The translations under genes and the position numbers were made by a program. Below the pieces are notes generated by a model. It worked only from the letters and a program-made list of their open reading frames with translations. It made no database searches and was not told the DNA's origin. Source: Lysobacter firmicutimachus (lineage in GTDB: Bacteria > Pseudomonadota > Gammaproteobacteria > Xanthomonadales > Xanthomonadaceae). Taken from it: 64,000 nucleotides of DNA. Below are positions 1 through 64,000 of this stretch, piece by piece (the first letter of the stretch is position 1; each line of letters starts with the position of its first letter). Location of the stretch: assembly GCF_037027445.1 (NCBI RefSeq), contig NZ_JBANDL010000002.1:1302001-1366000 (forward strand). Direction: 5' to 3'.

Positions 1-1633
1 AGCCGTCCATGTCGAACAGGCCGCTGTCGGCGCGGCGCGCGGCCAGCTCGGCGCGCAATGCGGCCAGTGCGGCGGGGTCGTTGCCCAGCGCGGCGGCGCG
101 TTCGACGAAGGCGGCATCGTCGGCGACGTTGAGCGAGTCCAGGCCGAGGTGGTGGTTGAGGCTGCCGGCGACGCGCGCGGCGAAGGTCGCGCCGGGCGCG
201 GTCAGCACCGGGCAGCCGGCCCAGATCGCATCGGAGGCGGTGGTGTGGGCGTTGTAGGGACCGGTGTCGAGGAACAGGTCGGCGTGGCCGAGCCGGGCCA
301 GGTACTCGGCCTGCGGTTGCTTGGGCATGAACACCAACCGCTCCGCGGCCACGCCTTCGGCCGCGGCGAATTCGCGCAGGCGCTGGTCGGCGCGGCCTGG
401 GCCCGACAGCAGCCACAGCAGGCTGCCGGGCACGGCGCGCAGCACCGCCAACAGGCGCGCGACGCTGCGCGGGTTCAACTTGTAGCTGTTGTTGAAACAG
501 CAGAACACCACGCCCGTGTCCGGCAGGCCGCACTCGGCGCGCGTCGGCGCCGGGGCCGGCACGCGGCGGGTGTCGGAGGGCTGGAAGCAACGCGGCAGCC
601 AGGCCGGGGTTTCGCTGAAGTCGGCGGCCAGGGATTCGGGCAGCACGTAGCGATCGGCGAGCACATAGTCGATCCACGGCGCGCCCGAAGTGCCCGGATA
701 GGCCAGCCAGTTGACCTGCACCGGCGCCGGCCGCATCGCCAGCACTTCCGGCGTGCCGCCGCCGCCCCAGCCGCGCAGGTCGTACAGCACGTCGATGCCG
801 GCACGGCGGATGGTCGCGGCGATTTGCGCATGCGGCTGCTGGGACACGTCGTGCAATGCGTCGGAGGCGGCGTGCAGGCGCTTGCGGATCGCGCTGCCGT
901 CGTCGCGGTTGAGCGCGAACAGATGCACGGACAGGCCGCCGCGGCGGTGCAGGGCCTCGAACAGGGCCACCGTCAGCAGGCCGGTGGGATGGGCGCCGAA
1001 ACCGTTGGACAAAAAACCGGCGCGCACCGGCGCCGCGGCCTCGCGCGCAGGCGCCGGCGGCAGCGGTCGCACCGATTGCGCGACCAACTGCGCGCGCAGG
1101 CTGGCGCAGCGGCGTTGCTCGGCGGCGCTGGCGTCTTCGCTGAGAAAGGCGAAGGGTTCGACCGAGGCGCGGCCTTGCGCCACCGCTTCGCGAACCAGCC
1201 GCGACAGCGCCGGCAGCTCGCGCCAATCGCATAGTTTGCGCCGCCAGGCCAGCAGATAAGCCGCCAGTTGCGGCTCGCGCGGCGCCAGCGCATAGGCGCG
1301 GCCGTAGGCGTCGAGCGCGCCCTCGGCGTCGCCGACGTCTTCCAGCGCATGCGCCAGCCAGACCGCGATGCCCGGATGTTGCGGCGCCGCGCGTGCGGCC
1401 TCGCGCAGGCTGGCGACCGCGTCCTCGCGCCGCCCCTGCATCCATTGCGCGCGGCCCAGCCGCGCCAGCGCCTCCGGATGCCCGGGCCGCAGCGCCAGCG
1501 CGCGCCGCGCGGCGGTCTCGCCGCTGCGCGCGTCGCCGGCGTCGAGTTCGTGCTCGGCCAGAACTATCCAGGCCATCGCATCGCCGGGATTTCGCTGCAA
1601 GGCCTGGCGCAGCGGCAGGCGCGGATCGTTCAT
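1..1633 (-). CDS. TPR / O-GlcNAc transferase-like glycosyltransferase (GT41), partial
   Basis: The frame opens at ATG 1633 (reading MNDPRLPLRQALQ) and runs off the left edge with no stop, giving 544 visible codons. Residues 1 to about 130 are tetratricopeptide-like helices (for example LRPGHPEALARLGRAQW and LAHALEDVGDAEGALDAYG). The rest matches the catalytic domain of the SPINDLY/OGT family, with APVQVNWLAYPGTSGAPWID, FCCFNNSYKLNP and LFLDTGPYNAHTTASDAIW visible. The family moves a sugar from a nucleotide sugar to Ser/Thr or another protein acceptor, probably in the cytoplasm; the donor cannot be told here. It starts 22 nt after the GNAT gene and is probably co-transcribed with it. Family call is firm, substrate unknown. 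Confidence 0.85.
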   Translation of the reverse strand, partial: MNDPRLPLRQALQRNPGDAMAWIVLAEHELDAGDARSGETAARRALALRPGHPEALARLGRAQWMQGRREDAVASLREAARAAPQHPGIAVWLAHALEDVGDAEGALDAYGRAYALAPREPQLAAYLLAWRRKLCDWRELPALSRLVREAVAQGRASVEPFAFLSEDASAAEQRRCASLRAQLVAQSVRPLPPAPAREAAAPVRAGFLSNGFGAHPTGLLTVALFEALHRRGGLSVHLFALNRDDGSAIRKRLHAASDALHDVSQQPHAQIAATIRRAGIDVLYDLRGWGGGGTPEVLAMRPAPVQVNWLAYPGTSGAPWIDYVLADRYVLPESLAADFSETPAWLPRCFQPSDTRRVPAPAPTRAECGLPDTGVVFCCFNNSYKLNPRSVARLLAVLRAVPGSLLWLLSGPGRADQRLREFAAAEGVAAERLVFMPKQPQAEYLARLGHADLFLDTGPYNAHTTASDAIWAGCPVLTAPGATFAARVAGSLNHHLGLDSLNVADDAAFVERAAALGNDPAALAALRAELAARRADSGLFDMDG

Positions 1634-1655
1634 CGCGTCGAGTTCCGTGCGGCGC

Positions 1656-2114
1656 TCACGCCGCGGCCAGCGGCAGGTGATAGCGCTGGGTGCCGTCGTA
1701 ACGTTGCCAGCCGGCGGCATCGTACAGCGCCTGGGCCTGGCGATTATCGTGGTCGGTTTCCAGTTCCAGCCGTACCGCGCCGTCGGCGCGGGCGAACTCG
1801 ACCGCCGCGTCGAGCAAGGCGCGGGCGACGCCGCGGCGGCGCGCGTCGGCGTCGACGTAAAGATCGTTGAGCACCCACACCCGCGCCGCGCGCACCGAGG
1901 AGAACGTCGGATACAACTGCACGAAGCCGGCACCGTCGCGGCCGTCCAGGTTCGCCAGCCACAGCGCCGAATCGCCGCGTTGCAGGCGTTGGGCGATGAA
2001 GTCGCGCGAGCGGCCGGCGTCTTCGCGGCGGGTGTAGAAACAGCGGTAGCGCTCGAACAGCGGCGCGAGCAGATCGAGGTCGCCGGGGCCGGCGCGGCGG
2101 ACGGAAAGGCTCAT
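1656..2114 (-). CDS. GNAT-family N-acetyltransferase
   Basis: A 152-residue protein of normal GNAT length. The acetyl-CoA binding motif A is visible as LNDLYVDADARRRGVARALL, with the R-R-R-G-V-A pyrophosphate loop around residues 92-97, followed by the typical motif-B end (NRQAQALYDAAGW). It should transfer acetyl from acetyl-CoA to an amine, but nothing in the sequence fixes the acceptor (protein N-terminus, polyamine, amino acid or antibiotic). It is the upstream gene of a probable two-gene unit with the GT41 protein, separated by 22 nt. It is not clustered with resistance genes, so a resistance role is not supported. Confidence 0.8.
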   Translation of the reverse strand: MSLSVRRAGPGDLDLLAPLFERYRCFYTRREDAGRSRDFIAQRLQRGDSALWLANLDGRDGAGFVQLYPTFSSVRAARVWVLNDLYVDADARRRGVARALLDAAVEFARADGAVRLELETDHDNRQAQALYDAAGWQRYDGTQRYHLPLAAA

Positions 2115-2365
2115 GCGGGAGGCGGTCCGATCGGGGAGGCCCGATTATGGCCGCAGCCGTCGTGCGGCGTCATGACCGCCGGCTGCGAATCCGCAGCGAC
2201 GTTGTAGCACGGGCGTTGGCCGCGACCCACCGCAGCGGTGTGCGCAAGTGATGCGGTAGAAGACCGGGGGCGAGCGTGGCCGGAAAACCCACCGATCTTC
2301 CGGGCGGTGGATCGTTCGCTTCCGTTCGTCGCTGCGGTTGTCGCGGCTTATGGCCGGAAGAAATC

Positions 2366-2391
2366 CCTGGAGGGACGCCGCTCCTACAGCG
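2366..2391 (-). repeat. Possible GTAG-headed REP-like sequence downstream of prfA
   Basis: On the minus strand, just after the prfA stop, the sequence reads GCTGTAGGAGCGGCGTCCCT. This has the GTAG head and GAGCGGC core of REP-type palindromes in pseudomonads and xanthomonads. Only one copy is visible in this window and its stem is imperfect, so the call rests on resemblance. Nothing else is evident in the 286-nt gap between prfA and the GNAT gene. Confidence 0.3.
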
Positions 2392-2400
2392 GGAGCGGAT

Positions 2401-3483
2401 TCAATCGGCCGACAGCCGCGCCAGCTCGTCGGCCTGGTGCTCGTGGATCAGGCGGCCGATCAGCGCGTCGAGATCGCCGGCGACGATGTTGGGCAGGTCG
2501 TACAGGGTCAGGCCTTCGACACGGTGATCGGTGATCCGGCCTTGCGGGAAGTTGTAGGTGCGGATGCGCTGGCTGCGGTCGCCGCTGCCGACCTGCAAGC
2601 GCCGGTCCTGGGCCTGCGCCGCCGCGGCCTTGGCCGCCGCGGCATCGGCGAGCATCGCCTGCAGGCGCTTGAGCGCCTTGTCGCGGTTGGCGTGCTGGCT
2701 GCGCTCGGTCTGGTTCTCCACCACCGTGCCGGTCGGGACGTGGGTGATGCGGATCGCCGATTCGGTCTTGTTGACGTGCTGGCCGCCGGCGCCGGAGGAG
2801 CGGAAGGTGTCGATCTTCAGGTCGGCCGGGTTGATCTCGATCGGCTCGCCTTCCGGCTCGACCGCGATGATCGCCACCGTCGCCGCCGAGGTGTGGATGC
2901 GGCCTTGCGACTCGGTTTCCGGCACCCGCTGCACGCGGTGGGTGCCGGACTCGAACTTGAGCCTGGAATAGGCGCCGCGGCCTTCGACCCGGGCGATGAT
3001 TTCCTTGTAGCCGCCGTGCTCGCCGGGGTTGGTCGATTCGATCTCGACCTTCCAGCCCTGGCGCTCGGCGTAGCGCGCATACATGCGGAACAGATCGCCG
3101 GCGAAGATCGCCGCCTCGTCGCCGCCGGTGCCGGCGCGCACCTCCAGGTACAAATCGCCTTCGTCGCGCGGATCCTTGGGGATCAGGTGGGCGAGCAGTT
3201 CCACGTCCAGGCGCTGCAATCGCTCCTGCGCCGCGGCGATCTCCTCCTCCGCCAGCTCCCGCAGCTCCGGGTCCGAACGCATCGCCTCGGCCGCGGCCAG
3301 GTCGGCCTTGGCGCGGGTCTCCTCGGCCAACGCCAGCGCCACCGGTTCGAGCTGGGCGAACTCGCGCGAGAACTTGCGGAAACGCTCGCTATCGCCGATC
3401 ACGCCCGGGTCGGCGAGCAGGCGCTCGAGTTCTTCGCGGCGTTCGACGAGCGCTTCGAGTTTGCGGCGCAGGGTGGGGGTCAT
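2401..3483 (-). CDS. prfA: Peptide chain release factor 1
   Basis: RF1 recognises UAA and UAG stop codons in the ribosomal A site and triggers peptidyl-tRNA hydrolysis. The 360-residue length is normal. The codon-reading PxT tripeptide appears as P-E-T in [14 protein letters not shown], and the catalytic GGQ loop appears in [14 protein letters not shown] near residue 232. The N-terminal region is the helical domain 1. ATG 3483 is the only reasonable start, but I see no Shine-Dalgarno sequence: the arm of a heptad repeat ends 7 nt before it. It follows hemA in the same direction, the common gammaproteobacterial order. The prmC methyltransferase gene that often follows is absent here. Confidence 0.97.
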
Positions 3484-3489
3484 TGGCGG

Positions 3490-3610
3490 GCCGGGAATGG
3501 GGAACAGGGAATAGGGAATCGAAACGGCAGCAGCGCAACGACGCTAACGCTCGTCGGCGTCCGGCGAATCCGCCGTATCCATTCCCCATTCCCCATTCCC
3601 CATTCCCGGC
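3490..3610. repeat. Inverted heptad-repeat element 1 (hemA-prfA)
   Basis: The left arm (3490-3520) has GGGAATN units and the right arm (3579-3610) the complementary ATTCCCC units. GCCGGGAATGGGG at 3490-3502 is perfectly complementary to 3598-3610. The right arm lies inside the 3' end of hemA and the left arm ends 7 nt upstream of the prfA ATG. This is a GGGAATN variant of the GGGATTS heptads in the other elements. Confidence 0.85.
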
Positions 3611-4854
3611 TTCACCGCCGGAAACATCTTGTCCGCCGCCCGCGCCAGCTCCGGATTGCCGGTCAGTGCCGCCTCGCGCAGGGCCACGGTCGGGGCGTGC
3701 AGGAGGCGGTTGGTCAGGGTGTTGGCGAGGAAGTTCAGCACCTGGGCCGGGTCCTGCCCGGCGGCGAGCTGGGCCTGGGCCTTGGCCAGGACTTCGGCGC
3801 GCGCGACTTCGCCGTGCTCGCGCAGGCGCTTGATCGGCGCGGTGCGGGTGCTGGCGGCGAGGGTTTCGACGAAACGCGCGACCTGCAGCTCGACGATGGC
3901 CTCGGCTTCGGTGGCGGCCTCGCGGCGGCTGCGGCGGTTGTCTTCGATCGCCCGCTCCAGATCGTCGACGGTGTACAGGAACACGTCTTCCAGGTCGGCG
4001 ACGTCGGCGGCGATGTCGCGCGGCACGGCCAGGTCGAGCAGCAGCATCGGCCGATGCTTGCGTTGCGCGCGCGCGGCGGCGACGTCGGCGCGGCGCAGGA
4101 TCGGTTCGCGGCTGGCGGTCGCCGACAGGACGATGTCGGCTTCCCCCAGGTGGCGGTCGAGTTCGCTCAGCGGCAGGGCGAAGCCGCCGTGGCGGCTGGC
4201 CAGGTCCTGGGCGTGGGCGAGGGTGCGGTTGGCGATCAGCAGGCGCTTGGCCTTGGCCTGGACCAGGTGGCGCGCGGCCAGCTCGATGGTCTCGCCGGCG
4301 CCGATCAGCAGCACGGTCGAGTCTTCCAGCCGGGCGAAGGATTCCTGCGCCAGCCGTACCGCGGCCGAAGCCACCGAGACGGGATTGGCGCCGATGCGGG
4401 TGTCGGTGCGGGCGCGCTTGGCGGTCGAAAAGGCTTGCTGGAACAGTCGGTCGAGCTGGCTGCCGAGGCTGCCGGCGGCGCGCGCCACCGCCCAGGCGTC
4501 CTTGACCTGGCCGAGGATCTGCGGCTCGCCGAGCACCAGCGAGTCCAGCCCGGTGGCGACCCGGAACAGGTGGCGCACCGCATCGGCGTCGCGGTGACGG
4601 TACAAATAAGCGTGCAGATCGCCGGCATCGTCGGGATGCGTAGCCAGCCACTCGGCCAGGGCGCCGCCGTCGTCGTCGGCGACCGCATAGACCTCGGTGC
4701 GGTTGCAGGTCGACAGCAGCGCGACTTCGCGCACCGGCGCCAGAGCGCGCAGCGCGGCCAGCGCCGCCGACACCGCGTCGCCGGAGAACGCCACCCGTTC
4801 GCGCAGGCTGACCGGCGCGGTCTGGTGGTTGATCCCGAGCACGAACAGGCTCAT
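3544..4854 (-). CDS. hemA: Glutamyl-tRNA reductase
   Basis: HemA reduces glutamyl-tRNA(Glu) to glutamate-1-semialdehyde with NADPH, the first committed step of C5 haem synthesis. The N-terminus reads [20 protein letters not shown], and the catalytic cysteine is C50 in [13 protein letters not shown] Rossmann NADPH-binding domain ([17 protein letters not shown]) and a helical dimerisation domain follow. At 436 residues it is slightly long. The last 22 or so residues, beginning [12 protein letters not shown], are encoded by the heptad repeat and by flanking sequence unlike the usual HemA tail. It is divergent from the TPR gene, with 164 nt between start codons, and leads into prfA. Confidence 0.97.
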
Positions 4855-5018
4855 CGGTGCGAGCGGTTTCCCACCGTCGCGCCGGCCGGGCGCATCGCCG
4901 TCGCAACGCGGCGAAAAAGTTTCATCGTTCGGCGAGGGCGGCGGGACATCGGTTCAGGTGCTTGCGATAAGCTGCGGGCTGCTGAAGGCCGCCATTCTAC
5001 CGGCCCACTGGTCCCGAC

Positions 5019-6842
5019 GTGGTTTTCTACGCATCGATTTTCCCGATCGGTCCCATAGACGCCGCCTGCGACGCGGCCGGCGACGGCAGGAACGCCGCCC
5101 CCGCACCGCGCGCGACGGCGCTGGCCCGGCGCATCGGCGCCGCCCTGGTCGGCCTGCTGCTCGCCGCCCCGGCGCTGGCCGCGACCGTGCCCTCGGCGCC
5201 GTCCGCCGCCGCGCTGGCCGCCGCCCGGACCACCATCCGCGAGCGCGCCGCCGCCGACCCGACCGGCGCCTCGCTGGAAGCGCTGATGAGCGGCGAATTC
5301 GCCCTTCAGGCCGGCAAGCTGAACGATGCCGCCGCGGCCTATCTCAAGGCCGCGCGCGCGGCCGGCGACCGCGAGCTGGCCGAACGCGCGACCAACATCG
5401 CCGTGCTGGCCAAACAGGACCAGGTCGCCGGCGAGGCCCTGGCGCTGTGGCGCAAGCTCGGCGGCCAGGGCGGCGGGGTGGCCGCGGCCGAGGCCACTTT
5501 GTCGCTGCGCCGCGGCGACGATCGCGCGGCCCTGCGCCAGCTCAACGAATTGATGGCCGCCGACCCCGAGGCCGGCTGGCGCCAGGTGCTGGTGGTGCTG
5601 ACCACCGGCTCGAAGAACCCGGAACAGGCCGGGCGCGTGCTGGAGAAGATCGTCGACGGCGGCAAGATCCCGCCGCGCAATCTGATGGCCTGGGTCGCCT
5701 TCGGCGGCTTGTCGCAGCGCCTGGACCGGCCCAAGCTGACCGAGCGCATCGTCGAGGAAGTGGTCGAGCGTTTTCCGGGCGAGCCGCGCGTGGCCCTGCT
5801 GCGGGTCAGCCAGTTGCGCGAAGACGGCAAGACCGACGAAGCGCGCAAGCTGCTGCAGACCCTGGAGCCGCAGGCCGACCGCGACACCAGCCTGCGCGCG
5901 CTGGTCGCCGAACAGTACGAGGCGCTGAAGGACTTCCAGGCGGTCGCCGCCGTGCTCGGGCGCGGCCCGCAGGACGAGCAGACCTACGCGTTGCGCGCGT
6001 CCTATCTGGCCCGCGCCGAAGACAAGCCGACCCTGACCCGGCTCTATGACGAGCTGCGCGCCAGCGCGGCCAAGCCCGATCCGGCGCGGCGTCTGTTGCT
6101 GGGGCAGTTGGCCGAGTTCCTGGAGCGCAACGAAGAGGCGCTGACCTGGTACCAGGGCGTGCCGGGCGGTTCGCAGCGTTCGCTGGCGCGCCTGCGCAGC
6201 AGCAACGTGCTGCACAAGCTCGACCGCGCCGACGAGGCCTATGCCAACCTGCGCGCGATGCAGGCCGACGCCGCGATCCAGGACGACGCGCGCCGCGACG
6301 CTTATCTGCTGGAAGCCAACCTGCGCGCCGACGACAAGAACGACGCCGGCGAGAGCGATGCCTTCGCCCGCGGCCTGGCGGCGTTCCCGGACGAGCCGGA
6401 AATTCTCTACGCCCGCGCTCTGAGCTGGGAGCGCCGCGACGACATCGCCCGCGCCGAGGCCGATCTGCGCCGGATCCTGGTCGCCGAACCGGACAACAGC
6501 GCCGCGCTGAACGCGCTCGGCTACACCCTGGCCGACCGCACCACCCGCTACCAAGAAGCGCTGGAGCTGATCGAGCGCGCCCGTGCCGCCGAGCCGAACA
6601 ACTACGCGGTGATCGACAGCTACGGCTGGGTGCTGTATCGCCTGGGCCGGGTCGCCGAGGCCGAAACCGAACTGCGCCGGGCCCTGACCCTGCAGAAGGA
6701 CGCCGAAGTCGCCGCCCACCTGGGCGAAGTGCTGTGGCAGACCGGCAAGCGCGAGGAAGCGCGCAAGTATTTCGATCAGGCCAAGCAGATCGATCCCGAC
6801 AACCGCTCGCTGCTGCGCGCGCTGAAGAAGCTGGGTTTATGA
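5019..6842 (+). CDS. Exported tetratricopeptide repeat protein
   Basis: A 607-residue protein with a signal-peptide-like segment ([19 protein letters not shown], ending near residue 55) followed by repeated TPR helices. The clearest are at the C-terminus, as in LAEVGYTL-like [20 protein letters not shown] and [19 protein letters not shown]. It probably acts in the periplasm as a protein-interaction scaffold; the partner is unknown. The GTG start leaves about 35 residues before the hydrophobic core, longer than usual, and no other ATG/GTG/TTG start lies in frame before the signal region, so the start is uncertain. Its stop overlaps the lolB start (ATGA), which suggests translational coupling and perhaps a link to lipoprotein export. 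Confidence 0.8.
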
Positions 6843-7840
6843 GCGCCGCAGCCCCTCTGTCCGCGCCGCGTCCTGCGGCGCGCCTGTTCGGTGTCGCGGC
6901 CTTGGCGCTGCTGCTCGGCGCCTGCGCCAGCGCGCCGGGCAAGCGTTCGCCGCCGTCAGGGCAGGTCGTGCCGGCCGCCGACGCCGCTGCGCGCGAGGCC
7001 GCGCGCGTCGCCCGCCTGCGCGGCCAGGACGCGTGGGCGTTGAGCGGCCGCATCGCCGTGTCCAACGCCGGCAAGGGCGGCAGCGGCCGGATCGAATGGA
7101 ACCAACGTGGCGACGCCTTCGACGTGGCGCTGAGCGCGCCGGTGACCCGGCAGAGCTGGCGGCTGAGCGGCGGCCCCGACGGCGCCCGCCTGGAAGGGCT
7201 GGACGGCGGTCCGCGCGAGGGCGGCGACGCCGCCGCGTTGCTGCGCGAAGCCACCGGCTGGGAGATCCCGGTCGCGGCCTTGGCCGACTGGCTGCGCGCG
7301 CTGCCGGCCGGCGGCGGCGCGCAGGCGCAGATCGCCCCGGAGGCCGACGGCCGCCCGCAATCGATCGAGCAGGGCGGTTGGCGGATCGGCTACGAATGGC
7401 CGGCGACCGGCGACTTGCCGGCGCGGCTGGACGCGCGCCGCGACGGTGCCCGGGTGCGCTTGATCGTGGACCAGTGGCAGGGGCTGGCCGACGCCGATTC
7501 CAGCATGCCCGAGCCCGCTGCCGAGAGCCAGGCCGAGCAACTGCAGCGCGAGCTGTCGCAGCTGGATCTGAACGATCCGGCCGCCGACCTGCGCCGCAAC
7601 GTCGCCCGAGGCGACCGGCGCCCGATCGGCGTGTGCGGTTTCGCCTGCCTGGCGCCGGGGCTGCCTCAGGGCGAGCAGCCCCAGCGGCAGGGCCTGCGGA
7701 TCTTGTCCGGTACCGGCGATGTGGTCGAAGGCGAGCGCCATGAACGCCTGATCGAACAGGCCCGGGCCTATGCCACCGCCTACAACCGGGCCCTGGGCGA
7801 CTGGTTGCGCGCGCATCCGTCCCGCTCGCCCCGTCCCTGA
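6839..7840 (+). CDS. lolB: Outer-membrane lipoprotein receptor LolB, with C-terminal extension
   Basis: LolB accepts lipoproteins from periplasmic LolA and inserts them in the outer membrane. The start is ATG 6839, overlapping the previous stop. A lipoprotein signal peptide ends in LLLGAC with the lipidated cysteine at residue 29. The core domain ([20 protein letters not shown], ending near RLIVDQWQG) fills residues 45 to about 215. LolB proteins are usually close to 200-220 residues, while this one is 333. The extra 118 residues contain [14 protein letters not shown] and a final helix, and I do not recognise them. Position directly before ispE is the standard lolB-ispE-prs order. The core call is firm; the tail's role is open. 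Confidence 0.9.
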
Positions 7841-7878
7841 CGATCGCCGGTTCACCCGACTCGCCGTTGCGCCCCGCC

Positions 7879-8766
7879 ATGTCCGATCCGCTTCCCTTCG
7901 CCGCCAACACCGAGCCTGGCTGGTCGATCTGGCCTGCCCCGGCCAAGCTGAACCTGTTCCTGCGCATCGTCGGCCGCCGCGCCGACGGGTATCACCTGTT
8001 GCAAACCGTGTTCCGTCTCCTGGATTGGGGAGACACGATCCGCCTGCGCCTGCGCAGCGACGGCCGGGTGGTCCGCCACGGCGGCTCGGTGGCCGGCGTG
8101 GCCGAGGCCGACGACCTCACCGTGCGCGCCGCTCGCCTGCTGCAAGTGGAGTCAAAATGCAGTCAAGGTGCCGACATCGTCGTCGAAAAGCGTATTCCGG
8201 CCGGCGGTGGCTTCGGTGGCGGCTCGTCCGACGCGGCGACCGTGCTGGTGGCCCTGGATGCGCTTTGGGGCACCAACCTCGGCGTCGAGCGCCTGGCCGC
8301 GCTGGGCTTGCGCCTGGGCGCCGACGTGCCGGTGTTCGTGCGCGGTGATAACGCCTGGGCCGAGGGGGTGGGCGAGGACCTGCGCCCGATCGCGCTGGCG
8401 CCGGCCTGGTATGTGCTCGCCGATCCCGGCGTCCATGCCCCCACCGCGGCCCTGTTTCAATCCCCTGAATTGACGCGGGATGCCGCGCCCGCGACAATAT
8501 CGGACTTCGTTTCGGGTTCGCCGCTCGGGAATGCGTTCGAGCCGGTGCTGCGTCAGCGCGAGGCCGCCGTCGAGGCCGCTTTCGCCGCTCTGTCGCGGAT
8601 CGGTTCGCCACGCCTGACCGGCTCCGGCAGCGGCTGTTTCGTCGAGTTCGCGAGTCGCGAATCGGCGCAGGCGGCGCTGGCGGAACTGCCCTCCGGCCTG
8701 CGGGCCTGGGCGGCCGGCGGCGCAGCGCGCTCGCCGCTGCGCGATGCGCTCGAAGCGAGAAGCTGA
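7879..8766 (+). CDS. ispE: 4-(cytidine 5'-diphospho)-2-C-methyl-D-erythritol kinase
   Basis: IspE phosphorylates CDP-methylerythritol with ATP in the non-mevalonate isoprenoid pathway. ATG 7879 ([11 protein letters not shown]) is preferred over the TTG four codons earlier because it leaves the usual short lead to [17 protein letters not shown]. The GHMP-kinase glycine-rich ATP loop is [17 protein letters not shown] near residues 108-124, and the C-terminal GHMP motif is [12 protein letters not shown]. The length of 295 residues is close to normal. It follows lolB by 38 nt and precedes tRNA-Gln by 18 nt, so the tRNA is probably processed from the same transcript. Confidence 0.96.
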
Positions 8767-8784
8767 AAACACGCGTGAACACAC

Positions 8785-8861
8785 AGGGGCGTCGCCAAGT
8801 GGCCCAAGGCACCGGGTTTTGATCCCGGCATTCGTAGGTTCGAATCCTACCGCCCCTGCCA
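8785..8861 (+). tRNA. tRNA-Gln (TTG anticodon)
   Basis: The cloverleaf spans 77 nt. The acceptor stem AGGGGCG/CGCCCCT, the anticodon arm CCGGG-TTTTGAT-CCCGG with anticodon TTG at 8819-8821, the T arm GTAGG-TTCGAAT-CCTAC and an encoded CCA are all visible. It reads CAA, and CAG by wobble. It lies between ispE and prs. Confidence 0.97.
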
Positions 8862-8867
8862 TTTCGT

Positions 8868-8956
8868 GGGATTGGAGATTTGGGATTCGGGATTCGTACC
8901 AAGGCACGACATCGCAGCCGCCGCTACGAATCTCGAATCCCAAATCCCGAATCCCG
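8868..8956. repeat. Inverted heptad-repeat element 2 (tRNA-Gln to prs)
   Basis: The left arm (8868-8896) is GGGATTG-GAGATTT-GGGATTC-GGGATTC. The right arm (8927-8955) is nearly its reverse complement, with a spacer of about 30 nt. It begins 6 nt after the tRNA CCA end and stops about 10 nt before the prs GTG. Confidence 0.88.
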
Positions 8957-8966
8957 GTCAAAGACA

Positions 8967-9926
8967 GTGCAAAACGATCGCAACCTGTTGGTGTTCAGCG
9001 GCAACGCCAACCGTCCGCTTGCCGAAGCGGTGTGCAAGGAGCTCGGCATCCGGCTCGGCAAGGCCCTGGTGGGCCGCTTCTCCGATGGGGAAGTGCAGGT
9101 CGAGATCGAAGAGAACGTGCGTCGTCAGGAAGTGTTCGTCATTCAGCCGACGAACGCGCCGACGGCCGAGAATTTCATGGAACTGCTGGTCCTGATCGAC
9201 GCGCTCAAGCGCGCCTCGGTGGCCAGCGTGACCGCGGTGGTGCCGTACTTCGGCTACGCCCGCCAGGACCGCCGCCCGCGTTCCTCGCGCGTGCCGATCA
9301 CGGCCAAGGTCGCGGCCAAGATGTTCGGCGCGGTCGGCGCCGACCGGGTGCTCACGGTCGATCTGCATGCGGATCAGATCCAGGGCTTCTTCGACATCCC
9401 GGTCGACAACGTCTACGCCTCGCCGCTGCTGCTCGCCGATATCTGGCGCGCGCACGGCACCGACAACCTGATCGTCGTGTCCCCGGACGTCGGCGGCGTG
9501 GTGCGCGCGCGAGCGATCGCCAAGCGCCTGGACGACGCGGACCTGGCGATCATCGACAAGCGCCGTCCGCGCGCCAACGTCGCCACGGTGATGAACATCA
9601 TCGGTGACGTGTCGGGCAAGACCTGCGTGCTGGTCGACGACATCGTCGACACCGCCGGCACCCTGTGCGCCGCCGCGGCGGCGCTCAAGGCGCAGGGCGC
9701 GCAGAAGGTCGTGGCCTACTGCACCCACCCGGTGCTGTCGGGCGCGGCCATCGACAACGTGACCAAGTCGCAGCTGGACGAGCTGGTGGTGACCGACACC
9801 ATCCCGCTGACCGCCGCGGCGCGGGCCACCGGCCGCATCCGCCAGCTCAGCGTCGCCGAGCTGCTGGCCGAAACGATCCGCCGCATCGCCTTCGGCGAGT
9901 CGGTCAGCTCGTTGTACGTCGACTGA
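8967..9926 (+). CDS. prs: Ribose-phosphate pyrophosphokinase (PRPP synthetase)
   Basis: Prs converts ribose-5-phosphate and ATP to PRPP for purines, pyrimidines, histidine, tryptophan and NAD. GTG 8967 gives [20 protein letters not shown] and 319 residues, the family's normal size; longer in-frame starts would only translate the repeat upstream. The catalytic-flexible-loop region [12 protein letters not shown] and the PRPP-binding loop [13 protein letters not shown] are intact. No good Shine-Dalgarno sequence precedes the GTG (CGGTCAAAGACA only), because a heptad element abuts the start. Neighbours ispE, tRNA-Gln and rplY give the usual gammaproteobacterial order. Confidence 0.97.
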
Positions 9927-9930
9927 TTTC

Positions 9931-10018
9931 GGGATTGGGGATTCGGGATTAGGGATTCGTTGAAGCAGGGGCGGCGCCACCGCCTTGCGAATCCCAAATC
10001 CCGAATTCCCATTCCCCG
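9931..10018. repeat. Inverted heptad-repeat element 3 (prs-rplY)
   Basis: The left arm 9931-9959 (GGGATTG-GGGATTC-GGGATTA-GGGATTC) and right arm 9988-10017 (complementary AATCCC units) flank a GC-rich spacer. It starts 4 nt after the prs stop and ends about 82 nt before the rplY ATG, one of two elements not close to the next start codon. Confidence 0.88.
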
Positions 10019-10100
10019 CTCCAAAGGCTCACCTGGTCGCGGGTGAGTCTCCAAAGCCGCCGCGAGGCGGTCTCAACGCTGTAAAACCGAGTACAAGCAA

Positions 10101-10760
10101 ATGTCCGAACACATCATCAAGGCCACTGGCCGCAACGTCGAGGGGAAGGGTGCGAGCCGCCGCCTGCGTCGTGCCGCCAGCATCCCGGCCATCGTCTACG
10201 GCGGCACCGCCGCTCCGCAGCCGGTCCAGCTCGACCACGAGAAGATCTGGCTGGCCAGCCAGCACGAGTGGTTCTACTCCTCGATCCTGAGCCTGGACGT
10301 CGACGGCAAGGTCGAGCAGGTTCTGCTGCGCGACATGCAGCGCCACCCGTTCAAGCAGATCATCATGCACCTGGACTTCCAGCGCGTCGACGCCAACCAG
10401 GCGCTGCGCGTGGCCGTGCCGCTGCACTTCCTCAACGAAGACAAGTCGCCGGCCGGCAAGTCCGCCGATGTCGTGGTCACCCACGAGCTCAACGAAGTCG
10501 AAGTCAGCTGCCTGCCGAAGGACCTGCCGGAGTTCATCGAAGTCGATCTGTCGGCGCTCAAGGTCGGCGACATCGTCCATCTGTCGGAGCTGAAGCTGCC
10601 GAAGGGCGTGGAAATCCCCGAGCTGAAGCTGGGCAAGGAACACGACGTCGCCGTCGTGATCGCCAAGCACGGCAAGGAAGAGGTCGTCTCCGACGCCGAG
10701 GCCCCGGCCGCCGAAGTGCCGGCCGCCAAGGTCTCGAAGAAGGACGAAGACAAGAAGTGA
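10101..10760 (+). CDS. rplY: 50S ribosomal protein L25 (Ctc-type, two-domain)
   Basis: L25 binds 5S rRNA in the large subunit. At 219 residues this is the long TL5/Ctc form: an N-terminal 5S-binding beta barrel (residues 1 to about 95, with [16 protein letters not shown]) and a C-terminal domain (from about residue 100, [20 protein letters not shown]), ending in an Ala/Lys-rich tail. The short single-domain E. coli protein lacks the second part. The ATG has only a weak purine stretch before it. The 82-nt leader contains GCCGCC-GCGA-GGCGGT, a small GNRA-type hairpin that might influence initiation. It lies in the prs-rplY-pth-ychF unit. Confidence 0.96.
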
Positions 10761-10766
10761 TCGCTC

Positions 10767-10794
10767 GCCGGCGCGCTCTTTCGGGCGCGCCGGC
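10767..10794 (+). terminator. Intercistronic hairpin between rplY and pth
   Basis: Arms GCCGGCGCGC (10767-10776) and GCGCGCCGGC (10785-10794) form a perfect 10-bp stem with an 8-nt loop, 6 nt after the rplY stop. No T-tract follows, so it may be a partial or Rho-dependent terminator or an mRNA-stability hairpin; pth follows 25 nt later. Confidence 0.45.
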
Positions 10795-10819
10795 TCGCGT
10801 TCGCGGATTGTCTTGATCC

Positions 10820-11401
10820 ATGGCGGGACTGCGCCTGATCGTCGGCCTGGGCAACCCCGGCGCCGAATACACCCGGACCCGGCACAACGCCGGGTTTTGG
10901 TTTGTGGACGCCCTGAACGAGAAGTTCGGCGGCCGCTTCGGCCTGGAGTCCAAGCTGTTCGGCGAGACCTCGAAGATCGAGATCGCCGGCCGGCCGGTGT
11001 GGCTGCTCAAGCCGGCCACCTTCATGAACCTCTCCGGCAAGTCGGTGGCCGCGGCGTTGCGCTACTGGAAGATCGAGCCGGACGAGGCGCTGTTGGCGCA
11101 CGACGAACTCGATCTGGCGCCGGGCACCGCGCGGCTCAAGTTCGACGGCGGCCACGGCGGCCAGAACGGCCTGCGCGACACCGTCCAGCACCTGGGGCAC
11201 GGCGAGTTCCACCGCCTGCGCCTGGGTATCGGCCATCCCGGCCACAAGGACAGGGTCACCCCCTGGGTGCTCGGCCGTCCCGGCAAGGACGACGAGGCCG
11301 TCATCCTGCGCGCCATCGACGAGGCCATCGACGTCATGCCACTGGCCGTGCAGGGCAATTTCCTGGACGCGATGACGCGTCTGCACACGCAGCGGCATTA
11401 G
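10820..11401 (+). CDS. pth: Peptidyl-tRNA hydrolase
   Basis: Pth releases tRNA from prematurely dropped peptidyl-tRNA by cleaving the ester bond, in the cytoplasm. The 193-residue length is normal. The N-terminus [20 protein letters not shown] carries conserved N12 and the catalytic base H22, followed by AGFWFVD. The substrate-binding [13 protein letters not shown] and the aspartate motif [14 protein letters not shown] are intact. It lies between rplY and ychF as in E. coli. The G of its TAG stop codon is also the first base of heptad element 4, so the element joins directly on to the gene. Confidence 0.96.
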
Positions 11402-11473
11402 GGATTGGGGATTCGGGATTGGCAAGAGCCAACGCTGGGCTTTTGCGAATCCCGAATCCCGAATCTCGAATCA
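11401..11473. repeat. Inverted heptad-repeat element 4 (pth-ychF)
   Basis: The left arm 11401-11421 (GGGATTG-GGGATTC-GGGATTG) and right arm 11446-11472 (GAATCCC-type units) enclose a spacer that is itself palindromic (GCAAGAGCC...GGGCTTTTGC). It starts in the pth stop codon and ends about 11 nt before the ychF ATG. Confidence 0.88.
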
Positions 11474-11484
11474 CGGACCAAAAC

Positions 11485-12576
<1,092 letters not shown>

Positions 12577-12671
12577 GTAGACTGTGCGGCCTCGCGCGGC
12601 GCCCCGGTTTCGGGCGCCGGGCAGGGCGGCCGGAGGCGGCGGCGGTTTCGAAAAGTTTGCGTGAAAACGCG

Positions 12672-12700
12672 TTGACAAGTCGAAAATCGCACGCCAGAAT
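12672..12700 (+). promoter_or_regulatory. Sigma-70 promoter for the tRNA-Tyr/Gly/Thr-tuf unit
   Basis: A consensus -35 TTGACA (12672-12677) stands 17 nt before a -10 CAGAAT (12695-12700). Transcription would start near 12707, in the GC-rich stretch just before tRNA-Tyr, the kind of discriminator seen at stringently controlled stable-RNA promoters. This is one of the best promoter matches in the window. Confidence 0.75.
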
Positions 12701-12712
12701 TACGGGCTCTTC

Positions 12713-12798
12713 GGAGGGATACCCAAGCGGCCAACGGGGGCAGACTGTAAATCTGCTGGCTCACGCCTTCGGTGGTTCGAATCCACCTCCCTCCACCA
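12713..12798 (+). tRNA. tRNA-Tyr (GTA anticodon)
   Basis: An 86-nt class II tRNA with acceptor GGAGGGA/TCCCTCC, anticodon loop CTGTAAA (anticodon GTA), a long variable arm (TGGCTCACGCCTTC), T arm GGTGG-TTCGAAT-CCACC and an encoded CCA. It is the first gene of the tRNA-tuf cluster. Confidence 0.97.
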
Positions 12799-12897
12799 GT
12801 TTCAACGCGACGGTCGGCAGTAGGATTCGGCGCGACGCTCCAGCGGTTCGGGGCGGGCAACAAAGCAAGTTCCAACGCTGTAACGGCAGTACGCGGC

Positions 12898-12971
<74 letters not shown>

Positions 12972-13015
12972 TTGAATCGCCGCCGCAACGCGCCGTAGCA
13001 GTCACCGAGTTTCAC

Positions 13016-13091
13016 GCTCACGTAGCTCAGTCGGTAGAGCACCTCCTTGGTAAGGAGGAGGTCGCTGGTTCGATTCCAGTCGTGAGCACCA
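13016..13091 (+). tRNA. tRNA-Thr (GGT anticodon)
   Basis: A 76-nt cloverleaf with acceptor GCTCACG/CGTGAGC, D arm GCTC-AGTCGGTAGAGC, anticodon loop TTGGTAA (anticodon GGT), T arm CTGG-TTCGATT-CCAG and an encoded CCA. It sits 71 nt upstream of the first tuf, matching the E. coli thrT-tufB arrangement. Confidence 0.97.
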
Positions 13092-13162
13092 TTCATTGCA
13101 GTACCGGCTGCTTTACCAGCAGCCACCGCGACATCTAGACCCACATACGAGAAGCGACAGCC

Positions 13163-14353
13163 ATGGCCAAGGGTAAATTCGAGCGCACCAAGCCGCACGT
13201 GAACGTCGGCACGATCGGTCACGTCGACCACGGCAAGACCACGCTGACGGCCGCTCTGACCAAGGTCGGCGCCGAGCGTTTCGGTGGCGAGTTCAAGGCG
13301 TACGACGCGATCGACGCGGCGCCGGAAGAAAAGGCTCGCGGCATCACGATCTCGACCGCGCACGTGGAATACGAATCGGCGACGCGCCACTACGCGCACG
13401 TCGACTGCCCGGGCCACGCCGACTACGTGAAGAACATGATCACCGGTGCGGCGCAGATGGACGGCGCGATCCTGGTGTGCTCGGCCGCTGACGGCCCGAT
13501 GCCGCAGACCCGCGAACACATCCTGCTGTCGCGTCAGGTCGGCGTGCCGTACATCGTCGTGTTCCTGAACAAGGCCGACATGGTGGACGACGCCGAGCTG
13601 CTCGAGCTGGTCGAGATGGAAGTGCGCGAGCTGCTGACCAAGTACGAGTTCCCGGGCGACGACACCCCGATCATCCACGGTTCGGCCCGTCTGGCGCTGG
13701 AAGGCGACCAGAGCGAAATCGGCGTGCCGGCGATCCTGAAGCTGGTCGACGCGCTGGACACCTTCATTCCGGAGCCGGAGCGCGCGATCGACAAGCCGTT
13801 CCTGATGCCGGTGGAAGACGTGTTCTCGATCTCGGGCCGCGGCACCGTGGTGACCGGCCGTATCGAGCGCGGCATCATCAAGGTGGGCGACGAAATCGAA
13901 ATCGTCGGCATCCGTCCGACCCAGAAGACCACGGTCACCGGCGTCGAAATGTTCCGCAAGCTGCTGGACCAGGGTCAGGCGGGCGACAACGCCGGTCTGC
14001 TGCTGCGCGGCACCAAGCGCGACGACGTCGAGCGCGGCCAGGTGCTGGCCAAGCCGGGTTCGATCACCCCGCACACCGAGTTCGAAGCCGAGGTGTACGT
14101 GCTGTCGAAGGACGAAGGCGGCCGTCACACCCCGTTCTTCAAGGGCTACCGTCCGCAGTTCTACTTCCGCACCACCGACATCACGGGCGCCGTGACCCTG
14201 CCGGAAGGCGTGGAAATGGTGATGCCGGGCGACAACGTGAAGATGACCGTCGCCCTGATCAACCCGGTCGCGATGGACGAAGGCCTGCGCTTCGCGATCC
14301 GCGAAGGCGGCCGCACCGTCGGCGCCGGCGTGGTGGCGAAGATCATCAAGTAA
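13163..14353 (+). CDS. tufB: Elongation factor Tu (copy linked to tRNAs)
   Basis: EF-Tu delivers aminoacyl-tRNA to the ribosomal A site with GTP hydrolysis. The 396 residues include the P-loop GHVDHGKTT (with catalytic H in the later DCPGHADYV), the guanine-specificity NKADMVDD, and domains 2 and 3 ending [14 protein letters not shown]. Upstream tRNA genes make this the tufB-type locus, transcribed from the promoter at 12672. The coding sequence matches the second tuf (31209-32399) at every base I compared except codon 2 (GCC here, GCT there), although the flanks are unrelated, which indicates recent gene conversion. The ATG is preceded by GAGAAGCGACAGCC. Confidence 0.98.
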
Positions 14354-14363
14354 TTGCTGTACC

Positions 14364-14385
14364 GCGGCGGCCTCCGGGTCGCCGC
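14364..14385 (+). terminator. UNCG-type hairpin after first tuf
   Basis: Arms GCGGCGGCC (14364-14372) and GGTCGCCGC (14377-14385), loop TCCG, form 9 pairs with one G-U. It lies 11 nt after the tuf stop with no T-tract. Its arm sequence resembles the hairpin after the second tuf, so part of the 3' region may also be shared between the two loci. Confidence 0.45.
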
Positions 14386-14500
14386 AGGCCGCGAACGGCG
14401 GGCCGGCAACCCGGTCCGCCTTCGTTGTTTGCAACACCCGACAACCGGCCGCCGGCCGCCCCTTGCGGTGGGCCGAATCGGGCCTAAGATTTCAAGACGT

Positions 14501-14576
<76 letters not shown>

Positions 14577-14673
14577 CTCGTTACCGAGCCGTATCGGACG
14601 ATCCGGCGACTGGATAGCTATTGAAAGGGCCGCGCAGGGATGGGCGGGCTTTCGCGAGGGAATCGCCCCGAGA

Positions 14674-15054
14674 ATGAACAGCAAGGCCGAACAAACCAAA
14701 TCCGGCGGCGGTGCCGGCGATATCGCCAAGTACGCAGTGGCTCTGCTGCTCGCGGCCGGCGGCGTGTTCGCCTACCTGTGGTTCGAGAACTGGAGCGGTC
14801 CGTTGCGCGCCGGCGCGGTTGTCGCCGGTCTGCTTGCGGGCGCCGCGGTGTTCATGCTGACCGCCAAGGGCGCGCAGACCCGCGAGTTCCTGTCCGAATC
14901 CCGCTTCGAGCTGCGCAAGGTCGTCTGGCCGACCCGCGAAGAAGCGTTGAAGACCACCTGGGTGGTCATGATCGCCGTCGCCATCCTTAGCCTGATCCTG
15001 TCCGGTTTCGATTACGTGATCCAGGCCGCGGTCAAGTTCCTGCTGTCGCGTTGA
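14674..15054 (+). CDS. secE: Preprotein translocase subunit SecE
   Basis: SecE clamps SecY in the inner-membrane SecYEG channel. The 126-residue protein is the three-helix proteobacterial form: membrane segments near residues 19-38 ([18 protein letters not shown]), 45-63 ([19 protein letters not shown]) and 90-122. The conserved amphipathic stretch [20 protein letters not shown] precedes the last segment. It is followed 13 nt later by nusG, with GAGGAGACGACC serving as the nusG ribosome-binding site. The start ATG 14674 has AAT-GAACAG directly after and a weak GAGAATG context; no better start is in frame. Confidence 0.96.
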
Positions 15055-15067
15055 GGAGACGACCGAC

Positions 15068-15643
15068 GTGAATTCTCACGAAAACAAGCGCTGGTACGTG
15101 GTTCACGCGTACTCCGGGTTCGAGAAGTCGGTGGCGCAGGCGCTGCGCGATCGCATCGTTCGTTTCGAAATGCAGGACCGCTTCGGCGACGTCCTGGTCC
15201 CGACCGAAGAGGTCGTGGAAATGCGTTCCGGCCAGAAGCGCCGCTCCGAGCGCAAGTTCTTCCCGGGCTATGTCCTGGTCCAGATCGCCACGCACGACGA
15301 AGCGGGCATTCCGCGCATCGACAGCGAGAGCTGGCACCTGATCAAGGAAACCCCGAAGGTCATGGGTTTCATCGGCGGCACCGCCGATCGCCCGCTGCCG
15401 ATCCAGGACAGCGAGGCCGACCGTATCCTGCAGCGCGTTCAGGAAGGCGTCGAGAAGCCGCGTCCGAAGGTGCTGTTCGAAGCCGGCGAAATGGTCCGGG
15501 TCATCGACGGCCCGTTCGTCGACTTCAACGGCGTGGTCGAGGAAATCAATTACGAGAAGAGCCGCCTGCGCGTCGCAGTGCTGATCTTCGGCCGCTCGAC
15601 CCCGGTCGAGCTGGAATTCGGCCAGGTCGAGAAGGCGACCTGA
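15068..15643 (+). CDS. nusG: Transcription termination/antitermination factor NusG
   Basis: NusG binds the RNA polymerase clamp, suppresses pausing, and links polymerase to Rho or to ribosomal S10. The GTG start 15068 gives [20 protein letters not shown] and 191 residues, slightly longer than E. coli's 181. The NGN domain occupies about residues 6-120 (with [12 protein letters not shown]), and the C-terminal KOW domain is [19 protein letters not shown] near residues 137-155. AGGAGACGACC upstream supports the start. It is co-transcribed with secE. Confidence 0.97.
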
Positions 15644-15648
15644 GCCCC

Positions 15649-15666
15649 GCCGGCCTTCGGGCCGGC
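15649..15666 (+). terminator. TTCG-loop hairpin after nusG
   Basis: GCCGGCC-TTCG-GGCCGGC forms a perfect 7-bp stem with a UUCG tetraloop 5 nt after the nusG stop. No T-run follows. It lies just before the putative rplK promoter and may partly separate secE-nusG from the L11 operon. Confidence 0.4.
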
Positions 15667-15672
15667 CCCGGG

Positions 15673-15700
15673 CTGCAAAGCCCAAAAAACCTGATATAGT
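15673..15700 (+). promoter_or_regulatory. Probable promoter of the rplK (L11) operon
   Basis: A strong -10 TATAGT (15695-15700) lies 16 nt after CTGCAA (15673-15678), a partial -35 match. It would give a leader of about 190 nt before rplK, a suitable place for L1-mediated control, though I did not identify the L1-binding fold. Confidence 0.5.
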
Positions 15701-15895
15701 GTGCGGCTCGCTACCCTGGTTGTGGCGGGCTTTGCCTGTTCAGCTGTCTCCTTGGTCCTTTTCGGGCCCCGGGGCGGCGCCAGCCCGAAGCCCGGTTTCC
15801 GTGGGCCGCAGGATTCAAACGCGATGCCGGAACGCGCGATTTCCGGCCCGATGGGGAGCCTGCGGTCAAGGCGCTAGCACCCGGAGAGCACATCA

Positions 15896-16324
15896 ATGGC
15901 AAAGAAAGTAGTCGGCTACATCAAGCTGCAGGTCAAGGCCGGTCAGGCCAATCCCTCGCCGCCGGTCGGTCCTGCGCTGGGTCAGCGCGGCCTGAACATC
16001 ATGGAGTTCTGCAAGGCGTTCAACGCCGCGACCTCCAAGCTCGAGCCGGGTCTGCCGACCCCGGTCATCATCACGGCCTACTCGGACCGTACCTTCACCT
16101 TCGTCACCAAGAGCACCCCGGCTTCGGTGCTGCTCAAGAAGGCGGCCGGCATCACCTCGGGCTCCAAGCGCCCGAACACCGACAAGGTGGGCAAGGTGAC
16201 CCGCGCCCAGCTCGAAGCCATCGCCAAGCAGAAGGAAGCCGACCTGACGGCGGCCGACCTGGATGCGGCGGTGAAGACGATTGCGGGTTCGGCCCGCAGC
16301 ATGGGCCTGGTGGTGGAGGGTTAA
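15896..16324 (+). CDS. rplK: 50S ribosomal protein L11
   Basis: L11 forms the stalk base with L10/L12, contacts the factor-binding GTPase centre of 23S rRNA, and is required for RelA activation. The 142-residue length is standard. The proline-rich N-terminal hinge reads [20 protein letters not shown] and the C-terminal RNA-binding domain includes [14 protein letters not shown] and the end [12 protein letters not shown]. The ATG 15896 follows GGAGAGCACATCA. rplA follows after 3 nt, so the two are translationally close and probably share L1 feedback control. Confidence 0.98.
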
Positions 16325-16327
16325 GAC

Positions 16328-17026
16328 ATGGCGATGACCAAGCGCGAAAAAGCAATCAAGGCCGCCGTGGTTCCGGGCAAGGCCTATCCGTTCGAAGAAG
16401 CGGTCAAGATCGTCAAGACCGCCACCAAGGCCAAGTTCGTCGAGTCCGTCGACGTCTCCGTCCGTCTGGGCGTGGACGCGAAGAAGTCCGACCAGCAGGT
16501 GCGCGGTTCGACCGTGCTGCCGGCCGGCACCGGCAAGAGCGTGCGCGTGGCGGTGTTCGCCCCGGCGGGCGCCAAGGCCGACGAAGCCCTGGCCGCCGGC
16601 GCGGAAGCCGTGGGCATGGACGACCTGGCCGAGAAGATGCAGGCCGGCGACCTGAACTACGACGTCGTCATCGCGACCCCGGACGCCATGCGCGTCGTCG
16701 GTAAGCTCGGCCAGGTGCTGGGCCCGCGCGGCCTGATGCCGAACCCGAAGGTCGGCACCGTTTCGCCGAACCCGGCCGAAGCGGTCAAGAACGCCAAGGG
16801 CGGCCAGGTGCGTTACCGCACCGACAAGGCCGGCATCATCCACTGCACCATCGGCAAGGTCTCGTTCGAAGACGGTTCGCTGAAGGACAACCTGCAGGCG
16901 CTGCTGCTCGACCTGATCAAGGCCAAGCCGTCCGCCGCCAAGGGCCAGTACCTGCAGAAGATCTCGATCAGCTCGACCATGGGCCCGGGCGTGATCGTCG
17001 ACCAGGCTTCGCTGACCCTGAAGTGA
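16328..17026 (+). CDS. rplA: 50S ribosomal protein L1
   Basis: L1 forms the mobile L1 stalk at the E site and represses its own operon in many bacteria. The 232 residues show the two-domain pattern, with [20 protein letters not shown] in domain I, the domain II motif [17 protein letters not shown] near residues 130-147, and the end [23 protein letters not shown] 16328 is used, but the in-frame ATG two codons on (MTKREKA) is also possible. A 12-bp hairpin follows the stop. Confidence 0.97.
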
Positions 17027-17033
17027 CGTCCCG

Positions 17034-17060
17034 GCGCGCTCGCGCATAGCGCGAGCGCGC
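17034..17060 (+). terminator. Perfect 12-bp hairpin after rplA
   Basis: GCGCGCTCGCGC (17034-17045), loop ATA, GCGCGAGCGCGC (17049-17060): a perfect 12-bp GC stem starting 7 nt after the rplA stop. No T-tract follows. It could be an attenuator or RNA-processing site between the L11-L1 and L10-L12 parts of the transcript. Beyond it, 17061-17333 shows no gene or other clear signal. Confidence 0.5.
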
Positions 17061-17333
17061 TGGCCGAGACCTTATCCCCGCGAAGGCGGGGCCGGAGCCG
17101 CCGAACTCCGGTGGCAATCGACGAATACCGGGTTCCGCCTCGCCGCGGAACCCAAGCGAAACAAAAGGCGAACGGCGATCCAGTGCCGTCCGCCGAAACT
17201 TTTGAGGGCCATCGCCCAGGGGCAACCCGAAGCGATCGCCGTCAAAGACCGCAGGCGCGGTTCAGCGCGTACCGACGACGGGCAGGGAAGCTCGACACGG
17301 CAAGGAGTCGCCGTCGGTACTAGCGAAACCGCT

Positions 17334-17492
17334 TAATTCGGACTCTTCGGAGCCGGGCCGGCGTAGATGGTGCCGCCCCTGAATCTTTTTCAGGAAAGGC
17401 CACCACCGGGATGCCGAAGGGCATCCCCGGCGCCAAGGACGGTCGCCGCCCAGGACCGCAAGCGGCAGGAGCCGTGAGCGGAATAGAAGGAG
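17334..17492 (+). promoter_or_regulatory. Probable L10 autoregulatory leader upstream of rplJ
   Basis: The 569-nt gap before rplJ contains a structured stretch: GGTG (17369-17372) and CACC (17401-17404) could bracket an internal stem CCTGAA-TCTTT-TTCAGG (17378-17394). GGGATGCC-GAAG-GGCATCCC (17408-17427) follows directly. Position and multi-helix form fit the leader that L10(L12)4 binds to repress rplJL translation. I infer this from place and foldability; a covariance search was not possible. Confidence 0.5.
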
Positions 17493-17493
17493 C

Positions 17494-17580
17494 CGAGATT
17501 GGCCATTCGGGATCAAGGATTGGCAAAGCCGAGCGAAAGCCGGTTTCGCGAATCCCGAATCCCCAATTCCGAATCCCGGC
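17494..17580. repeat. Inverted heptad-repeat element 5 (before rplJ)
   Basis: A degenerate left arm (17494-17523, GAGATTGGCCATTCGGGATC then AAGGATTGG) and a clearer right arm (17550-17579, GAATCCC-GAATCCC-CAATTCC-GAATCCC). The spacer GCAAAGCC...GCCGGTTTCGC resembles those of elements 4 and 6. It ends about 15 nt before the rplJ ATG, and the TTTAGGAGGAG ribosome-binding site follows directly. Confidence 0.85.
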
Positions 17581-17595
17581 TTTAGGAGGAGTGCA

Positions 17596-18129
17596 ATGGC
17601 TCTTAATCTGTCTCAGAAGCAAGAAGTAGTCGCCGAGCTGGCAGAAGTCGCCGCGAAGGCCCACTCCTTGGTTGCTGCCGAGTACGCGGGCATCACGGTC
17701 GGTCAGATGACCGCGATGCGCAAGAAGGCTCGCGAAACCGGTGTGTACTTGCGTGTCGTCAAGAACACCCTGGCCGCGCGCGCTGTGGCCGGTACCGAAT
17801 ACGAGTGCGTCCAGGACAAGCTCGTCGGTCCGCTGCTGTATGCGTTCTCGACCGAAGAACCCGGCGCCGCCGGGCGTCTGATCAAGGAATTCGCCAAGGG
17901 TAACGACAAGCTGCAGCCGAAGGTCGTCGCCATGGGCGGTCAGGTCTATCCGGCCAGCCACGTCGAAGTCCTCGCCTCGCTGCCGACCCTCGACCAGGCC
18001 CTGGCCATGCTGGCCCGCGTCCTGTCCGAACCCGCCAGCATGTTCGCCCGCGCCGTCAAGGCCGTGGCCGACAAGCAGGGCGGCGGCGAAGTCGCTGCCG
18101 AAGCGCCGGCCGAGGCGGAACCGGCCTGA
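17596..18129 (+). CDS. rplJ: 50S ribosomal protein L10
   Basis: L10 anchors the L7/L12 dimers to 23S rRNA at the stalk base and represses its operon when in excess. The 177 residues start [20 protein letters not shown], include the RNA-binding [20 protein letters not shown], and end with the C-terminal helix [10 protein letters not shown] plus an Ala/Glu-rich tail, slightly longer than E. coli's 165. The strong ribosome-binding site AGGAGGAG at 17584-17591 immediately follows heptad element 5. rplL begins 71 nt downstream. Confidence 0.97.
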
Positions 18130-18200
18130 TCGCCGGCCCGCATTCGCGACCGCTTCACTGAACCCGATTCGAAAGATCACAATTTCCTGAGGTAATACAC

Positions 18201-18575
18201 ATGTCCCTTTCCAACGAACAGATCGTCGACGCCATCGCCGAAAAGACCCTGATGGAAGTCATGGAACTGGTCAAGGCGATCGAAGAGAAGTTCGGCGTCA
18301 CCGCCGCTGCTCCGGTCGTCGTCTCCGGCGGTCCGGCCGCCGACGCCGCTCCGGTCGAAGAGCAGACCGAGTTCAACGTCATCCTGAAGGCCGCCGGCGA
18401 CAAGAAGGTCGAGGTCATCAAGGCCGTCCGCGCCATCACCGGCCTGGGCCTGAAGGAAGCCAAGGACCTGGTCGAAGGCGCTCCGCAGACCGTCAAGGAA
18501 GCCGTCTCGAAGGACGACGCTGCCAAGATGAAGAAGGACCTCGAAGCCGCTGGCGCGACTGTCGAAGTCAAGTAA
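18201..18575 (+). CDS. rplL: 50S ribosomal protein L7/L12
   Basis: L12 is the multicopy stalk protein that recruits translation GTPases. The 124-residue protein has the N-terminal dimerisation domain ([20 protein letters not shown]), an Ala/Pro-rich hinge near residues 35-52, and the C-terminal factor-binding domain ([20 protein letters not shown], then [15 protein letters not shown]). A CCTGAGGTAATACAC leader places GAGG about 11 nt before the ATG. The gene is followed by a long hairpin and a heptad element before rpoB, so stalk protein and polymerase outputs can be separated there. Confidence 0.98.
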
Positions 18576-18610
18576 GCGTTACTTGCGTCGCCGTTTTTCT
18601 TTGGCGACCA

Positions 18611-18644
18611 CCGAAGGCTGGGGACGGAAGTCCCCGGCCTTTGG
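18611..18644 (+). terminator. 15-bp hairpin between rplL and rpoB (candidate attenuator or RNase III site)
   Basis: CCGAAGGCTGGGGAC (18611-18625), loop GGAA, GTCCCCGGCCTTTGG (18630-18644): all 15 positions pair, counting two G-U pairs. No T-run follows. E. coli has both a partial terminator and an RNase III site in the rplL-rpoB gap, and this hairpin occupies the equivalent place. Confidence 0.55.
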
Positions 18645-18653
18645 CCGTTCCAC

Positions 18654-18731
18654 GGGATTGGAGATTCGGGATTCGGGATTCGCAAAAGCCTGGGCTTGAG
18701 CGAGTCCCGAATCCCGAATCCCCAATCCCGG
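18654..18731. repeat. Inverted heptad-repeat element 6 (rplL-rpoB)
   Basis: The left arm 18654-18682 is GGGATTG-GAGATTC-GGGATTC-GGGATTC and the right arm about 18702-18731 is the complementary set. The short GCAAAAGCC-containing spacer is like those of elements 4 and 5. It ends 181 nt before rpoB. Confidence 0.87.
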
Positions 18732-18854
18732 CTTCACCGAGTTGTCAGTCGGAAGTAGCGGGAGAGGGCGTGCTGGTGCCGGCAATACCAGCGACTTCCC
18801 ACTGGCAATTTTTACGTCATTAGTCCCCACGAGCCGCGGACGCGCGGTTCGCCC

Positions 18855-18879
18855 GGAAATCCGCCGACGGCGGTTTTCC
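18855..18879 (+). terminator. Weak attenuator-like stem-loop in the rpoB leader
   Basis: GGAAA-T-CCGCC, loop GAC, GGCGG-T-TTTCC: two 5-bp segments split by one T-T mismatch, with the TTTT overlapping the outer stem. It lies 33 nt before the rpoB ATG. The remainder of 18732-18912 shows only the GAGGCGGTAGCTCACC ribosome-binding region. Confidence 0.3.
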
Positions 18880-18912
18880 CGGCCCATTAGCTAATCGAGG
18901 CGGTAGCTCACC

Positions 18913-23076
<4,164 letters not shown>

Positions 23077-23082
23077 GCGCGG

Positions 23083-23186
23083 TGATTGGGGATTCGGGAT
23101 TCGGGATTGGCAAGGCGAACGCCTGCGGTCCCGATCCCTCGAGTCCCCGCTTCAACGAATCTCGATTCTCTAATCCCGAATCCCGG
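23083..23186. repeat. Inverted heptad-repeat element 7 (rpoB-rpoC)
   Basis: The left arm 23084-23111 (GATTGGG-GATTCGG-GATTCGG-GATTGG) and right arm 23156-23185 (CGAATCTCGATTCTCTAATC then CCGAATCCC) enclose about 45 nt. It fills nearly the whole 118-nt gap and ends about 8 nt before the rpoC ATG, so its last bases sit at the rpoC ribosome-binding site (CGGAGTCACAC). Confidence 0.87.
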
Positions 23187-23194
23187 AGTCACAC

Positions 23195-27418
<4,224 letters not shown>

Positions 27419-27486
27419 GCCGGGTCGTCGCGCTCCGGTCCGGCCACCAGGCCGGGCCGGCGCCGGTTCCAACACCAAGCTCAGGA

Positions 27487-27518
27487 CAAGGCGGGCAGCG
27501 ATGCCCGCCTTGTTTTTT
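27487..27518 (+). terminator. Rho-independent terminator after rpoC
   Basis: CAAGGCGGGC (27487-27496), loop AGCGAT, GCCCGCCTTG (27503-27512), then six T. This is a textbook intrinsic terminator and ends the rplJL-rpoBC transcript. The following 27519-27757 shows no gene or clear signal. Confidence 0.9.
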
Positions 27519-27757
27519 GCCCGACGGCCTGGCCGTGAGGTGCTGAACAGGGCTTGGGGGGAGGGCGCGGGGCTGGCAAGTCTTGCCGGACGTGCTAGAC
27601 TCGCAGATCGGATTGGACCTCATGGGCCTAATCCCAGATCACGAAATTAGGCGCAGGGAGCGCCTAGTGTTCGGCCCAGGGTAGGGCGGGATCAATCGAA
27701 TAAGGATCGGAACTGGCGCTGCCGCAGCGCTGGTTTTGCCTGTTCGCGCTGCCTGCG

Positions 27758-27787
27758 TTGACGGAAACGTTAAGCGCGGGCTATACT
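27758..27787 (+). promoter_or_regulatory. Sigma-70 promoter of the str operon
   Basis: -35 TTGACG (27758-27763), 18-nt spacer, -10 TATACT (27782-27787). It lies 85 nt upstream of rpsL and after the rpoC terminator, which makes it the natural start of the rpsL-rpsG-fusA-tuf transcript. Confidence 0.75.
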
Positions 27788-27872
27788 TTTTCGTCTCGGC
27801 GGGTCGGGTGCATTCGGCTTGCCGTTCGTTTCTCACGAAGCGGCCGCCCGGCCCCTCAATCAAGAGTTCCAG

Positions 27873-28247
27873 ATGGCAACCATCAATCAGCTCGTCCGCA
27901 AGCCGCGGCAGGCGACCACCTACAAGAGCACCTCGCCGGCGCTCGCGAACTGCCCGCAGCGTCGCGGCGTTTGCACCCGCGTCTACACCACCACCCCGAA
28001 GAAGCCGAACTCGGCGCTGCGCAAGGTCGCCAAGGTGCGCCTGACCAACGGTTACGAAGTCATTTCGTACATCGGCGGCGAAGGCCACAACCTGCAGGAG
28101 CACTCGGTGGTGCTGATCCGCGGCGGCCGCGTCAAGGACCTGCCGGGCGTGCGTTACCACACCGTGCGCGGCTCGCTCGACGCCGCCGGCGTCGCCAAGC
28201 GTCGCCAGGGCCGCTCCAAGTACGGCGCCAAGCGTCCGAAGTCCTAA
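27873..28247 (+). CDS. rpsL: 30S ribosomal protein S12
   Basis: S12 sits at the decoding centre and affects accuracy. ATG 27873 ([18 protein letters not shown]) gives 124 residues; the longer in-frame ATG upstream would add residues never seen in S12. The streptomycin-site lysines are wild type: K in [12 protein letters not shown] and K in [13 protein letters not shown]. The C-terminus [15 protein letters not shown] is standard. First gene of the str operon; rpsG follows after 80 nt. Confidence 0.98.
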
Positions 28248-28327
28248 GCGCGTCGCTGCCCAGGCGCGCGCGATGCGCCGCCGCCCGCAAGCACGTTTGT
28301 CAAGAATCACGAGAATAGGTACGCACC

Positions 28328-28795
28328 ATGTCGCGTAAAGGTTCCACCCCGCAGCGTTCGGTTCTGCCCGATCCCAAGCACGGCAGCGAGACGATCGCGC
28401 GCTTCATCAATATGGTCATGCAGAGCGGCAAGAAGTCCGTCGCCGAGAAGATCGTCTACGGCGCGATGGACGTCATCGGCGAGAAGAATCCGAATGCCCT
28501 CGAGCTGGTCGAGAAGGCGCTGACCAACGTTTCGCCGTCGGTCGAAGTGAAGTCGCGCCGCGTCGGCGGCGCCACCTACCAGGTGCCGGTCGAAGTGCGC
28601 TCCTCGCGCCGCATGGCGCTGGCCATGCGCTGGCTGATCGAGTCCGCCCGCAAGCGCGGCGAAAGCTCGATGCCGCGCAAGCTCGCCGCCGAACTGCTCG
28701 ACGCCTCCGAGAACCGCGGCGCGGCGATCAAGAAGCGCGAAGAAACGCACCGCATGGCGGAAGCGAACCGCGCGTTCGCCCACTACCGCTGGTGA
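28328..28795 (+). CDS. rpsG: 30S ribosomal protein S7
   Basis: S7 nucleates assembly of the 30S head by binding 16S rRNA, and in E. coli represses the str operon. The 155 residues begin [20 protein letters not shown] and include the RNA-binding [18 protein letters not shown] and the C-terminal [20 protein letters not shown]. The 80-nt rpsL-rpsG spacer would be the equivalent of the E. coli S7 target, but I did not find a conserved fold there. fusA follows after 141 nt. Confidence 0.98.
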
Positions 28796-28936
28796 TCGCG
28801 GCGCCCTGACGACAGGGCCTTCGCAACATCCGCATGAGATGTTGCCGCGGCGGCTTCGAGGCCGCCTAGCGAACCGGAGGCCGCCGATAAGGCGGCGTCC
28901 GGCCATCTGGAATTCGAAAACTTACGAGAGGGTCCC

Positions 28937-31054
28937 GTGGCTCGCACCACTCCCATCGAGCGTTACCGCAACTTCGGCATCATGGCCCACATCGATGCCG
29001 GCAAGACCACCACGTCGGAACGCATCCTGTTCTACACCGGCGTCAGCCACAAGATCGGCGAAGTGCACGAAGGTGCCGCGACGATGGACTGGATGGAGCA
29101 GGAACAGGAACGCGGCATCACCATCACGTCGGCGGCGACCACGGCGTTCTGGAAGGGCATGGACAAGTCCCTGCCGGAACACCGCTTCAACATCATCGAT
29201 ACCCCCGGCCACGTCGACTTCACCATCGAAGTGGAGCGCTCGCTGCGCGTGCTCGACGGCGCGGTGTTCGTGCTGTGCGCCGTCGGCGGCGTGCAGCCGC
29301 AGTCCGAGACCGTTTGGCGCCAGGCCAACAAGTACTCGGTGCCGCGCATGGCGTTCGTCAACAAGATGGACCGCACCGGCGCCAACTTCGATAAGGTCGT
29401 CGAGCAGCTGAAGGCCCGCCTCGGCGCCTACGCCGTGCCGATGCAGGTGCCGATCGGCGCCGAAGACGGCTTCGAAGGCGTGGTCGACCTGCTGAAGATG
29501 AAGGCGATCCATTGGGACGTCGCTTCGCAGGGCACCAAGTTCGAGTACCGCGACATCCCGGCCGACCTGCAGAGCAAGGCCGAGGAAGCCCGCAACTTCA
29601 TGATCGAAGCCGCGGCCGAAGCCTCGGAAGACCTGATGGAGAAGTACCTGGGCGGCGAAGAGCTGACCGAGGCCGAAATCATCGCCGGTCTGCGCGAGCG
29701 CACCCTGCGGGTCGAGATCGTGCCGGTGTTCTGCGGCTCGGCGTTCAAGAACAAGGGCGTGCAGGCCATGCTCGACGGCGTGATCAACCTGCTGCCGTCG
29801 CCGGCCGACCGTCCGCCGGTCCAGGGCATCGACGAAGACGAGAAGGAGGACACCCGCAAGGCGTCCGACACCGAGCCGTTCTCGGCGCTGGCGTTCAAGA
29901 TCATGACCGACCCGTTCGTCGGCTCGCTGACCTTCTTCCGCGTCTACTCGGGCGTGCTGAACTCGGGCGACCAGGTGTACAACCCGGTCAAGTCGAAGAA
30001 GGAACGCGTCGGCCGCATCCTGCAGATGCACGCCAACCAGCGCGACGAAATCAAGGAAGTCCGCGCCGGCGACATCGCCGCGGCCGTGGGCCTGAAGGAC
30101 GTGACCACCGGCGACACGCTGTGCGCGCAGGATCACATCATCACCCTCGAGCGCATGGTGTTCCCGGAGCCCGTCATCTCGATGGCGGTCGAGCCGAAGA
30201 CCAAGTCGGACCAGGAAAAGATGGGCCTCGCCCTGGGCCGCCTGGCGCAGGAAGATCCCTCGTTCCGCGTGCGCACCGACGAAGAATCGGGCCAGACCAT
30301 CATCGCCGGCATGGGCGAGCTGCACCTGGACATCATCGTCGACCGCATGCGTCGCGAGTTCAACGTCGAAGCCAACGTCGGCAAGCCGCAGGTGGCGTAC
30401 CGCGAGACCATCCGCAAGTCGGACGTCAAGTCGGACTACAAGCACGCCAAGCAGTCGGGCGGTAAGGGCCAGTACGGTCACGTCGTGATCGAGCTGTCGC
30501 CGATGAACGAAGCCGACAAGGCCAATCCGGACGTCGAGAACGATTTCCTGTTCATCAACGACATCACCGGCGGCGTGATTCCGAAGGAATTCATCCCGGC
30601 GGTCGAGAAGGGCCTGCGCGAAACCATCACCAGCGGTCCGCTGGCCGGCTTCCCGGTCGTGGGCGTCAAGGTCAAGCTCGTGTTCGGCTCGTACCACGAC
30701 GTCGACTCGTCGGAAATGGCGTTCAAGCTCGCCTCGTCGATGGCCTTCAAGGAAGGCTTCCGCAAGGCCGATCCGGTCCTGCTGGAGCCGATGATGAAGG
30801 TCGAAGTCGTGACGCCGGAAGAGTACGTCGGCGACGTGATGGGCGACCTGAGCCGTCGTCGCGGCCTGCTCCAGGGCCAGGACGACACGCCGTCGGGCAA
30901 GACCATCAACGCGATGGTGCCGCTGGGCGAAATGTTCGGCTACGCGACCACCATCCGCTCGCTGACCCAGGGTCGCGCGACGTTCACGATGGAATTCGAT
31001 CACTACGCCGAGGCGCCGAACAACATCGCCGAGACCGTGATCAAGAAGGGCTGA
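28937..31054 (+). CDS. fusA: Elongation factor G
   Basis: EF-G drives translocation and, with RRF, ribosome recycling. The GTG start 28937 gives [20 protein letters not shown] and 705 residues. G1 is [13 protein letters not shown] near residues 17-29, G3 is DTPGHVDF, G4 is NKMDRTGAN, and domains III-V follow ([21 protein letters not shown] segment, [11 protein letters not shown]). The ribosome-binding site is ACGAGAGGGTCCC. It is followed by heptad element 8 and then tuf. Confidence 0.98.
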
Positions 31055-31060
31055 TAAAGC

Positions 31061-31185
31061 CGGGATTCGGGTACCGGGGTCCGGGATTCGCGAAGCGGGT
31101 TCCGGGTCCGGCCAGGCCGAATCCGATCACAGACAACGGGGCCGGGAGACGCGCTTGCGAATCCCGAATCCCAAACCACGAATCA
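31061..31185. repeat. Inverted heptad-repeat element 8 (fusA-tuf)
   Basis: A degenerate left arm (31061-31092, CGGGATTCGGGTACC then GGGGTCCGGGATTCG) and right arm 31157-31185 (GCGAATCCCGAATCC then CAAACCACGAATC) lie about 65 nt apart. It is the most diverged full copy. It begins 6 nt after the fusA stop and ends about 23 nt before the tuf ATG. Confidence 0.78.
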
Positions 31186-31208
31186 CCGCAATTTAAAGAG
31201 AGACAACC

Positions 31209-32399
31209 ATGGCTAAGGGTAAATTCGAGCGCACCAAGCCGCACGTGAACGTCGGCACGATCGGTCACGTCGACCACGGCAAGACCACGCTGACGGCCGC
31301 TCTGACCAAGGTCGGCGCCGAGCGTTTCGGTGGCGAGTTCAAGGCGTACGACGCGATCGACGCGGCGCCGGAAGAAAAGGCTCGCGGCATCACGATCTCG
31401 ACCGCGCACGTGGAATACGAATCGGCGACGCGCCACTACGCGCACGTCGACTGCCCGGGCCACGCCGACTACGTGAAGAACATGATCACCGGTGCGGCGC
31501 AGATGGACGGCGCGATCCTGGTGTGCTCGGCCGCTGACGGCCCGATGCCGCAGACCCGCGAACACATCCTGCTGTCGCGTCAGGTCGGCGTGCCGTACAT
31601 CGTCGTGTTCCTGAACAAGGCCGACATGGTGGACGACGCCGAGCTGCTCGAGCTGGTCGAGATGGAAGTGCGCGAGCTGCTGACCAAGTACGAGTTCCCG
31701 GGCGACGACACCCCGATCATCCACGGTTCGGCCCGTCTGGCGCTGGAAGGCGACCAGAGCGAAATCGGCGTGCCGGCGATCCTGAAGCTGGTCGACGCGC
31801 TGGACACCTTCATTCCGGAGCCGGAGCGCGCGATCGACAAGCCGTTCCTGATGCCGGTGGAAGACGTGTTCTCGATCTCGGGCCGCGGCACCGTGGTGAC
31901 CGGCCGTATCGAGCGCGGCATCATCAAGGTGGGCGACGAAATCGAAATCGTCGGCATCCGTCCGACCCAGAAGACCACGGTCACCGGCGTCGAAATGTTC
32001 CGCAAGCTGCTGGACCAGGGTCAGGCGGGCGACAACGCCGGTCTGCTGCTGCGCGGCACCAAGCGCGACGACGTCGAGCGCGGCCAGGTGCTGGCCAAGC
32101 CGGGTTCGATCACCCCGCACACCGAGTTCGAAGCCGAGGTGTACGTGCTGTCGAAGGACGAAGGCGGCCGTCACACCCCGTTCTTCAAGGGCTACCGTCC
32201 GCAGTTCTACTTCCGCACCACCGACATCACGGGCGCCGTGACCCTGCCGGAAGGCGTGGAAATGGTGATGCCGGGCGACAACGTGAAGATGACCGTCGCC
32301 CTGATCAACCCGGTCGCGATGGACGAAGGCCTGCGCTTCGCGATCCGCGAAGGCGGCCGCACCGTCGGCGCCGGCGTGGTGGCGAAGATCATCAAGTAA
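31209..32399 (+). CDS. tufA: Elongation factor Tu (str-operon copy)
   Basis: The second EF-Tu gene, in the classical rpsL-rpsG-fusA-tuf order. The 396-residue product is identical to that of the gene at 13163-14353: [10 protein letters not shown]-loop, [17 protein letters not shown] and the same C-terminus VAKIIK. By eye the DNA differs only at the third base of codon 2 (GCT here). Identity stops sharply at the start and stop codons. A good ribosome-binding site, AAAGAGAGACAACC, precedes the ATG. A hairpin with arm sequence similar to that behind the other copy follows. Confidence 0.98.
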
Positions 32400-32449
32400 T
32401 CCGTTCCGGCCGGCAGGTCCGGTCGGTCGGTTCACTCGATCGCTTTATT

Positions 32450-32477
32450 CCTGCGGCGACCCTCGGGTCGCCGCAGG
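32450..32477 (+). terminator. Perfect 12-bp hairpin after second tuf
   Basis: CCTGCGGCGACC (32450-32461), loop CTCG, GGTCGCCGCAGG (32466-32477), followed by CGTTTCC. Stable and well placed to end the str operon, but the T-run is short. The gap then continues to the S10 promoter; 32478-32558 shows nothing else. Confidence 0.6.
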
Positions 32478-32558
32478 CGTTTCCGGCCTCCCGCCCGTCG
32501 CTGGCGGGTTGGCTGAATGGGGTCAGGATTCGCCGCTAGGGCGGGGCAGGGCGTCGAC

Positions 32559-32588
32559 TTGCGCTGCCCGGTTCGATGCGGTTAGAAT
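32559..32588 (+). promoter_or_regulatory. Probable promoter of the S10 operon
   Basis: -35 TTGCGC (32559-32564), 18-nt spacer, -10 TAGAAT (32583-32588), followed by a leader of about 320 nt before rpsJ. A long structured leader is where L4 acts on the S10 operon in E. coli. I could not recognise an L4 target here, and no gene lies in 32589-32915. Confidence 0.55.
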
Positions 32589-32915
32589 GCGCGACCACCG
32601 CGTCCGGCTCGTTTTTAGGGTCGGGCGCAACCAGCGAAATGAGGGGCAGGATGCGCCTCGTATTCGCCAGACAGGGATATGTCGCACGGCCGCGCTCCGT
32701 ACGTTCCGGGCCCCGAATTCAGGGCTTCCAAGGAACGCTAGACGGGGCGTTTCGTGCGTTCTGCTCAGTCTGGGCGGGCCGGGTGACCGGGCCGCCTTAG
32801 CTTTTCCAGGCAAGGAAGCTCCGGGGCGAGGGTGTTGCCCTGGAGTGTTTGCGTTTTCGTGGGGCCGGCGCACCCAGAAGCCGTCCCGTCGCTCTTTTAA
32901 CCAAGGAATTCCGTC

Positions 32916-33227
<312 letters not shown>

Positions 33228-33237
33228 GGCAACCACC

Positions 33238-33891
33238 ATGACCGCGAAGAAGTATTCGTTGGGCATCGTCGGTCGCAAGGCCGGCATGAGCCGTTTCTTC
33301 ACTGAAGACGGCAAGTCGGTTCCGGTGACCCTGATCGAGGCGACCCCGAACCGCATCACCCAGATCAAGACCGAAGACACCGACGGCTACAGCGCCGTGC
33401 AGGTCACGGTCGGCGTGCGCCGCGCTGCGCTCGTCAACAAGCCGGAAGCCGGTCACCTCGCCAAGGCGAAGGTCGAAGCCGGTCGCGGCCTGTGGGAGCT
33501 GCGCGTGGAAGCCGACCAGATCGGCGCTTTCGAAGTCGGCGGCGAAATCAAGGCCGACATCTTCGAAGCCGGCCAGCTGGTCGACGTCCAGGGCGTGACC
33601 AAGGGCAAGGGCTTCCAGGGCACGATCAAGCGCTGGAACTTCCGCATGGGCGACGCGACGCACGGCAACTCGCTGTCGCACCGCGCGCCGGGCTCGATCG
33701 GCCAGCGCCAGACCCCGGGCCGCGTTTTCCCGGGCAAGAAGATGTCCGGCCACATGGGCGCCGTGCAGCAGAGCACCCAGCGTCTTGAAGTGGTCAAGGT
33801 CGACGCCGAGCGCGGCCTGATCGCGATCAAGGGCGCCGTGCCGGGCGCGCCGGGTGGCGACGTCATCGTCCGTCCCTCGAGCAAGGCATAA
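33238..33891 (+). CDS. rplC: 50S ribosomal protein L3
   Basis: L3 binds 23S rRNA near the peptidyl-transferase centre and is an early assembly protein. The 217 residues start [20 protein letters not shown]. The central extension carries the methylated-glutamine region [20 protein letters not shown] then [14 protein letters not shown]. The end is [21 protein letters not shown] precedes the ATG. It is followed after 12 nt by rplD. Confidence 0.98.
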
Positions 33892-33903
33892 GGAGAGATG
33901 ACG

Positions 33904-34509
33904 ATGGAACTCACCATCAACAACAGCAGCAAGACGCTGTCGGTCTCCGACGCGATCTTCGGCCGCGAGTTCAGCGAAGACCTGGTCCACCAGGTGGTCG
34001 TTGCCTACCGCAACGCCGGTCGCGCCGGCACCAAGGCGCAGAAGACACGCGCCGAAGTCAACGGCACGACCAAGAAGTCGAAGAAGCAGAAGGGCGGCGG
34101 CGCGCGTCATGGCGCGCTGACGGCTCCGATCTTCGTCGGCGGCGGCGTGACCTTCGCGGCCAAGCCGCGCAGCTTCGCGCAGAAGGTCAACCGCAAGATG
34201 TATCGCGCCGCGATCGCCGCGATCCTGTCCGAGCTGAACCGTCAGGGCCGCATCACGGTCGTCGAGAGCTTCGAGATCGATGCTCCGAAGACCAAGGGCC
34301 TGATCGAGAAGCTGAAGGGTCTGTCGGTCGGCCAGCGTCCGCTGATCGTCACCGAAGACGCGACCGAGAACCTGTACCTCTCGGCCCGCAACCTGCCGTA
34401 CGTCGAAGTGCGTGATGTCCAGGGCCTGGATCCGGTCGCCCTCGTCGGCGCCGACTCGGTCGTGTTCACCGCCGAGGCGGTCAAGAAGATCGAGGAGTGG
34501 CTGGCATGA
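33904..34509 (+). CDS. rplD: 50S ribosomal protein L4
   Basis: L4 lines the exit tunnel and is the operon's feedback regulator in E. coli. ATG 33904 ([16 protein letters not shown]) is preferred over ATG 33898 because AGGAG lies 8 nt before it rather than 2, giving 201 residues. The tunnel loop is visible as [20 protein letters not shown] near residues 60-79, and the C-terminal globular part as [18 protein letters not shown]. Its stop overlaps the rplW start. Confidence 0.97.
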
Positions 34510-34802
34510 ACGACGCCAAGCTCTACAGCATCATCCGCGCGCCGCGCGTGTCCGAAAAGACCGCCCGTCTGCAGGAAGTTTCCAACCAATACGTCTTCGA
34601 AGTCTCGACCGAAGCTACCAAGGCCGACATCAAGGTCGCCGTGGAAAAGCTGTTCGACGTCAAGGTCGAGGCGGTCAACGTGGTCAACGTGAAGGGCAAG
34701 AACAAGGCCTTCCGTTTCCGCATGGGCCGTCGCGGCGACTGGCGCAAGGCGTACGTGAAGCTGGCCGAAGGCCAGTCGATCGACGTGATGGCCAAGGCCT
34801 GA
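34506..34802 (+). CDS. rplW: 50S ribosomal protein L23
   Basis: L23 lies at the tunnel exit and docks trigger factor and SRP. ATG 34506 overlaps the rplD stop (ATGA) and gives 98 residues, [24 protein letters not shown] 9 nt upstream is in frame but less likely. The conserved loop [20 protein letters not shown] and the end SIDVMAKA are present. Coupled translation with rplD is expected. rplB follows after 10 nt. Confidence 0.97.
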
Positions 34803-34812
34803 GGAAAGATCC

Positions 34813-35640
34813 ATGGCATTGATGACTTTCAAGCCCACTTCCGCCGGCCGCCGCAACGCGGTCCGCGTCGTGACGCCGGGCCTGCACAAGGGCGCGCCGC
34901 ACGCGGCGCTGGTCGAAAAGCAGAGCAAGAGCGGCGGTCGTAACCACCACGGCCGCATCACCACCCGTCATATCGGTGGTGGTCACAAGCAGCACTACCG
35001 CATCATCGACTTCAAGCGCGACAAGGAAGGCATTCCGGCGCGCGTGGAGCGGATCGAATACGATCCCAACCGCACCGCGCACATCGCGCTGCTGTGCTAC
35101 GTCGATGGCGAGCGTCGTTACATCATCGCCCCGAAGGGCCTGAAGGACGGCGACCAGGTGATCGCGGGCCGCGACGCCCCGATCCGCGTCGGCAACACGC
35201 TGCCGCTGACCAACATCCCGGTCGGCTCCACCGTGTGCTGCGTCGAAATGAAGCCGGGCAAGGGCGCCCAGCTGGCCCGCGCGGCCGGCGCCAGCGCCTA
35301 CCTGGTGGCTCGCGAGCAGGGCTACGCCACGCTGCGTCTTCGCTCCGGCGAAATGCGCAAGGTGCCGGTCGAGTGCCGCGCCACCATCGGCGAAGTCGGC
35401 AACGACGAGCACAACCTGGAGAAGCTCGGCAAGGCCGGCGCCAAGCGTTGGCGCGGCATCAAGCCGACCGTTCGCGGCGCGGCCATGAACCCCGTCGACC
35501 ACCCGCACGGTGGCGGTGAGGCGAAGGCTGGCCAGGGCAACCCGCATCCGGTCACCCCGTGGGGTGTTCCGACCAAGGGTTACAAGACGCGCAAGAACAA
35601 GCGCACCACGCAATTCATCGTGCGCGATCGCAGGGGTTAA
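34813..35640 (+). CDS. rplB: 50S ribosomal protein L2
   Basis: L2 is needed for subunit association and peptidyl transferase assembly. The 275 residues start [20 protein letters not shown] and include the RNA-binding [20 protein letters not shown] and the conserved catalytic-region histidine in [18 protein letters not shown] near residue 230. GAGGAAAGATCC is the ribosome-binding region. Tightly linked to rpsS (6 nt). Confidence 0.98.
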
Positions 35641-35646
35641 TCGAAC

Positions 35647-35916
35647 ATGGCACGTTCACTGAAGAAGGGCCCGTTCGTCGACCATCATCTGATGAAGAAG
35701 GTCGAAACGGCGGGCAACAACAAGAAGCCGATCAAGACCTGGTCGCGCCGTTCGATGGTGCTGCCGGAGATGGTGGGCTTCACGATCGCCGTCCACAACG
35801 GCAAGAACCACATCCCGGTGCTGGTCAACGAAAACATGGTTGGCCACAAGCTTGGCGAGTTCGCCCTGACCCGTACGTTCAAGGGTCATGGCGGCGACAA
35901 GAAGTCGGGCAAGTAA
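35647..35916 (+). CDS. rpsS: 30S ribosomal protein S19
   Basis: S19 binds S13 and the 16S head near the A and P sites. The 89 residues start [20 protein letters not shown] and carry [20 protein letters not shown] and [20 protein letters not shown]. The length is typical. The ribosome-binding sequence GGGGTTAATCGAAC overlaps the end of rplB. rplV follows after 10 nt. Confidence 0.98.
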
Positions 35917-35926
35917 GGAGATGACC

Positions 35927-36262
35927 ATGGAAGCGAAAGCCATCCTGCGCACCGCGCGCATCTCCCCGCAGAAGGCCCGCCTGGTCGCCGACCAGGTGCG
36001 CGGTCTGTCCGCCGAGCGCGCCGTCAACCTGCTGAAGTTCTCGGACAAGAAGGCTGCTGCACTGATCCGCAAGGTCGTGGAGTCCGCCATCGCCAACGCC
36101 GAGAACAACCAGGGCGCCGACGTCGACGAGCTCAAGGTCAAGACCATCATGGTTGACGAGGGTCCCGCACTGAAGCGCTTCATGGCGCGTGCGAAGGGCC
36201 GCGGCACCCGCATCCTCAAGCGCACCAGCCACATCACTGTGGTTGTGGGCGCCGGCAAGTAA
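35927..36262 (+). CDS. rplV: 50S ribosomal protein L22
   Basis: L22 spans the 50S shell and its beta hairpin lines the tunnel next to L4. ATG 35927 ([20 protein letters not shown]) gives 111 residues; it stands 6 nt after AAGGAG, whereas the ATG at 35921 touches it. The tunnel hairpin is [20 protein letters not shown] near residues 86-105, a common site of macrolide-resistance changes, here ordinary. rpsC follows after 13 nt. Confidence 0.97.
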
Positions 36263-36275
36263 GGCGGAGTAGACA

Positions 36276-37019
36276 ATGGGTCATAAAGTTCATCCGACCG
36301 GAATCCGCCTGGGCATCGCCAAGGATTGGAATTCCAAGTGGTTCGCCAACAAGAAGCAGTACGCCGAGTACCTGGCGGCTGACCTGAAGGTTCGCGAAAT
36401 GCTGCGCAAGAAGCTGGCTCAGGCCGGCATCTCGAAGATCTTCATCGAGCGTCCGGCCAACAACGCCCGCGTCACGATCCACACCGCCCGTCCGGGCGTG
36501 GTGATCGGCAAGCGCGGCGAGGACATCGAGAAGCTGCGCAAGGAAGTCAGCGCGCTGATGGGCGTTCCGGCGCACATCAACGTGACCGAGGTCCGCAAGC
36601 CGGAACTCGATGCGCAGCTGGTCGCCGAGTCGATCGCGCAGCAGCTCGAGCGCCGCATCATGTTCCGCCGCGCGATGAAGCGTGCGGTCGGCAACGCGAT
36701 GCGACTCGGCGCCCTGGGCATCAAGGTCAACGTCGCCGGCCGCCTGAACGGCGCCGAGATCGCGCGTTCGGAGTGGTATCGCGAAGGCCGCGTGCCGCTG
36801 CATACCCTGCGCGCCGACATCGATTACGGCTTCGCCGAAGCCAAGACGACCTACGGCATCATCGGTATCAAGACCTGGATCTACAAGGGCGAAGTGTTCG
36901 ACTTCTCCCAGGTCGGCCAGGAGAAGCAGGACGATTCGCCGCGCAGCGAGCGTGGTGACCGCGGCGATCGCGGTGATCGTAACGACCGCCCGGGCCGTCC
37001 TGCCCGCGAACAGAGGTAA
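36276..37019 (+). CDS. rpsC: 30S ribosomal protein S3
   Basis: S3 forms part of the mRNA entry channel and its helicase surface. The 247 residues start [20 protein letters not shown]. The KH domain is seen in [20 protein letters not shown] near residues 62-81, and the C-terminal domain in [20 protein letters not shown]. The last 30 or so residues are an Arg/Asp-rich repetitive tail ([19 protein letters not shown]), longer than in E. coli and likely disordered. GGCGGAGTAGACA precedes the ATG. Confidence 0.98.
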
Positions 37020-37025
37020 TCCGCC

Positions 37026-37439
37026 ATGTTGCAACCCAAGCGAACCAAGTACCGCAAGGTACACAAGGGCCGCAATGAGGGCCTGAGCTGGAACGGCAAT
37101 GCCGTCAGCTTCGGCGAATACGGCCTCAAGGCGACCGCTCACGGCCAGCTGACCGCGCGTCAGATCGAAGCGGCCCGCCGCTCGATCAGCCGCTACGTCA
37201 AGCGCGGCGGCAAGATGTGGATCCGCGTGTTCCCGGACAAGCCGATCACCAAGAAGCCGATCGAAGTCCGAATGGGCTCCGGTAAGGGCAACGTCGAGTA
37301 CTGGGTCGCCCAGATCCAGCCCGGTCGCATGATTTACGAGATCGAAGGCGTGGCCGAAGACGTGGCGCGCGAAGCGTTCCGCCTGGCCGCCGCCAAGCTC
37401 TCGGTGACCACCACTTTCGTTACCCGGACGGTGCGCTAA
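37026..37439 (+). CDS. rplP: 50S ribosomal protein L16
   Basis: L16 helps form the A-site tRNA cradle near the central protuberance. The 137 residues start [20 protein letters not shown] and include the region near the hydroxylated arginine ([20 protein letters not shown]) and [20 protein letters not shown]. The stop TAA shares its last base with the rpmC ATG (TAATG), so the two are coupled. AGAGGTAATCCGCC is the ribosome-binding region. Confidence 0.98.
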
Positions 37440-37624
37440 TGGAACTCAAGCAACTGCGCGAGAAGTCGGCTGACGAGCTCAAGGCTCACCTGGTCGAACT
37501 GCATAAGGAGAGCTTCGCTCTCCGCATGCAGAAGGCCACCGGTCAGCTCGCCAAGACCCATGAGGCCCGCCGTGTTCGCCGCGAGATCGCTCGCGTGAAC
37601 ATGCTGCTGGGCGAGAAGAAGTAA
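37439..37624 (+). CDS. rpmC: 50S ribosomal protein L29
   Basis: L29 is a two-helix protein near the tunnel exit beside L23. The 61 residues start [20 protein letters not shown], with the conserved [20 protein letters not shown] and [14 protein letters not shown]. It overlaps rplP by 1 nt and precedes rpsQ by 9 nt. Short, but of exactly family length. Confidence 0.97.
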
Positions 37625-37633
37625 GGATCCGCC

Positions 37634-37903
37634 ATGACCGACAACAAGACAGAGAAGGCGCTGCGCACGGTTGAAGGCCGGGTCGTCAGCAACAAGATGG
37701 ACAAGACCGTCACCGTGCTCGTCGAGCGCCAGGTCAAGCACGCGCTGTACGGCAAGTACATCCGTCGCTCGACCAAGCTCCACGCTCACGACGCCGAGAA
37801 CGCCTGCAAGGAAGGCGATATCGTGCGCGTGAAGGAGATCGCTCCGCTGTCCAAGACCAAGAACTGGAGCGTGGTTGAAATCGTCAGCCGCGCGGCCGAA
37901 TAA
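37634..37903 (+). CDS. rpsQ: 30S ribosomal protein S17
   Basis: S17 is an OB-fold primary binder of the 16S 5' domain. The 89 residues start [20 protein letters not shown] and contain [20 protein letters not shown] and [33 protein letters not shown] precedes the ATG, and GAGGAGGGCTGAACC at the end is the rplN ribosome-binding site. Last gene of the S10 operon by the E. coli division; transcription probably continues. Confidence 0.98.
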
Positions 37904-37918
37904 GAGGAGGGCTGAACC

Positions 37919-38287
37919 ATGATCCAGATGCAAAGCTACCTCGACGTGGCCGACAACTCCGGTGCCAAGGAAGTGATGTGCATCAAGGTGCTCGGCGGCT
38001 CCAAGCGCCGTTACGCGCACATTGGCGACATCATCAAGGTCACCGTGAAGGACGCGATTCCGCGCGGCAAGGTCAAGAAGGGCGACGTCTACGACGCCGT
38101 CGTGGTCCGCACCCGCAAGGGCGTTCGTCGCCCGGACGGTTCGCTGATCCGCTTCGATGGCAACGCTGCGGTGTTGCTCAACAACAAGCATGAGCCGATC
38201 GGCACCCGTATCTTCGGGCCCGTGACTCGCGAGCTGCGCTCGGAGAAGTTCATGAAGATCGTTTCGCTCGCGCCCGAAGTGCTCTGA
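37919..38287 (+). CDS. rplN: 50S ribosomal protein L14
   Basis: L14 takes part in intersubunit bridges and is where RsfS binds. The 122 residues start [20 protein letters not shown] and contain [40 protein letters not shown] and the end [14 protein letters not shown] strong AGAGGAGGGCTGAACC precedes the ATG. First gene of the spc operon in the E. coli scheme. Confidence 0.98.
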
Positions 38288-38303
38288 GCGGAGGAACTAG
38301 ACC

Positions 38304-38618
38304 ATGAACCGTATCAAGAAGGGCGATCAGGTGATCGTCACCGCCGGCAAGGACAAGGGCAAGAAGGGCGACGTGGTGCGCGTGCTCGGCGACAAGGTCG
38401 TCGTCGCGAACATCAACGTCGTCAAGCGCCACACCAAGCCGAACCCGCAGGCCAACCAGCCGGGCGGCGTGGTCGAGCGCGAAGCGCCGATCCACATTTC
38501 CAACGTCATGCTGTTCAACCCGGCCACCGGCAAGGGCGAACGCATCGGTTTCAAGGTGCTGGAGGATGGACGCAAACTGCGTGTGTTCCGCTCCAGCGGT
38601 GAGGCGGTCGACGCCTGA
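38304..38618 (+). CDS. rplX: 50S ribosomal protein L24
   Basis: L24 is an early assembly protein with a KOW domain. The 104 residues start [20 protein letters not shown], the KOW motif, followed by [20 protein letters not shown] and [13 protein letters not shown]. The length matches the family. GCGGAGGAACTAGACC gives a clear ribosome-binding site. Twelve nt separate it from rplE. Confidence 0.97.
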
Positions 38619-38629
38619 GGAATGCTGAA

Positions 38630-39172
38630 ATGACCACCCGGCTCGAAGAGTTCTACAAGAAAGAAGTGGTTCCGGCGCTGACTGAAAAGTTCGGCTACAA
38701 GAACCCGATGGAAGTGCCGCGCCTCGTCAAGATCACGCTGAACATGGGCGTGGGCGAAGCCGCCACCAACAAGAAGATCCTGGAAAATGCCGTCGCCGAC
38801 ATGACCAAGATCGCCGGCCAGAAGCCGATCGTGACCAAGTCCCGCGTGTCGGTGGCTTCGTTCAAGATCCGCGACGGCTGGCCGATCGGCGCCAAGGTCA
38901 CCCTGCGCCGCGCCAAGATGTTCGAGTTCTTGGACCGCCTGATCAACATCTCGCTGCCGCGCGTCCGCGACTTCCGCGGCGTGTCGGGTCGTTCGTTCGA
39001 CGGCCGCGGCAACTACAACATGGGCGTCAAGGAACAGATCATCTTCCCGGAAATCGACTTCGACCAGGTCGACGCCCTGCGCGGCATGGACATCGCGATC
39101 ACCACGACCGCGAAGACCGACGCCGAGGCCAAGGCCCTGCTCGAAGCCTTCCGCTTCCCGTTCCGCAACTGA
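38630..39172 (+). CDS. rplE: 50S ribosomal protein L5
   Basis: L5 binds 5S rRNA and contacts P-site tRNA at the central protuberance. The 180 residues start [20 protein letters not shown] and contain [20 protein letters not shown] and the P-site loop [33 protein letters not shown] precedes the ATG. In E. coli, S8 binds mRNA at the start of this gene to regulate the operon; I did not verify such a fold here. Confidence 0.98.
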
Positions 39173-39187
39173 GGCTAGGATCGAACA

Positions 39188-39493
39188 ATGGCTAAGACCT
39201 CCATGGTCAACCGCGACCTCAAGCGGACCAAGCTGGTGAAGAAGTTCGCCGCCAAGCGCGAAGCGCTGAAGAAGATCATCTCCAGCGAATCGGCTTCGTA
39301 CGAAGAGAAGATGGACGCCGTGGTCAAGCTGCAGAAGCTGCCGCGCGACTCCTCGCCGAGCCGTCAGCGCAACCGCTGCGCCCTGTCGGGCCGCTCGCGT
39401 GGCGTGTACAGCAAGTTCGGCCTCGGCCGCAACAAGCTGCGCGAAGCCACCATGCGCGGCGACGTTCCGGGCCTGCGCAAGGCAAGCTGGTAA
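39188..39493 (+). CDS. rpsN: 30S ribosomal protein S14 (zinc-free form)
   Basis: S14 is a late-binding head protein. The 101 residues start [20 protein letters not shown] and end [26 protein letters not shown] without the two CxxC pairs; only one cysteine ([18 protein letters not shown]) is present. This is therefore the long zinc-independent form. AGGCTAGGATCGAACA precedes the ATG. The following gap to rpsH is unusually long, at 152 nt, and structured. Confidence 0.97.
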
Positions 39494-39514
39494 AAGTCTG
39501 TTATGCTTGCCGGC

Positions 39515-39570
39515 TCCCCGGGCTCCGGCCCGGGGACGGACCCACCAGCGCGGCCTCCGGGCCGCGCTGG
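39515..39570 (+). promoter_or_regulatory. Two consecutive TCCG-loop hairpins between rpsN and rpsH
   Basis: Hairpin A: TCCCCGGGC-TCCG-GCCCGGGGA (39515-39536), a perfect 9-bp stem. Hairpin B: CCAGCGCGGCC-TCCG-GGCCGCGCTGG (39545-39570), a perfect 11-bp stem. Both carry UNCG-class tetraloops. No T-tract follows. They lie in a 152-nt gap inside the spc operon, where neighbouring gaps are 9-16 nt. Attenuation, RNA processing or S8 control are possible roles; none is shown. Confidence 0.6.
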
Positions 39571-39645
39571 CGTTGTTGCAACGTTGCAAATACAACTGAA
39601 ATTCGCAATCCCGCGGATATCGGTGCTACTCATAGGTGACTTTTA

Positions 39646-40044
39646 ATGAGCATGACTGATCCCATCGCCGACATGCTGGTCCGCATCAAGAATGCGGCCG
39701 CTGTGCGCAAGCAGACGGTGAAGATGCCGTCGTCCAAGGTGAAGGTGGCCATCGCCGCCGTGCTGAAGGACGAGGGCTACATCCTGGATTCGCGCGTCAC
39801 CGATCTCGGTGGCGGCAAGTCCGAACTCGAAATCTCGCTGAAGTACTACGAAGGCAAGCCGGTGATCGAGCGCCTGGAGCGCTACTCCCGTTCGGGCCTG
39901 CGTCAGTACCGCGGCAAGGACGCGCTGCCCAAGGTCCTCGGCGGCCTCGGCGTGGCCATCATCTCCACCTCGAAGGGCATCATGACCGATGCGCAGGCGC
40001 GCCAGCAGGGCGTCGGCGGTGAAGTCCTGTGCTTCGTGGCCTAA
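39646..40044 (+). CDS. rpsH: 30S ribosomal protein S8
   Basis: S8 is a primary binder of the 16S central domain and the spc-operon repressor in E. coli. The 132 residues start [20 protein letters not shown]. An in-frame ATG two codons later (MTDPIAD) is also possible and is the more common form. The conserved [20 protein letters not shown] near the C-terminus is intact. The leader TAGGTGACTTTTA holds the ribosome-binding site. Confidence 0.97.
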
Positions 40045-40059
40045 GGGAGGAATAGACCC

Positions 40060-40587
40060 ATGTCCCGAGTTGCCAAGAAGCCGATCGCCCTGCCGAAGGG
40101 CGTCGAAATCAACGTTCAGGCCGACGCCGTCGTCGCCAAGGGCCCGAAGGGCTCGCTGTCGATCGCCAAGCCGGCCGCCATCAACCTGAAGGTCGAGAAC
40201 AACGAGGCCGTCTTCGTGACCGAAGACGCCGCGCTGATCCCGCTGACCGGCACCCTGCGCGCCATCCTCGCCAATATGGTGAAGGGCGTGTCGGAAGGCT
40301 TCGAGCGCAAGCTCGAGCTGGTCGGCGTCGGTTACCGCGCCTCGATGCAGGGCAAGGACCTGAGCCTGGCCCTGGGCTTCTCCCATCCGGTCGTGTTCAA
40401 GGCGCCGGAAGGCATCACGCTGGCCACCCCGACCCAGACCGAGATCCTGGTCCAGGGCGCGGACAAGCAGCGCGTCGGCGAAGTCGCCGCCAAGATTCGC
40501 GGTTTCCGTCCGCCGGAGCCCTACAAGGGCAAGGGCGTGAAGTACGCCGGCGAAGTCATCATCCGTAAGGAAGCCAAGAAGGCCTAA
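40060..40587 (+). CDS. rplF: 50S ribosomal protein L6
   Basis: L6 binds the sarcin-ricin loop region near the factor-binding site. The 175 residues start [20 protein letters not shown] and show the duplicated fold, with [20 protein letters not shown] and the C-terminal [35 protein letters not shown] precedes the ATG. The 66-nt gap to rplR contains a small GCCGGC/GCCGGC palindrome. Confidence 0.98.
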
Positions 40588-40653
40588 CGGGTAGGGCGCC
40601 GGCCCCTCGCCGGCCCCCGAGACACCAAGCTTTCAGCTTTCGGAGACCAGATC

Positions 40654-41007
40654 ATGAAGAAGAACATCGCCCGCCTGCGCCGCGCCAAGTCGACCCGTGC
40701 GCACATCCGTGAACTCGGCGTGCCGCGCCTGACCGTGCTGCGCACCGGTCAGCACCTGTACGCCCAGGTCTTCACCCACGACGGTTCGCGCGTCCTGGCC
40801 TCGGCCTCGACCGTGCAGGCCGAAGTCAAGGAAGGCCTGAAGAACGGCAAGAACGCCGACGCCGCGACCAAGGTCGGCCAGATCATCGCCGAGCGCGCCA
40901 AGGCCGCGGGCATCGAGAAGGTCGCGTTCGACCGCTCGGGCTACCGCTACCACGGCCGCATCAAGGCGCTGGCCGAAGCCGCTCGCGAAGGCGGCCTGCA
41001 GTTCTAA
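40654..41007 (+). CDS. rplR: 50S ribosomal protein L18
   Basis: L18 binds 5S rRNA with L5. The 117 residues start [20 protein letters not shown] and contain [20 protein letters not shown] and the end [35 protein letters not shown] holds the ribosome-binding site. It is followed by a perfect hairpin and a 166-nt gap before rpsE, again longer than neighbouring gaps. Confidence 0.98.
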
Positions 41008-41014
41008 GGCTTGA

Positions 41015-41040
41015 AGGCGTGGGGGCTCGCCCCCACGCCT
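41015..41040 (+). terminator. Perfect 11-bp CTCG-loop hairpin between rplR and rpsE
   Basis: AGGCGTGGGGG (41015-41025), loop CTCG, CCCCCACGCCT (41030-41040), starting 8 nt after the rplR stop. It is followed by AAACGC rather than a T-run. It lies inside the spc operon and could be a partial terminator or stability element. The rest of the gap (41041-41173) ends in AAAGAGATATAGCA before rpsE. Confidence 0.5.
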
Positions 41041-41173
41041 AAACGCATTCCCCGCCGGCCCGGGTTCAGGGTCGGGCGCCGACAGGATTAGTGCCCCGTC
41101 GGCGAAACATCCGCTGCAGCCCACAACGATAAGCGGCCAAGCCGCAAATCCTTTCAACTAAAGAGATATAGCA

Positions 41174-41713
41174 ATGGCTAACGAACGTGAACCGCGGGGT
41201 CGCGATCGCGATCGCAACCGCGAAGAGATCGACGACGGCATGATCGAGAAGCTGATCGCGGTCAACCGCGTCAGCAAGACCGTCAAGGGCGGTCGCCAGT
41301 TCACCTTCACCGCGCTGACGGTGGTGGGCGACGGCAACGGCAAGGTCGGTTTCGGTTACGGCAAGGCGCGCGAAGTGCCGGTCGCGATCCAGAAGTCGAT
41401 GGAATACGCCCGCAAGAGCATGGCCAACGTCGAGCTCAACAACGGCACCCTGTGGCACTCGGTCAAGGCCGGTCACGGCGCCGCCCGCGTGTTCATGCAG
41501 CCGGCTTCGGAAGGTACCGGCGTGATCGCCGGCGGCGCGATGCGCGCCGTGCTCGAAGCGGTCGGCGTCAAGAACGTGCTGGCCAAGGCCGTGGGTTCGC
41601 GCAACCCGATCAACCTGGTCCGCGCTACCCTGAAGGGCCTGACCGACATGCATTCGCCGGCCAAGATCGCGGCCAAGCGCGGCAAGAAGGTGGAGGATCT
41701 CCTCAATGGCTAA
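41174..41713 (+). CDS. rpsE: 30S ribosomal protein S5
   Basis: S5 lines the mRNA entry and affects accuracy. The 179 residues start [20 protein letters not shown], a charged N-terminal extension, then [20 protein letters not shown]. The spectinomycin-site loop and C-terminal fold ([20 protein letters not shown]) look ordinary. Its last 8 nt overlap rpmD (ATGGCTAA), so rpmD translation is coupled. Confidence 0.98.
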
Positions 41714-41903
41714 GAACGAAGCCGGTACCGGCACCGTCAAGGTGCGTCTGGTCAAGGGTCTGCGTGGCACCCAGTCGCGTCACCGCCTGTCGGTGAAGGC
41801 GCTGGGCCTGAACAAGCTCAACGACGTGCGTGAACTGAAGGACAGCCCGCAGGTGCGCGGCCTGATCAACAAGGTTCACTACCTCGTCCAGGTCGAGGAG
41901 TAA
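41706..41903 (+). CDS. rpmD: 50S ribosomal protein L30
   Basis: L30 is a small 50S protein found near 5S rRNA. The 65 residues start [20 protein letters not shown] and contain [20 protein letters not shown] and [29 protein letters not shown] inside rpsE is the ribosome-binding site. It overlaps rpsE by 8 nt and is followed 5 nt later by rplO. Confidence 0.97.
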
Positions 41904-41908
41904 TCATC

Positions 41909-42346
41909 ATGCGTCTCAACACTCTCAAGCCGGCCGACGGCGCTCGTCAGGAGCGTACTCGCGTCGGTCGCGGCATCGGTTCGGGCCTGGGCAAGACCGC
42001 CGGTCGCGGTCACAAGGGTTCGTTCGCGCGCGCCGGTAAGGGCAAGATCAAGGCCGGCTTCGAAGGCGGCCAGATGCCCATGCAGCGCCGCCTGCCGAAG
42101 ATCGGCTTCCGCTCGAAGCTGGCCAAGGACACCGCCGAAGTGCTGCTGTACCAGCTGGACAAGCTGGACGCCGGCGACGTCGATTTCGCCGCGCTGAAGG
42201 CCGCCAAGCTCGTCCCGAGCACGGCCAAGCAGGCCAAGATCGTCAAGAAGGGCGAGCTGACCAAGAAGTTCGTGCTCAAGGGCGTGCTGGCCACGGCCGG
42301 CGCCAAGGCCGCGATCGAAGCGGCCGGCGGCAAGGTCGAGGAGTAA
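41909..42346 (+). CDS. rplO: 50S ribosomal protein L15
   Basis: L15 is a late assembly protein with an extended Gly/Arg-rich N-terminus. The 145 residues start [20 protein letters not shown], then [20 protein letters not shown] and [20 protein letters not shown]. The end is [26 protein letters not shown] overlaps the end of rpmD. secY starts 7 nt downstream, the usual order. Confidence 0.98.
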
Positions 42347-42353
42347 CCGACGC

Positions 42354-43727
42354 ATGGCGCGGAGCGGCAACGCGATGGCTGGCCTCGGTGGCGGGCTCGG
42401 TAAGTTCACCGAGCTCCGTCAGCGTTTGCTGTTCGTGATCGGCGCTTTGATCGTCTACCGCATCGGCAGCTACATCCCGGTGCCGGGCGTCAACCCGCAG
42501 GCGATGGTCGAATTCATGTCGACCAAGCAGGGCACGATCGTGGACATGTTCAACATGTTCTCGGGCGGCGCCCTGCATCGCTTCAGCCTGTTCGCGCTGA
42601 ACGTGATGCCGTACATCTCGGCATCGATCATCGTCCAGCTGCTGGTGCAGATCGTGCCCAGCCTGAAGGCCATCCAGAAGGAAGGCGAATCGGGCCGGCG
42701 CAAGATCAACCAGTGGTCGCGGATGGGCGCGATTCCGCTGGCCGTGTTCCAGGCCTGGGGCATCGCCGCGGGCCTGCAGTCGAGCATGGCGCCCAATGGC
42801 GTGCCGGTGGTGTATTCGCCGGGCATGGGCTTCATCCTGACCGCGGTGATCGCGCTGACCGCCGGCACCATGTTCCTGATGTGGCTGGGCGAGCAGATCA
42901 CCGAGCGCGGCGTCGGCAACGGCGTTTCGCTGATCATCTTCGCCGGTATCGTCGCGGGCCTGCCCGCCGCGCTGCTGCAGATGTTCGAGCAGATCCGCAA
43001 CGGCGACATGAGCGCGATCGCGGCCATCGTCGTGGTCCTGCTGGTGGTCGGCTTCACCTACCTGGTCGTGTTCGTCGAACGCGGCCAGCGCCGGATCACG
43101 GTGAACTACGCCCGGCGTCAGGGCGGGCGCAACGCCTACATGAACCAGGCGTCGTTCCTGCCGCTGAAGCTCAACATGGCGGGCGTGATCCCGGCGATCT
43201 TCGCCTCCAGCATCGTCATGTTCCCGGCTACCGCCGCGACCTGGTTCGCCCAGAACAACAGCGGCAGCGGCTTCTCCGGGTTCCTGCAGCGGCTCAGCCA
43301 GTGGCTGAATCCGGGTGAACCCGTGCACATGATCCTGTATGCTGGTCTGATCGTCGGCTTCGCGTTCTTCTACACGGCGCTGGTGTTCAACTCGCAGGAA
43401 ACCGCCGACAACCTGAAGAAGTCGGGTGCGTTGATTCCGGGCATCCGTCCGGGCAAGGCGACGGCGGACTACGTTGACGGCGTGCTGACCCGCTTGACGG
43501 CGGCCGGCGCGATTTACCTGGTGATCGTCTGCCTCCTGCCGGAGGTCATGCGTACCCAACTGGGCACCTCGTTCTACTTCGGCGGCACTTCGCTGCTGAT
43601 CGTGGTGGTCGTGGTGATGGATTTCATCGCTCAAATCCAGGCTCATCTGATGTCGCATCAGTACGAAAGCCTGTTGAAGAAAGCGAACTTGAAGGGCGGC
43701 TCGCGCGGCGGTCTCGCGCGCGGGTGA
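42354..43727 (+). CDS. secY: Preprotein translocase subunit SecY
   Basis: SecY is the pore of the inner-membrane translocon and works with SecE (14674) and SecA. The 457 residues start [20 protein letters not shown]. Ten membrane segments are expected; the first is near [20 protein letters not shown], the plug region follows around residues 55-75, and the cytosolic loop [17 protein letters not shown] is intact. The C-terminus [19 protein letters not shown] is basic. The ATG follows GGAGTAACCGACGC. No rpmJ follows it. Confidence 0.98.
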
Positions 43728-43869
43728 GTCAGGACCGGTTCGCGCGCCAGAGTAGCGCGCGGGGCTGAGGGGGCAGGGCATCGCCTCATTCAGCCAGTTC
43801 AGACTCGTCGCCGGAGCATGGGCACACTCCCCATGCCGGAGTTCCGTGGCACCTCTGGTGCCGCGGGGC

Positions 43870-43898
43870 TTCCTATTAACCCGAGACCTAGATACAAT
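43870..43898 (+). promoter_or_regulatory. Possible promoter of the alpha operon (rpsM)
   Basis: -10 TACAAT (43893-43898) stands 17 nt after TTCCTA (43870-43875), a poor -35. The 232-nt secY-rpsM gap also contains two hairpins, GCATGGG...CCCATGC (43817-43835) and GGCACC-TCT-GGTGCC (43848-43862). S4 regulates this operon from its leader in E. coli, but I did not recognise that pseudoknot. Confidence 0.4.
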
Positions 43899-43959
43899 TT
43901 CCAGTTCACTCCGCCAGGATTAATCCGTCCTGGCCGCCAAACCAGTTGGAGATCGCGTT

Positions 43960-44316
43960 ATGGCGCGTATTGCGGGCGTCAATTTGCCTGCCCAGAAGCA
44001 TGTCTGGGTTGGGCTCCAGAGCATCTACGGCATCGGCCGTACCCGTTCGAAGCAGATCTGCGAAACCGCAGGTGTGACCTCGACCACCAAGATCCGCGAC
44101 CTGTCCGAGCCGGAAGTCGAGCGCTTGCGCGCCGAGGTCGGCAAGTTCGTGGTCGAAGGCGACCTGCGCCGCGAAATCGGCATCGCCATCAAGCGTCTGA
44201 TGGACCTGGGCTGCTATCGCGGCCTGCGTCACCGTCGCGGCCTGCCGCTGCGCGGTCAGCGTACCCGGACCAATGCTCGTACCCGTAAGGGTCCGCGCAA
44301 GGCCATCAAGAAGTAA
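43960..44316 (+). CDS. rpsM: 30S ribosomal protein S13
   Basis: S13 forms bridges B1a/b between the subunits and touches P-site tRNA. The 118 residues start [20 protein letters not shown] and contain [16 protein letters not shown] and the C-terminal [20 protein letters not shown] then [14 protein letters not shown]. First gene of the alpha operon. The ribosome-binding site (TTGGAGATCGCGTT) is clear. Confidence 0.98.
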
Positions 44317-44329
44317 GGGGACCTAGACC

Positions 44330-44722
44330 ATGGCCAAGCCGGCAGCAGTCAAGACCAAGAAGAAGATCAAGCGCGTCGTCACCGACGGCATCGCCCACGT
44401 CCACGCTTCTTTCAACAACACCATCATCACGATCACCGACCGCCAGGGCAACGCGCTGTCGTGGGCGACTTCGGGCGGCGCGGGTTTCCGCGGCTCGCGC
44501 AAGTCGACTCCGTTCGCCGCCCAGGTCGCCGCCGAAAAGGCCGGCCGCGCTGCGCTCGACTACGGCGTCAAGTCGCTGGAAGTCCGCATCAAGGGCCCGG
44601 GCCCGGGTCGTGAGTCCGCCGTTCGTTCGCTGAACAACGTCGGTTACAAGATCATCAACATCATCGACGTGACGCCGATCCCGCACAACGGGTGCCGTCC
44701 GCCGAAGAAGCGTCGCGTCTGA
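44330..44722 (+). CDS. rpsK: 30S ribosomal protein S11
   Basis: S11 sits on the platform near the mRNA exit. The 130 residues start [20 protein letters not shown] and contain [20 protein letters not shown] and the end [18 protein letters not shown], all standard. AAGGGGACCTAGACC precedes the ATG. The next gene, rpsD, follows after 14 nt. Confidence 0.98.
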
Positions 44723-44736
44723 GGAGCTGAAGAACC

Positions 44737-45366
44737 ATGGCTCGTTATATTGGCCCCACCTGTAAGCTCGCCCGTCGCGAAGGCGCCGACCTCGGCCTGA
44801 AGTCGTCCGCGCGCGCGCTCGACTCGAAGTGCAAGCTCGAGCAGAAGCCCGGCCAGCATGGCCCGACCGCCCGCAAGGGCAAGCTGTCCGACTACGCCAC
44901 CCAGCTGCGCGAAAAGCAGAAGGTCAAGCGTATCTACGGTCTGCTGGAACGTCAGTTCCGCAACTACTACAAGAAGGCCTCGACCAAGAAGGGCAACACC
45001 GGCGAGAACCTGCTGCAGTTGCTGGAAACCCGTCTGGACAACGTCGTCTATCGCATGGGCTTCGCCGTCACCCGTCCGGCCGCCCGTCAGCTGGTCTCGC
45101 ACCGCGGCGTCACGGTCAACGGCAAGTCGGTGAACCTGCCGTCGTACCAGGTCAAGGCCGGCGACGCGATCGCCCTGTCCGAACGCGCCCAGAAGCAGCT
45201 GCGCGTGCAGGAATCGCTGACCGTCTCCTCGCAGATGGACCTGTCGCCGTCGTGGGTCGAAGTCGACAGCAAGAAGTTCAGCGGCGTGTTCAAGGCGGTT
45301 CCGGATCGCGCGGACCTGCCGGCCGACATCAACGAAGCGCTGATCGTCGAGTTGTACAGCAAGTAA
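44737..45366 (+). CDS. rpsD: 30S ribosomal protein S4
   Basis: S4 starts 16S 5'-domain assembly and represses the alpha operon in E. coli. The 209 residues start [20 protein letters not shown]. Only two cysteines appear in the N-terminal part, so a full zinc site is unlikely. The S4 RNA-binding domain is [20 protein letters not shown] with [36 protein letters not shown] precedes the ATG. Confidence 0.98.
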
Positions 45367-45521
45367 TAGTGCTGGGCGCAGGCGGTTCCGCAACGGCACC
45401 GCCTTCGCCGGCAACCCAGGTCGGCGCGGCATACGCGCCGGCCGCTCCCTCGAATCGAGGGGGCTCCAAGAGCTAAAGCCTTCCGTCGCCCCCCGGCGGA
45501 GGTCATTGGAGACACCGAAAC

Positions 45522-46520
45522 ATGACGGTTACCGCCAACCAGGTACTGCGCCCGCGCGGTCCGCAGATCGAACGCCTCAACGGCAATCGCGCGAAAGTCG
45601 TGATCGAACCGTTGGAGCGCGGCTACGGCCACACGCTGGGCAACGCGCTGCGCCGCGTGCTGCTGTCGTCGATCCCGGGTTTCGCCATCACCGAGGTCGA
45701 AATCGACGGCGTGCTGCATGAGTACACCACGGTCGAAGGTCTGGAAGAGGACGTGCTGGAGGTTCTGCTGAACCTCAAGGACGTCGCCATCCGCATGCAC
45801 ACCGGCGAGTCCTCGACGCTGTCGCTGGCCAAGCAGGGCCCCGGCATCGTCACCGCCGGCGACATCAAGACCGACCACAACGTCGAAATCCTCAACACCG
45901 ACCATGTGATCTGCCACCTGACCAAGGACACGGCGATCAACATGCGTCTGAAGATCGAGCGCGGCTTCGGCTACCAGCCGGCGGCCGCCCGCCGTCGTCC
46001 GGACGAAGAAACCCGCGCCATCGGCCGCCTGATGCTGGACGCCAGCTTCTCGCCGGTCCGTCGCGTCGCCTACGCCGTCGAAGCCGCGCGCGTCGAACAG
46101 CGCACCGACCTCGACAAGCTGGTGCTGGACATCGAAACCAACGGCACGATCGACGCCGAGGAAGCCGTGCGCACCGCCGCCGACATCCTCACCGATCAGC
46201 TGTCGGTGTTCGGCGACTTCACCCACCGCGACCGCGGTGCGCAGAAGCCGGCCACCAGCGGCATCGATCCGATCCTGCTGCGCCCGATCGACGACCTCGA
46301 GCTGACCGTGCGTTCGGCCAACTGCCTCAAGGCCGAGAGCATCTACTACGTCGGCGATCTGATCCAGAAGACCGAAGTCGAGCTGCTCAAGACCCCGAAC
46401 CTGGGCAAGAAGTCGCTCACCGAGATCAAGGAAGTGCTGGCTCAGCGCGGCCTGTCCCTCGGCATGAAGCTCGAGAACTGGCCGCCGGCCGGTATCGCTT
46501 CGCACGGGATGATGGGGTGA
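45522..46520 (+). CDS. rpoA: DNA-directed RNA polymerase subunit alpha
   Basis: Alpha dimerises to start polymerase assembly; its C-terminal domain binds UP elements and activators. The 332 residues start [20 protein letters not shown]. The N-terminal domain includes [20 protein letters not shown], an acidic linker follows residue 235, and the C-terminal domain contains [20 protein letters not shown] and [36 protein letters not shown] is the ribosome-binding region. The 155-nt rpsD-rpoA gap shows a short CGGCGGTG-type palindrome only. Confidence 0.98.
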
Positions 46521-46803
46521 GCCCAAGCCTCGCTGCGCGGCGCCGCCGCGCGGCCGGGGCGAACGCCCGACGCAGTGCGCCGGGCCGCGGAACGACAAGA
46601 GTCCACGCCGAGGTTAGCCGAAGCGTGGATTCTTGATTCAAGCGACACCGTAGTCCAGCACCACCGCACCACCGCCGACGGACCGAAGTCCGCGGCCTGC
46701 CGGTCAAGGATGGCCGGTTCGGACCACCCGCAGTCCAATGCTCCAACGCCTGGATGGCGACAGCGAAGTCCAACCGTCCCAACATTCATCAGGAATCACA
46801 GCC

Positions 46804-47178
46804 ATGCGTCACCAGAAAGCCGGCCGTAAATTCAGCCGCACCAGCGCTCACCGCGATGCCATGTTCACCAACATGGCGGCCTCGCTGATCAAGCACGGCC
46901 TCATCCGCACCACCCTGCCCAAGGCCAAGGAACTGCGTCGCGTCGCCGAGCCGCTGATCACCCTGGCCAAGCAGGACGGCGTCGCCAACCGCCGCCTCGC
47001 CTTCTCGCGCCTGCGCGACAAGGAAGCCGTCGGCACCTTGTTCACCACCCTGGGCCCGCGTTACGCGAGCCGTCCGGGCGGCTACCTGCGCATCCTGAAG
47101 TGCGGCTTCCGTGCCGGCGACAACGCGCCGATGGCCTATGTGGAGCTGGTCGACCGTCCGGAAGCGGCGGCCGAGTAA
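46804..47178 (+). CDS. rplQ: 50S ribosomal protein L17
   Basis: L17 lies near the tunnel exit on the solvent side. ATG 46804 ([20 protein letters not shown]) gives 124 residues; the earlier in-frame ATG would add 22 residues foreign to the family. Conserved [20 protein letters not shown] and [20 protein letters not shown] are present. The 283-nt gap after rpoA has no gene or firm signal. Last gene of the alpha operon, followed by a strong terminator. Confidence 0.98.
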
Positions 47179-47258
47179 GACGTCCGCGCCGCAGCCGGCG
47201 CGACGAACAGCCAGCACACTGGGTCTCGGCCGCACGACGGTCGGGGCCCATGCGAGCG

Positions 47259-47288
47259 AAAACCCCGGCCGAGAGGTCGGGGTTTTTG
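47259..47288 (+). terminator. Rho-independent terminator after rplQ
   Basis: AAAACCCCGGCC (47259-47270), loop GAGA, GGTCGGGGTTTT (47275-47286), one G-U pair, with a five-T run. It ends the long ribosomal transcript. Between it and dsbB (47289-47554) I see no gene or clear promoter. Confidence 0.88.
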
Positions 47289-47554
47289 CTTTCCGGCGAC
47301 GGTTACGCCGGCAACGGTTACCACGGTAAATGTCGCGAGCCGGTATGGTCCGACCTGGGACTACAAGAGGGCTTGGGCAGACGGGAATCCGGTCGCATCG
47401 ATCCGCAGCATCGGCTGCGAGGACGAATCGTCGCAGGGCGGCAACTTTCGTGCCGCCGGCGCAGTCCATTCGGGCTGCGGCGCGACGCAGCGTTGCTCGA
47501 ATTCATGCCGATTGGACATTGGCACGACCCAACCCCGACCCGTATGGTGTGTAC

Positions 47555-48055
47555 ATGAACCCTTTCAAAGCCTCCTTCCGGATCCAATTCCTGCTCGGCT
47601 TCCTGGCCTGCGCGGGTCTGCTTGCCTACGCCTTCTATCTCCAGCTCTACCAGCATCTGGAGCCGTGCCCGCTGTGCATCTTCCAGCGGGTGGCGTTCTT
47701 CGCTCTCGGCCTGGTGTTCCTGCTCGGCGCTATCCACGGCCCGCGCAAGCCCGGCGGCCGCCGCGCTTACGGCGTGCTGAGCCTGCTGGCCGCGCTGGCC
47801 GGCATCGCCGTGGCCGGCAACCATGTCCGCCTGCAGCACCTCCCGCCGGATCAGGTGCCGGCCTGCGGCCCGGGCCTGGACTACATGCTCGAGGCGATGC
47901 CCATCGCCGGCGTCATCCGCAAGGTCATGACCGGCTCGGGCGAGTGCGCGGCGGTGGACTGGACCTTCCTCGGTTTGGCCATGCCGGCCTGGAGCCTGAT
48001 CTGCTTCATCGTGCTGGCCGTGTGGGCGGCCTATGCCGCGTTCCGCGGCCGTTGA
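47555..48055 (+). CDS. dsbB: Disulfide bond formation protein B
   Basis: DsbB reoxidises periplasmic DsbA and passes electrons to quinone. The ATG 47555 gives 166 residues, MNPFKASFRIQFLLGFLACA. Four membrane segments are visible. The first periplasmic loop has the C38-P-L-C41 pair in LEPCPLCIFQRVAF, and the second loop carries the other pair, in VPACGPGLDYM and GSGECAAVDW. All four catalytic cysteines are therefore present. It lies alone between the ribosomal block and the DAHP synthase; a dsbA is not in the window. Confidence 0.95.
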   Translation: MNPFKASFRIQFLLGFLACAGLLAYAFYLQLYQHLEPCPLCIFQRVAFFALGLVFLLGAIHGPRKPGGRRAYGVLSLLAALAGIAVAGNHVRLQHLPPDQVPACGPGLDYMLEAMPIAGVIRKVMTGSGECAAVDWTFLGLAMPAWSLICFIVLAVWAAYAAFRGR

Positions 48056-48152
48056 CCCCAGTAGTACCGACGCTTTCCCGCTACCCGTCCCGCCGCCCTC
48101 CCATTCACCCGACCACTCCCTCCCTCGCAAGCCCCAAACGGAATCCAAGGAA

Positions 48153-49544
48153 ATGAGCGCCTCCGATCGCAGCAACCTCCGTGCCGTCAATCTGCCCGCC
48201 GACTGGAGCCCGACCTCCTGGCGCGAGCGCACCGCACTGCAGTTGCCGAGCTATCCGGACGCGGCCGAGTTGGACAGCGCCTTGCAGGAGCTGCGGCAGC
48301 TGCCGCCGCTGGTGACCTCGTGGGAGATCCTGTCGCTGAAGCAGCAACTGGCCGAAGCCCAGGATGGCAAGCGATTTTTGCTGCAGGGCGGAGATTGCGC
48401 CGAGAGCTTCGACCAGTGCAGCTCGGACGTGATCTCCAACCGGCTCAAGGTGCTGCTGCAGATGAGCCTGGTGCTGGTGCACGGCATGCGCAAGCCGGTG
48501 GTGCGCGTGGGCCGCTTCGCCGGCCAGTACGCCAAGCCGCGGTCGGCCGACACCGAGACCATCGACGGCGTGACCTTGCCGAGCTACCGCGGCGACATGG
48601 TCAATGGACCGGCCTTCAACGAGACCGCGCGCAAGCCCGACCCGCGGCGCATGATCAAGGCGCACGCGCGTTCGGCGATGACGATGAACTTCGTCCGCGC
48701 GTTGATCGACGGCGGCTTCGCCGACCTGCACCACCCCGAGTACTGGAACCTGAGCTGGGTCGGCCACTCGCCGCTGGCCGACGAGTACCGGCGCATGGTC
48801 AACGCGATCGGCGACGCGGTGCGCTTCATGGAAACCCTGTCGGGTTCGGAAGTGCACAACCTCAACCGGGTCGACTTCTACACCTCGCACGAAGCCCTGC
48901 TGTTGCCGTACGAGGAGTCGCTGACCCGGCAGGTGCCGCGCCATTGGGGCTGGTTCAACCTCAGCACCCATTACCCGTGGATCGGCATGCGCACCGCGGC
49001 GGTCGACGGCGCCCATGCCGAGTACTTCCGCGGCATCCGCAATCCGATCGCGCTCAAGGTCGGCCCGTCGGTCACGCCGGACCAGCTGCTGCGCACGGTG
49101 GACCTGCTCAACCCCGACGACGAGCCGGGCCGGTTGACCTTCATCCATCGCATGGGCGCGAGCCAGATCGCGGACAAGCTGCCGACCCTGCTCGACGCGA
49201 TGCGCCGCGACGGCCGCCGCGTGCTGTGGGTGTGCGATCCGATGCACGGCAACACCGAGAGCACCAGCAACGGCTACAAGACCCGCCGCTTCCGCAATAT
49301 CCGCGCCGAGATCGAGACCGCGTTCGAGCTGCACGCGGCCGCCGGCACGCGCCTGGGCGGCGTGCACCTGGAGTTGACCGGCGAGGACGTCACCGAGTGC
49401 CTGGGCGGCGCGCGCGAGCTGACCGAGAGCGATCTGGAACGCGCCTACCGCTCCACCGTCGACCCGCGCCTGAACTACGAGCAGGCGCTGGAGGTGGCGA
49501 TGCTGATCGTGCGCAAGCAGGCGCAGATCGCGGCGCCGGCCTGA
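48153..49544 (+). CDS. 3-deoxy-7-phosphoheptulonate synthase, class II
   Basis: This enzyme condenses phosphoenolpyruvate with erythrose-4-phosphate, the first step of the shikimate pathway. The 463-residue protein belongs to the plant-like class II, not E. coli AroFGH: FLLQGGDCAESFDQC, VGRFAGQYAKPRSADTE, GDMVNGPAFNE and STHYPWIGMRT are diagnostic. ATG 48153 follows CCAAGGAA. In pseudomonads and actinomycetes such enzymes serve either aromatic amino acid synthesis or antibiotic pathways; no such cluster is here, so a housekeeping role is likelier. It ends in a clear terminator. Confidence 0.95.
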   Translation: MSASDRSNLRAVNLPADWSPTSWRERTALQLPSYPDAAELDSALQELRQLPPLVTSWEILSLKQQLAEAQDGKRFLLQGGDCAESFDQCSSDVISNRLKVLLQMSLVLVHGMRKPVVRVGRFAGQYAKPRSADTETIDGVTLPSYRGDMVNGPAFNETARKPDPRRMIKAHARSAMTMNFVRALIDGGFADLHHPEYWNLSWVGHSPLADEYRRMVNAIGDAVRFMETLSGSEVHNLNRVDFYTSHEALLLPYEESLTRQVPRHWGWFNLSTHYPWIGMRTAAVDGAHAEYFRGIRNPIALKVGPSVTPDQLLRTVDLLNPDDEPGRLTFIHRMGASQIADKLPTLLDAMRRDGRRVLWVCDPMHGNTESTSNGYKTRRFRNIRAEIETAFELHAAAGTRLGGVHLELTGEDVTECLGGARELTESDLERAYRSTVDPRLNYEQALEVAMLIVRKQAQIAAPA

Positions 49545-49563
49545 GCCGGATGCCCGAGAAAAC

Positions 49564-49592
49564 AGCCCGCCTTTCGGCGGGCTTTTTCTTTT
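49564..49592 (+). terminator. Rho-independent terminator after the DAHP synthase
   Basis: AGCCCGCC (49564-49571), loop TTTC, GGCGGGCT (49576-49583), followed by TTTTCTTTT. A strong intrinsic terminator 19 nt after the stop. Confidence 0.9.
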
Positions 49593-49596
49593 GGGC

Positions 49597-49639
49597 GGGA
49601 TTTGGGGTTCGGGATTGGGGATTGGGGATTGGGGATTGC
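49597..49639. repeat. Heptad-repeat half element (9)
   Basis: Six consecutive heptad-like units (GGGATTT, GGGGTTC, then GGGATTG four times) with no complementary arm within the next 130 nt. It lies between the convergent DAHP synthase and amidase genes, the only copy in a convergent gap. Confidence 0.85.
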
Positions 49640-49772
49640 TTGGAGCGACGGTCCGAATTGCATTTGCGGCTTGGGCTCCGGGAGAAGATGCGGACAGCCG
49701 ATGGGCTGTCCGTCTCGCTCGGCTGCCGCTGTCTCGGGTTTGGGAGAACGCCGGGTCGATGTGCTCTTGCTG

Positions 49773-51404
49773 CTACGGATTGACGCTGACCGGATACCGC
49801 GGCGCGCGGCGGGCGCCGGTGGCTTGCTCGAAGGCGTAGCCGAGCGAGAGCAGGCGCGCGTCGCTCCAGCGCGGGCCCATGAAGGCCAGGCCGACCGGCA
49901 GGCCCTGGGCTTCGCCCATCGGCACGGTCAGGCTGGGATACCCGGCGACCGCGGCCGCGCCCCAGCTGGCGCCGCCGAAGGCGTCGCCGTTGACCGGGTC
50001 GGCCATGAAGGCCGGGGTGGTCGCGGGCGCGATCAAGGCGTCGAGGCGGTGCTTGTTCACCAAGGCATCGATGCCCTGCGTGCCGGCGAGTTGGCGCGCC
50101 CGCGCCGCGGCCTTGCGATAGGCCGGCTCGGTCAACGGGCCTTTCTTCGCTGCCTGTTCGAACAGCTCCTGGCCGAAAAACGGCATCTCGCGCTCGGCCT
50201 GGGCGCGATTGAACGCGATCAATTCGTCCAGCGTCTTGATCGGCGCGTCGCTGTCGCGCAGATAGCGCTGCAGGCCGTCCTTGAATTCGTACAGCAGCAC
50301 CTCGAACTCGGGCCCGTCCCATTTGCCCTGGGTCGGCATGCGCACCTCGACCACGGTCGCGCCGGCTTCGCGCATGCGCTGCAGCGCGCGCTGCAGCGCT
50401 GCGTCCTGGTCCGGGTGGCTGCGCACGCCGCTGTCGCGCAACAGGCCCAAGCGCGCGCCGCGCAACGCGTCGGCGTCGAGCGCGGCGACGTAGTCCGGCG
50501 CGCGCTTGCCGGCGGCGGCCTGTGCGGCGCGGTCGCCGCCGGCCTCGGCCGCGGCCAGGACGTTGAGCAACTGCGCGGCGTCGGCGACGCTGCGCGCCAT
50601 CGGCCCGGCGCTGTCCTGGCTGGACGAGATCGGGATGATGCCGGCGCGGCTGACCAGACCGACGCTGGGCTTGAAGCCCACCAGGCCGTTCATCGCCGCT
50701 GGGCACAGGATGCTGCCGTCGGTTTCGGTGCCGACTCCGACCGCGGCCAGGCTGGCGGCGATCGCCGCGCCAGTGCCGCTACTGGAGCCGCAGGCGCTGC
50801 GGTCCAGCGCGTACGGATTGCGGGTCTGGCCGCCGCGCGCGCTCCAGCCCGAGGTCGAGCGGGTCGAACGGAAGTTGGCCCACTCGCTGAGATTGGTCTT
50901 GCCCAGGATCACCGCGCCGGCCGCGCGCAACGCGGCGACCAGGGGCGCGTCGCGGCGCGGGCGGTGTTCGGCCAGGGCTAGCGAGCCGGCCGAGTTGGCC
51001 ATCGGCAGCGCGTCGATATTGTCCTTGAGCAGCACCGGGATGCCGTGCAGCGGCCCGCGCACCTGCCCGCCCTTGCGTTCGGCGTCGAGCGCGCGCGCTT
51101 CGCCGAGCGCGTCGGGATTGAGTTCGATCACCGCATTGAGGCGCGGACCGGCGTCGTCGAGCGCGGCGATGCGGTCCAGGTAGGCCTCGGTCAGGCGCGC
51201 GCTGCTGAGGTCGCCGCCGGCCATGCGCGCGCTCAAGGTCGCCAGGTCGGCTTCGACGATGCGCAGCGGGTCGGCCGGTGCCCGCCCGGCCGCCGGCTCG
51301 GCGGCGCCGGTGCGCGGCGCGGTCGAAGGCGCGCTGGCGCAAGCGGCCAAGCCCAGGACCAGCGCCAAGGCGCCGAGGCGGAGGACGAAGGACGGGCTGG
51401 GCAT
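49773..51404 (-). CDS. Amidase-signature family hydrolase, predicted lipoprotein
   Basis: A 543-residue amidase-signature enzyme that should hydrolyse C-N bonds of an unknown amide. ATG 51404 opens a lipoprotein signal peptide (MPSPSFVLRLGALALVLG, then LAAC, lipid Cys at residue 22), so it is probably membrane-anchored and periplasmic. The Ser-Ser-Lys machinery is visible: K in GIPVLLKDNID, and the Gly/Ser loop DRSACGSSSGTGAAIAASL, followed by GTETDGSILCP. It could be annotated as GatA-like, but the signal peptide and absence of gatB/gatC argue against tRNA amidation. It starts 59 nt after pqqE on the same strand and may be co-transcribed with the PQQ genes. Confidence 0.88.
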   Translation of the reverse strand: MPSPSFVLRLGALALVLGLAACASAPSTAPRTGAAEPAAGRAPADPLRIVEADLATLSARMAGGDLSSARLTEAYLDRIAALDDAGPRLNAVIELNPDALGEARALDAERKGGQVRGPLHGIPVLLKDNIDALPMANSAGSLALAEHRPRRDAPLVAALRAAGAVILGKTNLSEWANFRSTRSTSGWSARGGQTRNPYALDRSACGSSSGTGAAIAASLAAVGVGTETDGSILCPAAMNGLVGFKPSVGLVSRAGIIPISSSQDSAGPMARSVADAAQLLNVLAAAEAGGDRAAQAAAGKRAPDYVAALDADALRGARLGLLRDSGVRSHPDQDAALQRALQRMREAGATVVEVRMPTQGKWDGPEFEVLLYEFKDGLQRYLRDSDAPIKTLDELIAFNRAQAEREMPFFGQELFEQAAKKGPLTEPAYRKAAARARQLAGTQGIDALVNKHRLDALIAPATTPAFMADPVNGDAFGGASWGAAAVAGYPSLTVPMGEAQGLPVGLAFMGPRWSDARLLSLGYAFEQATGARRAPRYPVSVNP

Positions 51405-51463
51405 GCGAGCGCTCCCCTGCGTGGCTCGCCGTCGAGTATGCCCGGCGCCGGGCGGCCGTGCGC

Positions 51464-52633
51464 TCAGGCGGGCGCGTCGCCGTCCGCGTCGTCGTCCACG
51501 GCGGCGACCGGTCGCGACGGGCGGCGGTAGACGAAGTCCGGCGCCGGCGCCTGCGACTCGCGTTCGGCCAGCGCGCGCACCCGGGCATGGTCGGGCGAGC
51601 GCTCGCAGACCGGGTCGAGAGTATCGGCGCGGCCGCTCAGCGCCAGCGCCTGGCAGCGGCAGCCGCCCCAGTCGCGCTCGCGGTGTTCGCAGCCGCGGCA
51701 CGGCTCGGGCATCCAGTCGCTGCCGCGGAAGCGCGCGAACGCTTCCGACTCGCGCCAGATCTCGCCGAGGCTGCGCTCGCGCACCGATTCGAAGCGCAGG
51801 CCGTCGATGGTTTCGGCGGCGTGGCAGGGCAGCACCTTGCCTTCCGGACTGATGTTGACGAAACGCTGCGCCCAGCCGCCCATGCAAGCCTTGGGGCGGC
51901 GCGCGTAATAGTCGGGGGTGACGTAGTCGATGGTCAGGCGGCCGCGCAGGCGTTCGCGCGCGGCTTCGACGGCGGCGGTCGCGGCCTGGAGCTGTTCGCG
52001 GGTCGGCATCAGCGCGGCGCGGTTCTTCAAGCCCCAGCCGTAGTATTGGGTATGCGCGACTTCCAGCCGGCCGGCGCCGAGTTCGAGCGCGAGTTCGATC
52101 ATCGCCGCCACGCGTCCGGCATTGTGGCGATGGATCACCGCGTTGAGGGTCAGCGGCAGGTCCAACTCGCGGCACCATTGCGCCAGCGCGAGCTTGCGCC
52201 GGTGCGCGCCGTCGTAGCCGGCGATGCGGTCGGCGCCGGCGGCTTCGCTGTCCTGCAGGCTCAGTTGCAAATGGTCGAGCCCGGCCTGCTGCAGGGCTTG
52301 CAGGCGTGTGCGGTCGAGGCCGATGCCGGAGGTGATCAGATTGGCGTACAGGCCCAGCGCGCGGGCGCGCGCGACCAGTTCGGGCAGATCGCGGCGCAGG
52401 GTCGGTTCGCCGCCGGAGAAGTGCACCTGCAGCGCGCCGAGTTCGGCCGCCTGGTCGAGCACGCGCAGCCAGTCGGCGGTGGCAAGTTCTTCGCGCTGGC
52501 CGACCAGGCGCAGCGGGTTGGAGCAGTACGGGCACGCCAACGGGCAGCGATGGGTGAGTTCCAGCAGCACCGCCAGCGGCGGCGCCGGCGCGCGGCGCGC
52601 GATCGGGTCCGGCGCCGACGGCACGGCGTTCAT
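51464..52633 (-). CDS. pqqE: PQQ biosynthesis radical SAM protein PqqE
   Basis: PqqE cross-links the conserved Glu and Tyr of the PqqA peptide, the first chemical step in making the cofactor pyrroloquinoline quinone. ATG 52633 overlaps the pqqD stop (ATGA) and gives 389 residues. The radical SAM cluster motif is CPLACPYC near residue 30 (CX3CX2C). The C-terminal SPASM region has [20 protein letters not shown] followed by CHAAE and [18 protein letters not shown], so the auxiliary iron-sulfur ligands are present. PqqD presents PqqA to it, which explains the overlap. Confidence 0.96.
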
Positions 52634-52932
52634 GTCGCCGGCGCCAGGGCCAGTAGGCGGCGCTCGAGCAAGGTCGCGAACAACTCGCCGACGTCGGCGC
52701 CGACCTCGGACGGCTCGGCGCCGTATTCGGCGGCGAGTGCGGCCACGATCGTGTCGACGCGGGTCGCGCCATCCACGCGCGCGAGCACGGCGTGGGCGAT
52801 CTCGTCGAGCTCGACGACGCGCTCCGGGGCGAGCAGCACCCACTGATCGCGCGCGCGGTCGTGTTGCAAGCGCACGCCGGGCGGGAAGCGCGGGATCGCG
52901 TCGGGCGCCGGCGTTTGCGGCAGCGCGCTCAT
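52630..52932 (-). CDS. pqqD: PQQ biosynthesis peptide chaperone PqqD
   Basis: PqqD binds the PqqA precursor and brings it to PqqE. ATG 52932 overlaps the pqqC stop and gives 100 residues ([20 protein letters not shown]); about 90 is typical. The conserved [20 protein letters not shown], then [18 protein letters not shown] and the winged-helix end follow the family pattern. It is a separate gene here, not fused to pqqC or pqqE as in some bacteria. Confidence 0.95.
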
Positions 52933-53741
52933 GCGTCCGACTCCGGCGAGCATGCCTGCGGCAAAAACGCGCCGGGCGGCGGCAGACGCGGCTCGACATA
53001 GGCGAAGTGCAGCGCGTCGAGCATCGACCACAGCACATCGCACTTGAAGCGCAGCGCGGCGCAGACCGCGTCCTGCTGCTCGCGGGTGCGGGCGTGGCGC
53101 AGCACGTAGTCGAGGGCGAAGTTCGCGTCCTGCGGCGCCTGGTGCAGGCGCGAGTCGAAATAGGCCAGCGCCTGCTTGGACACGAAGTCGTAGTTGGCGA
53201 GCATGCCGGCGACGCGCTGGCCGATGATGGTCGGCGCGAACAGTTCGGTCAGCGAGGACGCGATCGCTTCGAGCAGGCTGCGCTCGCGCACGAACCGGAT
53301 GTAGGCCTGGGCGGCGAAGCGGGTCGCCGGCAGCAGGGCGCGCCCGGATTCGACCAGCTCGCGGTCCAGGCCCAGCGCGTCGGTCAGGCGCAGCCAGCGG
53401 GCGATGCCGCCCTCGTCGGGGCCGTCGCCGTCGTGGTCGACGATGCGCTGGCGCCAGACCCGGCGCAGCTGCGGATCCTCGATCCGCGCCAGCAAGGCCG
53501 CGTCCTTGAGCGGGATGCAGCGCTGGTACTCGTAGCGGTTCAGCGCCCAGGCCTGGACCTGGCCGCGGTCCAGCCGGCCGCCGTGCAGCAGGGCGTGGAA
53601 GGGGTGGCGGTCGTGGTAGCGCTCGGCGCCGATCGCGCGCAGCCGCGCCTCCAGTTCCGCCGCGCTCAACGGGCGGGCGGCATCGGTATCGGCACGGGCG
53701 TCGCAGCGGTCGAGCGGCGAGGGGGCGGGGCGGGCGCTCAC
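52929..53741 (-). CDS. pqqC: Pyrroloquinoline-quinone synthase PqqC
   Basis: PqqC performs the last step: cofactorless ring closure and eight-electron oxidation to PQQ. The GTG start 53741 overlaps the pqqB stop (GTGA), giving 270 residues with an N-terminal extension of about 20 residues over the usual 250. The conserved active-site helix sequences [40 protein letters not shown] and the histidine-rich [19 protein letters not shown] are intact. The end is [14 protein letters not shown]. Confidence 0.95.
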
Positions 53742-54655
53742 AGCTGGATCTCCATGCCGTCCTCGGCGACTTCCCAGCCTTGCGCGGCGGCGTGCGCGCG
53801 CTCGGACGAGGCGTCGTCGAGCAGGGGGTTGGTGGTGTTGAGGTGGACGAAGACCTTGCGCGCCACCGCCAGGTCGGCGAACGCCGCCAGGGTGCCGCGC
53901 TCGCCGGCCACGCTCATGTGGCCCATGCGCGCGCCGGTCTTGCTGCCGACGCCGGCGCGGATCAGTTCGTCGTCGTGCCAGACGGTGCCGTCGAAGAACA
54001 CCAGCGCGGCGCCGCGCACGCGTTCGCGCAGGGCGTCGGTCATCGCCGCGCAGCCGGGGATGTAATAGCAACGCTCGCGGCCGTCGTCGATCTCCAGGCC
54101 CAGCGTGTGCTCGGCGTCGCCGGCCAGGTCCGCGACCCGCGACTCCATGAACAAGGGCACCTTGCCGGGCACGGCGAAGGCGGTGACGCGCAGGCCGAGC
54201 GGGCGCTCCAGGCCGTCGATCTCCAGCGGCGCGTCCAGCGCCAGCGCGCGCCGGCGCACGTAGGCCGGGTCCAGCGCGTCGAAGATCGGGTTGTCGCGCA
54301 GCAGCTGATGCACGCGCGCGCTGGCCCACAGGTCGAAACGCTGGCGTTCGCGCATCGACAGCAGGCCGGCGATGTGGTCGATCTCGCCGCTGCTCAGCAG
54401 CACCGCTTCGATCGGCGAATGGCGCAGGCCGTCGCGCGGCCACAAGGCGGGCGCGGCCAGCACCTGCTGGCGGAAATCCGGCGAGGCGTTGATCAGCAGC
54501 CAGCGTTCGCCGTCGGCGCTGACCGCGATGCTGGCCTGGGTGCGGCGCTTATGCCCCGGCGCCTGGCGCCAGGCCTGGCGGCTGCCGGGGGTGTTGCAGT
54601 TCCACTGCGGATAGCCGCCTCCGGCCGCCGCTCCGAGCACGACGATGCGCATCAT
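53738..54655 (-). CDS. pqqB: PQQ biosynthesis protein PqqB
   Basis: PqqB is a metallo-beta-lactamase-fold oxidoreductase that hydroxylates the tyrosine-derived part of the PQQ precursor. The 305 residues start MMRIVVLGAAAGGGYPQWNC; the second Met is an equal alternative start. The metal-binding region SSGEIDHIAGLLSMRERQRF, DGTVWHDDELIRAG and ARMGHMSVAGERGTLAAF are visible, with the end VHLNTTNPLLDDASSERAHA. It overlaps pqqC by 4 nt and lies 61 nt after pqqA. Confidence 0.95.
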   Translation of the reverse strand: MMRIVVLGAAAGGGYPQWNCNTPGSRQAWRQAPGHKRRTQASIAVSADGERWLLINASPDFRQQVLAAPALWPRDGLRHSPIEAVLLSSGEIDHIAGLLSMRERQRFDLWASARVHQLLRDNPIFDALDPAYVRRRALALDAPLEIDGLERPLGLRVTAFAVPGKVPLFMESRVADLAGDAEHTLGLEIDDGRERCYYIPGCAAMTDALRERVRGAALVFFDGTVWHDDELIRAGVGSKTGARMGHMSVAGERGTLAAFADLAVARKVFVHLNTTNPLLDDASSERAHAAAQGWEVAEDGMEIQL

Positions 54656-54716
54656 CGCCGGCCTTGGGCATCGGCACCGGGCCTCGCGCGCGTCGCGGCG
54701 GCGGAAGCGGACATGC

Positions 54717-54800
54717 TCAGAACAGATCGCCGGACGAGTACGAATTGATTTCGCAGCCGACCGAGATCTCGCGGATCTGAGGCTTGGACCAGGTCTTCAT
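54717..54800 (-). CDS. pqqA: PQQ precursor peptide PqqA
   Basis: A 27-codon gene for the ribosomal peptide from which PQQ is cut. It reads MKTWSKPQIREISVGCEINS then YSSGDLF. The Glu and Tyr that become PQQ are E17 and Y21 in the invariant E-x-x-x-Y spacing. GAGGAA 8 nt before the ATG is a good ribosome-binding site. It is easily missed by automatic calling because of its size. It heads pqqABCDE on the minus strand; no pqqF-type protease is in the window, so another peptidase must trim it. Confidence 0.95.
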   Translation of the reverse strand: MKTWSKPQIREISVGCEINSYSSGDLF

Positions 54801-54942
54801 GAGCGTTCCTCGTTGGGGAGTGGGCCGGTCGCGGCGCAGCGGCCGCGACTTGCCGACGATACACCGCGATCCGCGGCCGCGCCTGTGATTGACGGCCGGA
54901 TCGCGGCCTCGCGCATGGCCGCCGGCGGCGGTCGCGGCGCGC

Positions 54943-55416
54943 TCAGCGACGCCGCTTGACCAGGTCGCGGGCGAGAATCCAGACCACGATCACGTTGATC
55001 GCCAGCACCGCGATCGACAGCCAGCCCGGGTGCTTCCACAGCGCGTACAGGTCGACCGGCAGGTAGATCGCCGCGCCGATGCAGCCCAGCCAGGAGGCCC
55101 AGGCGCGCGCCTTCCACAGGCCCCAGGCTTCGAGCAAGCGCAGCAGCGCGTAGCCGAACGCGATCGCCGCGGCCAGGTGGATCGAATCCGGGCCGATGCC
55201 GTTGGCGAGCCAGGCCAGCGAGCCGTGCCGCGGGTCGAGGTGGAAATGGCGGATCAGTTCGTCGATCCAGCGCCGCAACGGCGCCGGGCCGAGCAGTTCC
55301 AGGCCGCTCGCCGCCGACAGCGCCAGCACGCCCTTGGCCGCTTCCAGCGCGGCGATGGCGTGCAGGCCCGGGTGGGCCTTGGGATCGTGGTCGTAGGCGG
55401 GATCGGCCGGCGTCAT
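54943..55416 (-). CDS. DUF2127-like membrane protein
   Basis: A 157-residue predicted inner-membrane protein. It has an N-terminal hydrophobic helix (HAIAALEAAKGVLALSAASG), a soluble loop (residues 40-70), and three further membrane segments (for example LAAAIAFGYALLRLLEAWGL and GWLSIAVLAINVIVVWILA), ending KRRR. The pattern resembles DUF2127. Function unknown. It lies upstream of pqqA in the same direction, 142 nt away, and downstream of typA; there is no evidence that it belongs to the PQQ pathway. Confidence 0.65.
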   Translation of the reverse strand: MTPADPAYDHDPKAHPGLHAIAALEAAKGVLALSAASGLELLGPAPLRRWIDELIRHFHLDPRHGSLAWLANGIGPDSIHLAAAIAFGYALLRLLEAWGLWKARAWASWLGCIGAAIYLPVDLYALWKHPGWLSIAVLAINVIVVWILARDLVKRRR

Positions 55417-55576
55417 CGCGGCGGCGCGCCGCAGGCGCGGGCGGGGCCGGGCGGCGGGCGCCGGCGGGAAGCGGGAGCGATCAGATCGTGCATGGGCATG
55501 CGGCGTTCGATCTTCGTGGCGCGGTGGGGGTTCCCGCTGGCGGCGCCGATTGTGTCGGGTCGATCGCGCCGGCGGC

Positions 55577-55610
55577 GAAAACCGGAACGCGCGCCGGAGC
55601 GCGCGTTTCC
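55577..55610 (-). terminator. Probable terminator of typA
   Basis: On the minus strand: AACGCGCGC, loop TCCG, GCGCGCGTT (perfect 9-bp stem, plus two more pairs across a bulge), then CCGGTTTTC. It lies 75 nt after the typA stop. The T-run is short and offset. Confidence 0.5.
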
Positions 55611-55684
55611 TGGCCCCTGCCTCCCCGCGCGGGCGGGAGAGGCGGGGCCCGGCCGCCTTGCGGGCAAGGCGACGGTAGCAAGGA

Positions 55685-57514
<1,830 letters not shown>

Positions 57515-58131
57515 GCGAAGGGGACGCCGCGAGGCGCGATAGCTGAGGAAGATAGCCGACCATTATAGCCGGCAACGGTGACCGTCCGCTCAATGCGGCG
57601 GCATCGGCAACCGAAACGGGCCACGTTCGGGTGGTTGAGGCGGGCCGGGCGGGGGAGGCGGGGGCGGATCGTCGTCGGAAGGGGGGCGATTCGCGGGCCG
57701 GAAGGTGCGGGCGAAGGGTACGAAAGGGTCCCTTCCTCCCCCCTGCAAAAGGGGCGGCGGTTCTGAGGGCTTCCCCGGTCGAACCGGCCCGGTCCGGGCA
57801 GGCTTTGTTCGAGAGGGTTCGCCAGAGCGGGCTGGGCCGGCAGGGGCTTGGTGGGGGCGAAACCGCAGCGGGTCAGGCCGCAGCGGGCTCCGTCGGAACC
57901 GGCCTCCGCGAAACCGCGGGCGCCGCCCTGCGCGGGCGCGGAGCCTGAATCCGCCGCGCTGGCGCAGGGCAGGCTGGCCCGGCACGGGCGCCGCCCAGGG
58001 CCGTACGCCTGTCCGAGCGGGCCGTGCTGGCGGTTCGCGCCGGCGGCCTGCGCCCGACGGCGGCGGCCGGCCAGCCCGGGGCCGGCATGGCGGTATGCTA
58101 TGCGGCTCCCTCACCGAACCGAGTCCGGACC
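57515..58131. other. 617-nt divergent intergenic region, typA/ppiB
   Basis: No gene is supported here; open frames on both strands lack family motifs and are a by-product of GC bias. A TATGCT -10-like sequence at 58094-58099, 32 nt before the ppiB ATG, may be its promoter, but no -35 match stands at the right distance. A short palindromic stretch around CCCCCCTGCAAAAGGGG (from about 57739) is the only other structure noticed. Confidence 0.5.
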
Positions 58132-58626
<495 letters not shown>

Positions 58627-58657
58627 GGCTTCGCGCCGAACCGCCGCGGTTCCGGCG

Positions 58658-58683
58658 ACGGCCCGGGAGCGATCCCGGGCCGT
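58658..58683 (+). terminator. GNRA-loop hairpin after ppiB
   Basis: ACGGCCCGGGA (58658-58668), loop GCGA, TCCCGGGCCGT (58673-58683): a perfect 11-bp stem followed by TCGCGTTTGCGG. Probably ends ppiB although the T-run is weak. The rest of the 347-nt gap up to 58973 is very GC rich with no gene; CTACCATTTT near 58870 might be a -10 region for the next gene. Confidence 0.5.
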
Positions 58684-58973
58684 TCGCGTTTGCGGGCCGC
58701 GGTTTCCGCCGCCGGCCGCCGCGCCTGCGTTCGCGCCGGGCGCCGGCCACGCCGCGCGGCCGCCGGTCCGTCCGCCACGCCGGGCACAGGCACCGGCCCG
58801 GCCGCGTATCGGCGCGGTTGCGCACGCCGCCGCGCGCATCGCGCCGCACGGCCGCCGGCGAGCGCTGTGCTACCATTTTGCGGCTCGATCCGGCGGTTTC
58901 GCAGCCTTCGGGAACCCCGTCGCGCACCTCTCCCGCACGCTCCCGACGTACCCGACCCCACGAGGTTTCTACG

Positions 58974-60179
58974 ATGCCCCAGCTCGCCCGGCGCATCGGT
59001 CGCGCCAAGCCCAGCGCGATCATGCAGGTTGCCGAAAAGGCCAAGCGGCTCAAGGCCGAAGGCCGCGACATCATCAGCTTCTCGATCGGCGTTCCCAACT
59101 TCCTGCCCGGCGAGCACGTCTACGCCGCGGTGCGCGAAGCGCTCGCCAAAGACAGCGGCCAATACGGCAGCAACCGCGGTGCCGACGCGCTGCTGGATGC
59201 CTTCATCGAGCACATGGGCAAAATCGGCCTGACCGGCTACGGCCGGGTCAACTGCGCCACCGGCATCGGCGCCAAGCACGTGATCTACAACATCGCCGAG
59301 GCGCTGCTCGACGAAGGCGACACGATCGCGTTCCCGACGCCGTACTGGACCAGCTATCTCGACATCGCCGAGATCGTCAACGCCAAGATCGACCTGCTGC
59401 CTTGCCCCGCCTCGCAGGACTACAAGCTCACCCCGGAACAGCTCGACGCCGCGCTGGCGAAGAAGCCGAAGGTGTTCTTGTTCAACAATCCCTCGAACCC
59501 GACCGGCATGGTCTATTCGAAGGACGAAATCGACGCGCTGGCCGCGGTCGTCGCCAAGCATCCGGACACCTGGATCATCACCGACGACATCTACAACCGG
59601 ATGGTGTTCGACGGCCTGGGCTACCACAACTTCGTCCACTCGCGTCCGGAACTGCGCGACCGGGTAATCTTCATCGACTCGCTGTCCAAGACCTACGGCA
59701 TGCCGGGTTGGCGCGTGGGCTTCATGGCCGGGCCGGAATCGGTCGCCCAGGCCGTGACCACGATGAACTCCAACCACATCACCAACGTGCCGGAGATCGT
59801 CACCGCCGCCGCGGTGGCCGCGCTGTCCGGTCCGCAGGACGTGCCGACGCAGAAGTGCGCCGAGTTCCAGGCCAAGCGCGACCAGGTCATGGCGGTGATG
59901 AACGCGATCCCGGGCGTGGTCTGCCCGCGTCCGCAGGGCGCGTTCTACGTGTTCCCGGACATCAGCGTCGCCTTCGGCAAGACCCACCAGCCCAGCGGCC
60001 TGAAGATCGGCAACGACATGGACCTGTGCAACGCCCTGCTGGAAACCAAGGGCGTGGCCTGCGTGCCCGGTTCGGCGTTCGGCGAGCCGCGCGCGCTGCG
60101 CATCAGCTACACCTGTCCGACCCCGCAGCTGGCCCCCGGCCTGCAGCGCTTCCAGGAATTCTTCGCCGAGCTCGCCTGA
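58974..60179 (+). CDS. Class I pyridoxal-phosphate aminotransferase, probable aspartate aminotransferase
   Basis: A fold-type I aminotransferase of 401 residues (MPQLARRIGRAKPSAIMQVA). The PLP Schiff-base lysine is K239 in SLSKTYGMPGWRVGFMAG. NNPSNPTGMVYS holds the conserved cofactor-contact Asn, TDDIYNRMVFDG the Asp/Tyr pair, and LRISYTCPTPQL the substrate-carboxylate Arg. The pattern fits AspB-type aspartate transaminases (oxaloacetate/glutamate), which suits proximity to mdh, but aromatic or other amino acids cannot be excluded. ATG 58974 follows CGAGGTTTCTACG. Confidence 0.88.
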   Translation: MPQLARRIGRAKPSAIMQVAEKAKRLKAEGRDIISFSIGVPNFLPGEHVYAAVREALAKDSGQYGSNRGADALLDAFIEHMGKIGLTGYGRVNCATGIGAKHVIYNIAEALLDEGDTIAFPTPYWTSYLDIAEIVNAKIDLLPCPASQDYKLTPEQLDAALAKKPKVFLFNNPSNPTGMVYSKDEIDALAAVVAKHPDTWIITDDIYNRMVFDGLGYHNFVHSRPELRDRVIFIDSLSKTYGMPGWRVGFMAGPESVAQAVTTMNSNHITNVPEIVTAAAVAALSGPQDVPTQKCAEFQAKRDQVMAVMNAIPGVVCPRPQGAFYVFPDISVAFGKTHQPSGLKIGNDMDLCNALLETKGVACVPGSAFGEPRALRISYTCPTPQLAPGLQRFQEFFAELA

Positions 60180-60229
60180 GCCCGGCAAGAATTTCCAGGC
60201 CACCCAGACGATCCGGAGAAAGGAAGCCC

Positions 60230-60619
60230 ATGCGTGTCACCACCGTGCTCTGGATCGTTCTGGCGGCCGCCGTCGGCATCGGCGGCGCCAAGGCGCTCAA
60301 GTCCGGCAGCCTCGCCGGCCTGTTCTCTTCGCGTCCGGCCGAACTGCAGCCGGACGACCCGCGCCGCAGCACCGGCGACAAGCGCATCGTGATGCTCGCC
60401 GCGGAGTGGTGCGGTTATTGCGAGAAGCTGCGCAAGGACTTCGAGCTGGCCGAGGTGCGCTACCGCATCATCGACATCGACACGCCCGAGGGCCAGCGCG
60501 CGATGAGCGCGGTCGGCGCGCGCGGCGTGCCGGTGACCATCGTCGGCCAGGACATCGTCTACGGCTACAACATGGACGAGATCAAGCAGCGGCTGGAGCC
60601 GCTGGGCTACCGCCTGTAA
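60230..60619 (+). CDS. Membrane-anchored glutaredoxin/thioredoxin-like protein
   Basis: A 129-residue protein with one N-terminal membrane helix (VTTVLWIVLAAAVGIGGAKA) and a glutaredoxin-like domain from about residue 50. The redox motif is C-G-Y-C in LAAEWCGYCEKLRKDFEL, followed by the cis-proline loop ARGVPVTIVGQDIVYGYN. Glutaredoxins usually have CPYC, so CGYC is a variant. Whether the domain faces the periplasm or the cytoplasm is not clear. ATG 60230 follows GGAGAAAGGAAGCCC. It lies 50 nt after the aminotransferase and 94 nt before mdh. Confidence 0.82.
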   Translation: MRVTTVLWIVLAAAVGIGGAKALKSGSLAGLFSSRPAELQPDDPRRSTGDKRIVMLAAEWCGYCEKLRKDFELAEVRYRIIDIDTPEGQRAMSAVGARGVPVTIVGQDIVYGYNMDEIKQRLEPLGYRL

Positions 60620-60713
60620 GCGCGGACGCTTCGTCCTCCCGTTCGCGGGCCGCGCGCCCGCATCCGTTCAACCTGCGATCCCATCTGCGATCCAATAGCG
60701 AAGGAAACACCCC

Positions 60714-61700
60714 ATGAAGACTCCCGTCCGCGTTGCCGTTACCGGTGCTGCCGGCCAGATCGGCTATGCCCTGCTGTTCCGCATCGCTTCCGGCGAAATG
60801 CTCGGCAAGGACCAGCCGGTCATCCTGCAGATGCTGGAACTGCCGCTGGAGAAGGCCCAGGCCGCGCTCAAGGGCGTGATGATGGAGCTGGAAGACTGCG
60901 CCTTCCCGCTGCTGGCCGGCATGGTCGGCACCGACGATCCCATGGTCGCGTTCAAGGACGCCGACTATGCCCTGCTGGTCGGCGCGATGCCGCGCGGCCC
61001 GGGCATGGAGCGCAAGGACCTGCTGCTGAAGAACGCCGAGATCTTCACCGTGCAGGGCAAGGCCCTGAACGACGTCGCCTCGCGCAACGTCAAGGTGCTG
61101 GTGGTGGGCAACCCGGCCAACACCAACGCCTACATCGCCATGAAGTCGGCGCCGGACCTGCCGGCCAAGAACTTCACCGCGATGCTGCGCCTGGACCACA
61201 ACCGCGCGCTGTCGCAGCTGGCCGCCAAGGCCGGCGTCGCCGTCGCCGACATCAAGAACATGGTGGTGTGGGGCAACCACAGCCCGACCATGTACCCGGA
61301 CTATCGCTTCGCCACCGTCGGCGGCCAGTCGCTGAAGGACAAGATCAACGACGCCGACTGGAACGCCAACACCTTCATCCCGGTGGTCGGCAAGCGCGGC
61401 GCGGCGATCATCGAAGCGCGCGGCCTGTCCTCGGCCGCCTCGGCCGCCAACGCCGCCATCGACCACATGCGCGACTGGGCGCTGGGCAGCCACGGCGAGT
61501 GGGTGACCATGGGCGTGCCGTCCGACGGCAGCTACGGCATTCCGGAAGGCGTGATGTACGGCGTGCCGGTGATCACCGCCAACGGCGAATACACCCGCGT
61601 CGAAGGCCTGGACGTCGACGCGTTCAGCCGCGCCGCGATGGACAAGACCCTGGCCGAGCTGGAAGAAGAGCGCGCCGGCGTCGCCCACCTGCTGGGCTGA
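60714..61700 (+). CDS. mdh: Malate dehydrogenase
   Basis: Oxidises malate to oxaloacetate with NAD+ in the citric acid cycle. The 328 residues start [20 protein letters not shown] with the Rossmann GAAGQIG loop. The substrate arginines lie in [15 protein letters not shown] and MLRLDHNRA, and the catalytic histidine in [17 protein letters not shown]. This is the LDH-like group also found in Xanthomonas and Pseudomonas relatives, not the short E. coli type. AGCGAAGGAAACACCCC holds a good ribosome-binding site. An intrinsic terminator follows. Confidence 0.97.
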
Positions 61701-61723
61701 TCCGCGCTGCGCGCAAGACCCGG

Positions 61724-61755
61724 AACGGGGCGGCTTCGGCCGCCCCGTTTCGTTT
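61724..61755 (+). terminator. Rho-independent terminator after mdh
   Basis: AACGGGGCGGC (61724-61734), loop TTCG, GCCGCCCCGTT (61739-61749), followed by TCGTTT. A perfect 11-bp stem with a UUCG loop and a short T-rich tail. Confidence 0.8.
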
Positions 61756-61890
61756 GGCGGCGGCGTGTTTCGACGGATCGCCCCGCCGTCGGCCCGGCGC
61801 CGCATTGCGGCGTCGTTCGGCGCGCCGCAGCGGCCGCCGCAGTGCGCAGGAAGCGTGTAGGATCGGTTCCGCCGTGTTTCAGGACCGCCC

Positions 61891-62565
61891 ATGAGCGACG
61901 CGCTGCGCCTGTTGATCGCCGACGACCACCCGATGTTCCGGGCGGCGCTGCGGCATGCGCTGGGCGAAGTGCTGCCCGGCGCGGGCATCGTCGAAGTGGC
62001 CAGCCAGAGCGCGCTGGAGGCGGCCGTCGCCGGCGGCGAAGCCTTCGACCTGGCCATGCTCGACCTGATGATGCCGGGCGCGATGGGCTTTTCCTCGCTG
62101 GTGTTCGCGCGCGGCCAGCGGCCGGAACTGCCGGTGGTGATCATCTCCTCCAACGAGCACCCGCGCACGATCCGACGCGCGCAGCAGTTCGGCGCGTCCG
62201 GCTTCGTGCCCAAGTCGGCCCCGGCCAGCGTGCTCGGCGAAGCGGTGACCGCGGTGCTGGCCGGCAAGGTCTGGTTTCCGCCGCTGCAGGCCGAGCGCGA
62301 CGAAGGCGACGCCCAGCTCGCCGACCGCCTGGCCCAGTTGACCCCGCAGCAGTTGCGGGTGCTGATGCGCCTGGCCGACGGCCTGCTCAACAAGCAGATC
62401 GCCTACGAACTGTCGCTGGCCGAAAACACGGTCAAGATCCACGTCACCGCGATCCTGCGCAAACTCGGCTGCCACTCGCGCACCCAGGCCGCGGTGCTGG
62501 TCAAGGGCCTTTCGCTGGAAGAGGAAAGCGGCGGCCTGCACGATCAGGGCAACGCGCTGCGCTGA
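61891..62565 (+). CDS. LuxR/NarL-family response regulator
   Basis: A two-domain DNA-binding response regulator of 224 residues. The receiver domain (1 to about 120) has acidic residues D11-D12 in LLIADDHPMFRAAL, phospho-acceptor D58 in LAMLDLMMPGAMG, and the conserved lysine in GFVPKSAP. The LuxR helix-turn-helix (about 148-208) reads LTPQQLRVLMRLADGLLNKQ and TVKIHVTAILRKLGC. The overall pattern recalls AgmR/ErbR and CrbR regulators, which work with HDLxQP-type kinases. Its 3' end faces that of such a kinase gene 31 nt away, so they are likely partners. ATG 61891 lacks a clear ribosome-binding site. Confidence 0.9.
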   Translation: MSDALRLLIADDHPMFRAALRHALGEVLPGAGIVEVASQSALEAAVAGGEAFDLAMLDLMMPGAMGFSSLVFARGQRPELPVVIISSNEHPRTIRRAQQFGASGFVPKSAPASVLGEAVTAVLAGKVWFPPLQAERDEGDAQLADRLAQLTPQQLRVLMRLADGLLNKQIAYELSLAENTVKIHVTAILRKLGCHSRTQAAVLVKGLSLEEESGGLHDQGNALR

Positions 62566-62596
62566 GGCCGGCCTCTGGCGCCGCGCTCGACCCGCT

Positions 62597-64000
62597 TCAT
62601 TCCCCGCGCGCCAACAAGCGCATCGCCAACGCGCGCAGCGCCGCCGGCTTGAGCGGCTTGGGCAGGAAATGCCAGCCGCGCTCGCTCGCGCGCGGGCGCA
62701 AGCCGGGGTCGGCGTCGGCCGACATCAGCACCACCGGCGGCAGTCGCTGCCACAGCGCCTCCAGTTGCGCGGCCAGTTCGAAGCCGGTGCTTTCGCCGAG
62801 CCGGTAATCGAGCAACAGCACCTCGGGCATGGGCGCCCCGACCGCGCGGGCCCGGGCCTCGGCCGCACTGCCCGCGGCCTCGACCGCGCAGCCCCAGTCG
62901 GCGAGCAACCCCTGCGCGGCCTGGCGCGAATGCGGGTCGTCGTCGACCACCCAGACCCGGCGGCCGTGCAACGCCGAGTTCGGCTCGGGCGCAGCCGCGG
63001 ATGCCGGCATGGCCGCGGCCTCGGCCGGCGCTTGCCGCGCGTAAGGCACTTCGACCGAAAACACGCTGCCGCGTCCCGGCCAGGAGCGCACGGCGATGCG
63101 GTGATCGAGCAACTGCGCGACCCGGCGCACGATCGCCAGCCCCAGGCCGGCGCCGCGCGCCGGCGCCTCCACGCCGACGTCCAGGCGCTGGAACTCTTCG
63201 AAGATCAGTTCGCGCTTGGCCTCGGGGATGCCCGGGCCGGTGTCCCAGATCTCGATCCGCACGCCGTCGCGCAGGCGCCGCGCGCCGAGCACGATGCGGC
63301 CCGCGCGCGGCGTGAATTGCAGCGCATTGGAAAGGAAGTTCTGCACGATCCGGCGCAACAGCACTTCGTCGCTGTCGACGATCGCGCTGCTGGCGATGCA
63401 ATGCAGGCGCAGCCCGTGCGATTCGGCGAGGATGCGGAACTGGCCTTCGATCGCGTCGAACACCCGCGCCAGCGGCAAGGCGCCGCGGCGCACTTCCAGC
63501 GCGCCCGACTCCAGCCGCGATATGTCCAGCAGGCTGGACAGGATGTCGTCCTGCGCGGTCAGCGCGGCCTCGATGCGGTCGGCCAGCTCGCGGCTGTCCG
63601 GGTCGACCCGCCGGCGCAGCGAGGACAGATACATGCGCGCCGCGTTCAAGGGTTGCAGCAGGTCGTGCACCGCCGCGGCGACGAAACGGGTCTTGTAGCG
63701 GTTGGCGCGCTCGGCCTCGCCCTTGGCCGCCTGCAGGTCGCGGGTGCGCTGCTCGATGCCGCGCTCCAGGCTGTCGGCGAGGCTGCGCAGATCGCGCGCG
63801 GCCTGCTTGTAGGCGGTGATGTCGGCGTAGCTGGTGACGAAGCCGCCGTCGGGCATCGGATTGCCGCGGATCTCGATCACCGTGCCGTCGGGGCGCTCGC
63901 GCTCGTGCAGATACGGCTGGCCGCGCTGCAGGTGTTCGAGCCGGCGCCGGATCGCCTCCTCGGGCTCGTTGCCGAGCAGGCCGCGCCGGGCGTTGTAGCG
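62597..64000 (-). CDS. PAS-containing hybrid sensor histidine kinase (NahK/ErcS'/CrbS-like), 5'-truncated
   Basis: The stop is at 62597 and the frame stays open through the right edge, leaving 467 C-terminal residues. The order is the end of a PAS domain (RPDGTVIEIRGNPMPDGGFV then TSYADIT), a coiled linker, the dimerisation and phospho-acceptor helix (VAAAVHDLLQPLNAARMYLS), the ATPase domain (VQNFLSNALQFTPRAGRIVL, WDTGPGIP, GAGLGLAIVRRVAQLL), and a C-terminal receiver with VVDDDPHSR, D in LLLDYRLGES and K in FLPKPLKP. HDLLQP in place of HELRTP marks the NahK/ErcS/CrbS group. An internal GTG at 63880 is not a real start. The input domain lies outside the window. Confidence 0.9.
   Translation of the reverse strand, partial: RYNARRGLLGNEPEEAIRRRLEHLQRGQPYLHERERPDGTVIEIRGNPMPDGGFVTSYADITAYKQAARDLRSLADSLERGIEQRTRDLQAAKGEAERANRYKTRFVAAAVHDLLQPLNAARMYLSSLRRRVDPDSRELADRIEAALTAQDDILSSLLDISRLESGALEVRRGALPLARVFDAIEGQFRILAESHGLRLHCIASSAIVDSDEVLLRRIVQNFLSNALQFTPRAGRIVLGARRLRDGVRIEIWDTGPGIPEAKRELIFEEFQRLDVGVEAPARGAGLGLAIVRRVAQLLDHRIAVRSWPGRGSVFSVEVPYARQAPAEAAAMPASAAAPEPNSALHGRRVWVVDDDPHSRQAAQGLLADWGCAVEAAGSAAEARARAVGAPMPEVLLLDYRLGESTGFELAAQLEALWQRLPPVVLMSADADPGLRPRASERGWHFLPKPLKPAALRALAMRLLARGE

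Follow-up and report, generated by a model that had tools for sequence, protein, structure and literature searches.

This Lysobacter genome carries a dispersed palindromic repeat that we take, at about even confidence, to be a turnover-prone, REPIN-like intergenic repeat belonging to one lineage-wide family in which the hexamer of each 7-base unit is conserved in sequence. In the 64-kb window (the whole stretch of DNA that was analysed), the initial annotation had reported eight full inverted elements and a half element, and 7-periodic arrays are indeed present at all nine places:

3493..3607, no strand: element 1, of the GGGAAT flavour, with arms at 3493-3520 and 3580-3607 and GCC/GGC pairs extending the stem outward to 3490-3610; flanked by hemA and by a class-I release factor gene (prfA from its context), each on the minus strand, neighbours from Pfam
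8868..8955, no strand: element 2, GGGATT flavour, arms 8868-8895 and 8928-8955; gap separating tRNA-Gln from the ribose-phosphate pyrophosphokinase gene
9931..10016, no strand: element 3, arms 9931-9958 and 9989-10016; gap separating the ribose-phosphate pyrophosphokinase gene from that of L25
11394..11474, no strand: element 4, arms 11394-11421 and 11447-11474; follows the peptidyl-tRNA hydrolase gene and overlaps its stop codon
17495..17577, no strand: element 5, left arm degenerate, arms 17495-17522 and 17550-17577; immediately 5' of the rplJ start region (gene named by eye)
18654..18729, no strand: element 6, arms 18654-18681 and 18702-18729; rplL-rpoB intergenic region
23082..23184, no strand: element 7, arms 23082-23109 and 23157-23184; fills most of the rpoB-rpoC intergenic region
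31062..31186, no strand: element 8, degenerate, arms 31062-31089 and 31159-31186; gap between the elongation factor G and elongation factor Tu genes
49597..49638, plus strand: single partnerless array of six units, 3' of the class-II DAHP synthase gene, directly after a terminator-like hairpin and T-run (by eye)

Full arms had been claimed for all eight elements. This holds for six of them, whereas the left arm is degenerate at 17494, where only two imperfect left units are scored, and at 31061, with no left and two right units; a stricter pair finder likewise accepts 6/8. The array said to start at 11401 is real, but its outermost unit, GGCATTA, begins at 11394 and includes the TAG stop of the upstream peptidyl-tRNA hydrolase gene. 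When each unit may depart from GGGATTN at one base, 16 arrays of at least two units and 12 of at least three are present in the window, as against 0-4 and none, respectively, in 20 first-order Markov simulations. As RNA, the eight elements fold with z values of -2.2 to -10.2 relative to dinucleotide shuffles, the weakest being 31061 (-2.2), 17494 (-3.3) and 23083 (-3.4). Our covariance model recovers 8/8, all of them members of its training set, and an Rfam scan of the window at gathering thresholds returned five tRNA matches and no heptad element.

Each arm is laid out approximately as RRGCC, about four units of a hexamer plus N (here GGGATT+N), and then GCAAAAGCG. The arms point toward one another over a loop, giving elements of about 75-120 bp. 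Across the family the units come in the flavours GGGATTN, GGGAATN, GTGATTN and GGGAC[CT]N, with GGGATTS dominant in this genome; the outer RRGCC and inner GCAAAAGCG motifs recur in three flavours, and GTGATTN elements have the identical architecture, with no GGG runs in their consensus. The symmetry of the arms, noted earlier, is real and has only one orientation: with arms read G-rich-first, all 142 pairs are convergent (78+14+50) and none is divergent in any of the three sets. This total includes six nested pairs from this genome and one from the sampled stretches, and it counts elements present both in an even stretch and in a fetched locus; 126 pairs remain once identical rows are removed and the 14 sampled pairs left out. 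Four units per arm is common (44/78 left and 47/78 right arms among this genome's pairs, before pseudo-unit trimming), 4+4 is the mode after trimming (33/66 pairs), and 62/73 of the strongly periodic hairpins have period 7; unit numbers do vary, and some arrays are long and perfect. Within the unit, positions 1-6 are conserved at 0.90-0.99 and position 7 is C or G about equally. Some of the conservation at positions 1-4 follows from their use in array detection. Detection set no condition on positions 5 and 6, but the count was made on pairs with TT there in both arms and on units with at most two mismatches from GGGATT. Loops with only 66% G+C soften the contrast with fourfold sites, which have 92% G+C.

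The two arms of an element also tend to share their flavour. Among 10 mixed-flavour loci, 21/25 elements are concordant (10.7 expected; 0/2000 shuffles). In one two-flavour genome, 20/20 paired elements agree, locus L323 being scored as GGGAAT despite a tie at one right-arm position and the unpaired P. japonensis loci L322 and L325 being left out.

That these copies represent a general, dispersed palindromic family was borne out. The model matches 78 distinct places in the genome (a hand count from 143 strand-wise rows), which is a lower bound because 150/9036 candidates were scored, and 40 evenly spaced 20-kb stretches gave 14 pairs (13 distinct right arms), or about 86-93 per genome. The set of pairs from this genome came from 64 loci fetched for model matches, 5/64 of them without a pair by the finder; its size is no density, because loci were fetched where the model had matched. 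Genome-wide, the 3-unit pattern with up to three mismatches has 831 matches (overlaps counted) versus 32 for the reversed control, and exact 3-unit arrays number 374 for GGGATTN versus 11 for GGGAATN. Nor is the repeat confined to one strain: at least one exact 3-unit array of any of three flavours occurs in 59/119 family genomes, this one included, and the heptad family ranges over many Lysobacteraceae genomes and one Rhodanobacteraceae genome, with the GTGATTN flavour in 21/119.

The sites themselves turn over between relatives, in which we found both occupied and differently filled slots. Three sites compared in related Pseudoxanthomonas hold another flavour, GTAG hairpins or a short unrelated sequence; in two of these genomes, for example, the atpA-atpG slot is occupied by a heptad element, and in four by hairpins of the GTAG type (by eye). 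Since atpG-atpD differs across its entire intergenic region, import by recombination is possible there. In orthologous elements, positions 1-6 are kept in 468/504 cases and position 7 in 52/84, while orthologous loops are identical at 294/600 positions, compared with 0.46 for random loops, and are partly retained in 3/13 cases (0.64-0.77); between copies, loops are mostly unrelated. One orthologous pair, with arms identical at 27/28 and 27/28 bases versus 80% and 91% in the flanks, hints that the element may have a role for the host. An all-against-all BLAST of this genome's pairs gave no recent copies among the best 15 matches listed: the near-identical matches come from nested pairs overlapping themselves, and the best of the others (L179/L213, 81% across some 150 nt) is owed to long arrays. 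There were no alike interiors among the best matches listed, and the P. japonensis loops differ by eye. When six genomes were searched for a donor of the rplL-rpoB element in P. japonensis, the element's own genome gave only partial matches and each of five sister genomes gave one match, lying in the flank. This lack of alike copies counts against a replicative element, which would be expected to leave some. Of the origins proposed earlier, a mobile palindromic one is possible, yet neither a mover nor a recent copy was found; a MITE-like one finds no support, with no target-site duplication seen by eye at the three compared sites and no alike interiors.

The best-surviving alternative, which we consider rather unlikely, is an RNA hairpin maintained by the host between cistrons as an mRNA stabilizer, an insulator or an aid to stop-to-start re-initiation. 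The folds are strong in 5/8 window elements and weaker in three, and this genome's pairs lie mostly between co-directional genes (62/78), a median of 6 nt past the stop and 14.5 nt ahead of the start (gene context from a simple GC3-based ORF caller, nested pairs counted); nevertheless, they also occupy convergent-gene gaps (7/78), divergent-gene gaps (6/78) and gene interiors (3/78). According to the initial annotation, the fold survives single-base changes in the units, which might reflect selection for RNA or DNA structure. At the level of bases we could not substantiate either point. One compensatory change was seen by eye (G.T to C-G, window element 8868 versus its Root690 orthologue), and there is no statistical signal of compensation within genome or flavour. 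Although the relatives have 61 G-U versus 44 A-C mismatches, this excess is mainly at unit position 2 (G-T 27 versus A-C 8) and is not independent, because many cases share orthologous slots; this genome has no excess (G-U 45 versus A-C 43). Position 7 appears coupled in the relatives under across-species shuffles (90/195 = 0.462 versus 0.382; 2/500), but within-flavour shuffles erase the coupling (0.386 versus 0.393 in Pseudoxanthomonas, 0.390 versus 0.421 in the other relatives). In this genome the seventh bases of the arms match in 96/255 cases (0.376, versus 0.399 shuffled), the best case of 4+4 elements gives 63/132 (0.477 versus 0.456, with 310/1000 shuffles as high), and identical double deviants number 0 against 1.9 expected. 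The retest used arrays trimmed of pseudo-units such as GGCAAAG, with nested arms and other flavours dropped (78 to 66 pairs), and its result for this genome was the same; the 14 sampled-stretch pairs were left out of the first coupling test and of the mixed-flavour concordance, G-U/A-C and gene-context counts. These results weaken base-by-base RNA pairing as a general explanation.

Perhaps the repeats are simply mutational products, with tandem units arising by slippage and one arm being copied onto the other when the template switches within a quasi-palindrome. The flavour common to both arms, the variable unit numbers with some long perfect arrays and the fast-changing loops would all suit such an origin. 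Template switching, however, should also match the seventh bases of the arms, and no such match exists within genome or flavour; furthermore, the 4+4 mode and a preference for period 7 sharper than slippage in general would favor make this account improbable.

Less probable still is that the repeat exists to form quadruplexes, a reading tested by Rehm et al., who have CD evidence for GGGAATC and GGGATTG oligonucleotides (PMC4692102). At least four successive GGG units do occur in an arm of 60/78 of this genome's pairs. Against this, T5 and T6 are almost as conserved as the Gs, which quadruplex loops would not need, and quadruplexes are unlikely to be general because GTGATT, in 21 genomes and with the same architecture, has no GGG. 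An intrinsic terminator finds no support, as the 3' flank consensus is GGCY-like with no T-run and the pair list agrees by eye.

REPINs and their RAYT transposases have GTAG or a similar tetranucleotide at the foot of the hairpin. It is very unlikely, in our estimation, that the heptad elements are REPINs of such a RAYT, notwithstanding the similar ecology and layout (an inverted pair with a variable spacer) and the alternation of the two kinds of hairpin in the atpA-atpG slot. A Y1_Tnp match occurs in 35/41 heptad-rich genomes versus 48/78 others (Fisher p 0.011, a hand tally with heptad-rich set at 20 or more array hits, the p value ignoring relatedness and genome size), but 6/41 heptad-rich genomes (G025, G030, G042, G046, G049 and G092, whose array hits number 32 to 298) lack a match at E 0.001. 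The single match detected in the present genome is flanked by GTAGGAGCGGC REP cores, 15 in 15 kb, with 0 heptad arrays within those 15 kb. A RAYT as the mover is not supported.

A long shot is that, at a chromosome break, one telomerase-like templated addition writes each arm separately onto the two 3' ends. These would receive one flavour, G-rich on each 3'-ending strand and with position 7 copied loosely, and would then be joined via filler. Such writing would explain the convergent-only orientation and the matched flavours with unmatched seventh bases, as well as the mostly unrelated loops, the lack of sister copies and the few bases replaced at the site. Beyond the shared flavour and the uncoupled seventh base we infer all of this, and we know of no enzyme that writes arms in this manner.

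The REPIN-like reading that we prefer would have a non-autonomous element gained and lost in intergenic gaps. A putative trans-acting factor would recognize the hexamer, either in DNA or in single strands, and the units would be kept on that account rather than through any need of individual bases to pair. Hairpins in operon transcripts would be tolerated because they lie past one stop codon and ahead of the next start codon. With quadruplexes and base-by-base pairing both weakened as general explanations, a sequence-specific binder or copying enzyme becomes the thing to look for. A repeat that had been studied in two Xanthomonas genomes becomes part of a broader system whose rules can be tested: a period of seven, arms of some four units, flavours that agree between arms, a free seventh base and one slot in common with GTAG hairpins. 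Several copies occupy gaps in the core machinery (rpoB-rpoC, rplL-rpoB and elongation factors G/Tu, and atpA-atpG in Pseudoxanthomonas), a setting in which turnover of this kind comes as a surprise.

Among the open-access papers listed in our literature searches, none dealt with the heptad elements of Lysobacter, with flavours or with the concordance of arms. In the cyanobacterium Calothrix, tandem heptanucleotides carry the name STRR. They too have 7-base tandem units, as the accessible text of Rehm et al. relates (PMC4692102), and the TAACTGA heptads of Beggiatoaceae are likewise intergenic 7-base tandem units, differing in being direct and in having another unit, as far as the available part of that paper goes (PMC4679880). 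As REPINs with RAYT transposases are described in the available sections of Bertels and Rainey 2011 (PMC3116915), the heptad elements resemble them in their inverted conserved ends, less conserved spacer, hairpin formation and dispersed extragenic placement; unlike them, they have neither GTAG ends nor the compensatory changes described as common in REPINs, and they show no link to this genome's one detected RAYT-like gene, which has its own GTAG repeats. The opinion that no named family applies was partly wrong, as the elements belong with the G-rich heptamer repeats of Xanthomonas (GGGAATC/GGGANTN) and Nostoc (GGGGA(T/C)T) (Rehm 2015, PMC4692102). The accessible text defines these as at least two tandem units, (GGGAATC)n or (GGGANTN)n, with at least one GGGAATC, and reports 70 and 75 convergent-pair cases in two Xanthomonas genomes, with 83% of sites common and 16% absent or strongly mutated (PMC4692102). 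Judged on units alone, the GGGATT and GGGAAT elements fit the GGGANTN unit; they also share with the Xanthomonas repeats, as there described, G-rich 7-base units with a mode of four, a location near stops and an intergenic position mainly between aligned genes (PMC4692102). They differ in their dominant GGGATTS and in flavours that include the G-run-less GTGATT. The GCAAAAGCG inner core, the arm flavour concordance, the uncoupled seventh base, the divergence of the loops and the exchange of flavours within one slot go beyond what the accessible part of Rehm 2015 contains. What is new here is the lineage range beyond Xanthomonas, the flavours, the concordance of the arms, their shared core and the exchange of slots.

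Period-seven arrays had been claimed at nine places in the window and were found at all nine; the eight full inverted pairs of the initial annotation are likewise present, but the left arm is degenerate in two of them (17494 and 31061). Arrays of three or more units number 12 in the window against none in 20 simulations, a count far beyond chance. The hemA ORF (3544-4854, minus strand) extends into element 1 (3493-3607), which encodes the last residues of hemA (21 letters) and its stop; the peptidyl-tRNA hydrolase gene (10820-11401) has its stop codon within the first heptad of element 4 (11394-11474). The genome (5.32 Mb) is near Lysobacter antibioticus: RplJ of strain HS124 is identical to that of the window, where the HS124 rplL-rpoB and rpoB-rpoC gaps recur letter for letter.

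A covariance model of 13 elements with an RNAalifold structure located at least 78 places in this genome, including all eight window pairs, which match by construction; the figure, counted by hand from 143 rows with 150 of 9036 candidates scored, is a lower bound. Even sampling of 40 stretches (0.8 Mb) gave 14 pairs, 13 of them distinct, or about 86-93 per genome, and the same finder reports six pairs in the window, roughly five times the mean density. A scan for hairpins of any sequence over 2.09 Mb (the window, the 40 stretches and 80 relatives' loci) returned 262, of which 73 were strongly periodic, 62 of these with period seven. Of the 78 places matched by the model, 19 fall at about 1.11-1.42 Mb of contig C2, a region that contains the window's ribosomal and polymerase genes.

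In transcript order, a typical element of this genome has the stop codon, then an arm made of RRGCC, (GGGATTS)4 and GCAAAAGCG, then a loop, the mirror image of that arm and the start codon. In all 142 pairs, of which some were counted twice, the G-rich arm leads; within 130 bp no pair has it second. By a simple ORF caller, and with nested pairs included, 62 of this genome's 78 pairs lie between co-directional genes, at median distances of 6 nt past the stop and 14.5 nt ahead of the start.

Among 80 named relatives' loci (slots read: rplA-rplJ 79, rplL-rpoB 79, rpoB-rpoC 74), slots hold GGGATTN, GGGAATN, GGGAC[CT]N or GTGATTN elements, or none; a Frateuria (Rhodanobacteraceae) carries a complete GGGAAT pair. 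By eye, the rplL-rpoB gap of relative L092 has an inverted GGTTNYT-like heptad array whose units have no G-triplets, possibly a further flavour. Among 119 family genomes, 47 carry exact three-unit arrays of GGGATTN, 44 of GGGAATN and 21 of GTGATTN; 59 have at least one of the three (union tallied by hand) and 60 have none. Close relatives vary widely, with GGGATTN counts of 374, 355, 209, 2 and 2 within the genus.

The contents of a slot also change between near neighbors. In Pseudoxanthomonas the rplL-rpoB slot, with near-identical flanks, holds a GGGAAT element, a GTGATT element or short unrelated sequence. P. japonensis has a GGGAAT element in the atpA-atpG slot (flanks 95-99%; gene names and hairpins by eye), where one sister has a GTGATT element and another four have GTAG-type hairpins; at a further site (flanks 87-97%) its 133 bp correspond to 10 bp in each of four sisters read there. 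P. japonensis has 36 exact three-unit G[GT]GA[AT]T arrays; its five sisters have 0, 0, 33, 6 and 4. By eye, four GTAGAGCCGACC hairpins, which we take to be SMAG-like, lie in the rplL-rpoB gap of relative L118, a slot used by heptad elements in relatives. The rpoB-rpoC gap (74 of the 80 loci, by eye), when it has no heptad element, is often about 90 bp, with a different GC-rich hairpin and a TTCCTCC...GGAG pairing near the start; it is just 25-28 bp in some Rhodanobacter and Arenimonas.

Thirteen orthologous comparisons with Lysobacter sp. Root690 (two with one shared partner; flanks mostly 80-98% identical) kept 468/504 bases at unit positions 1-6 and 52/84 at the seventh. Loops kept 294/600, slightly above random loops (0.46), individual loops ranging from 0.10 to 0.77. 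Flavour differs in two of the 13 (window 3493 and locus L221). In element 8868 each arm kept 27/28 bases, rare variants included, with one compensated pair, whereas its loop is at chance identity.

The arms match in flavour, not base by base. At ten mixed-flavour loci they agree in 21 of 25 elements against 10.7 expected (0 of 2000 shuffles as high), and the paired elements of P. japonensis comprise 13 GGGAAT and 7 GTGATT with none discordant (one tie scored concordant, two unpaired loci excluded). Coupling of seventh bases between arms was absent in the Lysobacter genome (96/255 versus 0.399 shuffled) and, under within-flavour shuffles, in Pseudoxanthomonas (44/114 versus 0.393) and other relatives (67/172 versus 0.421). 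Across-species shuffles of the relatives do show it (90/195 versus 0.382), which we take to reflect the structure of the data by species and flavour. G-U pairs equal A-C mismatches in the Lysobacter genome (45 versus 43); relatives lean to G-U (61 versus 44), chiefly at unit position 2.

In TT-flavour pairs A4, T5 and T6 are 94-99% conserved, in a genome whose G+C is 92% at fourfold sites and 66% in loops. This conservation, the free seventh base and the absent pairing signal suggest recognition of the hexamer by a putative binder or copier of units. A RAYT-like transposase might be thought to move the elements, given Y1_Tnp matches in 35 of 41 heptad-rich genomes versus 48 of 78 others, but six rich genomes have no match, and the sole RAYT-like gene detected in the Lysobacter genome sits among GTAG REPs of its own:

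Locus L369, 7439-8219: RAYT-like Y1_Tnp ORF, amid 15 GTAGGAGCGGC REP cores

These 15 copies lie within 15 kb, a distance within which no heptad arrays were found; the core occurs 39 times in the sampled 0.8 Mb, its reverse twice. Quadruplex formation would suit the GGG flavours but does not fit GTGATT.

For a pair of Xanthomonas genomes, Rehm et al. (PMC4692102) count 186 and 183 repeats of the GGGAATC/(GGGANTN) type, in convergent pairs in 70 and 75 cases with a mode of four units; these heptamers form quadruplexes in vitro, no function was found by those authors, and they state that the heptamers were identified in Xanthomonas and not in other gammaproteobacteria. REPINs (PMC3116915) share the layout of the heptad elements, but the latter differ from them in three tested features. 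The family described here is the Xanthomonas heptamer kind, broadened.
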